From the NCBI GenBank assembly GCA_030762935.1, contig CM060883.1:32172501-32236500 (forward strand): a stretch of 64,000 nucleotides of DNA, read 5' to 3'. The position numbers and the translations under genes were made by a program. The notes under the pieces are model-generated. The model made no database searches. It was not told the origin of the DNA and saw only the letters and a program-made list of their open reading frames with translations. Below, in pieces: positions 1 to 64,000 of this stretch. The DNA is from Hymenopus coronatus. Taxonomy: Eukaryota; Arthropoda; Insecta; Mantodea; Hymenopodidae. Each line of letters starts with the position of its first letter. Positions within the stretch are counted from its first letter, which is position 1.

Positions 1-59
1 AATCATTTCACTTTCTATGGTGATATAATTTCAAAGTATTATCTGCAGTGATGTTAACA

Positions 60-892
60 CTTTCCCTTGAAACCCACCCCCCAAAAAAAAAATCGAAAAG
101 GATCCGTGTATCCGTGCGTACGTGCGTGCGCTGTGTATGTTTCTGTGAACAACCTGACCCAAATACGAAAACTCGCTCAAATACCAAACTTGATATTTAA
201 GTTGAGCATCCTCCAAGGATTCGCCACAAAGGTGTTCAAGAAAATTCCTCTACCCCAAACTACACTCTACGTGGAAGATTCTTCTAACATTTTCATTTTC
301 TCAAAAATGGCTCAAACGATCATGATTAAAAGCCTATATTTTAAAGTTTTTTCTTCTCAAATGAAATGTATAATATCTTGAATTTTCTGGGTATAGCCTC
401 TGAAGACATCTTCATTCTGGGTATTTGTATAAGTGGTAAACCGTAAGAAATAAACAAAAACCTATTACATAAAAAGCGTAGACTTCGTTAAAAGACACAA
501 TGTCATATACATTTGTATTTGTTTACGTTTTTTGTTGTTGTAAAGTTAACCACTTCCGAAAAATTCTCGGAAATATTCCGAGATTCAAAATACGTATCGT
601 TTCTCAAACGGGAAATCCTTATTCGGTGCATCTCTCTTTTCGTATACTCCTGGCCATACAAAGGGAACCGAATATCAATTGTATCGCATAGCGACAACTA
701 TTAAATTATTTAATTATCACCTTAGCTTAGTACATTCCTTTATGTTCCTTCTGCTTACAAGGAAGCATGTAATAAGACCAGTTCTGCTAATGTTTATCTG
801 GATTAGCATGATGTACACAAAAGAATAATCTATTGTAAGTTTAGTTTGTTTGCAGATCATGTAGAGAAGGTTATGTTAATATAATATACCAG
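60..892 (-). mobile_element. HINE-like element, diverged, hairpin end lost
   Basis: Reads on the minus strand from the subterminal TAGAGAAGG block near 861-870 back through the conserved core to an A-run and pyrimidine tract at 75-95. The core shared with other copies is visible: a 'caaatacca...ttgatattta' palindrome near 178-200, a 'aaaatggctcaaacgat' block near 304, and 'aagaaataaacaaaaacc' near 445. It is much more diverged than most copies and its 3' hairpin is not recognisable, so it is probably an old insertion. Confidence 0.65.
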
Positions 893-1511
893 GTTTTTTA
901 AAATTATTTATTTATTTTTACAGTTTACATGAAAACTCAGCATTTTCAACAATTTCAATTAAAGATAAATCTAAAACAAATAAATTATTTAAACTAAGAA
1001 CGGTAATCAGGTTTACTATTTGCTGGCCGATCACAGTAACTTTTAATTAAATAATATTTATATTTTAGGCGAATTACTAACGAGTTTGCATTAATGTGAT
1101 TCTCATATGTTCAACCTTATGAAGCAATGTTGCCTGCTATATCTTCACGCAGGGACATGTAACCGTATGAATATCCATTTCACTGGTATAATATTGCTCT
1201 CTATTTCAATTGTTGTTTCATGAGGTAATTTAATAATGGGAACACGGGCCCACTTACCTAGAATGTGAAGTGATATACAGGATGTTTAAAAGTCAGCAAA
1301 CATTACCTGGAACAAACAGAAAACGAGTATTAAATTTGCTTTCGTTTAATTAACTCCCACTTGAAATATATATATATATAAATTGGAGTGGTTGTCTAAA
1401 TTTATCTGAAAAAGCAAAGCAAATCATGGATTCAATGAAATAACTAATTTCAAAATCTATATCGGGATTTCACCCCTAAGCGCTAAAAAAACAAAGACGA
1501 AACAACAAAAA
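893..1511. other. AT-rich interval, nothing assigned
   Basis: No reading frame, tRNA-like box or HINE core seen. A short (TA)n run lies near 1367-1380. The phrase at 1273-1290 ('tacaggatgtttaaaagt') resembles the outer ends of some Tc1/mariner-type terminal repeats, but no partner end was found. Confidence 0.4.
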
Positions 1512-2317
1512 TTTGACATGCTCCAATCACATGACTTTATATCTCTATAACATATTATTATTAATAAGTTTGTTCTTCTATCTACTTCATGCTAATCGAG
1601 ATAAACATTAGCAGAAACTGTCTTATTACCTAGGAGGGAAATAAGGGAATACACTAGGCTAAACCGACAGTCAATTGTTTTAACATGCTATGGGATAGCA
1701 ATCAGTTTTTTTTTTTTCTTTTTTCTTTTTTGTGACCAGGAGTTAACAAGGAATATCACGAAACGGTCAACTCCACGAAAAAAATGTGTATGGCATAAAT
1801 TGTGTGTTTAAGGAGATCTACGTTTATTGTGCAGTAAGCTTTTGTCTATATCTTATGGTTTATCAGTTACACGAAATTTAGAAAAACTCATCCAGAATAA
1901 AGAGGTCTTGAGAGGCTATTCCCAGAAAATTCAAGACATAGATTACATTTGTCATCTGAACTATAAGAGATTTTAATCAAAACTGCTACGAGCCTTTTTT
2001 GAGAAAACCAAAATTGTCGACATTTTTTCCACTTAAAGAGTAGCTGGCGTGGGGGGATTTTCTTGAAAATCTTCATGTCGCTTCCATGGAAGATGCCGAA
2101 CTTAAATATGAAGTTTACTATTTTACGGACTTTTCGTTTTTGAGCTATGCTGCCCAAAGATAGACAGACAGAAAGACACACGCACACACAAGAGGCACAC
2201 ATATGGACATTTTGCTTCTTTTGGATTCAGGGGGTCCCAAAACATGTAATCTCCAATTTTTGGTTGCAATATAATACCTTCTCTATACACTATGTACATA
2301 GTACGTGTAGCGAAAGT
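1512..2317 (+). mobile_element. HINE-like element, complete
   Basis: Begins TTTGACATGC (diverged TCTGATGTG), with ATGACTTTATATC as the subterminal block, the GCTAAT...ATTAGC stem-loop near 1590-1620, a CA-rich tract at 2165-2200 and the terminal palindrome at 2277-2317 (CTCTATACACTATGTACATAG then GTAGCGAAAGT). About 806 bp. The reading frames inside and antisense to it are repeat translations, with no recognisable protein domain. Confidence 0.8.
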
Positions 2318-2828
2318 AAAAATATACATAGATGGGTTTAAAAGAAACATCAACACACGCAGGAAAGAACGCAGAAGTCACACAAAAAATAAACTAATAA
2401 GTCGGCGGTGTCCGCACATTTTTGGTAAAAAAATCACGAAATTAACTGGGACTTCACTTCATTAAAATCAGAACCGTTAACGAGGAAAACATTATATACA
2501 CAGATTTAATCAGGAATTAATGCATTTTCTATAGAAAAAAAGACAACCGGCAGATTTCTAAGTTCATCAATCTCCGTCAGAGGGCAGCACAGTGGAACAG
2601 AGAAAGGAGAGGGCGCCTACTCAAATGATTAGTCGAGTAAAGAAAATGATGATGCCACGAACTGTAACGAAACCATCTTCAATTTTTTTAAAAAATATGA
2701 GGCAATAAGAATGTTAATTAAGCTTGGCACAAGTTAGAAACCAAAATTGGATGTTTAGTTCAGCATTTTCTAGATATGCAACAAACATATTTTCAATGAA
2801 TCCTTCCACAGCAAACTACCTTTGCAAT
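2318..2828. other. Interval without assignable gene
   Basis: Mixed-composition sequence, more GC-rich at 2565-2625 (purine-rich, 'agagaaaggagagggcgcc'). No domain-bearing frame and no tRNA-like promoter boxes recognised. Confidence 0.4.
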
Positions 2829-3164
2829 AAGCAATATCTCGGAAATAGCTTTACAAAAAAAAAAAAAAAAAAAAAAGTGTATGACAAATTGTATGTTAAC
2901 GAGATCTGCAGTTTTTGTGTAGCAAGGTTTTGTCTATCTCTTACGGTTTTCCAGTTATACGGACTACTTATGTTTTTGAGTTATGCCGTATACAGACTCG
3001 CACACACAGGTTTTTTTTTCTCTAAAAATGTGTTGTTTTTTTAATTCATGAATCATCAAAACACATTTCTGGTGAAATATCCATATTGAATTTTTGGGTG
3101 GAATACACAACCTCTCTATTTACTATGCAAGAACAAACGCCTATAATATTTAGAGGAGAAAATA
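2829..3164 (+). mobile_element. HINE-like element, internally deleted
   Basis: Starts inside the family core ('gcaatatctcgg', then a 23-base A-run near 2855-2876 replacing the usual 'ccacgaaaaaaa'), jumps from the 'ccagttatacgga' block to 'tgtttttgagttatg', and ends with a diverged hairpin side TAGAGGAGAAAATAAAA. Both halves of the family are present and roughly 350 bp in between are missing. Confidence 0.65.
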
Positions 3165-3311
3165 AAAATATATTTATACAATATATAAATCATAATCATT
3201 ACATAAAAGAGCCAATAACACTGCACAAAATAAAATTAAGTGTTGGGCAATTTTTTTTTTAAATACAGTTCCGGAGTCTGGTCGGGACTCCGGCGCTGTA
3301 TTACCCTTTCT
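3165..3311. repeat. Flank duplicate A with a G/C-rich stem-loop
   Basis: The stretch at 3166-3250 ('tatttataca...aatcataatcattacataaaag...gttgggcaat') recurs with changes at 4265-4370. It is followed by a strong stem-loop at 3264-3300: TACAG, a 2x2 internal loop, then CCGGAGTC paired with GACTCCGG across a 7-base loop. A relative of the hairpin is present in the opposite orientation near 23909-23950. Confidence 0.6.
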
Positions 3312-4143
3312 ACTTTCTCTACACGTACTATGTATATAGTATATAGAGAAAGTGTTGTAATACACCCAAAAATTCGATATTGAGATTTCACCGGAAATAC
3401 ATGTTTTGGGTCCCCTGAATAAAAAAAAATACATTTTTGAAAAAAAAAAGTCCATGTGTATCTGTGGATAGAATAGCTCAAAAACGAAAAGACCGTTGAA
3501 TACCAAACTTGGTATTTGAGTTTAGTATCTTCCAAGGATGCGATACGAAGATATTCAAGAAAATCCCCCCCAACTACCCTTTACATAGAACATTTTTCGA
3601 AAGTTTTGATGTACTCAAAAATGGCTCTAACGATTTTGATTAAAATATCTTATATTAAAGATATTTACATTATAAACATAATATAATGTATAAGTTGAAT
3701 TTTCTGGAAATAGCCTCTGAAGACTACTTTATTTTGGATGACTTTTACGGAATTTTGTATAACTGAAAAGCTGTAAGAGATGGACAAAAACTCACACCAC
3801 AAAAAGTGTAGAGCACGTTAAAACACACAATTTATGTTATACACATTTTTTTCGTGGAGTGGATCGTTTTTGATATATTCCTTGTTATTGGTTTCAGCTT
3901 TAAAAATATTTTATTTTTCTCATACGGGAATTTTTCAACTGCTGTCTATACAAAGGAACTTCAGTCACATAGCAACTAGCTTTTGACTATCACTTTAACC
4001 AATGTTACTCCCTTATTTCGCTTTTACTTACAAAGAAGCAAGTAATAACACTATTTCTGCACGAAGTAAATGGAAGAATAAGCTTTTTAACAATAATTTA
4101 TTGCAGAGATGTAGAGAAAGTCATGTGTATGGAATACATTGGA
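3312..4143 (-). mobile_element. HINE-like element, complete
   Basis: Terminal palindrome at 3312-3352 (ACTTTCTCTACACGTACTATG ... AGTATATAGAGAAAGT) and 5' terminus at 4109-4143 (GATGTAGAGAAAGTCATGTG ... ggaatacattgga). About 832 bp. It sits between two copies of the same flanking sequence (3166-3250 and 4265-4370), so it either entered a pre-existing duplication or the flank was duplicated with it. Confidence 0.85.
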
Positions 4144-4146
4144 TTT

Positions 4147-4265
4147 GTTTTTTTAATTCAGGGGTTCTTAATTTATATTTCCGGGGAAATCTTGACATCG
4201 AATTTTTGGGTGAAATACGTATCTTCTCCACCTACTATACACCTATAGCCTTTAGAGGAAAAAGA
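4147..4265 (+). mobile_element. HINE-like 3' end fragment
   Basis: Carries 'ttaattcagggg...ttccggggaaatc...gaatttttgggtgaaat' and a decayed terminal hairpin ending TTTAGAGGAAAAAG. It closely resembles the 3' end at 3040-3164, the neighbouring deleted copy, which supports a local duplication. Confidence 0.65.
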
Positions 4266-4742
4266 AAATACAAATATATTTAATATAAAATCATAATTTT
4301 TACGTAAAAGAAGAGCTCTAGTTAATAACTCTGCAAAAAATAAAAAATAATGTGATTTTTGGGCAATGTTTGGCGTTTGGTCTCTCTCCCCTTAATGTCT
4401 GAAGCAATAGTCTGAGACGAGAGAAAAGGAATGCACTTGGAACCATCTAGCTCTGAAATTGAGAAACCGGAACCTTCGTGGCGGGCAAGCAATTCGCTGC
4501 AACAGGTCCTAACATGCCAGCTTCCAATCCAAGGACAAGATAGTACTTCTTCCATGGCCTTCCAACACTTCGGTATTCGTCACCTCCATTTGAAGCCTAC
4601 TTTCTGTTTTTCATAAAACCGGCAAAGAATGTGTCTGCGATAACATATGTTCCCTTAAATCGGACATTAGATAAATCTCTTGTCATTTGACAAGTATTAG
4701 GCCACCAGAATCACAACAAAATAGCTTACATTTAAAAAAAAA
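4266..4742. other. Flank duplicate B and unassigned sequence
   Basis: The first ~105 bases repeat 3166-3250. The remainder (4371-4735) is mixed-composition sequence with a moderately open plus frame near 4431-4616 that has no recognisable domain and no codon pattern I trust. Confidence 0.4.
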
Positions 4743-5608
4743 TCAGATGTGCACCATTCACATGACTTTCTCTATATCCCTGTAACAAATTATTCCTAAA
4801 AAGCTTATACTTCTATTAACTTCATGCTAATCAGTAAAACATTAGCAGAAATAGCCATATTACTTGCTTCCTTGTGAGTAGGGGTGAAATAAGGCAGTAC
4901 CATAGGTTAAAGTGATAATCAAAAGCTGGTTACTATGTCACTGAAGTTCCTTTGTTTGTATGGACAGCAGTTGACAAATTCCTGTATGAGAAATGTATAA
5001 GTTTTTCACAGCAGAAACCAAAAATAAGGAATGTCACAAAAACGACGAACTCCACGAAAAAAATGTATATATCATAAATTGTGTGTTTTAACATGCTCTA
5101 CATTTTGTGTATAGTAAGTTTTTGTCCATGTCTTACGGTTTAGTAGTTATTCAAAATTTAGTAAAATTCATCCAGAATAAACTACTCTTCAGAGGCTATT
5201 CCCAGAAAATTCAAGATATACATTTTATTTGTCAGGTAAATATCTTTAATATACGAAATTTTAATCAAAATCGTTAGAGCCATTTTTGAGAAAACCAAAA
5301 TTTTCCAAAAAAGTTCCATGTAAAGGGTAGTTGGGGGTGGGGGGATTTTTCTCAAATCTTTGTGTCGCATCCCTGGATGATACTAAACTTAAATACCAAG
5401 TTTGGTATTTTACCTACTTTTCGTTATCGTGAGTTATCGTGTTCACAGACACACGGACACACACACACGGACCTTTTTTCGAAAATGCTTTTTTTAGATA
5501 AAGGGGACCCTAAAACATATATTTCCGGTGAAATCTTGGTATCGAATTTTTTGGTGGAGTGCAATACATTCTCTATCCACTATGAACATAGTGCCTATAG
5601 AGAAAGTA
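4743..5608 (+). mobile_element. HINE-like element, complete
   Basis: 5' end TCAGATGTGCACCATTCACA, subterminal GACTTTCTCTATATCC, (CA)n at 5447-5475, and terminal hairpin 5568-5608 with a weakened inner palindrome (CTATCCACTATGAACATAGTG). About 866 bp. Close in sequence to the copy at 38786-39648: both share the 'tatatccctg' variant and the 'gcctatagagaaagt' hairpin arm. Confidence 0.85.
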
Positions 5609-5632
5609 ATAGATGATATAGGGCTTACAATG

Positions 5633-6106
5633 AATCACATGTGTTCAATTCATATGACTTATTCTACACCTCTGTAACAAATTATTGATAAAATGTGAAA
5701 TGAGATAAACATTAGCGGAAATGGGGTTATTGCTTTCGTATAAGTAGAAGGGAAATAAGTGAATGCACTAGGCTAAAATGCTAGTCAATCTTTTAAAACC
5801 TGGTTGCTATGTGACTGAAATTCGTATCTTTGCCTAACCAGGAGCTGACAATCCCTGTATGAGAAAACTTTTAAGCATTCTAAAACTGAAACCAATAATA
5901 AGAAAATGGTCAATTCATGTAACTTTACATGACACAAATTGTGTATTTTAACGTGATCTACATGTTTTGTGTAGTAAGTTTTTTTGTCTCTACGGTTTAC
6001 TATTTATGCAAAATTCATCTAGAATACAGAGGTCTTCAGAGACTCCTCACAGAAAATTCAACATATACATTTCAATTTTCATGTAAAGAATATTCATAAT
6101 TTACAT
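5633..6106 (+). mobile_element. HINE-like element, 3' truncated
   Basis: Starts 'cacatgtgttcaattcatatgac' and follows the family to 'cagaaaattcaacatataca...tcatgtaaagaatattcataatttac', then stops. The (CA)n tract and hairpin are absent. Confidence 0.7.
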
Positions 6107-6620
6107 ACACTTTATAATTCTCTGAGATGCTAGCTGAAACTGCATTATACGCGTTCACTTCAAATGAAACATAATGTCGCGTGTCACTTTTTTACGTAAA
6201 TAATATTTAGAACCGCAGTACTGTGAAGAACAACTGACTGCACAGAAGACTGACTTGTAAATGAGGATGAACTGTGTGAGAACTTGCATCTCTTTAGCAT
6301 ATATATCGAACACCCTTGTTCTAATTGGCTTGTTTTTCCCGCTCCCAGTAGCGTCTCTTTTCATGAACCAATAGAAACTTCCCACAAGTTTTTTTATTAA
6401 GGACATTCTTTTATATATTTCACCCTAGATCCCTGGCTATCGCCCACAAAAACCTTGAGAAAGATTTCTCATTTATGACTCATGTACAGTTTCAGCTATC
6501 TCGTCTCTCTTTTAATTAAGCTTATGCTAATACCCTCTAATGATATAATATACTTTCTATATTGCATACATTTATTTACATTAATCTAGTTATTAATTAT
6601 TAATATCTTCTTGCATTCAT
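6107..6620. other. Unique-looking interval with paired CCAAT-type motifs
   Basis: Contains an inverted pair, ATTGG near 6325 and CCAAT near 6368, around a GC-richer core ('cccgctcccagtagcg'), and a TATATATC run near 6298. These could belong to an old promoter, but no downstream exon is visible. A minus-strand open frame at 6155-6406 has no recognised domain. Confidence 0.3.
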
Positions 6621-6839
6621 TAGTAGTGCCTCACGGTGGGAGGAATTTTGTTTAAAATCTTCGCGTCGCATCATTGTGGGATACCTTTATTTTGAGGTTA
6701 TGTTATTCGCAGACACACAATAGACATACATAAGGTTCATTTTCTATTATTTGTTTTTAGGATTCATGAAATCTAAATAACGTTATTTCCAGTGAAATAT
6801 CGGAATGAAAACCATCCTGTACTTTGCTTAGTGAAAGTA
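6621..6839 (+). mobile_element. HINE-like 3' portion
   Basis: From 'gtgggaggaattttgtttaaaatcttcgcgtcgcatc' through a short CA tract to 'ctttgcttagtgaaagtat', a decayed hairpin arm. It directly precedes module X copy 1, and the similar piece at 8205-8319 precedes X copy 2. Confidence 0.65.
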
Positions 6840-7172
6840 TGATTAATTTCCTTTCTGTTAATTTGCCTCCCTTACTACAATCTAATATAGAAATTTATTG
6901 TGAATATGATGATATTTAAGGGCGCTCAACTGACAAGGTCATCAGCGCCCTTATGATAAAATCCTGGCAACAACCACTAATAAAACGCAATATAAAAATA
7001 AGTCACAGTTAAAAAGTAAGGCTAAAAAGAGTATAAAAAAACTGTCGAGCCCTGAAACCAGAGCTGGCGATAAAACAATGACATAAAAAGAGCTAAAACG
7101 GGGGAAAACAATTAAAACAAAATCGTCGAATAAACAGTGCGCTTAAAACAGTTAAAACTTAAAGAATAAAAA
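6840..7172. repeat. Module X, copy 1
   Basis: A non-HINE repeat with a recognisable inverted motif, AAGGGCGCTCAACTG...CAGCGCCCTTATGA, at 6916-6954. It is followed by an A-rich tract with 'gagtataaaaaaactgtcgagccctgaaaccagagctggcgataaaac'. It recurs at 8320 and 9531, each time between two HINE-like copies. No reading frame or tRNA-like promoter is visible. The module resembles an interspersed repeat I associate with polyneopteran insects; its class is unknown to me. Confidence 0.7.
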
Positions 7173-8004
7173 TCTGAAGTGTTCAGTTCACATGACTTTT
7201 TCTACATCTCTGTAACAGAGTACTGTTAATAAGCTTATTCTTCTATTTAATGCTAAAACATTAGCGGAAATGGACTTATTACTTAGTTCCTTTATAAATA
7301 GAGAGAAATAACAGAATACACTAGACTAAACCGACAGTCAAATGTTTTAAAATTAGGTTGCTAGGGGATTGAGATCCGTGGCCAAGCGTTGACAAGTTCC
7401 CGTATGAGAAAAGTATTTTAAAACTGAAATTAATAACAAGGAATAACTCGAAAACGGCCAACTTCACGAAAAAATGTGTATGACATAAATTGTGTGTTTT
7501 ATCGTGATCTACGTGTTTTGTGCAGTAAGTTTTTGCCTATCTCTTACGGTTTACCAGTTATGCAGAATTCAATAAAAATCATCCAGAATAAAAAGATCTT
7601 CTAAGGCAACTCCAGAAATTTCAAGATATACGATTTATTTGTCATGTAAATATCTTTAATATACGATATTTTAATCAAACTAATTAGAGCCAATTTTGAG
7701 AAAATCAAAGTATTAAAAAATTTCTCCATGTAAAGGGTAGTTTGGGGTGGGGTATTTTCCTCAAAAGCTTAGTGTCGCATCCATGGATGATACTAAACTG
7801 AAATACCAAGTTTTTGGTATTTTGGCAAATTTTCATTTTTGAGTTATCGTGTTCACAGAAACGCATACACGTTTTTTCTTAAAATGTTTGTTTTCGAAAC
7901 AGGGGACCCTAAAACGTGTATTTCCATTAAAATATTGGTATTAATTTTTTGTGTGGAGTGCAATACCTTCTATACTCATGTATCATCTACTATGTAGAGT
8001 AAGT
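7173..8004 (+). mobile_element. HINE-like element, complete, variant hairpin
   Basis: 5' end TCTGAAGTGTTCAGTTCACA; subterminal GACTTTTTCTACATC; 3' end 'tctatactcatgtatcatctactatgtagagtaagt'. The terminal hairpin here belongs to a shorter class (see also 48000), with outer arms kept and the inner palindrome shortened. About 832 bp. Confidence 0.8.
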
Positions 8005-8204
8005 AAAAGAAAAAAAAATAAAAGCGTGGAATACGCGAGACAAGAATATTCGAATTTTGTGAAGAATGCAATTCGAGAAACAGTGAACAATTTTTTTTGA
8101 GAATGAGCCAACAGAGATAAAGGAAGTTAATGCTAGTAAATATTTTTTCTAATATCAGAAGAATCATATTTTATAAAATTGGCCAAAAGAACCCACAATG
8201 TGAG

Positions 8205-8319
8205 TTATAAAATGTGTCATTTTATATTATTTGTTTTTCAGATTCATGGAATCTTAAAAACATATATTTTCGGTAAAATATCGGAATGAAACCCTTGCTG
8301 TACTTTACATAGTGAAAGT
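8205..8319 (+). mobile_element. HINE-like 3' end fragment
   Basis: Contains 'ttgtttttcagattcatggaatc...tttcggtaaaatatcggaatgaaaccc...tactttacatagtgaaagta'. It parallels 6745-6839 base for base over most of its length, marking the start of a second HINE-X unit offset by roughly 1.48 kb. Confidence 0.65.
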
Positions 8320-8673
8320 AAAAATAATTTTCTTTTATTAATTTCCCTACCTTATTGCAATCTAATATCGTAATTTATAGTGATATGAAGATGATGATGA
8401 TGATGAGGATGATGATGTTTAAGGGCGTTCAACTGCCTAAGCCATCAGCGCCCTTATGAAAAAATTCTGGCAATAACCAATAATAAAACGGAATATAAAA
8501 ATAAAGCACAGATAAAAAGGAGTATAAAACCGGGGTAGAATAACTGTCCAGCCCTGAAACCACAGCTCGTGATAAAACCATGACATTAAAACATCTAAAA
8601 CGGGGGGAAAACAATTAAAACAAAATCATCAAATAATGACACATAAAAACAATTAAAACATAAAGAATAAAAG
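8320..8673. repeat. Module X, copy 2
   Basis: Second copy of the module, including a (GAT)n run at 8390-8420 just upstream of AAGGGCGTTCAACTG...CAGCGCCCTTATGA. The downstream part reads 'ggagtataaaaccggggtagaataactgtccagccctgaaacc'. Confidence 0.75.
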
Positions 8674-9530
8674 TCTCACGTGTTCAATTCACATGGCTTT
8701 CTCTATATCTCTGCAATAAATTATTGTTAGAAAACTACTTCTATTTACTTCACGCTAATCGAAAAAAAAAACAATAGCATAAAGAGTCTTATTACTTGCT
8801 TGCTTACTTGCAAGTAGAAGAGAATTAAGGGAGAACCATAGGTTAAATTGATAGTCAAATCTAGTAAAACCGGATTGCTATGTGATTGAAGTACCTTTGT
8901 TTGACAAATTCCCGTATGAGAAAAGTATAAGTATTTAAAGCTGAAACTAATAACAAGAAATATCTAAAAAAAAAAAAAAAGTCAACTCCAAGAAAAAAAT
9001 GTATATAGCTTAAATTGTGTATTTCAACCACCTCTACATTTTTTGTGTGGTTGAGTTTTTGTCTATCTCTTTCCAGTTATGCAACATTCCGCAAAGTTCA
9101 TGGCGAATAAACATGTCTTCAGTGGCTATTCCCAGAAAATTGAAGATATAAACTTTAGTTGTCATGTAAATGCTTTAAGCATAAGAGATTTTAATCAAAA
9201 TCATTAGAGCCATTTTTGAGAAAATCAAACCTTTCGAATTTTTTTCCATGTAAAGGATAGTTGGAGTTGGGGGGGATTTTCTTAAAATAGTTGTGTCGCA
9301 GCCTTGGATGATACTGAAATTAAATACCAAACTTACCAAAGCTTTTCGTTTTTGAGCTATGCTGCCCACGGACACACACACACATACAAACGGGCATTTT
9401 TCCAAAAATTATTTTTTTTAATTCAGGGGGACCCAAAACATGTATTTCCGGTGAAATCTCGGTATCAAATTTTTGAATACAATACAATACTTTCTCTATA
9501 CACTATGTACATAGTACGTGTAGAGAAAGA
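8674..9530 (+). mobile_element. HINE-like element, complete
   Basis: 5' end TCTCACGTGTTCAATTCACA; ACA-rich microsatellite at 9371-9395; hairpin 9490-9529 (CTTTCTCTATACACTATGTA ... GTACGTGTAGAGAAAG). About 857 bp, lying between X copies 2 and 3. Confidence 0.85.
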
Positions 9531-9733
9531 ATAAGGCACAGGTAGAAGTAGAGCTAAAAGGAGTATAAAACCAAGGTAAAATAACTGTCCAACCCTGAAA
9601 CCAGAGCTGGGGAAAAACTACTGCATTAAAAGAGCTAAAACGGGGGAAAACAATTACATCAAAATTGTCGAATAGTGACATGTAAAAACAATTAAAAGCA
9701 AAGAATAAAAGCCAGCTATTTAAAAGTAAAAAA
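9531..9733. repeat. Module X, copy 3, 5' part
   Basis: Starts inside the module at 'ggcacaggtagaag' and reads to CCAGCTATTTAAAAGTAAAA at 9712-9732. It is interrupted by the next HINE-like copy and resumes at 10518. Confidence 0.7.
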
Positions 9734-10512
9734 TCTGATTGTTCCATTCACATGACTTTCTCTATATACCTGCAACAAATTATTGTTAAATAGCTTATGC
9801 TTCTATTTATTTCATGCTCATCGAGAAACAATTAGCAGAAATAGTCTTATTACTTGCTTCCTTGTAAGTAGAAGCGAAAAAAGGAAGTAGGTTAAAGCGA
9901 TAGTCAAAAGCTGGTTGCTATGTGACTGAAGTTCCTTTGTTTGTATGGACACGATTTGACAAATTCCTGTATGAGAAAAGTATAAGCTTTTCAAAGCTGA
10001 AACAAAAAACAAGGAATATCTAAAAAACGATCAACTCCACGAAAAAAAATGTATATAACATAAATTGTGTGTTTTAATGTGCTCTACAATTTTTGTGTGC
10101 TAAGTTTTTGTCTATCTCTTACAGTTTATCAGTTATACACAATTTCGTAAAATTCATCCAGAATAAAGTAGTCTTCAGATGCTATTTCCAGACAATTCAA
10201 GATATACATTTTATTTGTCAGGTAAATATCTTTAATTTACGATATTTTAATCAAAGTTGTTAAGAGCCATTTTTAAGAAAATCAAAATTTTCGAAGAAAG
10301 TTCCATATAAAGGGTAGTTGGGGGTGATGGTATTTTCGTGTCGCATCCTTGGAAGATGCCAAATTTAAATACCAAGTGTGGTATTCAATGGTTTTTTCGT
10401 TTTTGAGCTATGCTGTCCAGATACACACAGACACACATACACACGGACCTTTTTTTTTTTTTTTTTTTTTTGATTCAGGGGGACCCAAAAGAAATATTTG
10501 CGGTGAAATCTC
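9734..10512 (+). mobile_element. HINE-like element lacking its 3' hairpin, flanked by a 21-bp direct repeat
   Basis: 5' end TCTGATTGTTCCATTCACAT. The copy runs through the CA tract near 10425 and a 22-base T-run, then stops at 'ttgcggtgaaatctc'. The same 21 bases, beginning CCAGCTATTTAAAAG, flank it at 9712-9732 and 10518-10538. HINEs are not expected to create target-site duplications, so this may come from repair or from a different insertion route. Confidence 0.75.
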
Positions 10513-10700
10513 AAAAACCAGCTATTTAAAAGTAAAAACTCCGCCCCGTTATCACAGCACACAGCTACCACTGACTAAAACCTCAAGGTAAAAGAAATTT
10601 GTGCTAAAAATTTAAAAACCCTGTCTACTGCTCTCGGCAAGAGCATCATCCGAGGAGGAATAAATGCTGAAAATGATAAAGGTACATTGGAATTGCCCTG
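10513..10700. repeat. Module X, copy 3, 3' continuation
   Basis: Resumes with the 21-base duplicated phrase and continues into 'ctccgccccgttatcacagcacacagc', giving the longest view of the 3' side of module X in this window. The right boundary is a guess because no second copy reaches this far. Confidence 0.5.
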
Positions 10701-11262
10701 TACTAACTTAATATAAAATAAACCCGCTGATGCATACAAAAAATCTCGCCATCAAATGTTTATGTATATCCAATACGGCTAAAAACCATATTTCGGCACG
10801 CCACACACATTGGCTGTTTTATTTCTATGCGCACTGACGTCCACATTATTTATTAATTAATTTACTCGCTCATTTCGCATCTCCGTCGACGACGTCAATA
10901 CCAATCAGCTGAAAATCGGAATCTAAGTGAAAAATAGTGTGCGTTCGGTCGGAGAACAAACAGCGCCGTACCATCAACTAATTACACTTTTGTCTCTATA
11001 CGGATGTGGCAAATACAATAGGCACTTCCATTTGGCTTATCGTTTCATTCCATAGGAAGTGCAATAGTGCTGATACCAAACTAATTGTTCTGTTACATCA
11101 TCGTTATCATCGTCATTATGAGCTCGGAAATGATGATGAGGTGCACAGAAAACATTCGGTATCAATAACAATGTTTTACTGAACTAAAATCTACACTAGC
11201 ATATCAACAACTCACTAAGGGATACATAACTGATTTTTGAACCGTTTCGGGGGGAAAAAACT
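10701..11262. other. Unique interval with CRE-like and inverted ETS-like motifs
   Basis: Contains TGACGTCC near 10834, GACGTCAATACCAATCAG near 10893, and an inverted CACTTCC / GGAAGTG pair near 11025-11060. Composition is less AT-rich than its surroundings. There is no open frame with a recognisable domain, so a regulatory role is only a possibility. Confidence 0.3.
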
Positions 11263-12165
11263 ACTAATGTGTTCCCTTCACATAACTTTCTTTAGCTGTT
11301 CCAAATACAAACTATTTTTACAAAAGCTTATTCTTTTATCCACATCATAACCTGCCATAGCTGTTCCAAATACAAATTATTCTTACAAAAGACTATTCTT
11401 TGTTGTACCAAATACAAACTATTGTTACAAAAGATTATTCATTTAATTGCATCATGCTGAACAAGATAAACATTGGTATAACTTGCTTCCTTATAAGTAG
11501 AAGAGAAATAAGGGAATACATTAGCCTAAGCCGATAGTCAAATCCTTTAAAAGCTTGTCGCTATGTGAAACAATAATTTGAGGTTCGGTTCACTTTGTAA
11601 GGCCCCGTATGAGAAAAGTATAAGTACTTTAAACTGAAACATCAAAAATGTCTACAAAAATGCGTATATAACATAAACTAAGTGTTTTAACGACATCTAT
11701 ATTTTTTGTGCGGTCAGCTTTTGTTCTATATTTTAGGGTTTACCAGATATACAAAATTCAATAAAAATCATCCGGAATAAAGATGTCTTTAGAGGCTATT
11801 CCCTGAAAATTGGAGATATACATATCATTTTTATGTAAATAGCATAAATATAAGACATTTTAATCAAAATCGTTTGAGCCATTTTTGAGAAAATAAAAAC
11901 TTTCCATGTAAAGGGTATTTGGGAGTGGTGGGATTTTCTTGAAAATCTTCGTATCGCATCCTTGGAAGATACTGAACTTAATGACTTTTCGTTTCTGAGC
12001 TATGCTGTCCACACACACATGAATCTTTTTCCAAAAATGTTTTTTTATGGTTTCAGGGGGACCCAAAACATCTATTTCCAGTGAAGTCTAGATATCAAAT
12101 TTTTGGGTGCAGTGCAATACCTTGTCCATCCAGTATATTCATTGTACTTACGGGCTAGAGATGGT
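11263..12165 (+). mobile_element. HINE-like element with internal triplication
   Basis: 5' end 'ctactaatgtgttcccttcacat'. The block 'ttccaaatacaaactattnttacaaaagnttattc' occurs three times between 11298 and 11440, enlarging the 5' region. The 3' hairpin is the second class (12121-12165, ending 'cgggctagagatgg'). About 903 bp. Confidence 0.75.
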
Positions 12166-12199
12166 AAAAAGAAGTCTTAGAAGAGATGATTTTTGTGTG

Positions 12200-12239
12200 A
12201 ATGCTTTGTAGAAGAATGGGTAAATAGAACACGTCAGAT
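12200..12239 (-). mobile_element. HINE-like 5' terminal scrap
   Basis: 'gtagaagaatgggtaaatagaacacgtcagattttt' matches the reverse complement of the family 5' terminus with several changes. Confidence 0.45.
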
Positions 12240-12296
12240 TTTTAAACGATTTTCCTTTTTCTCGTGTGGTGTTAAAGAAATTGATAAACAATTTTT

Positions 12297-12421
12297 ACTT
12301 TCTCTAGCCCCATATGTACAATGTACATAGGGATAGAGAAGATATTGTAATGCACCCAAAATTCGATACCGAGATTTCACCGGAAATATATGTTTTGGGG
12401 TCCCCTGAGTCCGAAAAAATC
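12297..12421 (-). mobile_element. HINE-like 3' end fragment, class II hairpin
   Basis: ACTTTCTCTAGCCCCATATG then TACAATGTACATAGGGATAG: a hairpin whose loop side differs from the common class but still pairs. It continues into 'cacccaaaattcgataccgag' and is cut off at an A-run where the next copy starts. Confidence 0.75.
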
Positions 12422-12427
12422 ATTTTT

Positions 12428-13328
12428 ACTTTCTCTATACGTACTATGTACGTAGTGTATAGAGAAGGTATTGCACTCCACCCAAAAATTCGATACCGAG
12501 ATTTCACTGGAAATATGTTTTAGGGTCCCCTGTATCCAAAAAAAGTATTTTCAGAAAAAGGTCCGTGTGTGTCCGTGTGTCATTGTGTCATGTGTCCGTG
12601 TGTCATTGTGTCATGTGTCCGTGTGTCTGTGAACATGATAACTCAAAAACGAAAAGTCGGTAAAATACCAAACTTGGTATTTAAGTTTAGTATCTTCCAG
12701 GGATGCGACACGAAGATTTTGAGGAAAATCCCCCCGCCCCAAACTACCCTTTACATGAACTTTTTTTCGAAAATTTTGATTTTATAAAAAATGGCTCTAA
12801 CGATTTTGATTAAAATATCGTATATTAAAGATATTTACCTGACAAATAAAATGTATATTTTAAATTTTCTGGCAATAGCCTCTGAAGACTACTTTATTCT
12901 GGGTCAATTTTACGGAATTTTGCATAAGTGCTAAACCGTAAGAGATGGACAAAAACTTACCACACAAAAAATGTAGAGCACTTTAAAAGCCACAATTTAT
13001 GTTATATACATGTTTTTCATGGAGTTGATTGTTTTTGAGATGTTCCTTGTTTTTGGTTTCAGCTATAAAAACATACTTTTCTCATACAGGACTTTGTGAA
13101 CTCGTGCCCATACAAACAAAGGAACGTCATACACATTGCAACCAGCTTTGGACTATCCTTTTAACCTATGGTACTCCCTTATTTCGCTTCTACTTACAAG
13201 GTAGCAAGTAATAAGACTATTTCTGCTAATTTTTTCTCGATTAGCAGGAAGTAAATAGAAGCATAAGCTTTTTAACAATTATTTATTGCAGAGTTGTAGA
13301 GAAAGTCATGTGAATGGAACACATCAGA
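12428..13328 (-). mobile_element. HINE-like element, complete
   Basis: Hairpin at 12428-12468 (ACTTTCTCTATACGTACTAT ... GTAGTGTATAGAGAAGGT), a GT-rich microsatellite at 12563-12632 with a duplicated 'gtgtgtcattgtgtcat' phrase, and 5' end 13293-13328 ending GGAACACATCAGA. About 901 bp. Confidence 0.85.
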
Positions 13329-13331
13329 TTT

Positions 13332-14105
13332 AAAAAAAAAAAAGGTCCGTGTGTGCGCGTGTGTATGTGCCTGTGGGCAACATAGCCCCAAAACGAAAAG
13401 ACCGTTAAATACAAAACTTGGTATTTAGGTTTAGTATCTTCCAAGGATGCGACACGAAGATTTTCAAAGAAATCCCCGTACTAAAAACTACCCTTTACAT
13501 GGAACAAATTTCGGAAATTTTGACTTTCTTAAAAATGGCTCCAACGATTTTGATTTAAATCCCGTATATTAAAGCTATTTATGTCCGAAATAAAATGCAT
13601 ATCTCGAATTTTTGGAGAATAGCCTCTTAAGACCTGTTTATTCTGGATGAATTTTGCCGAATTTTGCTTAATTGCTAAACCGTAAGAGATAAAATAAAAA
13701 AAAAAAAATCACTACACAAATAATTTACATCGCGACAAAATACACAATTTATGTCCTTTACGTTTTTGTTGAGGAGGTAACCGTTTCTGAGATATTCCTT
13801 GTTATTGGTTTCAATTGTGAAGTACTTAAATTTTTCCCAGACAGGAAGTGTCCGCTTTTCTTTTGTTCTACTCCTGGCCAAGCAAAGAAGTGATTTGCAA
13901 TGACAATCGCATAACAATAGTTTTTAAAACATTTGACAATTATTTTAGCGTAACGCATTCCCTTATTCTCTTCTACTTATTAGGAACTAAGTAATAGCAT
14001 TCTGCTAATATTTATCTCGATTAGCATTGTGTACAAAGAAGAAGAATCTTTTGTAGGAGGTTTGTAGAGCAGCTAGAGAAAGTCATGTGAGTGTAACATA
14101 TCAGA
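13332..14105 (-). mobile_element. HINE-like element, hairpin end missing, older subfamily
   Basis: Begins at an A-run then 'ggtccgtgtgtgcgcgtgtg' and runs to 'gcagctagagaaagtcatgtgagtgtaacatatcaga'. It shares subfamily changes (for example 'gaggaggtaaccgtttctgagat', 'cttttcttttgttctactcctggccaagcaaag') with the copies at 34901-35782 and 40409-41143. Confidence 0.8.
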
Positions 14106-14591
14106 TTTTTCTACTTACAATAGATACTTTAGTTAACATGAATTTATTTTGACAGAGGAAAACTGTTATGGCAGTTACAATAGACTAGCATTACAGGACT
14201 GTACGGCACTATATAGAGGAACAGAAGCGCGGTGCAACGTGCACTTTTTACAGACATTGCGCCATTTTCCTCTTAGCAACAAAGTTGCAGGCGATCCGAA
14301 CGTGGGAGTGAATCTTGGACCGCTGTTGCGCTGAGTCGAGCCGCATACCAACGTGTGGCAGTGAAAGTGCAGTTGCCTTGTGGTTGCCCCACAACGCCAA
14401 GTTCAAGGTGCAAGCCCCGTCTTCCTCAGGTGCACGGTGCAGCAATGGCGCCTCCCGGCATACTCCTGCAGCACATGGTCACCATTCTTTTCATTTCATT
14501 TACATGCTCCACTTAACCCTCGTGAAATTTTGCACAAGAAAGCACGGATATACGATAATCATTCTCTAATACAATATACTCCTATAAAAAA
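14106..14591. other. GC-richer unique interval
   Basis: 14180-14500 is markedly GC-richer than the surroundings. Short frames on both strands span it, but none shows a domain or a consistent codon pattern. The phrase at 14366-14390 ('gtgcagttgccttgtggttg') loosely resembles 19727-19745, hinting at an old repeat. Confidence 0.35.
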
Positions 14592-14641
14592 TGCTGATAT
14601 TACATTCACATGACTTTCTCTACAATCATAACAAAAACTTT
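14592..14641 (+). mobile_element. HINE-like 5' terminal fragment
   Basis: 'tgctgatattacattcacatgactttctctac' matches the family 5' terminus, then loses similarity after about 40 bases. Confidence 0.6.
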
Positions 14642-14690
14642 AAAGTGGTGCATCTGAAATTTCACCAAAATTTGTGAAAACACATTTTTT

Positions 14691-15509
14691 ACCTTCTCTA
14701 CACGTACTAGGTACAGAGTGTCTAACAGAAGGTATTGTATTGCACCCAAAAACTCGATACCGAGAGTTCACTGGAAATGCATGTTTTGATACCCCCTGAA
14801 TAAAAAAACTATCAAAAAAGGTCCGTCTTGGACAGCATAGCTCAAAAACGAAAAGTTCGTTAAATACCAAACCTGGTATTTAAGTTCAGCATCTTCCAAG
14901 GTTGTGACACGAAGCTTTTCAAGAAAATATCTGCACCACAAACTACCCTTTACATGGAAAAATGTTGGATAATTTTGATTTTCTGAAAAATGGCTCTAAC
15001 GATTTTGATTTAAATATCGTATGACAAACGGAATGTTTATCTTGGATTTTCTGGGAAAAGCCTCTGAAGACCTGTTCATTCTGGGTGACTTGTTATGACT
15101 CGCATGCAGTAAGAGATATACAAAAACTTACTACACAAAAACTGTAGATCTTATTAAAGCATGTAACTTATGTTATATACACTTTTTTTGTAGAGTTGGC
15201 CGTTTTCGAGCTATTAGGGATTATTAGTTTCAATTTTAGCCACTTGAACTTTTCTCAAACCGGAAGACATCTTCTCGTTTCTCGTTTGTTTACTCCTGGA
15301 AAGTAAAGATATTGGAATTTCAATTGTTTCACATAGCGCCCGGCTTTTAAAGCAGGAGACTATCGCTTTAACCTATTAACCTATTAATAAGATTAATTTT
15401 GCTTATGTTTATCTTGATTATCAAAGATGTAGATAACAGATTAATGTTTTGAATAAAAGGTTTGTTTACCGAACAGCTAGAGGTCATCATGTGAATGGAA
15501 CACATTAGA
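14691..15509 (-). mobile_element. HINE-like element, complete but diverged
   Basis: Hairpin 14691-14731 is degraded (ACCTTCTCTACACGTACTAG ... GTGTCTAACAGAAGGT). The 5' end is at 15473-15509 ('acagctagaggtcatcatgtgaatggaacacattaga'). The GT microsatellite is almost absent. About 819 bp. Confidence 0.8.
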
Positions 15510-15513
15510 TTTT

Positions 15514-15650
15514 GCCCTTATACTTATAAGGGACTAAGTAATAAGGACAATTTCTGCAAATGTTTATCTCGATTAGCATGGTGTAGATAGAAGAATAAGC
15601 TTTTTAACAACAGATATGTAGAAAAATACATGTGATTGTAACACATCAGA
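15514..15650 (-). mobile_element. HINE-like 5' fragment
   Basis: Contains only the 5' ~135 bases of the family in reverse: 'ggactaagtaataaggacaatttctgc', 'tctcgattagcatggtgtagatag' and the terminus 'tgtgattgtaacacatcaga'. Confidence 0.7.
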
Positions 15651-15678
15651 TTTTTTTTTTTATTCAGAGAACCCCAAA
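15651..15678 (+). mobile_element. HINE-like 3' fragment, left part, interrupted by retrotransposon
   Basis: 'tttattcagagaaccccaaa' is the family's 'attcagggggacccaaaa' block. The same block resumes at 16515 ('acatatgtaatttcggtgaaatctc'), so the retrotransposon between them inserted into a HINE-like copy. Confidence 0.6.
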
Positions 15679-16510
15679 GCGTGGAAGAAATTGCACTTCG
15701 TAATGAGAACACTAAAGAAGGGGAGAGCAAAGTCCAGGAAAATTGCCTACAAGTCCTTAGTGCGGCCAGTTATGGAACATGGATTGGCATGCTGGGGCAC
15801 ATACAAGGTTAATCAAAATGATTCACTGGAAAAGATACAGCTACGGGCGGTTACATTCATAAAGAGAGGTAAAGATTTTGTTCTTACGAAAGGCGAAGAG
15901 AATAAATGGGAGCCGCTAAAAGTTAGGCGTTAAACAGATAGGTTAGCACTATTTAAAGCGTATACTGCTTTAAATGCATGGGTGGACATTAGAAAGAGGT
16001 TAGAAAACCCAGCATACTACGGACGAAACGATCATTTGTATAAAATTAAGGGTAGAAGGTACATAACCGACGTAGGTAAATTTTCTTTCGTTAAAAGGAC
16101 CATTGAAGAATGGAATGAATTGCCTGTAGCAGCCTTTCAGAGCTGCCCTCTGACCTTAAAGAAGTTTAGGAATAATTTAATGGGAATAAATGGTAGTTAA
16201 TTTGAGTAAATATTGTGAAGTAATTAAGGATCTCAAAACTGTATTAGTGTATTATTATTAATGCATATATTAGTAATGAATGGAATTAATGTTGAAGCTT
16301 CATAATAACTGTTTATAAACTAACTGGTAATTGACATAAGTCTTGCTATATGAATAGTAAGTAGTTAGGCATTTAAAAAAAAGTATATATAATATGTTAG
16401 TTGTATTACTATTATTAATTTAACTCTAATATTATTATTGTAAGTGAATTTTGTACATTTAACTCTTGTCACCGGGCAGTACCCAATTGCAGAGAATAAA
16501 TACTACACTT
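15679..16510 (+). mobile_element. Non-LTR retrotransposon, 5'-truncated 3' end (RT C-terminal region plus 3' UTR)
   Basis: The first part is coding in one frame to the TAG stop before 16201. The reading frame contains AYKSLVRPVMEHGLACWG and EKIQLRAVTFIKRG, then KRTIEEWNELP near its end: the post-palm thumb/C-terminal signature of jockey/CR1/L2-type reverse transcriptases ('S.VRP..EYG..VW', 'LE..QRRA..F', 'R....WN.LP'). The 3' UTR is about 300 bp, with several ATT runs and an AATAAATA near the end. A second 3' end copy lies at 43735-44056 on the minus strand, which fixes the 3' terminus. The catalytic palm is absent, so the copy is dead on arrival. Confidence 0.85.
15691..16200 (+). pseudogene. 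RT C-terminal fragment, one in-frame stop
   Basis: 170 codons in a single frame, broken only by TAA at 15931-15933 between ...PLKVRR and TDRLALFKAYTALNAW. No frameshift is needed, so the insertion is either fairly young or under-mutated. It lacks fingers and palm, including the YADD box. The true 5' side simply runs out at the truncation point (AWKKLHFVMRTLKK). Confidence 0.8.
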
Positions 16511-16514
16511 ACAT

Positions 16515-16614
16515 ACATATGTAATTTCGGTGAAATCTCTGTGTCGAATTTTTGGTTAGAATACAATACCTTCTCTACCTACTATGTGGATTGTACATCC
16601 GTGCTTGAGAAAGT
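16515..16614 (+). mobile_element. HINE-like 3' fragment, right part
   Basis: Resumes the interrupted HINE-like copy and ends in a class II hairpin (ACCTTCTCTACCTACTATGT ... GTGCTTGAGAAAGT). The stem is imperfect. Confidence 0.65.
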
Positions 16615-17034
16615 ATAAAAAGTCGTGTTCATTATACGAGTGACTCCTATTGAACAGTTAGATTTGAGTTAAGCGCATATGACAGCTGATCAAATGCAAT
16701 CATCTGGTACACACGAACCGGAAAGTCTTCCGAAGGAATCCACACATTTTCTCCCTGAATTATTCAAAATGCAGTGATGTGCAAAGACAAAGAACTGACA
16801 AGGCGCGCAGGACAGTGGCCAAGGTCGCGAGGAGACAACCGGCCTTCGCCTGAGCTCGCGTGTTCGATTCCAGTTTATCTTTTTGTTTTGTTTTATCCTT
16901 GGGAATATGTTTAAGGTCGATGAAAAATCCAGTCTTGCTGCATCTCCCTAAATACTGGCACAAGTGCAGGCGCCTCAATGTCAGTGCTGTTTGTGTGGGA
17001 TGCCAAGCTTTTCCCTTTCTGAGACAGTAGGAGT
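16615..17034. other. Unassigned interval with a weak tRNA-like segment
   Basis: 16795-16880 is GC-rich and holds a B-box-like GTGTTCGATTCC near 16860, which might be a decayed tRNA-derived SINE head. No A box at the right spacing is convincing. Confidence 0.3.
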
Positions 17035-17204
17035 GCGGTACCGAAGCCTCCCGGGCCCATAATTACATAGCCCCCAAGCCGGGCGCAGGTTCGAAACCTC
17101 CCGTACCCAGGTAAACTTAGCAGAAACCGCGAAACCGGTTAATTAGCCAGCGGGTGGGGTTGAATGTGTATGCCTAATTTTTCCCATGATTTTATTTTTG
17201 TGTA

Positions 17205-17549
17205 CGGCAGTGTAGTAAAATTACGGTGAGTAGGACAGGAAGGAAAAGTCTACTTCGGAACGGTTACATTTTCGGATTCCAAAAGTGTTTAAAAAGTAGG
17301 GTATCGCGATGGACGAGCAATGTTAAAAGTTGCAAAAGTTTTATTAAAACCTTTTCCATTGAGGAAATAGATGTCCTGGATAATCAAGAGGACCATAACC
17401 ACGCGGTACCACCTAGTGACAAACTTCAGAGACAGAAAGTACTTTGTGATCTGAAGAGAAAAACTATGGAAGATATATATGAAAGGCCATCAAAACTAAT
17501 ATACCAGCAACTGAAGAGTAACCATTGGAGTTGTCCACAGTTTACGTAA
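17205..17549 (+). pseudogene. FLYWCH-type zinc finger fragment (probably MULE-transposon derived)
   Basis: The frame encodes GRKSLLRNGYIFGFQK, then RWTSNVKSCKSFIKTF, then EDHNHAVPPSDKLQRQKV. Order and spacing fit the FLYWCH finger: a GY.(F) strand, W-x-C, CKA/S-R, then HNH. The first cysteine appears as serine (W-T-S-N), one base away from Cys, so metal binding would be lost. The downstream basic stretch (LKRKTMEDIYERPSKLIYQQL) resembles the linker following FLYWCH fingers in insect MULE-type transposases. No ATG start is present; upstream of 17226 the frame stays open for only a short distance. The sibling copy in the right arm (minus strand, about 17990-18220) carries the same frame with a deletion and a stop. 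FLYWCH identity is from memory of the family consensus. Confidence 0.65.
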
Positions 17550-17989
17550 GCCCATATATAAAGCTAGGCGGAAAACGCAACATCTTCCACTAGAAGTATG
17601 TAATGCTTCATAAAACATTATAAACACCAAACTGGAACTGTTACCTGTTTCGACTGGGAGACTACCTGCTTTGGGGAAGCTTGGGGGCTATGTAATTAGG
17701 GGCCTTCAAGGGTCCGGGAGGCTTCGGAGATATTTTTCTGGCCGCGGGAAGCTTCGGTCCCGCACTTCCCAAAGCAGGTAGTCTCCCGGTCGAAACAGGT
17801 AACAGTTGCAGTTTGGGGTTCATAATATTTGATGAAGCATTACACACTTCTAGCGGAAGATGTTGTATTTTTTGCGTTTATGATTAATAACAAAGAAACA
17901 AGACTCTCGTACCAAAAGTAAAACAGTTCCAGTTTGGTGTTTATATTATCTGATGAAGCATTACAAACTTCTAGTGGAAGATGTTACAA

Positions 17990-18220
17990 TGGCTACTTCT
18001 TCCGTGTTTTCTCTCTTCAGTTGCTGGTATATTAGTTTTGATGATCTTTCACACATATCTTCCGTAGCATATCTCTTCAGATCACAAAGTACTTTCTATC
18101 TCTGAATTTTGTCACTAGGTGGTGCCGCGTGGTTATGGTCCTCACTTTTTAAACACTTCTGGAATCCGAAAGTGTAACCATTCCGAAGTAGACTTTTCCT
18201 TCCTGTCCTACTCACCATAA
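17990..18220 (-). pseudogene. Second FLYWCH-type copy, deleted and interrupted
   Basis: On the minus strand the frame opens VSRTGRKSLLRNGYTFGFQK, then jumps straight to EDHNHAAPPSDK, losing the W-x-C and CKS part. A TAG stop follows ('cagagatagaaag'). It is clearly younger than the event that made the arms diverge, because the linker region still aligns. Confidence 0.65.
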
Positions 18221-18405
18221 TTTCAGTCTCGTTGGAAAGCATGTTAACTGTGAACTAATTTACCGTACACTGAAAGAAATCAAGGAAAAAATTAGGCATA
18301 CCTATTCCACCCCACCTTCTGGCTAATTACACTGGTTTGGCGGGAGGCTTGGGGGTTGTTACCTGATTTCCTGGGTACAGTAGGCTTCGGTCCTGTGCCC
18401 GGCAT

Positions 18406-18687
18406 AGAAATACTTCACTCTCTTCTTCTCTCATTGGCTCCGCCTCACTGTCTCCCTCTCCATCTTTCACCACTCACTCCCCTCCTCTGTGTGTAAGTGC
18501 ATCTCATGCGATGTTTCTAAAACGGCAATAAAATTTTATTTTCTGGCATGTTGCTACAAATTAAATTATAGGACGAGGTTGAACTTCACAAGTTCGGCAT
18601 TGCGATTGGAGCTTTTCTGTTTCTCGTGTAACTCGTTTAAGTATCGAATAGCAGTAATGAAAAATGTCACAAATACGGACCTTTTTT
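18406..18687. other. Unassigned interval
   Basis: Pyrimidine-rich stretch 18415-18490, then unique-looking AT sequence. The last ~17 bases before 18688 ('caaatacggacctttttt') match the region next to the HINE (CA)n tract, suggesting that a plus-oriented HINE remnant abuts the next copy. Confidence 0.35.
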
Positions 18688-19474
18688 ACTTTCTCTATAC
18701 GTACTATGTACATAGTGATTAGAGAAGGTATTGCACTCCACCCAAAAATTTGATACCGAGATTTCACCGGAAATAAACGTTTTAGGTTCCCCTGTATCCC
18801 AAAAAAAAAAAAAAAAAAAGCAATTTCGGAAAAAGATCCGTGTGTGTCTGTGAACACGATAGCTCAAAAACCATAAAAAAAACCAAAAAGCTTCGTCTTT
18901 AGGTTCAGTATCTTCCAGGGATGTGACACGAAGATTGAAAAAAATCCCCCCATCCCAAACTACCCTTTACATGGAACTTTTTTCGAAAATTTTGATTTTC
19001 TAAAAAATGGCTCTAACGATTTGGATTACAATTTCGTATATTAAAGACATTTACCTGACAAATAAAATGTATATCTTGAATTTTCTGGGAATAGCCTCTG
19101 GACACTACTTTATTCTTGATGAATTTTACGGAATTTTTCATAGCTGATAAAACCGTAAGAGATGGACAAAAACGTACCCCACAAAAATGTAAAACACACA
19201 CTTATTGTTATACACATTTTTTGCGTGGAGTTGATCGTTTTTGACAGATTCCTTGTTTTTAGTTTCAGCTTTGAAAAACTTATACTCTTCTCGTATAGGA
19301 ATTTGTCAACTCCTGTCCATACAACAAAGGAACTTCAGTCACACAGCAACCAGCTTTTGACTATCACTTTAATCTATGGTACTCTCTTATTTCGCTTCTA
19401 CTTACTAGGAAGCAAGTAATAAGACTATTTATACTATTTTTTCTCGATTAGCATGAAGTAAATGGAACACATCA
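18688..19474 (-). mobile_element. HINE-like element, near complete, 5' subterminal block deleted
   Basis: Hairpin at 18688-18728 (ACTTTCTCTATACGTACTAT ... AGTGATTAGAGAAGGT). At the other end it jumps from 'cgattagcatgaagtaaa' directly to 'tggaacacatcat', so about 55 bases including ACTTTCTCTA are missing while the extreme 5' terminus is retained. Confidence 0.8.
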
Positions 19475-20011
19475 TTTTTTTTTTAGATCTGCATCGATAT
19501 GAACTTTAGGTTTTATTTTCCTTTTTACATAACCTTTTGTAAGATATTATTAATAACAAGCATAGTAATAGTATTTATTATTTGTATTATTATTTTATTT
19601 TCAGTTATTCCGTATCACTTATTCTTAAAAAACGAAAGCACCAGATAGTCTGGGTTGAACCTTATTGCATAATGGGAATGATTTGGAAATGGAGAAAGGT
19701 AGACGATGCAGTCTTGCAGTGGGTGCTGCAGTTTGCCTTGTGATTGGCCAGACCAGGGTCAGTGTACCAGTTTTATGAACCGCGAGTATCCGCGACGAGA
19801 CCAGGTTGCTTGTTGCTAGGTTGTGTTGTGTATGCTGGAATGTGGTGTATTTTTGCTCACCTCCTTGCAACTTCAGTGGCGGATTCGCCTGAGGTACATT
19901 TCATCCTAAACGTCCAATTATTCCACACCCAGTCAAACGGTTAAAATCGATATGTAGATATTAACCTCTACCTATTAATTTACTCCAATTTACATTTATA
20001 AAAATAAAAAC
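19475..20011. other. Unassigned interval, part GC-richer
   Basis: 19650-19900 is GC-richer and has overlapping short frames on both strands with no recognised domain. It shares a loose ~25-base similarity with 14366-14400. Confidence 0.35.
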
Positions 20012-20633
20012 TATGATGTGTTACATTCACATGACTTTCTCTACATATCTGCAGAACCTAAATTATTGTTAAAAAGTCTATTCTTCTATTTACTCCATGC
20101 TAATCGAGAAAAAAGTAGCAGAAATAGTCTTATTACCTTTGTTTGTATGGACAGGAGTTGACAAAATTCCTGTATGAGAAAAGTATAAGTTTTTAAAGCT
20201 GAAACCAAAAACAAGGAATATCTCAGAAACGACCAACTCCACGAAAAAAAGTAGATAACATAAATTGTGTGTTTTAACGTGCTCTACATTTTTTGTGTGG
20301 TAAGTTTTTGTCCATTTCTTACGGTTTAGAAGTTATGCACAATTCCTTAAAATTCATCCAGAATAAAGTAGTGTTAGGAGGCTATTCCTGGAAAATTCAA
20401 GATATACATTTTATTTGTCAAGTAAATATCTTTAATATAAGATATTTTAATGAAAATCGTTAAAGCCATTTTTGAGAAAATCAAAAATTTCGAAAAAAGT
20501 TCCATAAGAAGGGTAGTTTGAGGTGGAGGAATTTTCTTGAAAATCTTTGTGTCGCATCCTTGGAAGACACCAAATTTAAATACCAACTTTGGTGTTTAAC
20601 GGTCTTTTCGTTTTTCAGCTATGCTGTCCACAG

Positions 20634-20665
<32 letters not shown>

Positions 20666-20807
20666 ATGGACATTTTTCTAAAAAGGTTTTTTTTTGGATT
20701 CAGGGTGTCTCAAAACATGTCTTTCCAATGAAATCTCGGCATCAAATTGCTGAGTGCATTACAATACCTTCTCTATACACTATGTACATAGCAAGTGCAG
20801 AGAAAGT
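20012..20807 (+). mobile_element. HINE-like element, complete (left member of a tandem pair)
   Basis: 5' end TATGATGTGTTACATTCACA; (CA)n 20633-20665; hairpin 20769-20807 ending GTGCAGAGAAAGT. It is followed after AAACA by the next copy's 5' terminus, a direct head-to-tail junction. Confidence 0.85.
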
Positions 20808-20812
20808 AAACA

Positions 20813-21049
20813 TATGATGGTTCCATTCACATGACTTTGACTACATCTCTGCAGTACCTAAATTATTGTTAAAAAGCCTATTCTTCTATTTACTCCAAGC
20901 TAATCGAGAAAAAATTAGCAGAAATGGTCTTATTTACTCGTGTAAATAGAAGAGAATTAAGGGAGTACCATAGGTTAAAGAGATAGTTAAAAGCTGGTTA
21001 CTATGTGACTGAAATTTCTTTGTTTGTATGGATAGGAGGTGACAAATTC
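20813..21049 (+). mobile_element. HINE-like 5' part (right member of tandem pair)
   Basis: Starts TATGATGGTTCCATTCACAT and follows the family for about 235 bases to 'ggataggaggtgacaaattc', where it joins an inverted 5' terminus. Confidence 0.75.
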
Positions 21050-21071
21050 ATGTGACTGGAACACATCAGAT
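21050..21071 (-). mobile_element. HINE-like inverted 5' terminus
   Basis: 'atgtgactggaacacatcag' is the reverse complement of the family 5' end, fused to the 5' part of a plus-oriented copy. It gives a fold-back fragment bounded by two 5' ends. Confidence 0.65.
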
Positions 21072-21317
21072 TATTATTCAAGAATACCAAAAGCTCTGAC
21101 CCCTCAGCATTCGATTGTAAGTCCTAGGTGGGTGTCAGTCTTAACTAGGAATACCAAAACTACATTTCCGGTGAAATCTCGAAATTGCATTTTTAAATCG
21201 AATGCAAAGGTTTCACTTTATTACTCATTCGGCAGACAAATACGATGTTATCTTTTGACCACTCGTAGCATATTCTGTAAAGAGGTCACACGCATAAAAG
21301 TCGCTGCAATAATGACA
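21072..21317. other. Composite scrap with SINE-family-D piece
   Basis: 'gtaagtcctaggtgggtgtcag' at 21117 matches the 3' region of SINE family D (compare 54700-54720 and the complement near 59700). The rest has no assignment. Confidence 0.4.
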
Positions 21318-21664
21318 CTAAAATAAAGTAGTGTTCAGAGACTATTCTCAGAAAATTCAAGAAATGCATTTTATTTGTCAGGAAAATATCTTTAATGTTT
21401 CACATTTTAATCAAAATCGTTACACCCATTTTTTAAAAAATAAAATTTTTCGAAAAAAGTTCCATTTAAAGGATAGTTTGGTGTGTCTGTCTCTGTACAC
21501 ACATACAGAGACAGACACCCACACGGACATTTTTCTAAAAATGCTTTTTTTTTTATTCAGGGGGACCAAAAAGATATATTTCCGATGAAATCTCGGTATT
21601 GAATTTTTGGATGCAATACAATACCTTCTCAATACACTATATACATAGTACGTATAGAGAAAGT
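21318..21664 (+). mobile_element. HINE-like 3' half
   Basis: From 'aataaagtagtgttcagagactattctcag' to hairpin 21624-21664. The microsatellite position is occupied by a perfect 15-bp inverted repeat (arms 21483-21497 and 21504-21518, GTGTCTGTCTCTGTA and its complement, loop CACACA), unusual for this family. Confidence 0.8.
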
Positions 21665-22083
21665 AATAAAAAGCCAAAAGGAATAGTTTGGTATTCTCAA
21701 GATGAGGAATTCCCAGACAAACGTGGCGTATTTCTGCTCCATTAACTCAGAAGCACAATAATAAAATAAAAAGAGACGCTGTTGATTTCTTTTTGTTCAA
21801 CATTTTCTTTTATTTAGGAGCACGCAAACAGCACAAAGAAAATACGAAACTGGGCTGCACATTCATTTATCAGAAAACCTAGACCAGTGAGTACAGCAAA
21901 GGGAGCAAATTCGCTCGACGCTCCTGTAAATGTGACCAACTGCGCAGAAAGCAACAACAGATACTTTGTTCAGTACTGTGGCAGTTGTAACATTTTGCGT
22001 TTGAAATAGCGATCCATCTTTCATAAATTAACACAGCAATTGTAGGTATATGTTTGGTAGAAAAATTGCACTATTTCTTTTTT
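21665..22083. other. Unassigned interval
   Basis: Mixed-composition sequence, no reading frame or family match recognised. Confidence 0.35.
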
Positions 22084-22843
22084 ACTTTCTCTATACGCAC
22101 AATGTACATAAAAATTCCATACTGAGATTTCTCCGGAAATACATGTTTTGGGTCCCCTGAATCCAAAAAAAAAAAACATTTTTAGAAAAATGTCCGTGTG
22201 TGTGTCTGTGGGCAGCATAGCTCAAAAACGAAAAGACCGTCAAATACCAAACTTGGTATTTAATTTGGTATCTTCCAAGGATGCGACACGAAGATTTTCA
22301 AGAAAATCCCCCCACCGCAAACCACCCTTTACATAGACCTTTTTCGAAAATTTTGATTTTCTAAAAAATGGCTCTAACGATTTTGATTAAAATATCGTAA
22401 TTAGTTTATTCTGAATGAATTTTTCGGAATTTTGCATAACTGGTAAACCGTAAGAGACGGACAAAAACTTACCACACAAAAAATGTAGAGCACATTAAAA
22501 CACCGAATTTATGTTATATACATTTTTTTCGTGGAGTTGATAGTTTTTTTTAGGTATTCCTTGTTTTTGGTTTCAGCTTTGAAAAACGTTTACTTTTCTC
22601 ATACGAAAATTGGTAAACTCATATCCACACAAACATAGGAACTTCAGTCACATAGGTGCCAGCTTTTGAGTATCACTTTAACCTATGGCACTCTCTTATT
22701 TCGATTCTGCTTATAAGGAAACAAGTAACAAGACTATTCCTGCTATTTTTTTCTCGATTAACACGAAGTAAATAGAGGCATAAGCTGTTTAATGGTGATT
22801 TGTTCCAGAGATGTAGAGAAAGTCACGTGAATGGAACACAAGA
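22084..22843 (-). mobile_element. HINE-like element with damaged hairpin
   Basis: Starts ACTTTCTCTATACGCACAAT then skips the second hairpin arm and goes to 'aaaaattccatactgag'. A core segment between 'attaaaatatcgtaatta' and 'gtttattctgaatg' is also deleted. The 5' end at 22807-22843 is intact (GAGATGTAGAGAAAGTCACG). Confidence 0.8.
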
Positions 22844-22851
22844 TTTTTTTA

Positions 22852-23089
22852 CAGTGTTTAACGCCCACTTTTACTATTTGTGGCACCGCAGGCGATGACA
22901 CTGGTGATACATGGAATGATGATGGAGCACCGGTGGAATGAGATGGCGCGGGAAACCAGAGAACCCGCAGAAAACCCACCCCTGCGCCGCTTTGTCCACC
23001 ACAAATCTCACATGCGGTCGCTTGGGATCGAACCCAAGGTGAATCTAGGTGAGAAGCGAGTGGTCTAATCACTCGGCCACGCCGCGGCC
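22852..23089 (-). mobile_element. SINE family C, full-length-looking copy
   Basis: On the minus strand the head at 23089-23000 has a tRNA-like A box (GTGGCCGAGTGATTAGACC) and B box (GGGTTCGATCCC), as in Leu/Ser-type tRNAs. A body with 'gatttgtggtggacaaagcg' follows, then a tail (gggcgttaaacactg). A pol III promoter inside the element and reliance on a LINE for mobility are established for tRNA-SINEs. Other copies are at 28879, 36408 and 44783. No clear target-site duplication was found for this copy. Confidence 0.8.
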
Positions 23090-23194
23090 ATATTATGTCT
23101 TTTGCATTAGTATTTATACTTTGTAGATGAACATATTTTCTTAGGTTTGGTGGCAATTAGCAATCGTATTGCAACATAAATAGTTGCAAAAAAC

Positions 23195-23548
23195 AGCTGA
23201 TGTGTTCCGTTCGCATGCATTTCTTTAGCTGTTCCACAAACCAATTTTCTTACAAATGATTATTCTTCTGTCTACATCATGCTAAACACTACCAGAACTG
23301 GTCTTACTACTTACTTACCTCTTTGTGAGTTGAAGGGAAATTAGGGATTGCACAAAGTGACAGTCAAGTCCTTTAAAAGCCGGTCGCTAAGTGACGCAAT
23401 TGAAATTCAGTTCTCTTTGCTTCCTAGGAGTAAACAAAAGAAGGACGAAAAGAAACATGTCTCCTGTTTGAGAACATTTTAAGTAGGTACCTAAAACTGA
23501 AATTAATATCTCGGAATATCTGGAAAAATTTTAACTCTACAAAAAGTC
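23195..23548 (+). mobile_element. HINE-like 5' part
   Basis: 'gctgatgtgttccgttcgcatgc' then 'ttctttagctgttccacaaacc', the same 5' variant as the copy at 11263. It breaks off in 'ttaactctacaaaaagt' where a family-A repeat begins. Confidence 0.7.
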
Positions 23549-23797
23549 TAAGATTGACCATAATAGTTGGATATACTATGAATCCTGGGACTTAAAGTAC
23601 TTACAACATTTAAGTCGCCAATGGGGTTGTCATCTTAAAATAATTTGAGATCACCTTGTGGTTTACCGAGAAAAATGTGTCAGTTGAGAAATTCAATGCT
23701 ATGCCGGCATATTGACATGTTAGCTCAGTGGAAGAGCAACCGACTAGAGATCGGGAGATCTGTGGTTCAAATCCCGGCTATGACTCTACCTATCCAA
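23549..23797 (+). mobile_element. Family A repeat with tRNA-like segment
   Basis: Leader 'gggacttaaagtacttac...aagtcgcc' and 'tttgagatcaccttgtggtttaccg', then a tRNA-like part: A box TTAGCTCAGTGGAAGAGCA near 23721 and B box GTGGTTCAAATCC near 23762, with an anticodon-like stem CCGA...TCGG. The T stem pairs poorly and the acceptor ends do not pair, so this is not a functional tRNA. Related copies lie at 29449 and 61465. Confidence 0.7.
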
Positions 23798-23848
23798 TAT
23801 AGTATTTTAATCTAACCGTAACAGCATTTTTGAGAAAATCAGACACAT
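23798..23848 (+). mobile_element. HINE-like core fragment
   Basis: 'agtattttaatctaaccgtaacagcatttttgagaaaatca' matches the family core in the order expected downstream of 23195-23548, so the family-A repeat probably split this copy, with ~180 bp also lost. Confidence 0.6.
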
Positions 23849-23948
23849 CCGACTTATTCACAGTAAATTTAGGGGTAAAAGGAAACAAAGAGGAATAAGA
23901 AAAAGGAATACAGTGCTTGAGTCCCGACCAGACTCCGGAAATGTAATT

Positions 23949-24419
23949 GATCAAAAATACTCTACAAAAATTGTATGTGAGAAATTGTTTGTTTTAACGA
24001 GATCTATATTCTTTGTGTAATAAGTTTTTATCTATTTTTTATGATTAACAGTTATTTAAAAGTCATCCAGAATGAAGAAAACTCCGATTTATAAATTTTG
24101 TTTGTCATGAAACTATTTAAACATATGGTATATTAATTAATTGAGAAAATCTAAATTTAAAAAAGTGTTCCAAGTAAAGCGTAATTCCAGTGGAGTGGAT
24201 TTTCCTGAAAATCTTTCTGTCGCATCCTTGTAAGATACTGAAATATAAGTTTGGTATTTAGGCGAATTTTCGTTTTTGAAGTATCATTCTTATACACACA
24301 CACACACACACACGGACCTTTTTCCAAAACTTATTTTTTGGACTCAGGGTACCTAAAAACATGTATTTTCAGTGAAATCTCATGATAGAATTTTTGGGTG
24401 GGATACAATACTTTCTCTG
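23949..24419 (+). mobile_element. HINE-like element, left part, split by a SINE in the hairpin
   Basis: Begins 'atcaaaaatactctacaaaaatt', carries (CA)n at 24293-24313, and reaches ACTTTCTCTGC, the proximal arm of the terminal hairpin, where SINE B begins. It resumes at 24662. Confidence 0.8.
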
Positions 24420-24657
24420 CCCGCCTGGGTAGTGTAGTGGTAGCGTGTCTGCCTCACATTAAAAAGGTCGTGGGTTCGTATCTCGCTTAAGGTGAGTTAG
24501 CCGGATAAGGTTTTTTCCGGGGTTTTCCTTTATACTGAGAAGACGAATGTCGAGTTACTTTAAGCTCTATGGGTCCCGAGATCATTTGAGCATCGTATTA
24601 CCAATTTCATACATCGTCCGATATGACCAATCAGGTTAAAGGACATTAAAACTACAG
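24420..24657 (+). mobile_element. SINE family B, full length, inserted in a HINE hairpin
   Basis: The head 'cctgggtagtgtagtggtagcgtgtctgcctcac' is close to a Val-tRNA (CAC) 5' half, with a B box GTGGGTTCGTATC near 24470. The body holds 'gccggataaggttttttcc', 'gaagacgaatgtcgagttac', 'tttgagcatcg', 'atacatcgtccgatatgacc'. A-rich 3' end. Its flanks, TTCTCTGC on the left and GTTCTCTAGC on the right, are a plausible imperfect target-site duplication within the hairpin arm. Other copies: 25612, 34703, 44455, 55015. Confidence 0.85.
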
Positions 24658-24661
24658 AAAG

Positions 24662-24706
24662 GATACGTTCTCTAGCAATTGTATGTATAGTACGTGTAGA
24701 GAAAGT
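24662..24706 (+). mobile_element. HINE-like element, right part (hairpin distal arm)
   Basis: 'ttctctagcaattgtatgtatagtacgtgtagagaaagt' completes the hairpin interrupted at 24419. Confidence 0.75.
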
Positions 24707-25257
24707 AACATTTTGTAGAATACGTTTGAAAGTATTAAAAATAATGGGGAGGGAAAGTCATAAGACTGTTCCAATAAGGGTTTTCAGAAAAAATGCTGTA
24801 TTCAAGAACCAACATATACAAAGATATACCTAAGTGAGGGGGCGAAGTTTCTTTACCTTAAGCTAACTATAATTGGTAACACCAACTTGTTCCTAAAGGG
24901 GCTTCAAACACGAAGTTTATGGCATAGCAATTAAATCGTCGGCCAACTCTCCACAAGTGTTTTCGGAAGTGCGGTTTGCTCCCTTCTAGCGACGCAGCAG
25001 TTCCTTATCGCAGGCAACACAGCTGACAGACGCGTGAGGAGGGCTGCCTGTCAGCCAGGCGTTCATTCGACACTTTAATTGCCTGTACACGTTCCCTTTC
25101 ACCGAATTGCGTTTGTTTATACAGCGTGTTACAAAGTGAAACGAACAACTGTGTATCTAAACTTTGTTTTAAATACGAATCTAAATTATAAGCCGTAATT
25201 TTTTTGTAAAAACAAGCACAATGCCTTTTAAAAGAAAAACAATAATACTAAGCAAAA
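24707..25257. other. Unassigned interval
   Basis: 24940-25080 is GC-richer ('gcgacgcagcag', 'cagctgacagacgcgtgagg'). No coding pattern or repeat assignment. Confidence 0.35.
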
Positions 25258-25608
25258 TCTGCCTGTTACATTCACGTGCCATTTTCTGCCAATTCCGCGA
25301 CAAACTATTCTTATAAGAGCTTATTTTTTATATACTTTATGCTAATCGTACAAAATTTTAACAAAACCGTTGTGATTACATCATTCTTTGTAGGTACAAG
25401 GGGAATAAGCGAATACACTAGGCTTTTAAGAGTTGATCGCCATATGAAGTACATATAAATTCCATTTTCTGTGCATGAACAGGAAAAAATAAAATGAATA
25501 ACCACTTCTCAATTGAGAAAACAATAAGCACTGACAATTTAAAAAAATAGCAAGTTAACCCCCAAAAATAAGTATTTTAAATAAATTATGTGCTTTAATG
25601 ATATCTAT
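25258..25608 (+). mobile_element. HINE-like 5' part, strongly diverged
   Basis: 'TCTGCCTGTTACATTCACGT', 'tatgctaatcgtacaaaattttaac', 'ggggaataagcgaatacactaggc' follow the family order with many changes and small deletions. It ends at 'gctttaatgatatctata'. Confidence 0.6.
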
Positions 25609-25611
25609 ACG

Positions 25612-25790
25612 AACCAGATAAGGCCCTTTTCGGGGGCTTCACTTATCCTGACAAGACAAATATCAAGTAACTTTAAACCACATGGACCCGAGCTCATTTT
25701 AGCAATCATTTTACCGATTTCATTCATCGTCTGATATGACAAAGTACGTTAAGCTATAATAAATAAATAAAATAAAATAAATAGAGAAGG
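25612..25790 (+). mobile_element. SINE family B, head missing
   Basis: Starts in the body ('ccagataaggcccttttcgggggcttc') and keeps 'aagtaactttaaaccacatgg', 'ccgatttcattcatcgtctgatatgac' and a tail of (AAATA)n. The tRNA-like head is absent, probably 5' truncation. Confidence 0.75.
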
Positions 25791-25854
25791 GAAAAATAAA
25801 GAATCACTTTTCATTCAACAAAACTAAAAATTAAATCATACTTTTGAATTGAAA
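25791..25854. repeat. Flank duplicate F (left)
   Basis: 'aaaaataaagaatcactttt...aaaactaaaaattaaat...gaattgaaaa' recurs at 26754-26817, directly on the other side of the intervening HINE-like copy. Confidence 0.7.
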
Positions 25855-25857
25855 ACA

Positions 25858-26744
25858 TCTAATGTGTATTATTCACATGACTTTCTCTACATTCCTGCAA
25901 AAAATATTAAAAGCTTATGTTTCTATTTAATACATGTTAATCGAGAAAAAGTTGGCAGAAATAGTCTTATTACTTGCTTCCTTGTAAGTAGAAGCGAAAT
26001 AAGGGAGTACCATAAGTTAAAATGATGGTCAAAAGCTGGTTGCTATGTGACTGAAGTTCCTTTGTTTGTATGGACAGGAGTTGACAATTCTCGTTTGAAA
26101 AATGTAAAGCTTTTAAAAGCTGAAACCAATAACAAGGAATATCTAAAAAACGACAAACTACACGAAAAAAAGTATATAACATAAATTGTGTGTTTTAACG
26201 TGCTCTACATTTTTGTGTGGTAAACTTTTGTCTATCTCTTACGGTTTAGCAATTATGCAAAATTCCGTAAAATTCATTCCGAATAAAGTAGTCTTCAGAG
26301 GCTACTCCCAGAAAATTCAAAATATACATTTTATTTGTCAGGTAGATATCTTAAATATACGATATTTTAATCAAAGTCGTTAAAGCCATTTTTTAGAAAA
26401 TCGTATTTTACGAAAGAAGTTCCATGTAAAGGATATTTGGGGATGGGGAGATTTTTCTCAAAATATTCGTGCCGCATCCCTGGAATATACTAAACTTAAA
26501 TACCAAGTTTGGTATTTAACGGTATTTTCGTTTTTGAGCTATGCTGCCCACAGACACATACATATATTCAGAGAGGCAGACTGACAGACAGACAGACAGA
26601 CACACGGAAATGTTTCTAAAATGCTTTCTTTTTTTATTCAGGGAGACCCAAAGTGTGTATTTCCGGTGAAATCTCAGAATCGAATTTTTGGGTGCATTAT
26701 AATACCTTCTCTATACTCTATGTACATAGTACGTATAGAGAAAG
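25858..26744 (+). mobile_element. HINE-like element, complete, flanked by a ~64-bp direct repeat
   Basis: 5' end 'TCTAATGTGTATTATTCACA', a (CAGA)n/(CA) microsatellite at 26552-26605, and hairpin 26706-26744 (CTTCTCTATACTCTATGTAC ... CGTATAGAGAAAGT). About 887 bp. Confidence 0.85.
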
Positions 26745-26753
26745 TAAAAACTA

Positions 26754-26817
26754 AAAAATAAAGAATCACTTTTCACCCAGTAAAACTAAAATTTAAATAT
26801 TCCTTCAGAATTGAAAA
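26754..26817. repeat. Flank duplicate F (right)
   Basis: Near-copy of 25791-25854 with roughly one change per six bases, so the duplication is much older or faster-evolving than a fresh target-site duplication. Confidence 0.7.
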
Positions 26818-26849
26818 AACTGAACCTATCACCAGACTAAGCATTTAAA

Positions 26850-27083
26850 AGAAATGGGCCAGCATCCTCTATAGCAGAATTACCTCGAAGTGAAACTGTA
26901 GCAATATTCCGAAAAATAACACAACATGATTGTCTTGCACAGCATCTATACTCGCTGAACTGCATGCTGTATCAAGAAGATACCATTCAAAACTGGGAAC
27001 AATTCTCTTCAGCAGTTTTGGGAAAACAGGAGGCTATGACAACAGCCTGAACATTAAATAAACAAATAAATAAAAATCCACAT
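26850..27083 (+). mobile_element. Non-LTR retrotransposon 3' end (C-terminal reading frame and tail)
   Basis: An ATG-independent frame 26856-27050 (64 codons then TGA) contains SIAELPRSETVAIFRKIT, QHDCLAQHLYSL and later QNWEQFSSAVLG. 'LPRS..V..FR..T.HDCL..HL' matches the region after the RNase H-like/thumb part of jockey-clade and related elements, where a CCHC-like 'C.LC...MD..HL..C' motif usually follows; here the cysteine motif is absent. The 3' end AAATAAACAAATAAATAAAA gives a poly(A) signal and tail. Strongly 5' truncated. Confidence 0.7.
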
Positions 27084-27181
27084 GCGTTATCTAAAAGTTA
27101 TAATGCTATTTATCTTTAAGCATTTCCATTTTGTTTCAGCTCTATTTGTGTTAATATATTCTATCTGTACACTGAATGTTT

Positions 27182-28055
27182 ACTTTCTCTACATGTACTA
27201 TGTACATAGTGTATAGAGAAGGTATTGCACGCCACCCAAAAATTCGATACCGAAATTACACCGGAAATATATGTTTTAGGGTCTCTTGTATCCAAAAAAA
27301 GCATTTCCAGAAAAAGGTCCCTGTGTGTGAGTGTCAGTGTGTCCGTGTGTCTGTGAACACGATAACTCAAAAACGAAAAGTCGGTAAAATACCAAACTTG
27401 GTATTTAAGTTAAGTATCTTCCAGGGATGCGACACGAAGATTTTGAGAAAATTTCACCACCCCAAACTACCCTTTACATGGAACTTTTTTCGAAAATTTT
27501 GATTTTCTCAAAAATGGCTCTAATGATTTTGATTAAAAAAGCATATATTTAAGATATTTACCTCCCAAATAAAATGTATATCTTGAATTTTATGGGAATA
27601 GCCTCTGAAGACTACTTTATTCTGGACGAATTATACAGAATTTTGCATAACTGCTAAACCGTAAGAGATGCAAAAAACCTTACTACACAAAAAATGAAGG
27701 GCACTTTAAAGCACACAATTTCTGTTATATGCATTTTTTTTCATGGAGTTAATATTTTTTTTTATAGATATTCCTTGTTTTTGATTTCAGCTTTAAAATT
27801 ATTCTTTCCTCACACAGGACTTTGTCAACTCCTGTCTATACAAACAAAGGAAGTTCAGTCACATAGCAACCAGCTTTTGACTATCACTTTATCCTATGGT
27901 ATTATCTTATGTCGCTTCTACTTACAAGGAAGCAGGCAATAAGACTATTTCTGCTATTTTTTTTTTCGATTATCATGAAGTAAATAAAACAATAAGATTT
28001 TTAATAATAATTTGTTGCAAAGATGTAGACAAAGAATGTGAATGGAACACATCAG
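27182..28055 (-). mobile_element. HINE-like element, complete
   Basis: Hairpin 27182-27222 is nearly perfect (ACTTTCTCTACATGTACTAT ... AGTGTATAGAGAAGGT). GT microsatellite at 27322-27358. 5' end 28021-28055 ('agatgtagacaaagaatgtg...ggaacacatcaga'). About 874 bp. Confidence 0.85.
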
Positions 28056-28704
28056 ATTTTTAATAAAATATTCTAATGTTTCATAATTAACATGCAATTC
28101 CTATGTTTTTAGTACTAAGCGTATAAAATATTAAATAAAGGCAACATGGGATTCATTTTGCGTTCAGAGATCGGTAAACAGTTTTTCTATTACCAAATGT
28201 TTGACGTGAAGCGAGCGCAATATTCATTATGGCTCTATCGGTTTTAATGACGATGTAGCGCATTAAACATTAACCAGCACTGTGGCACCTATAAAATGTT
28301 CATTATTTATACACAAGTTTCACTGCTGATACATGTGTTTATAATTACTTCCAGTAGTTAATTGCTTCGGTATCACTTTTAATATACAGCCTGCCTGTGA
28401 AATGGTAAACTGTTGCAGTATGCTAATGATGCTTATGGCATCGCCCGCGGCCAACCATGCAAAGCGGCGGTAAACCCGTATTTTGTGATTAGTGTCCTCT
28501 TTTATGTTCCAATACTTTCTCTGATTTATTCGCAAAGAGCAGTGTTTCCTTTAAACAGTGTTACTCTTGACGAATACCAACAGGAGTTTGGGATGTAACA
28601 AAAGATCAGCTATAATCGTCGCTAAACTTAAAGGCATATGAAGGCTGGCGCGGAGTGCTGTTGCTAAACTAGAGAGCGTGTATTAGTGGAATTACCGTGC
28701 GGCT
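28056..28704. other. Unassigned interval
   Basis: Unique-looking sequence, GC-richer near 28440-28475 ('catcgcccgcggccaacc'). Short open frames on both strands, none with a domain. Confidence 0.35.
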
Positions 28705-28867
28705 GAAAAGGCTAACACGTCTTTATCTTTGTTAATATATACCTCTCTGATAACGCTCGTGAAAGTTGCCGATGTTTTGCAGTGCACCAATGAACGCCAA
28801 TGAATGCGTAGAAATCACAAATGGCAGGAAGACGTAGAGTAAGCGTGGAGTAAAACAACACTTATCG

Positions 28868-28878
28868 CAGCCTTTGAT
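28868..28878 (+). repeat. SINE target-site duplication, left
   Basis: CAGCCTTTGAT, repeated exactly at 29087-29097. Confidence 0.85.
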
Positions 28879-29086
28879 TGTTTTTTGGTTGTGTTTTACG
28901 CCCTCTTTTACTACTTGTGGCAACGCAGGCGATGACACAGGTGATATATGGAATGAAGCTGGAGCACCGGTGCAATGTGATGGCGGGGGCAACCGGGGAA
29001 CCTGGAGAAAACCCGTCCCTGCGCAGCTTTGTACACCACAAATCTCACATGCGGTCGGTTGATAACAACAGCGGTCTAGGTGACAA
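28879..29086 (-). mobile_element. SINE family C with an 11-bp target-site duplication
   Basis: Minus-strand copy lacking the first part of the tRNA-like head: it begins near 'gtcacctagaccgctg' and continues to 'gatttgtggtgtacaaagc', 'caccggtgctccagcttcattcc', 'atatatcacctg' and the tail ending CACAACCAAAAAACA. The exact 11-bp duplication and the empty-site equivalent at 29332-29340 in repeat copy 2 define the insertion precisely. The head carries a substitution of the B-box region ('gataacaacagcggtc' replaces the usual GGGTTCGATCCC), so this copy is probably transcriptionally dead. Confidence 0.9.
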
Positions 29087-29097
29087 CAGCCTTTGAT
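29087..29097 (+). repeat. SINE target-site duplication, right
   Basis: Exact match to 28868-28878. Confidence 0.85.
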
Positions 29098-29146
29098 GCC
29101 GACATGTTAACCTTTGCAGTAGCACGGTAATAACTGTGTATTACTT

Positions 29147-29355
29147 AAAAGGTTAACATGGGCTTTATCTTTGTTATTACAAACCTTCCAGATACCGCAC
29201 TGATTATTCTGGGAACTCGCCGACGTTTTGCAGTGCACCAATGAGCGCATCACTTCAGCCAATAGAAATCACAAATAACAGAAAGACGTGGAGTAAAACA
29301 AAACGTCTTATCGCAGCCTTGCAGATATGTTAACTTTTTCAGTAGCATGGTAATA
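29147..29355. repeat. Direct repeat R, copy 2 (empty site)
   Basis: Same order of blocks as 28705-29132 without the SINE: 'aaaaggttaacatgggctttatctttg', 'gccgacgttttgcagtgcaccaatga', 'gccaatagaaatcacaaataac', 'cttatcgcagccttgcaga', 'gcatggtaata'. It serves as the pre-insertion reference for copy 1. Confidence 0.75.
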
Positions 29356-29448
29356 GGCAAGAGCGCATTTTACCCGTCAGTCATCGTGCCGTCCAATTTT
29401 TTCCTAGTTAAACAACACCCTAAACATCCATAAAACATTAAAATCTTA

Positions 29449-29715
29449 GAGTCAGACTGTCAAATTCAATGTCATGGCTGGAGTTTGAACCAGGAACTTC
29501 CGGTCTCTAGCCGATCTCGTAATCACTGAGCTACCATGGCAACATGCCGGCACTGCATTACATTTCTCAACTGACTCGCATGTTTCCCGGTAAACCATAA
29601 GGTGATCTCAAATGATTGGTGTTAATTTAATTGACCGTAATATTCGCCAAATTATGAAGCCCAGGACTTAAAGTACTTCCAATGCAAGTCGCCATTAGGA
29701 TATGCATGTCAAAAT
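29449..29715 (-). mobile_element. Family A repeat, rearranged
   Basis: The tRNA-like part lies on the minus strand (B box complement 'ggagtttgaacc' near 29483; A box complement 'cactgagctacc' near 29524), followed by 'cccggtaaaccataaggtgatctcaaa'. The leader block 'ggacttaaagtacttcc...agtcgcc' at 29663, however, is on the plus strand, whereas at 23590 leader and tRNA part are in the same orientation. One copy must carry an inversion. Confidence 0.65.
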
Positions 29716-30139
29716 AAATTGGAACTCCTGTCCTACACTCGGTTTGTGTGAAAAAAAAGCAATTAAATAAACACTAATTGACCATAATAGGCCATACTGG
29801 CCTACTGAACAAATGACAATTGGCCTTCTGTATTTTAAGGCATCTTATTGTCATATGAAACTAAACTTTACACTTTATCAGAAAGTAATATTTTTTAAAA
29901 TGTATGGACCTATATTTCATCTATTCATATTGCAAAAACTCTGTGATAGACTTTGATGGGTAGAACAAATAATAATTTAGGAATATTGTTTTTTAAAATC
30001 ATATTAAAAGATTTGTCATGTTATTAACAAACACGCTGGAAAATCCTATAAGTAAATAATTAGAGTGCAAAATTTCAAATAATTATTCCTGAAGGTTATT
30101 TATTATTTAATATTCCATGCACATATTTGATAAAACATG
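29716..30139. other. AT-rich interval, nothing assigned
   Basis: A second copy of 'aattgaccataatag' near 29778 hints at more family-A debris. Otherwise no features. Confidence 0.35.
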
Positions 30140-30300
30140 TTGCGTTCTACCAAAACAATTTGATCCCGATATATCATTGGAGTTTCCCGAATAAAAATAG
30201 CAATTTTTTTTTGGAAAAGTCGGAATGTGCGCATGTCCGTGAATATTCCTTGTTAATGTTGATCTGAATTATCATGAAGTAGATAGTAGAATAGTTGAGA
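30140..30300 (-). mobile_element. HINE-like remnant, heavily deleted
   Basis: 'ccaaaacaatttgatcccgat', 'gagtttcccgaataaaaa', 'gtccgtgaatattccttgttaat' and 'gaattatcatgaagtagatag' follow family order with most of the core missing. Confidence 0.55.
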
Positions 30301-30316
30301 GAAAATCGTGATTTTT

Positions 30317-31147
30317 ACTTTCTCCACACTTACTATGTACATGGTGTATTGAGAAGGTGTATTGTATTGCACCCACAAATTCGATACCGAGATTTCACCG
30401 GAAATACATGTTTTAGGACCCGCTGAATAAAAAAAAATTAGAAAAAATGTCCGTGTGTGTGTCTGTCTGTCTGTTTGTTTGTGTGTGTGCTGTGGGCAGG
30501 ATAGCTAAAAAACTTGGTATTCAAGTTCAGTATCTTCCACAGATGCGACACGAAGATTTTCAAGAAAATCCCTCCACCTCCAACAACCCTTTACATGGAA
30601 AATTTTTCGAAAACTGATTTTCTCAAAAATGGCTTTAATACTTTTATTTAAAATATCGTATATTAAAGATATTTACATGATAAATAAAATGCATATACTC
30701 AATTTTCTAAGAGTAGGCTCTGAAAACGTCTTTAGTCTGGATGAATTTTGCGGAATTTTACATAAATGCTAAAGCGTAAGAGACAGAAAAAAAGTTACTG
30801 CACAGAAAATGTAGATCTTGTTAAAACACACAATTTATATTATACATATTTTTTTCGTGGAGTTGGCCGTTTTTGAGATATTTCTGGTTTCAGTTCTAAA
30901 ATAGTTATACTTTTCTCATACGGGAACCTGTCAACTCATGGCCACGCAAATAATCGATTTCAATCCCTTAGCAGCCACATTTTGAAACATTTGACTGTCG
31001 GTTTAGCCTATTGTATTCCCTTGTCTCTCTTCTACTTATAAGGAAATAAGTAAGTTTTTGCTAGTAACTATGAGATAGAAGAACAAGCTTATTAGCATTA
31101 ATTTGTTACAGAGATAAAGAGAAAGTATGTGAGTGGAGCGCATCATA
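30317..31147 (-). mobile_element. HINE-like element, complete
   Basis: Hairpin ACTTTCTCCACACTTACTAT ... GTGTATTGAGAAGGTG at 30317-30357. A long GT/GTCT microsatellite at 30450-30490. 5' end 31111-31147 ('gagataaagagaaagtatgtgag'). About 831 bp. Confidence 0.85.
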
Positions 31148-31741
31148 TGTTTTTAGGGAAGCTTTGTTACAGCATCATTTCGCGAACTCGCCTAACATGA
31201 GCAGAGTAGAGTAATAGTTAATTTGCTGTAATTTATTAATGAATACAGCGAGTATCTTGATAATTAATGTTGTAATTACAAGATGGTATATATACATTCT
31301 GGCGAAGCTGTTGTAATATAATAACGCTCTTGGAAAATTACGATTTGCTATTCTCTGTGATATATCTTTAATAATGAAATCCACCTCACAGCGTTTATTC
31401 TCGATGCCTTAGAGTATTTATGAGCATAATAACAGTATCGTTAACGGGAGTCGAAATGGGATTTTCATAATTTTTTTCCATTTTCATGTTTTAATTGCAT
31501 ATGAATACTTGGAATTTCCCCCTCATTTTGTTATAACTTTGATTGAGGTACAATAATTGTAAATAGTTTGAAACTATTAATGAAAATAATTCTTACAATA
31601 TTTTTACAATATTTTGGTACACTCACTTCATAAAACATTCACAACTTTGTAAATATTAGTGTTAGAAAAGAAATATTTTTATATTTTGATCTTTTAAGTT
31701 TTACTTTAGCTATCCGCAGCTTTGGCATCTAGCTCATTTTT
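31148..31741. other. AT-rich interval, nothing assigned
   Basis: No repeat family or coding signal recognised. Short minus-strand frame 31175-31384 has no domain. Confidence 0.35.
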
Positions 31742-32518
31742 ACTTTCTCTAGCCCCGTATGTACAATGTACATAGGGATAGACAAGTATTGTATTCCACC
31801 CAAAAATTCGATACCGAGATTTCACCGGAAATACATGTTTTGGGTCCCCCTGAATCCAAAAACAGCATTTTCAGAAAAAGGTCCGTGTTTGCGTGTGTGT
31901 GTCTGTGGACAGCAAGCTCAAAAACGAAAAGACCGTTAAATACAAACTTGGTATTTAAATTTGGCATTATATGGAAAACATTTCGAAAATTTTGATTTTC
32001 TTAAAAATGGCTAGAACGATTTTGATTAAAATATCGTATATTAAAGATATTTACCTGAAAAATAATATGTATATCTTGAATATTCTGGGAATAGCCTCTG
32101 AAGTCTACTTTATTCTGGGTGAATTTTACGGAATTTTGTATAATTGTTAAACTGTAAGAGATGTACAAAAACGTATCACACAAAAAGTATAGAGCACTTT
32201 AAAACACACAATTTATGTTATATACATTTTTTTCGTGGAGTTGATCGTTTTTGAGATGTTCCTTGTTTTTGGTTTCTGCTTATACTTTTCTCATGCAGGA
32301 ATTTGTCAACTCGAGTCCATACAAACAAAGGAACTTCAGTCACATAGCAACCAGCTTTTGGATATCACTTGAACCTATGGTACTCCCTTATTTCGCTTCT
32401 ATTTACAAGGAAGCAAGTAATGAGACTATTTCGGCTAATTTTGTCTCGATTAGATGAACTAAATAGAATCATTTGTTGCAAATATGTGGAGAAAGTAATG
32501 TGAATATAACACATCAGA
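31742..32518 (-). mobile_element. HINE-like element, near complete, class II hairpin
   Basis: ACTTTCTCTAGCCCCGTATG ... CATAGGGATAGACAAG at 31742-31784. A segment between 'tatttaaatttggcat' and 'tatatggaaaacatttc' is deleted. 5' end intact to 32518 (ATAACACATCAGA). About 777 bp. Confidence 0.85.
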
Positions 32519-33126
32519 TTTTTTAAATTAAAAAATCTTAATTTTTCAATAAAATTTTAACAGTGTTATTTAAAAAAATCACATCTTTCCTTCTAACAAA
32601 CAGGTGCATTCTATGTTTCATCAATCAATAAGAAAGTTATTGATGAATATATCTTGAAAATTTTAGCTCACTATTTTAATTAGTTGCAGCGATAATGGGT
32701 CATAGTTTAACATTGACATGATAGGGCATTCCGACTCCCCTTAATATAGTTTAGTCTCTTAGACCTTAAAGAAGAGAAATTTCTCAGACTAGTCATGAGA
32801 AAAGCGCAGCATATAGCATTTCAAAGTTATCAAACAAAGACAAAGTACACACTAAGCTACTAAAGAAATTCACCAAGACGCCTTTTCGGAATATAATTAT
32901 TACATCACATGTCTATTACAATGACAATGATGAAGGATATTAATTATTGTTGTGAATTCGCATGTGCATAGCTGAACGTAAGATGGGAGGCAGAGAGAAA
33001 AGGAGAGGGAGCATCGTGTTGCCACTTGGCAATATTCGCCCTGGAAAGAAAAATCACGATGGCTAGATGCGTAAGAATCGAATCAATCATAACAGTACAC
33101 CAAGATCTTCTTGTTATAGGTCCGAG
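32519..33126. other. Unassigned interval
   Basis: AT-rich to 32700, then mixed composition. No gene or repeat recognised. A purine-rich phrase at 32980-33010. Confidence 0.35.
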
Positions 33127-33948
33127 TATACATGATGATTCACAAACACTTTTACAAACTCTGGGAATACGTTCCTTACATCAAAACAAGAAAAATAATT
33201 CATATAAACATATGTCCTAAAATCCCTCGTTCTCGATTTATTGAGGTTCAAAATGTTATTAGTCATAACATTTTAAACTGACACATTATTCTATTTTGAC
33301 TTTGTCAGCTTGTTAGGTGTTTCACACAAATACCACTCATAGCAAATACTCCAAATGTCCTCCTTTTGCATCGTCTCAGCATGGACTGTCAATTACTCTT
33401 AGTCGGTGTTGTATGATTTCGCATGCTTCCATGACACCAGATTAAGCAGATCCGGGATGTCTGCTGCATAAAATTATGGTTTGAGGTGCCCACAAAGATA
33501 AATCAAAGGATTGAAATTGGGGGAACGTGGAGGCCATGGAACGGGTCCTACTCTAACCATCCATTTGTTATTCTAGATACCAGTCAGTGTACTTCGAACA
33601 TTGAGAGCATCATGCTTAATCACATGTTCATTTTTATTTGAAGGGATACATTTTCTAATAAGTCTGAATGAAGTCCCTGTAGACAGCCCCTATAAGATGT
33701 GTTGGGGGAATGTATTTCACAACTGGTAAATGACAAATGTAAACAAGCAACCATGATAAAATCCATCTACGAATAATACAGTTATTAGGTTGGATTCGGA
33801 AACACGTTGAACGTAAACTTTCATTAATAAATAGACAACGCGAAAACGAAGGGTCTTAGAGCAAGTGTTTATATGAAAACATTCTCTTATTTAGGTGTAA
33901 GGAATCCATCCCCAGACGTTGTAAAATAATTTTTGAATCACCTGTATA
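33127..33948 (-). mobile_element. Mariner/Tc1-type transposon, internally deleted, both terminal repeats present
   Basis: The outer ~110-130 bases are inverted relatives: left TATACATGATGATTCACAAA from 33127, right (reversed) TATACAGGTGATTCAAAAAT from 33948, both continuing 'ttttacaa...ctggg...ttcctta'. TA dinucleotides at both edges fit the TA target duplication of the Tc1/mariner group. The interior retains only part of a transposase on the minus strand. About 822 bp, less than a full ~1.2-1.5 kb element. Two further 'end-like' phrases sit inside ('cctcgttctcgatttattgagg' at 33226 and 'gcgaaaacgaag' at 33840). Confidence 0.75.
33481..33700 (-). pseudogene. Transposase remnant, DDE region (mariner/Tc1-like)
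   Basis: On the minus strand, one frame reads GPVPWPPRSPNFNPLIYLCG, recognisable as the 'P.SPDLNPLD..LWG' block that carries the third acidic residue region of many IS630-Tc1-mariner transposases. The aspartate after P is N here. Upstream, in another frame, 'KHDALNV' stands where the second-acid motif HDGAPAH is expected. Frameshifts and an in-frame TAG make it non-functional. No N-terminal helix-turn-helix found. Confidence 0.75.
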
Positions 33949-33973
33949 CGGTGGAAGGTGAATAAATGCAGAT

Positions 33974-34587
33974 ACTTACGTACTATATACATAGTGTATA
34001 GAGAAAGTATTGCACTCCACCCAAAAATTCGATACCGATATTTCACCGGAGATATATGTTTCAGGAGCCCCTGTATAAAAGAAAAGCATTTGTGTGTGTA
34101 TATACGTGTGTGTGTCCGTGAACACGATAACTCAAAAACGAAAAGTCTGTAAAATACCAAACTTGGCATTTAAGTTTAGTATCTTCCAAAGATTTTGAGG
34201 TAAATCCCCCCACCCGAAAGAGATGGACAAAAAACTTACCATATAAAAATGTAGAGCACGTCAAAACACACAATTTATGTAATATACATTTTTTTTTTCC
34301 GTGGAGGATCGTTTTTGAGATATTCCTTCTTATTGGTTTTAGCTTTAAAAAAACTTATACTTTTCTCATGCAGTAATTTGCCAACTTGTGTCCATACAAA
34401 GGAACTTCAGTCACATAGCAATCAGCTCTTGATTATCACTTTAACCTATGGTACTCCCTTATTTCGCTTCTGCTTACAAGGAAACAAGTAATAAGACTAT
34501 TTCTGCTATTTTTTTCTCGATTAGCATGAAGTAAATAGAGCTTTTTAACAATACTTTTTTGCAGAGATGTAGAGAAAGCTATGTGAT
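33974..34587 (-). mobile_element. HINE-like element with large core deletion
   Basis: Begins within the hairpin ('acgtactatatacatagtgtatagagaaagt'), keeps the GT-rich part, then jumps from 'ccccccacccg' to 'aaagagatggacaaaaaactt'. The 5' end reaches 'gagatgtagagaaagctatgtg' but the last ~15 bases are lost. Starts 26 bp after the transposon end at 33948. Confidence 0.75.
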
Positions 34588-34702
34588 TTTTATTAATTGC
34601 AATCATCTTCATAATTCTGAAACCCTGTTGCTACAAAGAAGGTTTAACCAAAAACTAAAATAATAATGTTATATGTTTTCCCTGGATATCACATTATGGA
34701 CT

Positions 34703-34894
34703 ATGTTTAATGTCGTTTAAGCTGGTTGATCATATAGGATGATGAATACGTCAGTGAAATGATATTCAAATGATTACGTGGTCTATGAAGCATTAAGTTA
34801 CTCGACATTCCTCTTCTCAGAATAAGGGAAAACCCCGTAAAAAACCTTATCCGTGTAACCCACTGCAAGTGAGATCGAACTCGCAACCTCTTTG
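34703..34894 (-). mobile_element. SINE family B, decayed
   Basis: Reverse complement order: tail 'gtttaatgtcgtttaagctgg', body 'aagttactcgacattcctcttctc', 'ggaaaaccccgtaaaaaacc', and B-box complement 'gagatcgaactcgcaacct' near 34871. The A-box half is missing. Confidence 0.75.
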
Positions 34895-34900
34895 CTGGTT

Positions 34901-35782
34901 ACTTTCTCTAGCCCCATATGTACAATGTACATAGGGATAGAGAAGTATTGTATTCCACCCAAAAATCCGATACCGAGATTTTACCGGAAATACATGTTTC
35001 ATGACCCCCTGTATCCAAAAAAAAGCATTTTCAGAAAAAGGTCCGTGTGGCTGTGAACACGATAACTCAAAAACGAAAAGTAGCTAAAATACCAAACTTG
35101 GTATTTAAGTTTAGTATCTTCCAGGGATGCGACATGAAGATTTTGAGAAAAATCCCCCCACCCCAAACTACCCTTTACATGGAACTTTTATCGAAAATTT
35201 TGATTTTCTTAAAAATGGCTCTAACGATTTTGATTAAAATATCATATATTAAAGATACGATCGTATTTACCTAATACATAAAACGTATATCTTGAAATTT
35301 CTGGGAATAGCTTCTGAAGACCTGTTTATTTTGGATGAATTTTGCTTAATTTGACATAACTAGTAAACCGTAAGAGATAGACAAAAACTTGCTATACAAA
35401 AAATTTAGGTGTTGTTAAAATACACAAGTTATGTCATACATTTTTCTCGTGGAGCTTACCCTTTTCGAGGTATTCATTATTATTAGTTTCAGTTGTGAAG
35501 TACTTATACTTTTCTGAGACGGAAGTGTCCGTTTTTCTTTTGTTCTACTCCTGGCCAAGAAAAGAAGCGATTTGTAATGACAATCGCATAACGACAGCAT
35601 TTAAAACATTTGACTATCGGTTTAGCCTAGTGTCCCTTATTTTCTTCCTACTTACACGGAACTAAATAATAAGAACATTGTGCTAATGAGTACCACGATT
35701 AGCAAGGTGCAGAAAGAAGAAGAATCTTATGTATGAAGTTTGTAGAACAGATAGAGAAAGTCATGTGAGTGTAACACTCAGA
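34901..35782 (-). mobile_element. HINE-like element, complete, class II hairpin
   Basis: ACTTTCTCTAGCCCCATATG ... CATAGGGATAGAGAAG at 34901-34942. The 5' portion belongs to the older subfamily ('ttctactcctggccaagaaaag', 'aacattgtgctaatgag'), while the 3' portion matches the younger one. The copy therefore looks like a recombinant of two subfamilies. About 882 bp. Confidence 0.85.
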
Positions 35783-35834
35783 TTTTTTTTTGTTATGAAG
35801 TCTTAGATTAAATATCGCAACTTGTTACAAGCAG

Positions 35835-36010
35835 TTTGCATGCAAAGCAAAAGTCTTCGAAAAGAGATAAAAGAAAACATGCCGACTCTTTGCGAAACGA
35901 ATTCGCCTCTTCCCACAAAATTCAGCAGCAGCAGCAGCGTGCCTTACAACGCAATAACACGCCCTACATCCACTCGGAGGGCGACAAGCCGCTTCCACGT
36001 CGACTTGAAT
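35835..36010 (+). CDS. Candidate host exon (176 bp), glutamine-rich and basic
   Basis: Between a possible acceptor (CAAGCAG ending at 35834) and a possible donor (GTAAGA at 36011), the frame 35836-36009 reads 58 codons without stop. It has a basic run (KQKSSKRDKRKH), then SLRNEFASSHKI, a run of five glutamines, and NNTPYIHSEGDKPLPRRLE. From 35940 on, third positions are mostly G or C (CGC, AAC, ACG, CCC, TAC, ATC, CAC, TCG, GAG, GGC, GAC, AAG, CCG), sharply unlike the AT-rich surroundings and typical of selected coding sequence. No ATG is implied: the exon would begin after 2 bases of a split codon. I do not recognise the protein. An overlapping plus frame (35822-36109) is longer but lacks that codon pattern. 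It could instead be a retroelement fragment. Confidence 0.45.
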
Positions 36011-36407
36011 GTAAGAACAAGTAATTCCAAAGAAAACCACATTCTCTCACCTTTTAAAGGAAAATCCAGAGGACGGGAAAGATGCACTGCACTTCCTGAA
36101 AGAATGTAGGAAGAAAACAGACAAGGCGAGAATTACTTTGCTGACAACCTGCTACATGTATACGGAAGTTCGGTAGCTTCTCAGGGGTGTACAGTGTGCT
36201 TTCTCTTTGTGTCTCCACAAAAGATCCAGAATAATTTATGACAGAAATAACAAATAAAAGGCCTCAATGGTAAATGGTAGATAACAGAGACTCTGCGATT
36301 TATGGGAATATGTTGTGGCTAACCCCTCACCCAGGAGGAGCTATGGAGTGTGAAACAAGCGCGCATAGCCTGACTGCTCAGGGATGGGTGCCAACACAAG
36401 GAGAAGT
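36011..36407. other. Possible intron/flank of the candidate exon, unassigned
   Basis: Starts GTAAGA. GC-richer than average to about 36230 but with stops in all plus frames. No second exon that I can defend. Confidence 0.3.
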
Positions 36408-36608
36408 CCATTAGACCACTCGCCTCTCACCTAGACGGCCCGGGTTCGATCCCAAGTGACCGCATGTGAGATTTGTGGTGGACAAAGCGGCGCATGCGGG
36501 TTCTCCGGTTTCTTCCGCCATCGCATTCCACCGGTGCTCCATCTTCATTCCATATATCACCAATGTCATCACTTGTGGTGAAGCGGGCGTTAAACACTAC
36601 CACTACCA
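36408..36608 (+). mobile_element. SINE family C, head slightly truncated
   Basis: Starts within the A-box region ('ccattagaccactcgcctctcacctag'), B box GGGTTCGATCCC at 36443, then 'gatttgtggtggacaaagcg', 'ttccaccggtgctccatcttcattcc', 'tatatcaccaatgtcatc', ending 'gcgggcgttaaacactaccac'. Confidence 0.8.
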
Positions 36609-37095
36609 TTAGGCCAGGACTTATTTTATACACTGAACCTCCTCATGCGCGTCAATCCCGCGGGGAAGACTACGAAAACCACGGTAGGGCCGACTTTTAC
36701 CAGCTTAGGTCTACTAACTTTCCATAGCTAGTGCAGGAGGACATTAAGATGTCTCACAGCCCGCCCAGACATACCCAATCTCCCATGGGTATCGGGCAGC
36801 TGCCACGTCGAGTCCAACCCAATCCGAAAAGCTCCCTTTAGGGAGGGACTCAGATGTTCAACCCGACTGCTTCTAGTTATGCCAGAATTACTACGGGTGC
36901 TCGGGGTCCGCAGCGCTCGCATCGGAACCTCCCCATACTGGGGTGAAGGAAGCATAGAAGACCACAGGTCTCTGACAGACAGGCCAAAAGAGACGCGCGG
37001 AAGTCTCTAAAGTTTCCAAGTTCGATGAACCGTCCTATTTCCAGGCCACAGAAAGGACGTTTAAGCCATATCTCTTTAACTAAAAATTCGGATTA
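36609..37095. other. GC-rich unassigned block
   Basis: Distinctly GC-richer than the neighbours. Frames 36728-36955 (minus) and 36473-36727 (plus, partly SINE) stay open but show no recognised motif. It could be a fragment of a larger retroelement or a host region. Confidence 0.35.
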
Positions 37096-37208
37096 GTACA
37101 CAGTATTGCCAATAAGTTCTGTCAGTACTGTCAATGCATATACTACTAAATAAAACTGCAAATTCATATTTGGAAAGAACACAAAAATGCCTCATAATGA
37201 ACATACTC

Positions 37209-37289
37209 TCATTCGAAATGATCGCCAAGACGTTGAGGCCACTTATCAATAGCTGCACGAATTGTGTCCATTGGAAGTTTCTTGACAGC
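37209..37289 (-). pseudogene. Mariner-like transposase C-terminus
   Basis: The minus frame reads AVKKLPMDTIRAAIDKWPQR then LGDHFE and stop, the typical C-terminal 'P...IR.AI..W..RL......' ending of transposases in this group. Just upstream on the minus strand (about 37330-37400) 'SGSPDLILQDCSVWPRLEA' is a decayed 'SPDLNPLDY..W..LE' block in which the key aspartate region is still visible. Confidence 0.75.
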
Positions 37290-37539
37290 TGGCGTGGTTC
37301 ATTTTTTTAATATTTCAATATTCCGGTGCTTCGAGCCTTGGCCACACAGAACAATCCTGTAGAATGAGGTCCGGACTTCCGCTAGCGATGAACCATGGGG
37401 CGTTGATTGTCAACCACCGCTGCGTGGTTTTTGCTTTGTGCTTTTGCTCTCCCCATATGTCATTAACAAAGCCTGGGATAGAACCCGACGTATCTCATTT
37501 AATTTTTCAGTTTGCAAATACCTTGTTAATCTTTTATAT

Positions 37540-37790
37540 GCAATAATTTGTAAATCAGCCTCAAAATTGTGACATTGTTCGCGAAGAGATGTTCATTTTA
37601 CGAGAGAAAATTGGCTGCTTACGCAAAGTTCTTTTGTGCGTACAGACCTAGGACGACCAGATCTGACGTGATCAACAATTGCACCCGTTTCTTTAAACCA
37701 TGCTATTGTCCGAAACACAAATTCAACTTCGAAAAAAGAATCCTTAGGTTGCTTTCCACAACGAAATAACGCCAATACAACGATACCCAC
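37540..37790 (-). pseudogene. Mariner-like transposase N-terminal HTH fragment
   Basis: The minus frame contains FVFRTIAWFKETGAIVDHVR and SGRPRSVRT. The 'GRPR' motif between two helix-turn-helix halves is a hallmark of Tc1/mariner transposase DNA-binding domains. The following piece, in a shifted frame, reads RKMNISSRTMSQF, the second recognition helix. One frameshift separates them. Confidence 0.75.
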
Positions 37791-37980
37791 TCCATCTTTT
37801 TCTCTTGCCTGTTACTGGAACACTGCAAGCCAGTTCCTCGCGGAGTACTAAAGGTGGACGATAATATACAGCGTTGCCATGTTTATTCATCCACAATTTC
37901 CACACTACAGCGTGTTTAAATTTTACTGACAGACCTTATGTCAGTATTATATATTCGTACAAGAATGAACAGTGATTACT

Positions 37981-38083
37981 CCACGTAGAATGTAGTTTTG
38001 TGTGGGGGATTTTCTTGAAAACCTTGGTGTCGCATATTTGGAAAATGCTGAATTAATTACCAAGTTTGATATATAACGCTTTT
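37981..38083 (+). mobile_element. HINE-like core fragment
   Basis: 'gtgggggattttcttgaaaaccttggtgtcgcat' and 'accaagtttgatatataacg' are family core without either terminus. Confidence 0.7.
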
Positions 38084-38686
38084 AAGAAGTAATATTATTA
38101 TATACATTATAATATATTAACTAATATAATTATATATACATATAATAATATTATTATCCACTGTATAGCATAAAAATATAATCTGGAATTGGTATAAACA
38201 GCACACCCGTCCCGTAAAGACATTTTTCAAATAGAAAAATTTACGACTGCTAGGTGGCAAACAACTATTTCAGGGGCAGAAGCAATGATACGTTGGCGTA
38301 GACCTGCCAACATATGTAAAGTCACCAGAGAAGGAACCAGTAGAAACTACTAAAAATTAAACACATAAAAATAAATGTATTGATACGAATACAAACTCGC
38401 TTCGCTCGCATGCTTTGATGAAAACAATGGAAATTATTACTACGTAAGTACAGAAAAATCAGTTTAATCACACACATTAATCTAGGCCTAATACGGCGCT
38501 GCATCTTATTCTACAATCTTTTAATGGCTAGTGATAATTTTATTTAAATATAGGTAATTCTGAAATTTGCGTCATGAACGCCAACTGTGAATGTTATGAA
38601 CGATTTGAATGCACCTGTCCAATAAACAAAGAACATGATATATTTCACATAAATCGTGTGTTTTATTGAAACTTAAAGATAAAAAA
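38084..38686. other. AT-rich interval with an (AT)-rich palindromic stretch
   Basis: 38088-38160 is almost pure A/T with repeated TATAATAT phrases able to fold back. The rest is unassigned. Confidence 0.4.
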
Positions 38687-38780
38687 TCTGATGTGATCCA
38701 TTCACATGATTTTCTCTACATCTCTGCAACAAATTGTTAAAAAGCTAATGCTTCTATTTACTTCATGCTAATCCAGAAAA
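38687..38780 (+). mobile_element. HINE-like 5' fragment
   Basis: First ~95 bases of the family (TCTGATGTGATCCATTCACA ... 'ttcatgctaatccag'), ending at an A-run where the next copy begins. Confidence 0.8.
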
Positions 38781-38785
38781 AAAAA

Positions 38786-39648
38786 TCTGATGTATACCAT
38801 TCACATGACTTTCTCTATATCCCTGCAACAAATTATTCTTAAAAAGCTTATACTTCTATTAACTTCATGCTAATCAGTAAAACATTAGCAGCAATAGCCA
38901 TATTACTTGCTTCCTTGCAAGTAGAAACGAAATAAGGGAGTACCATAGGTTAAAGTAATAATCAAAAGCTGGTTGCTATGTCAGTGAAGTTCTTTCTTTC
39001 TATGGACAGCAGTTGACAAATTCCTGTATGAGAAATGTATGTTTTTCATAGCAGAAACCAAAAATAAGGAATGTCACAAAAAAACGAACTCCACGAAAAA
39101 AATGTATATGACATAAATTGTGTGTTTTAACATGCTCTACAGTTTTTGTGTAGTATGTTTTTGTCCACCTCTTACGGTTTAGCAGTTATTCAAAATTTAG
39201 TACAATTCATCCAGCATAAACTACTCTTCAGAGGCTATTCCCAGAAAATTCAAGATTACATTTTATTTGTCAGGTAAATATCTTTAATATAAGACATTTT
39301 AATCAAAATCGTTAGAGCCATTTTTGAGAAAATCAACATTTTCGAAAAAAGTTCCATGTAAAGGATAGTTAGGGGTGGGGAGATTTTTCTCAAAATCTTC
39401 GTGTCGCATCCCTGGAAGACACTAAACTTAAATACCAAGTTAGGTATTTTACCTACTTTTCGTTTTTGAGTTATCGTGTTCACAGACACACGGACACACA
39501 CACACACCCACACACGTATCTTTTTCCGAAAATGCTTTTTTTAGATAAAGGGGACCCTAAAACATATATTTCCGGTGAAATCTCGGTATCGAATTTTGGT
39601 GGAGTGCAATACATTCTCTATATAGTATATAGTGCCTATAGAGAAAGT
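38786..39648 (+). mobile_element. HINE-like element, complete (left member of a tandem)
   Basis: 5' end TCTGATGTATACCATTCACA; (CA)n at 39484-39513; hairpin 39613-39648, shortened to 'attctctatatagtatatagtgcctatagagaaagt'. Five A's then the next 5' terminus follow. Confidence 0.85.
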
Positions 39649-39653
39649 AAAAA

Positions 39654-39892
39654 TCTGATGTGTACCATTCACATGACTTTCTCCATATCCCAGCAACAAA
39701 TAATTCTTAAAAGCTTATACTTCTATTTACTTTATGCTAATCAGAAAAAATTAGCAGATATAGTCTTATTACTCGCTTCCTTGTAAGTAGAAGCGAAATA
39801 AGGGACAACCGTAGGTTAAAGTGATAGTCAAAAGCTGGTTGCTATGTCAATGAAGTTCCTTTGTTTATATGGATAGGAGTTGACAAGTTCCT

Positions 39893-39944
<52 letters not shown>

Positions 39945-40075
39945 CTTTTTTTGAAAATGCTTTTTTTGGATATTGGGGACCCTAAACCATATATTTCTGG
40001 TGAAATCTCGGTATCGAAGTTTTGGAGTGCAATACTTTCTCTATACACTATGTATATAGTGCGTATGGAGAAAGT
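39654..40075 (+). mobile_element. HINE-like element, core deleted between 5' region and (CA)n (middle of a tandem)
   Basis: 5' end TCTGATGTGTACCATTCACA. At 'gacaagttcctgtacacaca' the copy jumps from the 5' third to a 24-unit CA run (39895-39941). Hairpin 40034-40075. Same 5-base A linker afterwards. Confidence 0.85.
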
Positions 40076-40080
40076 AAAAA

Positions 40081-40407
40081 TAGCAGAAATAGTCTTATTA
40101 CTTGCTCCCTTGTAAGAATAAGAGAGTACCAAAGGCTGAAGTCATAGTCAAAAGCTGGTTCCTATGTGACTGAAGTTCCTTTGTTTGTATGGACAGGAGT
40201 TGACAAATTCCCGTATGAGAAAAGTATGGTTTTTAAAGTTGAAACCAAAAACAAGGAATATCTCAAAAACGATCAACTCCACGAAAAAATGTATATAACA
40301 TAAATTGCGTGTTTTAACGTGTTCTACATTTTTTGTGAAGTAAGTTTTTGTCTATCTCTTAAGGTTTAGCAGTTATTCAAAGTTCCGTAACTTTTCATCC
40401 AATAAAG

Positions 40408-40408
<1 letters not shown>
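40081..40408 (+). mobile_element. HINE-like element, both ends missing (right member of a tandem)
   Basis: Continues after AAAAA directly at 'tagcagaaatagtcttatt', i.e. lacks the first ~105 bases including the 5' terminus, and stops at 'cttttcatccaataaagca'. Confidence 0.75.
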
Positions 40409-40441
<33 letters not shown>

Positions 40442-41143
40442 CTGTGGACAGCATAGACCCAAAACGAAAAGACCGTTAAATACAAAACTTGGTATTTAGG
40501 TTTAGTATCTTCCAAGGATGCGACACGAAGATTTTCAAAGAATCCCCCCACCACAAACTACTCTTTACATTGAAAAAATTTCGAAAATTTTGATTTTCTT
40601 AAAATGGCTCTAACGATTTTGATTAAAATCCTGTATATTAAAGCTATTTATGTCCGAAATAAAATGTATATCTCAAATTTTTGGGAAATAGTCTCTTAAG
40701 ACCTCTTTATTCTGGCTAAATTTTGCTTAACTGCTAACCGTAAGAGATAGAAAAAAAAAAACTCACTACACAAGAAATGTACATCACGAAAAAACACACA
40801 ATTTTTGTTGTGGAGGTAACCGTTTCTGAGATATTCCTTGTTATTGGTTTCAATTGTGAAGTACTTAAACTTTTCTCAGACAGGAAGTGTCCGCTTTTTT
40901 TTTGTTCTACTCCTGGCCAAGCAAAGAAGTGATTTGCAATGACAATCGCATAACGATAGCTTTTAAAACATTTGACAATCATTTTAGCATAGCGCATTCC
41001 CTTATTCTCTTCTACTTATTAGGAACTAAGTAATAACATTCTGCTAATATTTATCTCGATTAGCATTGTGTACAAAGAAGAAGAATCTTTTGTAGGAGGT
41101 TTGTAGAGCAGCTGGAGAAAGTCATGTGAGTGTAACACATCAG
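40409..41143 (-). mobile_element. HINE-like element, older subfamily, hairpin replaced by (GT)n
   Basis: Starts in a 15-unit GT run (40413-40441) joined head-on to the preceding plus copy. 5' end 'gcagctggagaaagtcatgtgag...cacatcaga'. Shares the subfamily of 13332-14105, including 'tttgttctactcctggccaag'. Confidence 0.8.
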
Positions 41144-41189
41144 ATTTTTAATATATGGCATTATGATTACAACATTTAGAATCATTATT

Positions 41190-41420
41190 GATAAAATGAT
41201 TATCTTCGAAAAAAAATTCCATGTGAAGTGAAGTTTGAATGGGGGGATTTTCTCGAAAAATTCTTATGGCATCCTTGTAAGATGCAGAATTTAAATGCTG
41301 AATTAGGTATTTAACAAACAACGCACACAAGACCTTTTTCTAAAAACACCTTTTTTGAATTCAGAGGCCCTCAAAATAGGTGTGTTTTTCTACTTACCTT
41401 CTCTAACCACTATGTAGAGG
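41190..41420 (+). mobile_element. HINE-like 3' part, decayed
   Basis: 'ttccatgtgaagtgaagtttgaatggggggattttctcgaaaa', 'gaattcagaggccctcaaaatagg' and a hairpin remnant 'accttctctaaccactatgtagagg'. Confidence 0.7.
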
Positions 41421-42282
41421 GTTAAATAATTCACAGCATTTCTAAACCTTAAAAGCCTAAGACTTTGCACTGTTTCTCAAAAATACATTAAAGAAAATTG
41501 CCATTTACCGTTTGGAAATAATGCTTCACTTTTGATAAATAAGTTCTTACATTTTGAAAAAAAAGATCAAGATTTTCGGAGAGTATAAAAGGTAGTATTT
41601 TTTTCTATAGTAACTAGGGGTTAGTAAAAAAATTCTGACATATGCGAATTAGTTTTAACTCAGTTTACTATAAAGCTTCAATTTATGAGGTGAATAGTTT
41701 TAAAAATGCATCATATGGAGCATTTTATTATAAAATTAATTTACTCTTACTGTAAGTACTTACAGGGCTTTTTGGCATGGCAAGGAATTGTGAATTTAGC
41801 TTACATTACTTAATATGTGATCAGAATGAATAACTTACATAACAAGTGTTTCAAAATTTTATTTAAGTAGGAATGCAATCTAGAATTTTGGCAAATAATA
41901 TTGCTGTTTTTATGTATAACAACCTGCAAAGTAGATTTTTCAAATTTTACAGATGCTGCGCGAAGTTCAATTGCATATTGCAGATAAAATGAAAGCGTAT
42001 ACGCACTGTGTTCCCATACGTTGAACCGCTACCAATCACACTATCCATTATGGGGCTTGCTGCTAAAATGTATTTACTCAGCTAATCTGCAGAAAGCTTG
42101 CCATTAATTTTTAGAAAAATTAAAAGCGATGGGGATAAAAGCTACCACTTTTCCTTTCTCTTTCATCTGGAAAATAATTCCGACCAGTATGTACAAAATA
42201 CTAATGCACTTTGAGGGCTAAACTGCTTATGCAAATTGATTTTGAAGACTCATTCTTTACATAAGCAATTTGAAATGAAATT
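41421..42282. other. AT-rich interval, nothing assigned
   Basis: Unique-looking sequence leading into the minisatellite. No reading frame, SINE or HINE match. Confidence 0.4.
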
Positions 42283-43465
42283 ATACTTATGGCATAAAAT
42301 ATTAACTCGTTAATAAACTCCGCTCAATAATACCAGTTAATATTTATGACATAAAATATTAACTCGTTAATAAACCCCACTCAACAATACCAGTAATATT
42401 TATGATATAAAATATTAACTCGTTAATAAACTCCACTGAACAATAACAGTTAATATTTATGATATAAAATATTAACTCGTTAATAAACTCCGCTCAATAA
42501 TACCAGTAATGTTTATGACATAAGATATTAACTCGTTAATAAACTCCGCTCAGTAATACCAGTAGTATTCAGGGCATAAAATATTAACTCGTTAATAAAC
42601 TCCACTCAATAATACCAGTAATATTTATGACATAAAATATTAACTCGTTCATAAACTCCGCTCAATAATATCACTAATATTTATGGCATAAAATATAAAC
42701 TCATTAATAAACTCCACCCAATAATACCAGTTAATATTTATGGAAAAAATATAAACTCATTAATAAACTGCACTCAATAATACCAGTTAATATTTATGAT
42801 ATAAAATATTAACTCGTTAATAAACTCCGCTCAATAATACCAGTAATATTTATGATATAAAATATTAACTCGTTAATAAACTCCGCTCTATAATACCAGT
42901 AATATTTATGATATTAAATATTAACTCGTTAATAAACTCCGCTTAATAATACCAGTAATATTTATTATATAAAATATTAACTCGTTAATAAACTCCGCTC
43001 AGTAATAGCACTAATATTTATGATATAAAATATTAACTCGTTAATAAACTCCGCTCAATAATACCAGTAATATTTATTATATAAAATATTAACTCTTTAA
43101 TAAACTCCGCTCAGTAATACCAGTAATATTTATGATATAAAATATTAACTCGTTAATAAACTCCGCTCAGTAATAGCACTAATATTTATGATATAAAATA
43201 TTAACTCGTTAATAAACTCCGCTCAGTAATAGCACTAATGTTTATGATATTAAATATTAACTCGTTAATAAACTCCGCTTAATAATACCAGTAATATTTA
43301 TGATATAAAATATTAACTCGTTAATAAACTCCGCTCAGTAATAGCACTAATATTTATGATATAAAATATTAACTCGTTAATAAACTCCGCTCAGTAATAG
43401 CACTAATATTTATGGCATAAAATATTTACTCGTTAATAAACTCCGCTCAATAATACCAAGAATAC
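42283..43465. repeat. 56-bp minisatellite, about 21 copies
   Basis: The monomer is about 56 bp, with 'ataaaatattaactcgttaa' + 'taaactccgctcaataatac' + 'cagtaatatttatgat'; a few units are 57 bp. Two monomer types differ at 'ccagtaat' against 'gcactaat', mostly the latter in the right half. A private variant ('gatattaaatattaactcg' with 'ccgcttaataat') occurs at about 42908 and 43244, exactly six units apart, evidence of a multi-unit duplication. Each unit holds the small palindrome ATTAActcgTTAAT. No protein-coding use: the length is not a multiple of three and stops occur in every frame. Confidence 0.95.
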
Positions 43466-43734
43466 TGATTGTTTTTCGCCAATGTAATTGAACAAAAAGT
43501 ATCGATTGACAAGTATGAATTTGAAAATCAATTAAATTAGCTAAAAAGAAAACTTAAGGGTTAATTTCATACGAGTTTTTCTATTCTCTATGATTTATTT
43601 TCTTCTTCTTTTCCACCTGTTTACCCTCCTTTGGACTTATACCCCCAAAGACTTACAAACTAAAGCTTATTGAGGAGCACACGAGTAGATAAGGGTATCC
43701 AGGGATGAAGTATCAGTCTGAAGCGTGATATGAA
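43466..43734. other. Left flank including SINE family D tail
   Basis: 43605-43690 ('ccctcctttggacttatacccccaaagacttacaaac') matches the 3' region of family D seen at 59680-59720. This would be the 3' side of the SINE at 44057-44253, separated from it by the LINE insertion. Confidence 0.45.
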
Positions 43735-43791
43735 CGTGCATTTGGGTGATGCCCGACAATATTAATCTTACAGCCAATAACAGTGACACAA

Positions 43792-43826
<35 letters not shown>

Positions 43827-44056
43827 CAAATTAATAATAGTAACACAACTAACATACTATATACATGGTTTTTGAAATACCCAAGTACTTATTATTCAGT
43901 ATAGCAATACTTATGTAAATTACCAACATGTTTATAAACAGTTACTATGAAGCCTCAACATTAATAGAAACAGATCTTAATTGCTTCACAATATTTACTT
44001 TAATTAATTATCTAACATTTATTTTCTTTCAATTATTCCTAAACTTTTTGAAGGTC
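43735..44056 (-). mobile_element. Non-LTR retrotransposon 3' end, second copy
   Basis: Reverse complement matches the 3' end of the element at 15679-16510: 'aaaaagtttaggaataatt' (encoding KKFRNN), 'agtaaatattgtgaagcaattaag', 'attaatgttgaggcttcatagtaactgtttataaac', an (AAT)n run at 43794-43823, and 'ttgtcgggcatcacccaaatgca'. Only the last ~8 codons of the reading frame remain. It sits inside a SINE family D copy. Confidence 0.8.
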
Positions 44057-44253
44057 AGAGGGCTAAGTCAGATGATGTGAAATGTTGGCGAAACTGAAGA
44101 TAAGAAAAGTGATGATGGAGCAATTGGGGGAATGAATGCCGGGTGCACAGACACAGTTTCGCCCACCAAAAGTCCCATAAGCGGTTTCCTGGATTGAACT
44201 CGGGCCACCAAAGTGAAAGAAGAGTGATCAATGATTCTGCCAAGGCACCGCTT
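44057..44253 (-). mobile_element. SINE family D, head and body
   Basis: Minus-strand copy: 'ggcagaatcattgatcactc' head, B-box-like 'gagttcaatcc' near 44198, 'cttttggtgggcgaaactg', 'ccaattgctccatcatcac'. Parallels 59820-60016. Decayed A box. Confidence 0.6.
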
Positions 44254-44454
44254 TCTATCATTTAGAATTAGATATAAAACTATTCTTACTCTATCTACTC
44301 CATTTTATCAAGATGAACCTTTGCAGAAATACCTACAGTACATGTTTCGTAGCAGATGCAAGGAAATAGCGACAGTCAAAAGTTTAAGTGGACATTCCAT
44401 TCTCTTTCTATACAATCGCGAGAACAACTGAACATCGACAGGACTCTTACCCTC
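44254..44454. other. Unassigned interval
   Basis: A plus frame here (44231-44431) has no domain. No repeat match. Confidence 0.3.
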
Positions 44455-44585
44455 AGAAGATGAATGTCGAGTAACTTTAAGCTCCATGGTCCCCAAGATT
44501 ATTTGAGCATCATTTCACCAATTTCATTCATCATCCAATACGACCAATCAAATTAAAGGACGTTAAGCTAAAAAAAAAAAAAACA
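44455..44585 (+). mobile_element. SINE family B, head missing
   Basis: Starts 'cagaagatgaatgtcgagtaac', keeps 'atttgagcatcatttcaccaatttcattcatcatcc' and 'caaattaaaggacgttaagc', and ends in a 14-base A tail. 5' truncated. Confidence 0.8.
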
Positions 44586-44770
44586 TCAACAACGAACAAA
44601 AAACACAATACGCCTATGTTTCGTGCTTCTTTGTAACAAGACACTGAGCTTTATTTCGTGTTTTACTCAGGTAAACATCCATTTTATTTTGTATAATGTA
44701 TAGCGGTTCACGTCATAGGTTGCTTTAAAGGGGTTTCGAGTTCGAATCGCGCGTGACGGTTCAGGAGATT

Positions 44771-44782
44771 AAGGAGTGGTGT
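44771..44782 (+). repeat. SINE target-site duplication, left
   Basis: AAGGAGTGGTGT, repeated exactly at 44967-44978. Confidence 0.85.
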
Positions 44783-44966
44783 TTTTTTTTTATATATGTT
44801 AAAAGCCCGCTTTTTCTTCAAATGGCACTGACGATGGAATGAAAATGGAGCACCGGTGGAATGCGCCGCTTTGTGCACTACAAATACCACATGTGGTCGC
44901 TTGGGATCGAACCCTGGCCGTTTAGATGAGAGGCGAGTGGTCTAACCACTCGGCCACGGCGCGGCC
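44783..44966 (-). mobile_element. SINE family C with a 12-bp target-site duplication
   Basis: Minus-strand head GGCCGCGCCGTGGCCGAGTG with A box and B box complement 'gggatcgaacc' near 44905, body 'caccggtgctccattttcattcc' and a poly(T) run on the plus strand (44781-44791) as the A tail. The body has lost the 'gggttttctccgggttc' part. The duplication is exact, so the insertion is comparatively recent. Confidence 0.9.
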
Positions 44967-44978
44967 AAGGAGTGGTGT
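44967..44978 (+). repeat. SINE target-site duplication, right
   Basis: Exact match to 44771-44782. Confidence 0.85.
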
Positions 44979-45600
44979 GGAAGTGTGAACGCCCTAGCTC
45001 AGAATGTCAGTATGGATCTTTCTCAGGGTTGGTGATATGACACAAGTGGTTGCCTTTGAGTTCACGATTACTGTTAAACTCATTTATTTCTTTTCTTTGA
45101 TTTATTTGCCGTCGAACACACACGCATACATCCTAAGTCGTCCTCCCTTTCAGCTACTATTCACGCCTACCATCCCTTATTACTTCTGTCACTTATTATG
45201 GTGTATTGACACTTTTTCAATAACGACCGTACAAAGCCCTTTCTTCTCCACCACAGAATCAAATAGCACGTCTTAGCTCATCGCCTCCCTCACAGCAAGT
45301 GCCCCGTTTCTCTCGGCCAACAACTTTTTTCCTTTCTCTTGTGCACCGTCGGGCAATGAGCCTTCACCCCCCCTTGGTTCGGGTCCCTCCAGTAGCGGGA
45401 CATGTCTACCTGGGTCGCTTGCCAACCCGTGTACTGAGCACATTCGCACCTTAGTAAAATCCACCTGTACACTTTTCCACGTGTTTCACAATATTTCTTT
45501 CCTGGCTATTTCAAATGCATATGTGTGCCTTCTTAATATAATTTATATCTCCATTATAAATACTTTCTAATTCCGTGTATTGTCTCAAGAGACGCCGGTC
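44979..45600. other. Unassigned interval
   Basis: 45285-45460 is GC-richer with overlapping open minus frames, but no motif recognised. The host sequence split by the SINE at 44783 has its own B-box-like GAGTTCGAATCG near 44739, so the SINE may have landed in an older tRNA-like repeat. Confidence 0.35.
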
Positions 45601-45690
45601 CCCATGTCCGCGCTTACCAAGCCGTCCCGCTTTGGTGCTTCGTAGCTCAGGGGATCGTGGTTCGAGTCCCGCCTTTGGCATGCTTGTTAT
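45601..45690 (+). mobile_element. Decayed tRNA-like SINE head
   Basis: A box CGTAGCTCAGGGG near 45641 and B box GTGGTTCGAGTCC near 45657 lie only ~12 bases apart, far closer than in a tRNA, so the anticodon arm has been deleted. A (GT)n run follows at 45692-45713. Confidence 0.5.
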
Positions 45691-46439
45691 ATGTTTGTGT
45701 GTGTGTGTGTGTGTGACAGAAGAAAATAGCAATTCAGTAATCATACAGCAAGCAAAGTAATAAAAAAGATGTATTTTTTTAAATAAAAAAGTAAAAAAAA
45801 AAAAAAAAAAAAAGAAAAAAAGAGAAAGGTTGCTACCTGAAAATTAACCATTATTATCGGAAAATATAAATTCCAAAATATAACCGTCAATACATCTATT
45901 ATGATAAAGTGTTTTTAAATTGCATGACTTTGCTTTGCATAAGGTTTGTATATCACAATTCAAAGGTGTTCTTAGCCAATCAGGGAAAATAGGAAGGAAA
46001 TTGCGCGCGGAATGTTATATATCAGCGGGGTAGGCTTATAAAAACAAAAATAAGGTCGATATATCCACCGCATCGCAGTTATCAATATTTTCACATTCTT
46101 CGAGAGTGAAAAAGCAGGTCGAGTACACGAAGACGCCTGCTTTTCGATAATGCGCACCTCGTCAGGAATGTTAATATTTCACGAAACAGCCGGTTTTAAT
46201 CAACATTACCTGTCAAGCTAATGGTAGAGCGGAAATCCCTCAAGCATTGCGCAGTGAAACTCAACTCTCCCTACCTTGCAAGACAAGTGCCATGAGACTA
46301 GAGGTGTTATTCTCCCTTGGGATATTAGCAGCAAGATAACCTCCTTCCTCTCTTCGTGCTAATTGTTGTTTGTCTAGTTATATATGCAAATTGATTATAA
46401 TGTTAAATTAGTAGCTTTAATTTAAACCATACTCTAGAC
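45691..46439. other. Unassigned interval with TATA motif and 9-bp stem
   Basis: A TTATAAAAA box lies at 46037 and an AAAAGCAGG / CCTGCTTTT inverted pair at 46110-46118 and 46136-46144. A 30-base A-run is at 45780-45830. There is no reading frame with a domain. A small transcription unit is conceivable but unsupported. Confidence 0.3.
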
Positions 46440-47122
46440 ATAAAACGAAAAGTCCATTAAAAACCAAATTTGGTATTTAGGTTTGATATCCTCCAAGAAT
46501 GCGACACGAAGATTTTCAGATAATCCCCCCACCCCAAACTACCCTTTACATGGAACTTTTTTCGAAAATTTTGATTTTCTTAAACACAGCTCTAACGATT
46601 TTGATTAAAATATCGCATATTTAAGATATTTAGTTGAAAAATAAAATGTATGTCTTGAATTTTCTGGGAATAGCCTCTGAAGACTACTTTATTCTGGATG
46701 AATTTAACGGATTTTTACATAACTGCTAAACCGTAAGAGATGGACAAAAACTTACCACACAAAAAATGTAGAGCACATTAAAACACACAATTTATGTTAT
46801 ATACTTTTTTTTTCGTGGAGTTGATCGTTTTTAAGATATTTCTTGTTTTTAGTTTCAGCTTTGAAAAACATACTTTTCTCATACAGGAATTTGTCAACTC
46901 CTGTCCGTACAGACAAAGGAACTTCAGTCACGTAGCAACCAGCTTTTAACTATCACTTTAAAATCCATGGTACTCTTTTATTTCGCTTCTACTTACAAGA
47001 AAGCAAGTAATAAGACTATTTCTGCTGTTTTCTCAATTGGCATGAAGTAAATAAAAGCCTAAGCTTTTTAACAATATTTTTTTGCAGAGATGTAGAGAAA
47101 GTCATGTGAATGGAACACAAGA
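46440..47122 (-). mobile_element. HINE-like element, 3' region missing
   Basis: Starts at 'taaaacgaaaagtcc' (the hairpin and microsatellite are lost) and runs to 'gagatgtagagaaagtcatgtgaatggaacacaaga'. Otherwise close to the younger subfamily. Confidence 0.8.
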
Positions 47123-47129
47123 TTTTTTC

Positions 47130-47214
47130 TTCTACACGTTGTAAGTAGGAGAAGTACTATTCCATCCGCAAATTCGATTCCAACATTACAAACATCTTGA
47201 AGATCCCTGAATCG
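47130..47214 (-). mobile_element. HINE-like 3' scrap
   Basis: 'ctacacgttgtaagtaggagaagtactattccatccgcaaattcgattcc' loosely follows the hairpin end and 'cacccaaaaattcgatacc' block. Confidence 0.4.
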
Positions 47215-47269
47215 AATAATAATAATAATAACAATGATGATGATGATAATAATAATAATAATAATAATA
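47215..47269. repeat. (AAT)n/(GAT)n microsatellite
   Basis: Imperfect trinucleotide run between two HINE-like pieces. Confidence 0.85.
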
Positions 47270-48033
47270 GTAATGTGTTTCATTCACATTATTTTCTCTA
47301 CTTATTGTTAAAAACGTATTCCTCTATATACTTCATGCTATACATTAGCAGCAATTGTGTAATTACTTGCTTCCTTGTAAGTAGAAGGGAAATAAGGGAA
47401 TATACTAGACTAAAACGATAGTCAAGTACTTTAAAATGGTTGCCAAGTGAATGAAGTCCATTTCTTTGCATTGTCTGGAGTAGACAAATTCCCATATGTG
47501 AAAGGTTTTAAGTATTTGAAAACTGAAACCAATAACAAGGAATACCTAAAAAATGGCTAACTTTACGAAAATATGTACAGAGCACAAATGTGTATTTTAA
47601 CTAGGTTTAATTTTTTTCTATATTCTACGGTTTACCAGTTTTTCAAAACTCAACAAAATTCATCCAGAATAAAGAGGTCTTCAGAGATTATTCCCAGAAA
47701 ATTCAGGATATACATTTTATCTTTAAATTATGGTATTTTAATCAACATTTTAAGACATTTTTTCATGTAAAGTGTAGCTTGGGGTGGGGGATTTTCCTCA
47801 AAATATTTCCGTCGCATCCTTGGAGAATTTTAAGTTAAGTATCATGTTTGGCTTTTTACCGACTTTTCGTTTTTGAGTTATCGTGTTCCAGACACACACG
47901 AACCTTTTTCTAAAATGCCTTTTTTGATACATGGGACCCTAAAAGGTGTATTTTCGGTAAATCTCGGTATCGAATTTTTAGACGGAGTGCAATACCTTCT
48001 CTACCCATGTACCATACAGTATGTAGAGAAAGT
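47270..48033 (+). mobile_element. HINE-like element, near complete, short-hairpin class
   Basis: 5' end ATGTGTTTCATTCACATTAT (the TCTG is lost to the microsatellite), hairpin 47997-48033 'cttctctacccatgtaccatacagtatgtagagaaagt'. Similar hairpin class to 7173-8004. Confidence 0.8.
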
Positions 48034-48367
48034 AAAAATAGCCGAGAGTACAATGGAATCGTATTTCCTTCAATAAGTTTGGAAAGACAGACAATTTCTA
48101 GCCATAGAAGCAAAAAGATAAATTTGCTAAAATAAGGTTGTACTTTCTGGTCTCGTTGGCACACACAAAAACATTTGAAGGCCGGCTGTTTAGTCAAAAG
48201 AGAGTAACAAATGAGGAAAGGTGTTCCTTGCAGAAGCACGCTCTAATAAATAACAGGTTATACATCTGGAACTAATACTGCTTATTTGCTCATGCACTGA
48301 GAGGACAGTGATAATCAGTGTTGCCAACTCATAATCCGATTTATGCACTAAGTTGAGGAAAAAGTGA
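48034..48367. other. Unassigned interval
   Basis: Unique-looking sequence. A minus frame into the neighbouring HINE is open but has no domain. Confidence 0.35.
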
Positions 48368-48550
48368 TCTGACGTGTAACATCCACATGCCTCTATCGTT
48401 TATGAGTAGGTATACCACCAATTCTTCTAAAGCTTTATTTTCTACCTACAACAATTTCAGATAGCCCTTTGTAATTAGATTGTACATTTCCTTATAGATC
48501 CAAAGGGAATCGGGGTAATCAAATGTTTAAAAACTGAATGCAATACGCTG
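48368..48550 (+). mobile_element. HINE-like 5' remnant, very diverged
   Basis: 'TCTGACGTGTAACATCCACATGC' then scattered matches. Assigned mainly on the terminus. Confidence 0.4.
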
Positions 48551-48600
48551 TCCATAAAAGTCCACGCTCATCCAATACAACGGCGAGAAAATAATGAAGT

Positions 48601-49459
48601 ACTGATGTGTTCCATTCACATGACTTTCTCTACATCTCTGCAAAAAATTATTGTCAAAAGGCTTACGCTTCCATTCACTTCAAGCTAATCGAGAAAAAAT
48701 AGCAGAAATAGTCTATTGCTTGATTCCTTGAAAGTAGAAGTAAATAAGGGACTACCATATGTTAAAGTGATAGACAAAGGCTGTTTCCTATGTGACTGAA
48801 GTTCTTTTGTTTGTATGTCAGTAGTTGACAAATTCCTGTATGAGAAAAGTATGTTTTTCGTAGCGAAAACCAAAAACAATGAATATCTAAAAAACGATCA
48901 ACTTCATGAAAAAGTGTATATAACATAAATTGTGTGTTTTAACGTGCAATACATGTTTCGTGCAGTAAGTTTTTATCTATCTCTTACGGTTTAGGAGATA
49001 TGCAAAATTCCGTAAATTTCATCCAGAATAAAGTAAGCTTCCGAGGCTATTCCCAGAAATTTGAAGATATACCATTTTATTTGTCAGGTAAACATCTTTA
49101 ATATACGATATTTTAATCAAAATCGTTAGAGCCATTTTTTAGAAAATCAAAATTTTCCAAAAAGGTTTCATGTAAAGGGTAGTTTGGAGTGGGGGGATTT
49201 TTCTCAAAATCTTTGTGTCGCATGCCCGGAAGATACTAAACTTAAATACCAAGTTTGTATTTTACCGACTTTTCGTTTTTGAGTTATCGTGTTCACAGAC
49301 ACACGAACACACACACACACGTGGACCTTTTTCTGAAAATACTTTTTTTGGATACAGGGGACCCTAAAACATATTTCCGGTGAAATCTCGGTATCGAATT
49401 TTTTGGTGGAGTGCAATACATTCTCTATACACTATGTACACAGTGCGTATAGAGAAAGT
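48601..49459 (+). mobile_element. HINE-like element, complete (left member of a tandem dimer)
   Basis: 5' end CTGATGTGTTCCATTCACAT; (CA)n 49296-49320; hairpin 49420-49459 (ATTCTCTATACACTATGTAC ... GTGCGTATAGAGAAAGT). Five A's separate it from the next copy's TCTGATGTG. Confidence 0.9.
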
Positions 49460-49464
49460 AAAAA

Positions 49465-50310
49465 TCTGATGTGTTCCATTCACATAACTTTCTCTATATC
49501 TCTGCAACAAATTACTCTATTTACTTCATCTAATCGAGAAAAAATTAGCAGAAATAGTCTTTATTACTTGCTTCCTTGTTATTAGAAGCGAAATAAGGGG
49601 GTACCATAGGTTAAAGAGATAGTCAAAAGCTGGTTGCTATGTGACTGTTTCTTTGTTTGTATGGACACGAGTTCACAAAGTCCTGTATGAGAAAAGTATA
49701 CGTTTTTTATAGCTGAAACCAAAGCAAGGAACACCTCAGAAACAATCAACTCCACGAAAAAATGTATCTAACATAAATTGTGTGTTTTAAGGTGCTCTAC
49801 ATTTGTTGTGTGGTAAGCTTTTGTCCATCTCTTACGGTTTAGCAGTTTTGCAAAATTCCGTAAAATTGACCAAGAATAAAGTAGTCTTGAGAGGCTATTC
49901 CCAGAAAATTCAAAATATACATTTTATTTGTCATGTAAATATCTTTAATATACGATATTTTAATCAAAATCGTTAGAGCCATTTTTTAGAAAATCATAAA
50001 TTTCGAAAAAAGTTCAATGTAAAGGGTAGTTTAAAGTGGGGGGATTTTTCTCAAAATCTTCGTGTCGCATCCCTGAAAGATACTAAACTTAAATACCTAG
50101 GTTGGTATTTTACCGACTTTTCGTTTTTGAGTTATCGTGTTCAAAGACACACGGACACACTGACACACACAGGACCTTTTTCTGAAAATACTTTTTTTGG
50201 ATGCAGGGGACCCTAAATCATATATTTCCAGTGAAATCTCGGTATCGAATTTTTTGGTGGAGTGCAATACATTCTCTACACATTATGTACATAGTGCGTA
50301 TAGAGAAAGT
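49465..50310 (+). mobile_element. HINE-like element, complete (right member of a tandem dimer)
   Basis: 5' end TCTGATGTGTTCCATTCACA; CA tract 50142-50170; hairpin 50272-50310. About 846 bp. With the left member it makes the cleanest two-unit head-to-tail array in the window. Confidence 0.9.
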
Positions 50311-50653
50311 AAAAATGTAACAAGTGAATACTATAACATTTTTTCCATACTTTATAATAGTTATATTAACATTAAGTTAGGAAACAAATTGTAACAAAGA
50401 TGATAAAATATGTACAATAACAATACGAGTTACAACATTAAAAGAAAGTAATTAAAATAATAATAAACCACAATTTATTTACGTTGTGTTTAAATCATAC
50501 AAATGATTTAAAAATATGGTTAGGGAATGTTTTATGATGTTCTGTTGGATCGCTTGTTTAACACTTGTATTCATTTTATACTTCGCCTTCCATTTCACAA
50601 ATATATTTGCGATTGTTCCTCCATATCCAACAAATAGACCAACTACTGTTATT
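50311..50653. other. AT-rich interval
   Basis: No feature recognised. Confidence 0.35.
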
Positions 50654-51207
50654 ACTTTCTCTACACGTACTATGCACATACTTTATAGAGAAGGTATTGT
50701 ATTGCACCCAACAATTTGATACCGAGTTGTCAGCGGAAATACATGTTTTGAGACCCCTTAAATAAAAAAAACATTTTTAGAAAAATATCAGTGTGTGTGT
50801 CAGTAGGCAGCATAGCTCAAAAACGAAAGTCCGTTAAAAACTAAACTTGGTATTTAGGTTTGGTATCTTCCAAGGATGCGACACAAAGATTTTCAAGAAA
50901 ATCCCTCCACCCCCAACTACCCTTTACATGGAACTGTTTTTCTAAAATTCTGATTTTCTCAAACATGGCTCTAACGATTTTGATTAAAATATGGTATGTT
51001 AAAGATATTTACCTTACAAATAAAATGTACATCTAGAATTTTCTGGGAATGGTCTCTGGAGACTACTTTATTCTGGATGAATTTTATATAATTTTACATA
51101 ACTGCTAAACCGTAACAGATTGACAAAAAATTACCACACAAAAAATATAGAACACATTAAAACACACAATTTATATAATATACATTTTTTTGTGGAGTTG
51201 ATCGTCT
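50654..51207 (-). mobile_element. HINE-like element, 5' part missing
   Basis: Hairpin 50654-50694 with a weakened inner palindrome (ACTTTCTCTACACGTACTAT ... ACTTTATAGAGAAGGT). Ends at 'gtggagttgatcgtc', where the mariner-like remnant begins. Confidence 0.8.
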
Positions 51208-51699
51208 TACTCTTGCGTCTAGACCGTATTTACACGTAGATTAGAGGTTGGGTGGACGTGCAGACCATGGAACTAGTCCTCCTCTATCTATCTATTTGTC
51301 ATGCAGTGCGTCACGAATATGAGACTAAAATATGCTAGAGCACCATGCATAATCCACATGTTTCTTCTTATTTGCAAAAGCACATTTTCTAATAACTGTT
51401 GACAGCACTTGCAAGGCGTGCTGGGGGAATGAATTACATATCTGATAATTGACAAATGTTAACAAGTAGCCATGGCAACACAAGGCCAACTCCGCAGGTA
51501 AAATAGGTCAAAGCCTGCTATGAATAAGTGCATAAATAAATGAAGTTATTAGGTTGGACCCGGAAAGCCGTTGAAAAAAATTGATAAAGCGAAAATGAAA
51601 CTCTTAGAGTATATATTTATATGAGCCTATTTTCTTGATCTGATGCCAGGAACCTATCCCCAAACGTTGTAAAAGTATTTTTGATTCATCTTGTATAGT
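51208..51699 (-). mobile_element. Mariner/Tc1-type remnant related to 33127-33948
   Basis: Shares over 400 bp in the same order with 33500-33945, ending in the same terminal repeat 'cccaaacgttgtaaaagtatttttgattcatcttgtata'. On the minus strand 'DRGGLVPWSARPPNL' corresponds to the 'RGGPVPWPPRSPDL' transposase block, and 'NMWIMHGALAYFS' to the second-acid 'HDGAPAHFS' motif (D missing). In-frame stops. The left terminal repeat is absent. Confidence 0.75.
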
Positions 51700-52185
51700 T
51701 TACATGATGTATTCGCGTAACGACGGTAAAACAGATATATTTGTAATAATCAGTTAAGTTTGCAAAGTCATATTTAGCGACATGGACGCTAAGTTGGCAA
51801 CACTGGTGATATTTATTCTTGTATCTCCACGGAACTGTGTCGGCTCATGCGAGGAACAATTATCGCTTTGCAGACAATGAAACAAGACAATCTAGATTAA
51901 GATGTTTCTGCTGGCAGTATCCTAGACAAAACAAAAACAAAAAGTTCACCACTTGGTTCCTCCCAAAGCTTGTACACTTATCAAAATAATAATTATAATG
52001 CCAACGTGTATTGGTCTTTATTACAACTCTGGCTCTATCTTGGGCAAAAACAACTGAAACAAGATACAACTGGTTTGCGCTTGTGCAGAGCACGGTTTCA
52101 TTGGAATTCCCAGGTCTGCGCCTTCCCGAAATTTACATTTCATAGCAAAACGTCTGATGTCCTAATTTTTTGTACCTTTCTCTAT
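51700..52185. other. Unassigned interval
   Basis: Mixed composition. Open frames 51860-52093 (minus) and 51970-52281 (plus) overlap each other and show no domain. Confidence 0.35.
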
Positions 52186-52212
52186 TTCACCGGGAATACA
52201 TGTCTTGAGGCT
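52186..52212 (-). mobile_element. HINE-like 3' scrap
   Basis: 'tttcaccgggaatacatgtc' is the reversed 'gaaatctcgg' side of the 3' region, next to a plus-oriented 5' terminus. Confidence 0.45.
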
Positions 52213-52224
52213 CTGTACAAAAAA

Positions 52225-52611
52225 TCTGAAGTATTCCATTCACATGAATTTGTCTACATCCCTGTGACAATTTATTGCTAAAAAGCATATTCTGCTATCG
52301 ACTTTATGATAATCGAGACACACATACATTAGCAGATTTTGTCTTAATTAGTTGCTTCCCTATAAGTAGAAGGTAAATAAGGGAATACACTAGGCTAAAG
52401 TGATAGTCATGTCTTTTAAAAGCTGGTTACCATGTGGTCTAAATCCTTTTCTAAGCAGGGCCAGCAGTTTACAACTTTCCGTATGAGAAACATTTAAGTA
52501 TTTTAAATCTAGAAAAAAAAAAAAAAAAAAAAGAAGGAATATCTCAGGAACAGTCAATTCCACGAAAAAACGTATGACATAAAATGTGTGTTTTAACGGG
52601 ATCTATATCTT
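52225..52611 (+). mobile_element. HINE-like 5' half
   Basis: 5' end TCTGAAGTATTCCATTCACA to 'ttttaacgggatctatatct', abutting the hairpin end of the next copy (head-on junction). Confidence 0.75.
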
Positions 52612-52612
52612 T

Positions 52613-53450
52613 TACTTTCTCTATACGCACTATGTACATAGTGTATAGAAAGGCTAATTGCACTCCACCCAAAAATTCGATACCGAGATCTCACTGGAAA
52701 TATATGTTTTAGGGTCCCCTTTATCTAAAAAAAGCATTTTCAGAAAAAGGTCCGTGTGTGTCCGTGTGTCCCTGTGTCTGTGAACACGATAACTCGAAAA
52801 CGAAATGTAGGTAAAATACCAAACTTGGTATTTAAGTTAAGTATCTTCCAGGGATGCGACACGAAGATTTTGAGAAAAATCCCCCCACCCCCAACTACCG
52901 TTTACATGGACCTTTTTTCGAAAATTTTGACTTTCTCAAAAATGGCTCTAACGATTTTGATTAAAATTTCGTATATTAAAGATATTTACCTGATAAATAA
53001 AATGTATATCTTGAATTTTCTGGGAATAGCCTTTGAACAGTAGTTTATTGTGGATGAATTTTACTGAATTTTGAATAACTGCTAAACCGTAAGAGATGGA
53101 CAAAAACTTACTCCACGAAAAATGTAGAGCACAACTTATGTTATGTACTCTTTTCTTTGAGTTGATCGTTTTTTGGTTTCAGCTTTAAAAAGCTTATAAT
53201 TTTCTCATACATGAATTTGTCAGCTCAAGTCCATACAAAGAAAGGAACTTTAGTCACATAGCAACCAGCTTTTGATTATCATTTAACCTATGGTACTCCC
53301 TTATTTCGCTCCTACTTACAAGGAAGCAAATAATAAGACTATTTCTGCTGATTTTTTCTTGATTACCATGAATTACATAGAAGCTCTAGCTTTTTAACAA
53401 TAAATTGTTGCAGAGATGTAGAGAAAGTCATGTGAATTGAACACACCAGA
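52613..53450 (-). mobile_element. HINE-like element, complete
   Basis: Hairpin 52613-52655 (ACTTTCTCTATACGCACTAT ... AGTGTATAGAAAGGCT) and 5' end 53414-53450 ('gatgtagagaaagtcatgtgaattgaacacaccaga'). About 838 bp. Confidence 0.85.
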
Positions 53451-54171
53451 ATTTTAAGCCTCGTAAACGTGGAGTACAAATATTATATCATTGATGGCAT
53501 TTCTATTATTGGCAAGTGTGCTATAATGAGCCAATTAATGCATGATATTAACAACCTGTTTATAATAGTAGAATTGCATAAATAAGTACTGTATAATGTT
53601 GGGTATGCATAGGCAAGGAAGAACGTAGAGAGAATAGAGAAGCGTGCAAATAGAACATTCCCCGTTTTTAGTTGAACTCAAACTGATCCTATTTGTGTTT
53701 TCATTTCACGCTTCATTCTGATTCCTCTTTGCAAAAGTGTAATGTTTGGAATCAAAGTTCTCGTCATTTTGAAACTGCGAAAGTTTTTATTTTAATACCG
53801 TCGAATGGCTTTTATCAGAATTTAATCTGGTAGAAAAGAAGAAAGAAAAGCATGGAACAATGGGCAGCACTGCTAGCTCTTCTGTTGGAGATTTCCTCTT
53901 TCCCCTGACCCCTATAGAGCTACCTGCAGGTTGCAAATCACACGGCGCTTTCAGATAAGACTCGAGAAACCATCATTTCTAAACGTGATCTGTAATAAAC
54001 TTTACTCCCATGGGAATGCAATAAAAAAGTAACATTTGGTAATATCATACACGGTATCAGCTGTAGCATCTGGTCCATATCTGTAATAGCAATAACAAAA
54101 GGTGACATTTTGGTGTCATAAAGAAAAAGATATCTGCGAATTTCAACAAAAGGCTTAATTCCTACATTTTT
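53451..54171. other. Unassigned interval
   Basis: Unique-looking, AT-rich. Nothing recognised. A minus frame 53938-54198 has no domain. Confidence 0.35.
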
Positions 54172-54440
54172 ACTTTCTCTACCGAGTACTATGTGCATAT
54201 ATAATAGGCAAAACAGTTAATGTATTCCACCTAAAGATTCGTAACACAGATTTTATCGGGAATACATGTTTTGAGGACCCCTAAACCAAAACATTAGAAA
54301 AGGTGTGAGTGTGTATTGTGTGCAGCATAATTCAAAAACAAAAAGTCCGTTAATCACAAAACTTGGTATTCAAGTTAAGTATTTTCTAAGGAATTTCGAT
54401 TATTTTCATTTTCTCAAAACTGGCTCAAACAAATTAAATC
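54172..54440 (-). mobile_element. HINE-like element, left part, split by a SINE
   Basis: Diverged hairpin (ACTTTCTCTACCGAGTACTA ... 'ataataggcaaaacagtta') through 'cattttctcaaaactggctcaaac'. Family sequence resumes at 54752. Confidence 0.7.
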
Positions 54441-54451
54441 GTCTGCGGTGC

Positions 54452-54745
54452 CAAAGTAGTAAATGTGGGCGTTAACACTATTTAAAAAATCAACTTACAT
54501 TAACACGTCTGGGCGGATGTTCTCCGAATCTTCCGGTTTCCCCCGCCACTCATTCCACCATTGCTTCATCATCACCTTTCCTATCATACACTGCCTTGCA
54601 CTCATGCCCGACTACGGGCCAACCACTCGTTACAGGTTCTCCATTCTGTGGTATCGTGCCTTTGGCTTCCCGACAGGCTTCTGACTCCTAGGCATCCGCT
54701 TATAAGTCCTAGGGGGATGTCAGTTCTGAATACCGGGAGGTTAAG
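54452..54745 (+). mobile_element. SINE family D, long copy without tRNA head, inserted in a HINE
   Basis: Body 'tccggtttcccccgccactcattcc', 'gcttcatcatcacctttcc', then 'ccgactacgggccaaccactcg', 'ttcccgacaggcttctgactcctagg' and the 3' part 'aagtcctagggggatgtcag'. Matches 59670-59900 in reverse. The start contains a phrase 'gggcgttaacact' like the 3' end of family C. Confidence 0.7.
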
Positions 54746-54751
54746 CCGACT

Positions 54752-54952
54752 TTGAAAATATACTTAAAATATTTTCTGGAAATAGCTTCTGAAATCCTTT
54801 TCATTCACGATGACTTTTGTGTATCTGGTAAACCGTAAGAGATAGACAAAAACTTACTACACAAAAAATGTAGATCTTGTTTAAGCACACAATTATGTCC
54901 TATGCGTTTTGGTTGTAGAGCATTTGCAAGATACTTGCTATTATTTGCAAGT
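54752..54952 (-). mobile_element. HINE-like element, right part
   Basis: 'tattttctggaaatagcttctgaaatcc', 'ctggtaaaccgtaagagatagac', 'gtagatcttgtttaagcacac' continue the copy interrupted at 54440, then it fades out. Confidence 0.65.
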
Positions 54953-55006
54953 TTTTGTATGAGTAGAGTAACATAAGATATATGGAAAGTTTTTAATAGT
55001 TCAACA

Positions 55007-55014
55007 AGTCACAT
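55007..55014 (+). repeat. SINE target-site duplication, left
   Basis: AGTCACAT, repeated at 55238-55245. Confidence 0.7.
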
Positions 55015-55237
55015 GAACCCGCCTGGGTAGTGCGGTGGTAGCGTATCTGGCTCACATTCAACAGGTCGCGAGTTCGAATCTCGCTTGAGTGAGTTACCCG
55101 GATAAGTTCTTTTGGGGGTTTCCTTATGCCCTGAGAAGACGAATTTCGATTAACTTTAAGATCATTTGAGCATCATTTCAGCAATTTCATACATCGTCCG
55201 ATATGACTAACGGACGAAAACGTTTAAAAAAAATAAT
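55015..55237 (+). mobile_element. SINE family B with head and an 8-bp duplication
   Basis: A-box part 'cctgggtagtgcggtggtagcg', B box GAGTTCGAATCTC near 55069, body 'gttacccggataagttc', 'ttgagcatcatttcagcaatttcatacatcgtccg', A-rich end. The 8-bp duplication is short but exact. Confidence 0.85.
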
Positions 55238-55245
55238 AGTCACAT
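55238..55245 (+). repeat. SINE target-site duplication, right
   Basis: Exact match to 55007-55014. Confidence 0.7.
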
Positions 55246-55844
55246 AGTTACATCCCACTCCCCTGTATGACAGAAGATCAATAAACATTTTTTCAGTAAT
55301 ATCGGTGTTAACATTTTTTGTAGGAATGTTTTCAAAAACAATGAAAACAATAATACACAATCGTAATAATAATATTTAGACCAGAAATTTTAAAACCTAC
55401 AGTTACAAAACTGGAGAAGGGGAAACAATAATAAACACAATAAAATATCTCTCGATTTATATCGAGTATGCGTTCCTGAGCGGATCGGAGCAATCTGAAA
55501 CCATTTTATATTTATTTGAAACAAATTGGAATCAATGGCGTGCGCTCCAGCAACAGAAATATTAACACGTAGGTAATACCACAGTGTCGTGTTTCAAGCT
55601 CTAAAAATAACGAAAATGTAATTAAAAACACAAAAAAATACTATTTCCGCTGACAGCTGAGTGTAGAGGAATGCTCATCAATCCCAAGCTATAAGAATCA
55701 TCTCCAAAATGATGAAAAAAATAAAAACTGCGATTTCACAGACACATTGGCTGTTCATTTGAAATTGATCCCACAATTATTTGGTCTAAATTGAGTTACT
55801 GCTTCAATGCGAGTTTCACCTCCTCAAAAATTGCAAAAGTGGAA
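55246..55844. other. AT-rich interval, nothing assigned
   Basis: No coding or repeat signal recognised. Confidence 0.35.
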
Positions 55845-56158
55845 TAACAATAGCTCCATGGTACGACAAGGAACCTTGGCCTACCGGCCGGGCGCTGCGT
55901 CTCCCATCTCGGTTCAGGACAGACGTCAGTATTGGAGGGTAAGACGTGGTCAGCACCTCAAACCCCCGCGGCCGGTTAATGCGGTCCTCATGAACTGGAG
56001 CCGCTACTTCTCAATTGGCCCCCCAGGGACCTCACGAGGCTGAGTGCACCCCGGTCCAGGTCTGCCAGCGGGAAAAAAATCCCCACGCCGGTACTGGGAA
56101 TCCAAACCAGGTCTCCTGCTTGGCAAGCAGCTACGCTACCACCGCGCAAAGAAGACGA
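55845..56158 (-). mobile_element. Gly-tRNA-type SINE (family E)
   Basis: On the minus strand the head 'gcgcggtggtagcgtagctg' continues into an anticodon-arm-like CTGCTTGCCAAGCAG (anticodon position GCC) and a B-box-like 'tggtttggattcc'. The GC-rich body has 'ctcagcctcgtgagg', 'aattgagaagtagcggctcc', 'gaggtgctgaccacg'. I recall a similar SINE body from orthopteran genomes (from memory). Flanking duplication not found. Confidence 0.65.
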
Positions 56159-56491
56159 CCCAAAAGTACAATAGGCTGTATCAAAGAAGTTGCCAATTTC
56201 CGATGGTGTAGTAAGGGCCTATTGAAAGAGCTCACATCCCGCTGGCTTTAGAGCTGTTTACTACGACCCGAATATATTCCTACATGCTATGTTTTGAAAT
56301 TGTAACCCTTAATTGCATGGTGTTCCACTTAAGCAAAAAATATGAATAATCAAAGGTTTTAGTATTTTTAATGGACCTTTTTTGTAATTTCGTATTACAC
56401 GAAAATTCAGCAGTAAAATTAGACTAATTCTAGCTGTTTTATATTGTAAAATGATTAATATTTTTACAATAAAACTGTAGTGTTTTTTTTT
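56159..56491. other. Unassigned interval
   Basis: Nothing recognised. Confidence 0.35.
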
Positions 56492-56607
56492 ACTTTCTCT
56501 ACACGTACTATATACAAAATGTATAGAGAAGCTATTATATTGCACCCAAAAATTCGAAACCGAAATTTCACCGGAAATACATGTTTTGGGACCCCTAAAT
56601 CCCCCCA
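56492..56607 (-). mobile_element. HINE-like 3' end fragment
   Basis: Hairpin ACTTTCTCTACACGTACTAT ... 'aaaatgtatagagaagct' then the block up to 'ttgggacccctaaatcccccc', immediately followed by a plus-oriented 5' terminus. Confidence 0.75.
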
Positions 56608-56611
56608 AAAA

Positions 56612-57220
56612 ACTGATGTGTTCCAACCACATGATTTTCTCTACACCTCTGCAACAAGTTATTGTTAAAAAGGTTATGCTTCTATTTACTTCATGTTAAT
56701 CGAGAAAAAATTAGCAGAAATACTCTTATTACTTGCTTCCATGCAAGTAGAAGCGAAATAAGAGAGTACCATAGGTTAAAGTGATAGTCAAAAGCTGGTT
56801 GCTATGTGGCTGAGGTTCCTTTGTTTGTATGAACAGGAGTTGACAAATTCCCGCATGAGAAAGGTTATTTAAAGCCTGAAACTAACAAGGAATATCTCAA
56901 AAAACGGCCAGACTCACGAAAAAGTGTATATGACATAAATTGTGCGTTTTAACGAGCTCTTCATTTTTATGTGGTAAGTTTTTGTCTATCTCTTACAGTT
57001 TACCGGTACGCAAAATTCCGCATAATTTATCCAGAATGAAGTAGTCTTCAGAGCCTATTCTCAGAAAGTTGAAGATGTACATTTTATTTGTCGTGTAATA
57101 TCTTAAATATAAGAGCTTTTAATCAAAATTGTTAGTCATTTTTGGAAAGATCAAAATGTTTGCAATTTTTTCTATATAAAGGGTAGTTAGAGGTGGGGGG
57201 GATTTTCTTGAAAATCTTCA
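56612..57220 (+). mobile_element. HINE-like 5' two-thirds
   Basis: CTGATGTGTTCCAACCACAT to 'tgggggggattttcttgaaaatcttca', where it is joined head-on to an inverted copy. Confidence 0.8.
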
Positions 57221-57221
57221 T

Positions 57222-57670
57222 TACATGTTTATTCTGGAAGATTTTTGTGGAAGTTTACATAACAGATGAACCGTAAGAGATAGACAAAAACTTACTACAC
57301 ATAAGATGTAGAGCTCGCTAAAACACACAATTAATGTTATATATATTTTTCTTGTGGAGTAGACCGATTTTAAGATATTCCTTGTTATTTGTTTCAGCTT
57401 TAAATTACTTATAATTTTCTTATATGGGGATTTATCAACTTCTATCCATACAAAGATACTTTAATCACATAGCAACCAGCTTTTAAAAGATTTGATTATC
57501 GATTTAGCCTAGTATATTCTCTTTGTTTCCGTTCTACTTACGAGGAAGCAGGTAATAAGATCTTACTGCCATTTTTTTCTTGATTAGCAATAAGTAAATA
57601 CAAGAATAAGTTTTTTAAAATTAGTTTCTTGTAGAGATGTAGAGAAAGTCATGTGAATGAACATATCAGA
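57222..57670 (-). mobile_element. HINE-like 5' half (downstream member of a tandem on the minus strand)
   Basis: From 'tgtttattctggaagatttttgtgg' to the 5' terminus at 57670 ('acatatcaga'). With 57676-58508 it forms another head-to-tail junction (linker AAACA). Confidence 0.8.
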
Positions 57671-57675
57671 TGTTT

Positions 57676-58508
57676 ACTTTCTCTTCATGTACTATGTATA
57701 TAGTGTATAGAGAAGGTATTGCAATGCACCCAAAATTCGATACCGAGATATCACTGAAAATACATACCTTGAATCGAAAATTTTTAGAAAAATGTCCGTA
57801 TGTGTGTGTATGTTTCTGTGGGCAGCATAGCTAAAAAAAAACCAAAAGGTCTTTAAATACCAAACTTGGTATAGAAGTTTCGTATCTTCAAGGAATGCGA
57901 CACGAAGATTTTCAAGAAAATCCTCCCACCACCAAATACCCTTTACTTGGAACCTTCTTTCGAAAATTTTGATTTTCTCAAAAATGGCTCTAACGATTTT
58001 GATTAAAATATCGCATATTAAAGATATTTACATGACAGATAAAATGTATTTGAATTTTATGGGAATAGCCTCTAAAGCCTACTTTATTCTTAATGAATTT
58101 TACGGAAGTTTGTATAATTGCTAAACCTTAAGAGATGGACAAAAACGTACCACACAGAAATGTAGGGCACGTTAAAAGACACAATTTATGCTCATACATT
58201 TCTTTCGTGGAGTTGATCGTTTTTAAGGTATTCCTTGTTATTGGTTTCAGTTTTGAAAAACTTATACATTTTTCAAAGGGAATTTGTCAACTCCTCTCCA
58301 TACAAACAAAAGAACTTTAGTCACATAGCAACCAGTTTTTGACTATCACTTTAACCTATGGTACTCCCTTATTTCGCTTCTACTTACAAGGAAGCAAGTA
58401 ATAAGGCTATTTGTGCTAATTTTTTTCTTGATTAGCATGAAGTAAATAGAAACATAAGCTTTTTAACAATATTTTGTTACAGAGATGTAGAGAAAGTCAT
58501 GTGAGTCA
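57676..58508 (-). mobile_element. HINE-like element, near complete (upstream member of a tandem)
   Basis: Hairpin 57676-57717 (ACTTTCTCTTCATGTACTAT ... AGTGTATAGAGAAGGT). GT microsatellite 57795-57820. 5' end to 'gagatgtagagaaagtcatgtgag'; the last ~15 bases are replaced. About 833 bp. Confidence 0.85.
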
Positions 58509-58514
58509 GCTTTT

Positions 58515-58576
58515 TTTAAATATGCTGTACCTTCTCTATCCACTATGTACATTGTACTTCCGAAGCTAGAGAAAGT
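58515..58576 (+). mobile_element. HINE-like 3' hairpin fragment, class II
   Basis: 'accttctctatccactatgtacattgtacttccgaagctagagaaagt': the same class as 12121 and 16570, read in the opposite sense to the GCCCC hairpins. Confidence 0.7.
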
Positions 58577-59002
58577 ATTAACACTTACAAAACAGCTGAA
58601 CATTTAATGGCGCCTGTATGAAGAGGCAGTGAACTGATGATAACCAATGACACATCACGTGTTCACTTTCCTTTGTAGCATTCCAGTGTAACATTCACTC
58701 GCGCGTGCGCAGTGATGATGCTACTACGATACAAAACGAAAAATACCTATATTTTCTTTACACCAATCGCCCCCATATTGTGCCTGAAAACAGCAGATAA
58801 AACTCTCCTCGCGCCTCGCACATTGGCAGCTTCCCGGCCATAAATAACGCGAATAATCAGTCATGCGAATGCCTATACTTTGGCTACCGGACATTTCTAA
58901 GGAAACTGCTTACGTCACACCATACCTGGCACTTCACGGAAATGCCTTAACTTAAAATATTTAATTAGGGGAAGTGTATCACTTTACCCCCTCCCCCTAA
59001 AT
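58577..59002. promoter_or_regulatory. CpG-richer unique island with E-box, NRF1/Ewg-type and CRE-type motifs
   Basis: Non-repetitive stretch with CACGTG at 58656-58661, CGCGCGTGCGCA at 58700-58711 (its complement fits the NRF1/erect-wing consensus YGCGCAYGCGCR), TTACGTCA at 58910-58917 and CCAAT at 58642 and 58764. CpG is clearly more frequent than in adjacent AT-rich repeats. No exon is recognised next to it. A promoter or CpG-rich enhancer is plausible; chance is not excluded. Confidence 0.35.
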
Positions 59003-59421
59003 CCATATATATGACTTTCTATATATCTCTGTAACAATTTATTGTTAATTGCTTATTCTTCTATCCATTTCATGCTAATCGGTCGCAGAAACGGTCTTAT
59101 TACTTAGTTCCTTGTAAGTAGAACGGAAATAAGGGAGTACACTAGGCTATACCGACAGTCAAATGTTTCAAAATGTGGTTGCAATGGGACTGAAATCCGT
59201 TTCTCTACGTGGCCAGGAGTTGACAAGTTCCTGTATGAAAATTTTTTTAAAACTAAAACCAATAGCAAGGTATATCTCGAAAACGATCGACCCCAGGAAG
59301 AAAGTATATGTCGTAAATTGTGTGTTTTATGAAGCTCTATATTTTCTGTTAGGTAAGTTTTTGTCTATTCTTACGGTTTGCCAGTTATACATAATTCCGT
59401 AAAATTCATCCAGAATAAAGT
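59003..59421 (+). mobile_element. HINE-like 5' half, fused to an inverted core
   Basis: 'atccatatatatgactttctatatatctctgtaac' to 'aaaattcatccagaataaagtagg', where it meets a minus-oriented piece. Confidence 0.7.
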
Positions 59422-59614
59422 AGGAATTTTGCTTTTCTTAAAAATGGCGCTAACAATTTTGATTAAAATATCGTATATTAAAGATATTTACTTGACAAAA
59501 TGTATATCTTGAATTTTCTGGGAATAGCTTCTGAATACTCCTTTATTCTGGATGAATTTTACGGAATTATGCATAACTGGCAAACCGTAAGAGATAGACA
59601 AAAACTTACTTAAC
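59422..59614 (-). mobile_element. HINE-like core fragment, inverted
   Basis: 'gcttttcttaaaaatggcgctaacaattttg' to 'ggcaaaccgtaagagatagacaaaaac'. Both halves share the 'cattcatccagaataaagta' region in opposite orientation, so they can fold back. Confidence 0.7.
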
Positions 59615-59616
59615 AG

Positions 59617-60016
59617 AATAATAATCATAATAATAATAGTAATAATAACAATAATAATCATTTCGTAATCTTCTTATCCTCCCTGTAATTTTAGGGCTTG
59701 CACCCACTCCCCTAGGACTTACAAGCCAATGCCTAGCGGTCAGAAGCCTGTCGGGGAGTCTACGGCACGAAACCACAGAATGAGAACCAGTTACGAGGGG
59801 TCGGTCCGTAGCCAGGCATGAACATGAGAGAGTGGATGATGTAAAATGTAAGCGAATTTGATTGTTTGGAAAGTTGATGATGGAGAAATTGGTGCAATGA
59901 GTGGCCGGGGAAACCTCCCCGGACGCCGCTTCGTCCACCACGAAGCCCACATACGGGCACGTGGGATCGAACTCGGGCGACCTAGATGGTAGGTGAAAGG
60001 TCTAACTAGTAAACCA
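59617..60016 (-). mobile_element. SINE family D, full-length-looking copy with (AAT)n tail
   Basis: Head on the minus strand at 60016 ('ggtttactagttagacctttc'), B box complement 'gggatcgaactcgg' near 59966, body 'cgtccaccacgaagcccac' on plus, 'ggcatgaacatgagagagtgg', 'cggtcagaagcctgtcggggagtc', 'cccctaggacttacaag', then an (AAT)n/(AAC) tail on the plus strand at 59617-59660. The longest copy of the family in the window and the reference for the others. Confidence 0.75.
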
Positions 60017-60050
60017 GAACAATGATGATAATAATAATAACAATAATAAC
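60017..60050. repeat. (ATA/AAT)n microsatellite
   Basis: Trinucleotide run next to the SINE head. Confidence 0.8.
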
Positions 60051-60576
60051 TACACGTGAATAAGTTAATGTAAACAGTCTTATAGTAAAAAGAATTAAAG
60101 GAAAGAGATGACAAAGATCATTCGTGACCGCGGTAGACAAAATTTAGTTGTGAATTAATAGTGTAGGAGGAGGGGGGGGGCACATTGTTAGCGACCCTGG
60201 CCACTAATGAAGTACCGATGACTAATGCTAAAGGAACCCTTGTTTACCTGCTACGGGCGTGCCAAAGAGGTGTGATCATGGTAGCTGAGGTATGGCAATT
60301 CTATCACAAATATGTTTCTTCTTCTCTCCCGACGGCTTAGTAACCGTCAGGGAATGCGGGTGGGGACGGAGAGGAAGCCTCGAGGACATGACCAACCCAG
60401 GCATGTGGTCGTATTTTAAACGGCAAATAATTTTCGCTTTCAAGCAGTGTTAACTCGTACAACCTCTATCTTACAAAAGAGGTATTTCACTAAAAATCTA
60501 ATGTACCTATTCCATTCACACAAATTTCCTCTTCTTATTCTTACAACTTAATTGCTTCATTGCTTTAACTATTTTT
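60051..60576. other. Unassigned interval, part GC-richer
   Basis: 60130-60420 has a G-run ('aggagggggggggcac') and an inverted GACGG...CCGTC pair near 60340-60352. No domain or repeat assignment. Confidence 0.35.
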
Positions 60577-61433
60577 ACTTTCTCTATACGTACTATATAC
60601 ATAGTGTATAGAGAAGGTATTGAACTCCACCAAAAAATTCGATACCGAGATTTAACCGAAAATATATGTTTTGGGGTCCCCTGCATCCAAAAAAAGCATT
60701 TTCAGAAAAAGGTCATGTGCGTGTGTGTGCGTGTCCGAAAACTCAAAAACGAAAAGTCGGTAAACTACCAAAATTGGTATTTAAGTTTAGTATCTTCCAG
60801 GGATGCGACACGAAGATTTTGAGAAAAATCCCTCCACCCCAAACTACCCTTCACATGGAACTTTTTTCGAAAATTTTGATTTTCTAAAAAAATGGCTCTA
60901 ACGATTTTGATTAAAATATCGTATATTAAAGATAATTTACCTGAAAAATAAAATGTATACTTTGAATTTTCTGGGAATAGCCTCTGAAAACTACTTTATT
61001 CTGAGTGAATTTTACGGAATTTTGCATAACTTATAAACCGTAAGAGGTAGATTAAAAAATTAACATATACAAATGTAGAGCACGTTGAAACACACAATTT
61101 ATGTTATATACATTTTTTTCGTGGAGTTGATTGTTTTTTAGATATTCCTTGTTTGTTTGTTTCAGCCTTAAGAAACTTATACTCTTCTCTACAGGAGTTT
61201 CTCAACACCTGCCCGTACAAATAAAGGAACTTCAGTGACATAGTAACCAACTTTAGACCATCACTTTAACCTATGGTACTCCCTTATTTCTGTTCTACTT
61301 ACAAGGAAGCAAGTAATAAGACTATTTCTGCTAATTTTTACTCAATTAGCATGAAGTGAATAGACGCACAAGCTTTCTAACAATAATTTGTTGCAGAGAA
61401 GTAGAGAAAGTCATGGGAATGGAACACATCAGA
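60577..61433 (-). mobile_element. HINE-like element, complete
   Basis: Hairpin 60577-60618 (ACTTTCTCTATACGTACTAT ... AGTGTATAGAGAAGGT), short GT tract 60718-60735, 5' end 61397-61433 ('gaagtagagaaagtcatggg...cacatcaga'). About 857 bp. Confidence 0.9.
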
Positions 61434-61454
61434 TTTTTTCACACAAGCCTTGTG

Positions 61455-61645
61455 TAGGACAGCATTTGGATAAACAGAATCAGACTGAAAAATTCAATGG
61501 CATAGCCGGGACTTGAACGCGGTCTCTAGCCGGTTGGGCCGGTTAGACCACTCGTCTCTCACCCTTCAATCCCAAGCGACCGCATGTGAGATCCGTGGTT
61601 CAAATCCCATTTAAGAATGTTTCAGTCTGACTCTACCTATTCAAT
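61455..61645. mobile_element. Composite of SINE families A and C
   Basis: 61465-61535 is family A on the minus strand ('cagactgaaaaattcaatggcatagccgggacttgaac'). 61536-61590 is family C on the plus strand ('ggttagaccactcgtctctcac', 'cccaagcgaccgcatgtgag'). 61590-61640 returns to family A on plus ('atccgtggttcaaatccc', 'tcagtctgactctacctattc'). The outer 'cagactg' and 'cagtctg' pieces are inverted. No intact promoter pair remains. Confidence 0.65.
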
Positions 61646-61659
61646 AGCAAAAATGTCTT

Positions 61660-62163
61660 GTTACACATTTCCTTGTAGGTACAACGAAAATGAGGGAATG
61701 CACTGCACTAAAGTGATAACCACATATTTTACGTGTTGGTTGCTGTATGTTTACGTTGAAATTCAGTTCTCTTTGCATTACCAGGTGAAAAAAATTAAAA
61801 CTTTCAATTTACGAAAAGTATATTATTGGATAATTTAAACCAACAACAAGAAATATCTCGGAAATGGTTAACTCCGCAAACAAACCATTTGGCATAATTG
61901 ATGTATTTTGATGAGATTTTTTTTTTTTTTTGTGAAGTAAGTTTTTACCTATCTCTTACGGTTTACCGTTGTGCAAACTCACCGAGAATGATTAAGGCGG
62001 TATTTCCAGAAAATTCAAGATATAATTTCATTTGTCATAAAAATATCTTAGACATATTACTTTAAACAAAATAGTTATATCCATTTCTTTTACAAAATCA
62101 AAATGTTGATAATTATTCCATGCTCAAAATCTCTCTGTCGCATTCTTGGAAGATGCTGATGTA
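61660..62163 (+). mobile_element. HINE-like element, both ends lost, diverged
   Basis: 'ttccttgtaggtacaacgaaaatgagggaatgcact', 'ctcttacggtttacc', 'cagaaaattcaagatata', 'tgtcgcattcttggaagatgctga' in family order with many changes. Confidence 0.65.
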
Positions 62164-62189
62164 TTTCTAGGTTCCTTTCTGCGAGTTGA

Positions 62190-62545
62190 TATCATATAGC
62201 CTCTGATTGGATTGTTTCTTGCCTCTGAAGAAGTCTTACGAATCCCAGAAAAAGAAGACATGCACATTTATGGATGCGCAGATGTTATAGCCGTAAGATA
62301 CACCAAGAAGCCGGAGGAAAATATAGAAGCAATAAATATATGACGCAATATACACAACTCCACAAAAACATACGAAAGACGGAAATTATGATTTTTGGAG
62401 ATGGGAGCAGAACATCTACAAACGCTGAATTCAATAATATTATAGGACAAAAACACAAAATCTCGTTGGACTATAAACATCTAAGAGTGACATTGCAGCC
62501 AACTGCCAAATGTTTAACAAATAACAAATGTTTTAGATAGATAAA
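62190..62545 (+). pseudogene. Non-LTR retrotransposon RT palm fragment
   Basis: One frame has DMHIYGCADVIAVRYTKKPE then ENIEAIN, where 'YGCADVIAV' stands for the catalytic Y-A-D-D-(I/V) box (second aspartate not preserved as read). After a frameshift, KTEIMIFGDGSRTSTNAEFN and LDYKHLRVTLQPTAKC follow, matching the 'KTK.M.F..........F...I..V..YKYLGVTL...G' block that follows YADD in many insect elements. About 110 codons across two frames. Distinct from the fragment at 15691, which covers a more C-terminal part. Confidence 0.75.
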
Positions 62546-62570
62546 TCCGTTCTCAATTCAATTGCAAAAA

Positions 62571-63266
62571 TCTGATGTATTCCATTCACATAACTTTCTC
62601 TGTAACAAATTATTGTTAATAAGCTTATTCTTCTATCCACAACATACTAATTGAGATAAGCACTAGCAGAAACGGTCTTATTGCTTGGTTCCTTTATAAG
62701 TAGAAGGGAAATAAGGGAGGGAATACACTAAGCTAAACCGGCAGTCACATGTTTTAAAATGTGCTTGCTATGGGATGGAAATCCGCTTCTTTGAGTGGTA
62801 AGATTCTATATGAGAAGTGTATTTTAAAACTGAAACCAATAACAAGGAATATCTTGAAAACGATCAACTCCAGGAAAAAATGTATAGGATATAAATTACG
62901 TGTTTTAACGAGATACACATTTTTATAGTAGGTTTATATCTTATATCTTACGGTTTAACAGTTACGTAAAATTAAAAAAAAAAAAGAAACATCCAGAATA
63001 AAAAGATCTATAGAGGCTATTCTCAGAAAATTCAAGATATGCATTTTATTTCTTATGTAAATAACCTAAATATAAAATATTTTAATCAAAATAGCTAGAA
63101 CCATTTTGAGAAAATCAAAATGTTCAACATCTTTTCCATGTAAAGGGTAGTTGGGAGTGGCGATATTTTCTATGAAATATTCGTGTCGCATCCTTGGGAG
63201 ATACTAAACTTAAATATCAGGTTTGGTAATTAACGGACTTTTCGTTTTTAAGTTATGCTGCCCACA

Positions 63267-63331
<65 letters not shown>

Positions 63332-63464
63332 ACAGACCTTTTCTTTTCTTTTCTTTTCTAAAAATGCTCATTTTTGGATTCAGAGGGTCACAAAACATGT
63401 ATTTCAGGTGAAATCTCGGCATCGAGATCACTATACACTATGTAAATAGTACGTGTAGAGAAAG
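62571..63464 (+). mobile_element. HINE-like element, complete, long (CA)n
   Basis: 5' end TCTGATGTATTCCATTCACA; ~30-unit CA run at 63266-63326; hairpin 63430-63464 missing part of its proximal arm ('atcactatacactatgtaaatagtacgtgtagagaaagt'). About 894 bp. Confidence 0.85.
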
Positions 63465-63497
63465 TAAAAATATATATCACTCGAAAATTTATTTAAT

Positions 63498-64000
63498 ATC
63501 AGACTATTTTATTTTCTCTAAAATGTAGATTTTGTATTATGCAGAATAGGTAGAAAAGGTATTGCGTTACTTCCAAAATTCGATTTCGAGATTCCACGGA
63601 AATGTTTTGAAGTCCCCTGGATAAAAAGTAGTTTTAGAAAAAGGTCCATGCGTTTGTTAAATGCCAAAGTTGATGTTTTAAGTTCAGCAAGACCAAGCTT
63701 TTCAGGAACTACCCCATCATAAACTACCCTTTATATGGAAACTTTTTCGAAAATGTTGTTTTTTCCAAAAATGTCTATGCATTTTGATTGAAATAGCATA
63801 TCCATAAGATACTTTCATAACAAATAAAACGTATAACTTGAATTTGCTGGGACTAGCCTCTGAAGCGCTCTTCATTCTGATAACTTTTGCATAACTATTA
63901 AACCATAATAGATCGACAAAAATTTACTGCACAAAAAATGCAGCGCTCGTTAAAGTAACAATTTATGGAGTTAAAATTTTCTTGTTATTGGTTTTTAAAT
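63498..64000 (-). mobile_element. HINE-like element, diverged, continues past the window
   Basis: 'tattttctctaaaatgtagatttt...gcagaataggtagaaaaggtattgcg' is a decayed hairpin. 'ccaaaattcgatttcgagattcc' and 'actaccctttatatggaaactttttcg' follow. The copy is cut by the window end within its 5' third. Confidence 0.75.

What the first reader, a model, noticed from the sequence alone, without database searches (positions are those of the whole stretch)
1..64000. One HINE-like family occupies just over half of the window
Roughly 60 complete or broken segments (about 34 kb by hand-placed boundaries) share ends, core order and microsatellite position. They show a subterminal ACTTTCTCTA that is the inverted repeat of the 3' terminal TAGAGAAAGT, a (CA)n tract, and a terminal palindrome. 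This is the architecture known for helentron-associated non-autonomous elements (Drosophila DINE-1), but the family itself, at this local density, may be undescribed.
Basis: partly seen in the sequence, partly recalled or inferred. Interest (0 to 1): 0.8.

Follow-up and report, generated by a model that had tools for sequence, protein, structure and literature searches.

The report
Rolling-circle repeat filling a mantis genome
Half of this stretch of what is most likely the orchid mantis genome consists of old, decayed copies of one short jumping-DNA family that cannot move by itself and was probably copied by a longer rolling-circle element whose broken remains are found elsewhere in the same genome.

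Summary
In detail: a profile of 15 copies finds 72 segments covering 33,490 of 64,000 bp (52.3%); a reversed control gives none. The HINE (non-autonomous Helentron) reading holds too, but the orientation is reversed and each end was called about 5 nt short. On the opposite strand the order is the published one: T-run, ACTTTCTCTA, its inverted repeat, microsatellite, core, TAGAGAAAGT, short palindrome, T-run. No consistent target-site duplications; insertion into T-runs; 5 of 5 end-to-end junctions head-to-tail. In 20 preset 10-kb stretches of the same 3.13-Gb assembly the family covers 30.2% (bootstrap 22-38%), so the window is rich, not unique. Host, by assembly statistics: most likely Hymenopus coronatus. 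Helentron-type Rep/helicase relics exist there; of six examined, two end in the HINE 3' terminus (87% over 38 bp), one has a degenerate one, one lacks it, two were not reached. At C11 a HINE-like block with its own degenerate terminator leads into the coding body, and C12 shares that junction, so HINEs may be early-termination products. Abundance is not wholly new: an ancient Helitron burst is in print for this species, and house fly Helitrons reach 28%.

The parts
49466..50315 (-). Exemplar complete HINE copy (HINE 5' end at 50315)
   Evidence: nhmmer model 1-872, E 1.8e-275
50311..50315 (-). Exemplar: 5' T-run
   Evidence: sequence; T at 79-94% in the five positions before ACTTTC, 39 of 50 copies
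50301..50310 (-). Exemplar: 5' subTIR ACTTTCTCTA
50269..50310 (-). Exemplar: 5' hairpin, subTIR plus inverted repeat about 22 bp further in
   Evidence: 64 of 73 5' ends folded (of 92 available) pair subTIR with IR by 6 or more bp, against 509 of 4,380 shuffles; two stem variants z -4.2 and -6.0
50145..50173 (-). Exemplar: GT/GTCC microsatellite
   Evidence: sequence
49487..49496 (-). Exemplar: 3' subTIR (TAGAGAAAGT on the HINE strand)
49469..49485 (-). Exemplar: 3' palindrome ATGTG-N7-CACAT
   Evidence: sequence; 89.8% of 215 cells paired over 43 distinct rows but no compensatory changes
49460..49465 (-). Head-to-tail junction: one shared ATTTTT between copies 48602-49464 and 49466-50315
48602..49464 (-). 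Complete copy
   Evidence: E 3.4e-273
60572..61432 (+). Complete copy
   Evidence: E 2.6e-271
12423..13327 (+). Complete copy nested in an older copy
   Evidence: E 4.5e-293; empty site
13337..14104 (+). Outer copy, model 1-740
12292..12427 (+). Outer copy, model 741-872
4746..5610 (-). Complete copy
3307..4140 (+). Complete copy
1515..2322 (-). Complete copy, divergent
7174..8008 (-). Complete copy, divergent
8676..9534 (-). Complete copy
9740..10513 (-). Partial copy 7-798
11414..12170 (-). Partial copy 42-872
14686..15507 (+). Complete copy, divergent
18683..19469 (+). Partial copy 66-872
20014..20812 (-). Copy with internal deletion (2-121 and 205-872)
20820..21667 (-). Broken copy (8-263, 764-834, 431-596, 695-870)
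22079..22840 (+). Copy with internal deletion (508-872 and 5-441)
23197..23598 (-). Partial 1-351
23951..24425 (-). Partial 293-841
25264..25609 (-). Partial 7-359
25860..26750 (-). Complete copy
27177..28055 (+). Complete copy
30312..31145 (+). Complete copy, divergent
31737..32517 (+). Complete copy
33977..34587 (+). Copy with internal deletion (590-857 and 14-395)
34898..35777 (+). Near-complete copy 6-870, alternative 5' stem variant
38688..38782 (-). Solo HINE 3' end, 1-98
38787..39653 (-). Complete copy
39655..39895 (-). Partial 1-243, head-to-tail with the copy ending at 39653
39911..40080 (-). Partial 699-872
40076..40409 (-). Partial 95-441
40399..41143 (+). Partial 1-757
41143..41381 (-). 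Partial 498-780
46442..47119 (+). Partial 5-685
47272..48038 (-). Complete copy, divergent
50650..51208 (+). Partial 296-871
52226..52612 (-). Partial 1-364
52610..53449 (+). Complete copy
56487..56602 (+). Partial 756-872
56613..57220 (-). Partial 1-620
57223..57668 (+). Partial 2-443, head-to-tail with the next copy
57671..58506 (+). Near-complete copy 13-872
59003..59424 (-). Partial 11-443
59425..59618 (+). Partial 362-559
61643..62159 (-). Partial 98-644
62572..63470 (-). Copy in two pieces (1-729 and 700-872)
63509..63987 (+). Partial 304-869
80..886 (+). Partial 7-758
5639..6089 (-). Partial 4-499
2969..3129 (-). Partial 678-846; further fragments at 2733-2850 (+), 2826-2960, 4146-4265, 6634-6807, 8233-8294, 11265-11348, 16517-16618, 24663-24708, 37979-38079, 58524-58578 (all -) and 15513-15649, 30133-30241, 54167-54392, 54771-54942 (all +)

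Best explanation
The repeats are decayed copies of a HINE-type, non-autonomous Helentron family of about 0.87 kb in a mantis, most likely Hymenopus coronatus. SHOWN here: boundaries at T-runs; subTIR plus inverted repeat forming a 5' hairpin; microsatellite; 3' subTIR and palindrome; insertion into T-runs without consistent target-site duplication; head-to-tail junctions, some sharing one T-run; and Helentron-type Rep/helicase relics in the same genome, two of which end in the same 3' terminus. INFERRED: the Rep/helicase protein of such a Helentron nicked at the 5' T-run and subTIR, a single strand was peeled off by rolling-circle replication until the 3' subTIR/palindrome/T-run signal, and the product was joined into a T-run elsewhere; missed or repeated rounds made the tandem copies. 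The burst looks old (30 copies of the main lineage lie on average 0.090 K2P from their consensus). The coding regions of the three relics read (L056, L057, L059) are split over several frames; the C11 relic was not read in full.
For: Segments and control. Boundary logos of 39 5' ends and 31 3' ends out of 50 copies. No excess of TSDs: 10 of 21 pairs with 3 or more matching bases, against a re-paired mean of 9.79. Empty sites for nested copies inside T-runs (my reading of 5 of the 16 queries that had a paralogue, of 50 tested). End-to-end junctions head-to-tail 5 of 5. Hairpin in 64 of 73 5' ends folded. Helentron-type relics with S in the diagnostic Rep position, PIF1 helicase and a weak endonuclease match. 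HINE-like 3' ends at two relics (34 of 39 and 33 of 38 columns; 0 and 3 of 20,000 null windows as good), and the C5/C11 alignment stops at the T-run. The two named helicase relatives among 10 hits from insects are PIF1-like or ATP-dependent DNA helicases.
Against: The 3' palindrome shows no compensatory change (0 of 5 pairs); its pairing (89.8%) and covariation score (0.137) are even slightly below the shuffles (90.4%, 0.160), and it folds no better than shuffles (z -0.5 and -1.2). After stripping T-runs, 2 of 21 copies keep a 3+ nt match where 0.49 is expected (33 of 500 re-pairings as high). The endonuclease match is below Pfam's cut-off (20.3 against 27.4 bits) and found no solved structure. 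HINE and the two Helentrons are 73% and 71% alike over the last 60 bp, below the published 80% for one subfamily. The Rep motif is degraded in all three relics. No intact autonomous copy was seen.
Confidence: 0.94

Rival explanations
1. Refinement, not exclusive of the best explanation: the HINEs arise as short, early-termination products. The Helentron carries a second, internal copy of the 3' terminator about 0.87 kb from its 5' end, and stopping there yields a HINE instead of the roughly 9-kb element.
For: On C11 a HINE-like block (model 2-872 in two pieces, E 2.8e-144 and 6.9e-43) starts at a T-run, ends in a degenerate 3' terminator without a T-run, and runs on into the Helentron body. 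C12 has the same junction, the alignment crossing it at 77% identity.
Against: Seen in 2 loci only, and at C12 only the end of the block (model 6-228) lies in the stretch fetched; the C5 and C21:264 Mb copies are rearranged on that side. C11 and C12 may descend from one copy in which a HINE had landed beside a Helentron. The internal terminators are degenerate (34 of 48 and 37 of 50 columns).
Confidence: 0.35
2. Alternative partner, also within the HINE reading: the HINEs were moved by a different Helentron lineage, now lost, and the relics found merely share a common terminal signal.
For: Last-60-bp identity of 71-73% is below the published subfamily rule (PMC4067079 section 9); Helentron relics are few (86 helicase matches) against a very large number of HINEs.
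Against: The 38 terminal bases are 87% alike, and HINE-like sequence leads into two relics on the 5' side.
Confidence: 0.4
3. The elements are MITEs or other cut-and-paste elements of a DDE transposase.
For: Inverted ACTTTCTCTA/TAGAGAAAGT; Tc1 elements are reported as the largest component in H. coronatus (PMC12908712).
Against: The inverted repeats are not both at the extreme ends, and there is no excess of TSDs.
Confidence: 0.02
4. The elements are canonical Helitrons (5' TC, 3' CTRR, A/T target; end rules recalled).
For: Canonical Helitron relics exist in this genome: GLPHAH Rep motif in L054 and L055.
Against: HINE ends are T-run/ACTTTCTCTA and CATCAG/T-run, not TC...CTRR.
Confidence: 0.02

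Closest known systems
HINE-Mo, HINE-Cq and DINE-1 (PMC4067079; passages, outline and sections 9 and 15 read)
   Same: Order of subTIR, inverted repeat, microsatellite, 3' subTIR and 3' palindrome; T-rich target; no TSD; Helentron partner in the same genome
   Different: No central tandem repeats in the consensus; very high genome share.
Cg_HINE of Crassostrea gigas (PMC7492417; passages read)
   Same: Same module order, GTCC-like microsatellite, T-rich target, no TSD
   Different: Cg_HINEs carry satellite-like arrays between the modules; these carry a unique core
House fly Helitrons, 28% of the genome (PMC6327564; passages read)
   Same: Comparable share of the genome
   Different: That figure is for all Helitron elements together, in a fly
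Helitrons of Hymenopus coronatus and Deroplatys truncata (PMC12908712; passages and section 6 read)
   Same: Most likely the same genome; an ancient Helitron burst is reported
   Different: Section 6 gives no family, ends or HINE/Helentron type, and calls Tc1 the largest component. Supplementary tables could not be read.

Membership tests
HINE (non-autonomous Helentron) | 11 or more bp identical subTIRs at the two ends | tested here: met
   12 bp (ACTTTCTCTACA) in the consensus of 50 copies; only 10 bp in the consensus of 15 window copies and in many single copies
HINE (non-autonomous Helentron) | Short inverted repeat 3-22 bp inside the 5' subTIR (DINE-1) | tested here: met
   Spacer about 22 bp; pairing in 64 of 73 5' ends folded
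HINE (non-autonomous Helentron) | Microsatellite | tested here: met
   GTGTGTCC-type tract in the consensus
HINE (non-autonomous Helentron) | 3' subTIR followed by a 5-10 bp palindrome close to the 3' end | tested here: met
   ATGTG-N7-CACAT in the consensus
HINE (non-autonomous Helentron) | 3' palindrome maintained as a structure | tested here: inconclusive
   89.8% of cells paired, but no change on both sides and slightly below the shuffles; z -0.5 and -1.2
HINE (non-autonomous Helentron) | T-rich target, variable T-runs, no TSD | tested here: met
HINE (non-autonomous Helentron) | Autonomous Helentron sharing the ends in the same genome | tested here: inconclusive
   3' end shared at C5 and C11, degenerate at C21:264 Mb; C16 and C12 not reached, C21:262 Mb lacks it. 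A HINE-like 5' end seen only at C11. All are relics; none shown to be intact
Same Helentron subfamily as the relics | 80% or more identity over the last 60 bp | tested here: not met
   46 of 63 and 44 of 62 columns
Helentron (relics L056, L057, L059) | S, not L, in the Rep motif RG(S/L)(P/L)HxH | tested here: met
   RGSPDEH in L057, RGSAHEH in L056, RCSPHKH in L059: S in all three, other motif positions degraded
Helentron (relics L056, L057, L059) | Endonuclease domain after the helicase | tested here: inconclusive
   At C5: PF14529 at 20.3 bits, E 5.3e-4, cut-off 27.4; no match in solved structures
Canonical Helitron | 5' TC, 3' CTRR, insertion between A and T (recalled) | tested here: not met
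   boundary logo
MITE / DDE transposon | TIRs at the extreme ends and TSDs (recalled) | tested here: not met

The most novel reading that the evidence does not exclude
The Helentron of this mantis lineage carries an internal copy of its own 3' terminator, so each rolling-circle round can stop early and release a 0.87-kb HINE. That built-in short product would explain how a family with only broken, rare autonomous relics came to fill about 30% of a 3.1-Gb genome.
Probability: 0.25. Interest if true: 0.7.

Novelty: new member of a known kind. Interest (0 to 1): 0.48.

Why it matters
A single HINE family covering about 30% of 200 kb sampled from a 3.1-Gb genome would be among the heaviest rolling-circle loads known to me, matching all house fly Helitrons together (28%). 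It offers a case in which the non-autonomous element, relics of Helentrons, nested insertions and tandem junctions can be read in one genome. It also suggests that repeat annotation of this species, which names Tc1 as the largest component, may have filed part of this family elsewhere: with TEs at 68% in print and this family near 30%, that is worth checking (inference).

Tried and rejected
Viral contigs: the 5'-end pattern gave 25 loci, none carrying the element by nhmmer; the 3'-end pattern gave 0; a scan with the Helentron helicase matched 19 stretches, none confirmed. Phage records: no match. No Helentron protein match in the window or in L027-L053 (tblastn). A first covariation count on the 5' end used a structure string out of register and is discarded; one search replaces it. 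Four window segments end at model 441-443; in the 20 random stretches no segment ends there but three begin at 426-440; left unexplained. Three HINE copies with similar 3' flanks (6817-7171, 8298-8672, 9556-9711) could be read-through transduction or plain tandem duplication; not resolved. Host: a transposase search named a termite at best; Periplaneta was considered and set aside because its scaffold N50 and chromosome number differ. Loci L054 and L055 were fetched first and rejected as partners, as was L058.

Full report
OBSERVATION. A profile from 15 near-complete copies finds 72 segments covering 33,490 of 64,000 bp (52.3%); the reversed sequence gives none. A single copy used as a blastn query already covers 29.2-29.6 kb (three queries). 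ACTTTCTCTA and its complement occur 45 times, against 0.15 expected.

ORIENTATION AND ENDS. In 39 full copies the five positions before ACTTTC are T in 79-94%, while the 15 positions further out stay at 48% or less; in 31 copies the 3' side shows CATCAGA and T at 77-96% over five positions before falling to about 50%. The copies that failed the anchoring motif (11 and 19 of 50) were left out of those logos. This is the order given for HINEs and DINE-1 in PMC4067079 (passages). At C5 and C11 the shared 3' end lies downstream of the Helentron helicase on the same strand, which agrees with this orientation.

INSERTION. Of 21 copies with both ends anchored (29 of 50 dropped), 10 have 3 or more matching flank bases, the same as after re-pairing (mean 9.79); after removing T-runs 2 do, against 0.49 expected, with 33 of 500 re-pairings as high. 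That small excess is not explained, but consistent duplications are absent. Of 50 junctions tested, 16 had a junction-spanning paralogue elsewhere; by my reading five of these (window 12423-13327, L034 5802-6678, L034 1590-2470, L048 8834-9648, L048 7645-8507) are insertions into another HINE at a T-run, the other 11 being unclear or chance alignments. In the window and the 20 stretches, complete ends abut complete ends five times (four in the window, one in L050), each time head-to-tail.

HAIRPINS. Of 92 5' ends, 73 passed a start-motif filter and were folded: 64 pair subTIR with inverted repeat by 6 or more bp, against 509 of 4,380 shuffles; mean z -2.49, 44 of 73 below -2. Two stem variants of different sequence both fold well (z -4.2 and -6.0). 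The 3' palindrome was counted on 44 rows chosen by me (42 HINE ends out of 100 listed, plus two Helentron ends; 43 distinct): 89.8% of cells pair, but none of the 5 pairs changes on both sides, and pairing and covariation lie slightly below the shuffles; it has no fold advantage. Copies decaying after insertion would show this too, so the palindrome is shown as sequence, not as selected structure.

GENOME SHARE. The window lies in an assembly of 3,126,739,099 bases in 384 contigs; one copy had 10,544 first-look candidates there, of which the best 40 were scored. Twenty 10-kb stretches at round positions, fixed before they were seen, on 13 contigs carry 60,396 bp of the family (30.2%; range 0.6-69%; bootstrap 22-38%). 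With E <= 1e-10 and 100 bp or more it is 29.0%, and the reversed control gives 0. All 13 contigs had shown up, three of the stretches are on the window's own contig, and none is on C21, the largest; so 0.94 Gb, about 1.1 million full-length equivalents and about 0.36 million complete copies are extrapolations. The first 60 kb of the window average 51%; six random tiles reach that in 0.3% of draws, so the window is rich but not a separate phenomenon.

AGE AND UNITY. 50 full copies: median pairwise identity 0.73; 30 form one cluster at 0.81 (flanks of 40 nt included). Mean K2P to own consensus is 0.090 for the cluster and 0.151 for all 50, flanks excluded.

HOST. Hymenopus coronatus is reported with a 3,127,590,514-bp assembly, scaffold N50 159,059,693, 20+X chromosomes with X the largest (PMC12908712, passages). 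Here: 3,126,739,099 bp, C16 of 159,052,695 and C21 of 545,668,161, the largest contig met. I infer this species; the mitochondrial check could not be done.

HELENTRON RELICS. PF14214 gives 112 matches in the genome, 0 of 14 control genomes ringing. Two of the strongest, L054 and L055, carry the canonical Helitron motif GLPHAH. Of four weaker ones fetched, L056, L057 and L059 have S in the diagnostic position of a degraded Rep motif and L058 showed no such motif. Helicase PF05970 31.7 bits; endonuclease-like ORF PF14529 20.3 bits, below its cut-off, and no solved-structure match. The helicase finds 86 matches in the genome, by my eye roughly 50 places. Six Helentron loci were examined for the 3' end: C5 and C11 have it (34 of 39 and 33 of 38 columns; 0 and 3 of 20,000 null windows as good); C21:264 Mb has a degenerate one (11 of 20,000) at about the expected spacing once an inserted HINE is discounted (about 345 against 373 bp from a shared landmark, counted by hand); C16 and C12 were not reached; C21:262 Mb loses homology before it. 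The test windows were picked after the matches had been seen. The C5 and C11 copies align up to the T-run and no further, so it is the element's end. Over the last 60 bp they are only 73% and 71% like the HINE.

THE 5' SIDE. On C11 a HINE-like block starts at a T-run, head-to-tail behind another HINE (model 1-458 within the stretch fetched), ends with a degenerate terminator without T-run, and continues into the Helentron body. C12 shares that junction at 77% identity, though only the end of its block (model 6-228) lies in the stretch fetched. C5 and C21:264 Mb are rearranged there. From the block's start to the 3' end the C11 element would be about 8.9 kb (from the coordinates). This is the basis of the novel case and is no more than suggestive.

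KNOWN AND NEW. The kind is known. The abundance has precedents: house fly Helitrons 28% (PMC6327564, passages), grasshopper repeatomes with 7-20% helitrons (PMC7486953, passages), and an ancient Helitron burst in H. coronatus itself (PMC12908712 section 6). A search for papers holding both 'helentron' and 'manti...' in the held library gave none, and 'Hymenopus coronatus' with 'Helitron' gave only that paper; Repbase and Dfam could not be searched, so whether the family is already catalogued there is open.

Noticed in passing
window 42283-43458: Tandem array of a 56-bp unit, about 21 copies, 91% matches.
   Followed up: no
window 24426-24650, 55018-55211, 34706-34893; tRNA calls at 23714-23786 and 55020-55092: Dispersed repeats of about 200 bp; one member coincides with a predicted tRNA-Val, suggesting tRNA-derived SINEs.
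   Followed up: partly
window 6817-7171, 8298-8672, 9556-9711: Three HINE copies in a row have similar sequence abutting their 3' ends: local duplication or read-through.
   Followed up: partly
G000, e.g. C21:280.06-280.22 Mb and C21:461-468 Mb: 100 COX1 matches over many contigs, many full-length with TGA as the main stop: apparently many nuclear mitochondrial copies.
   Followed up: no
G000:C21: Many Helentron helicase matches lie on the largest contig, with a cluster of similar pieces at 498-512 Mb.
   Followed up: no
window segments ending at 22840/22402, 40409, 57223, 59424: Four window segments stop at model position 441-443; no explanation.
   Followed up: partly
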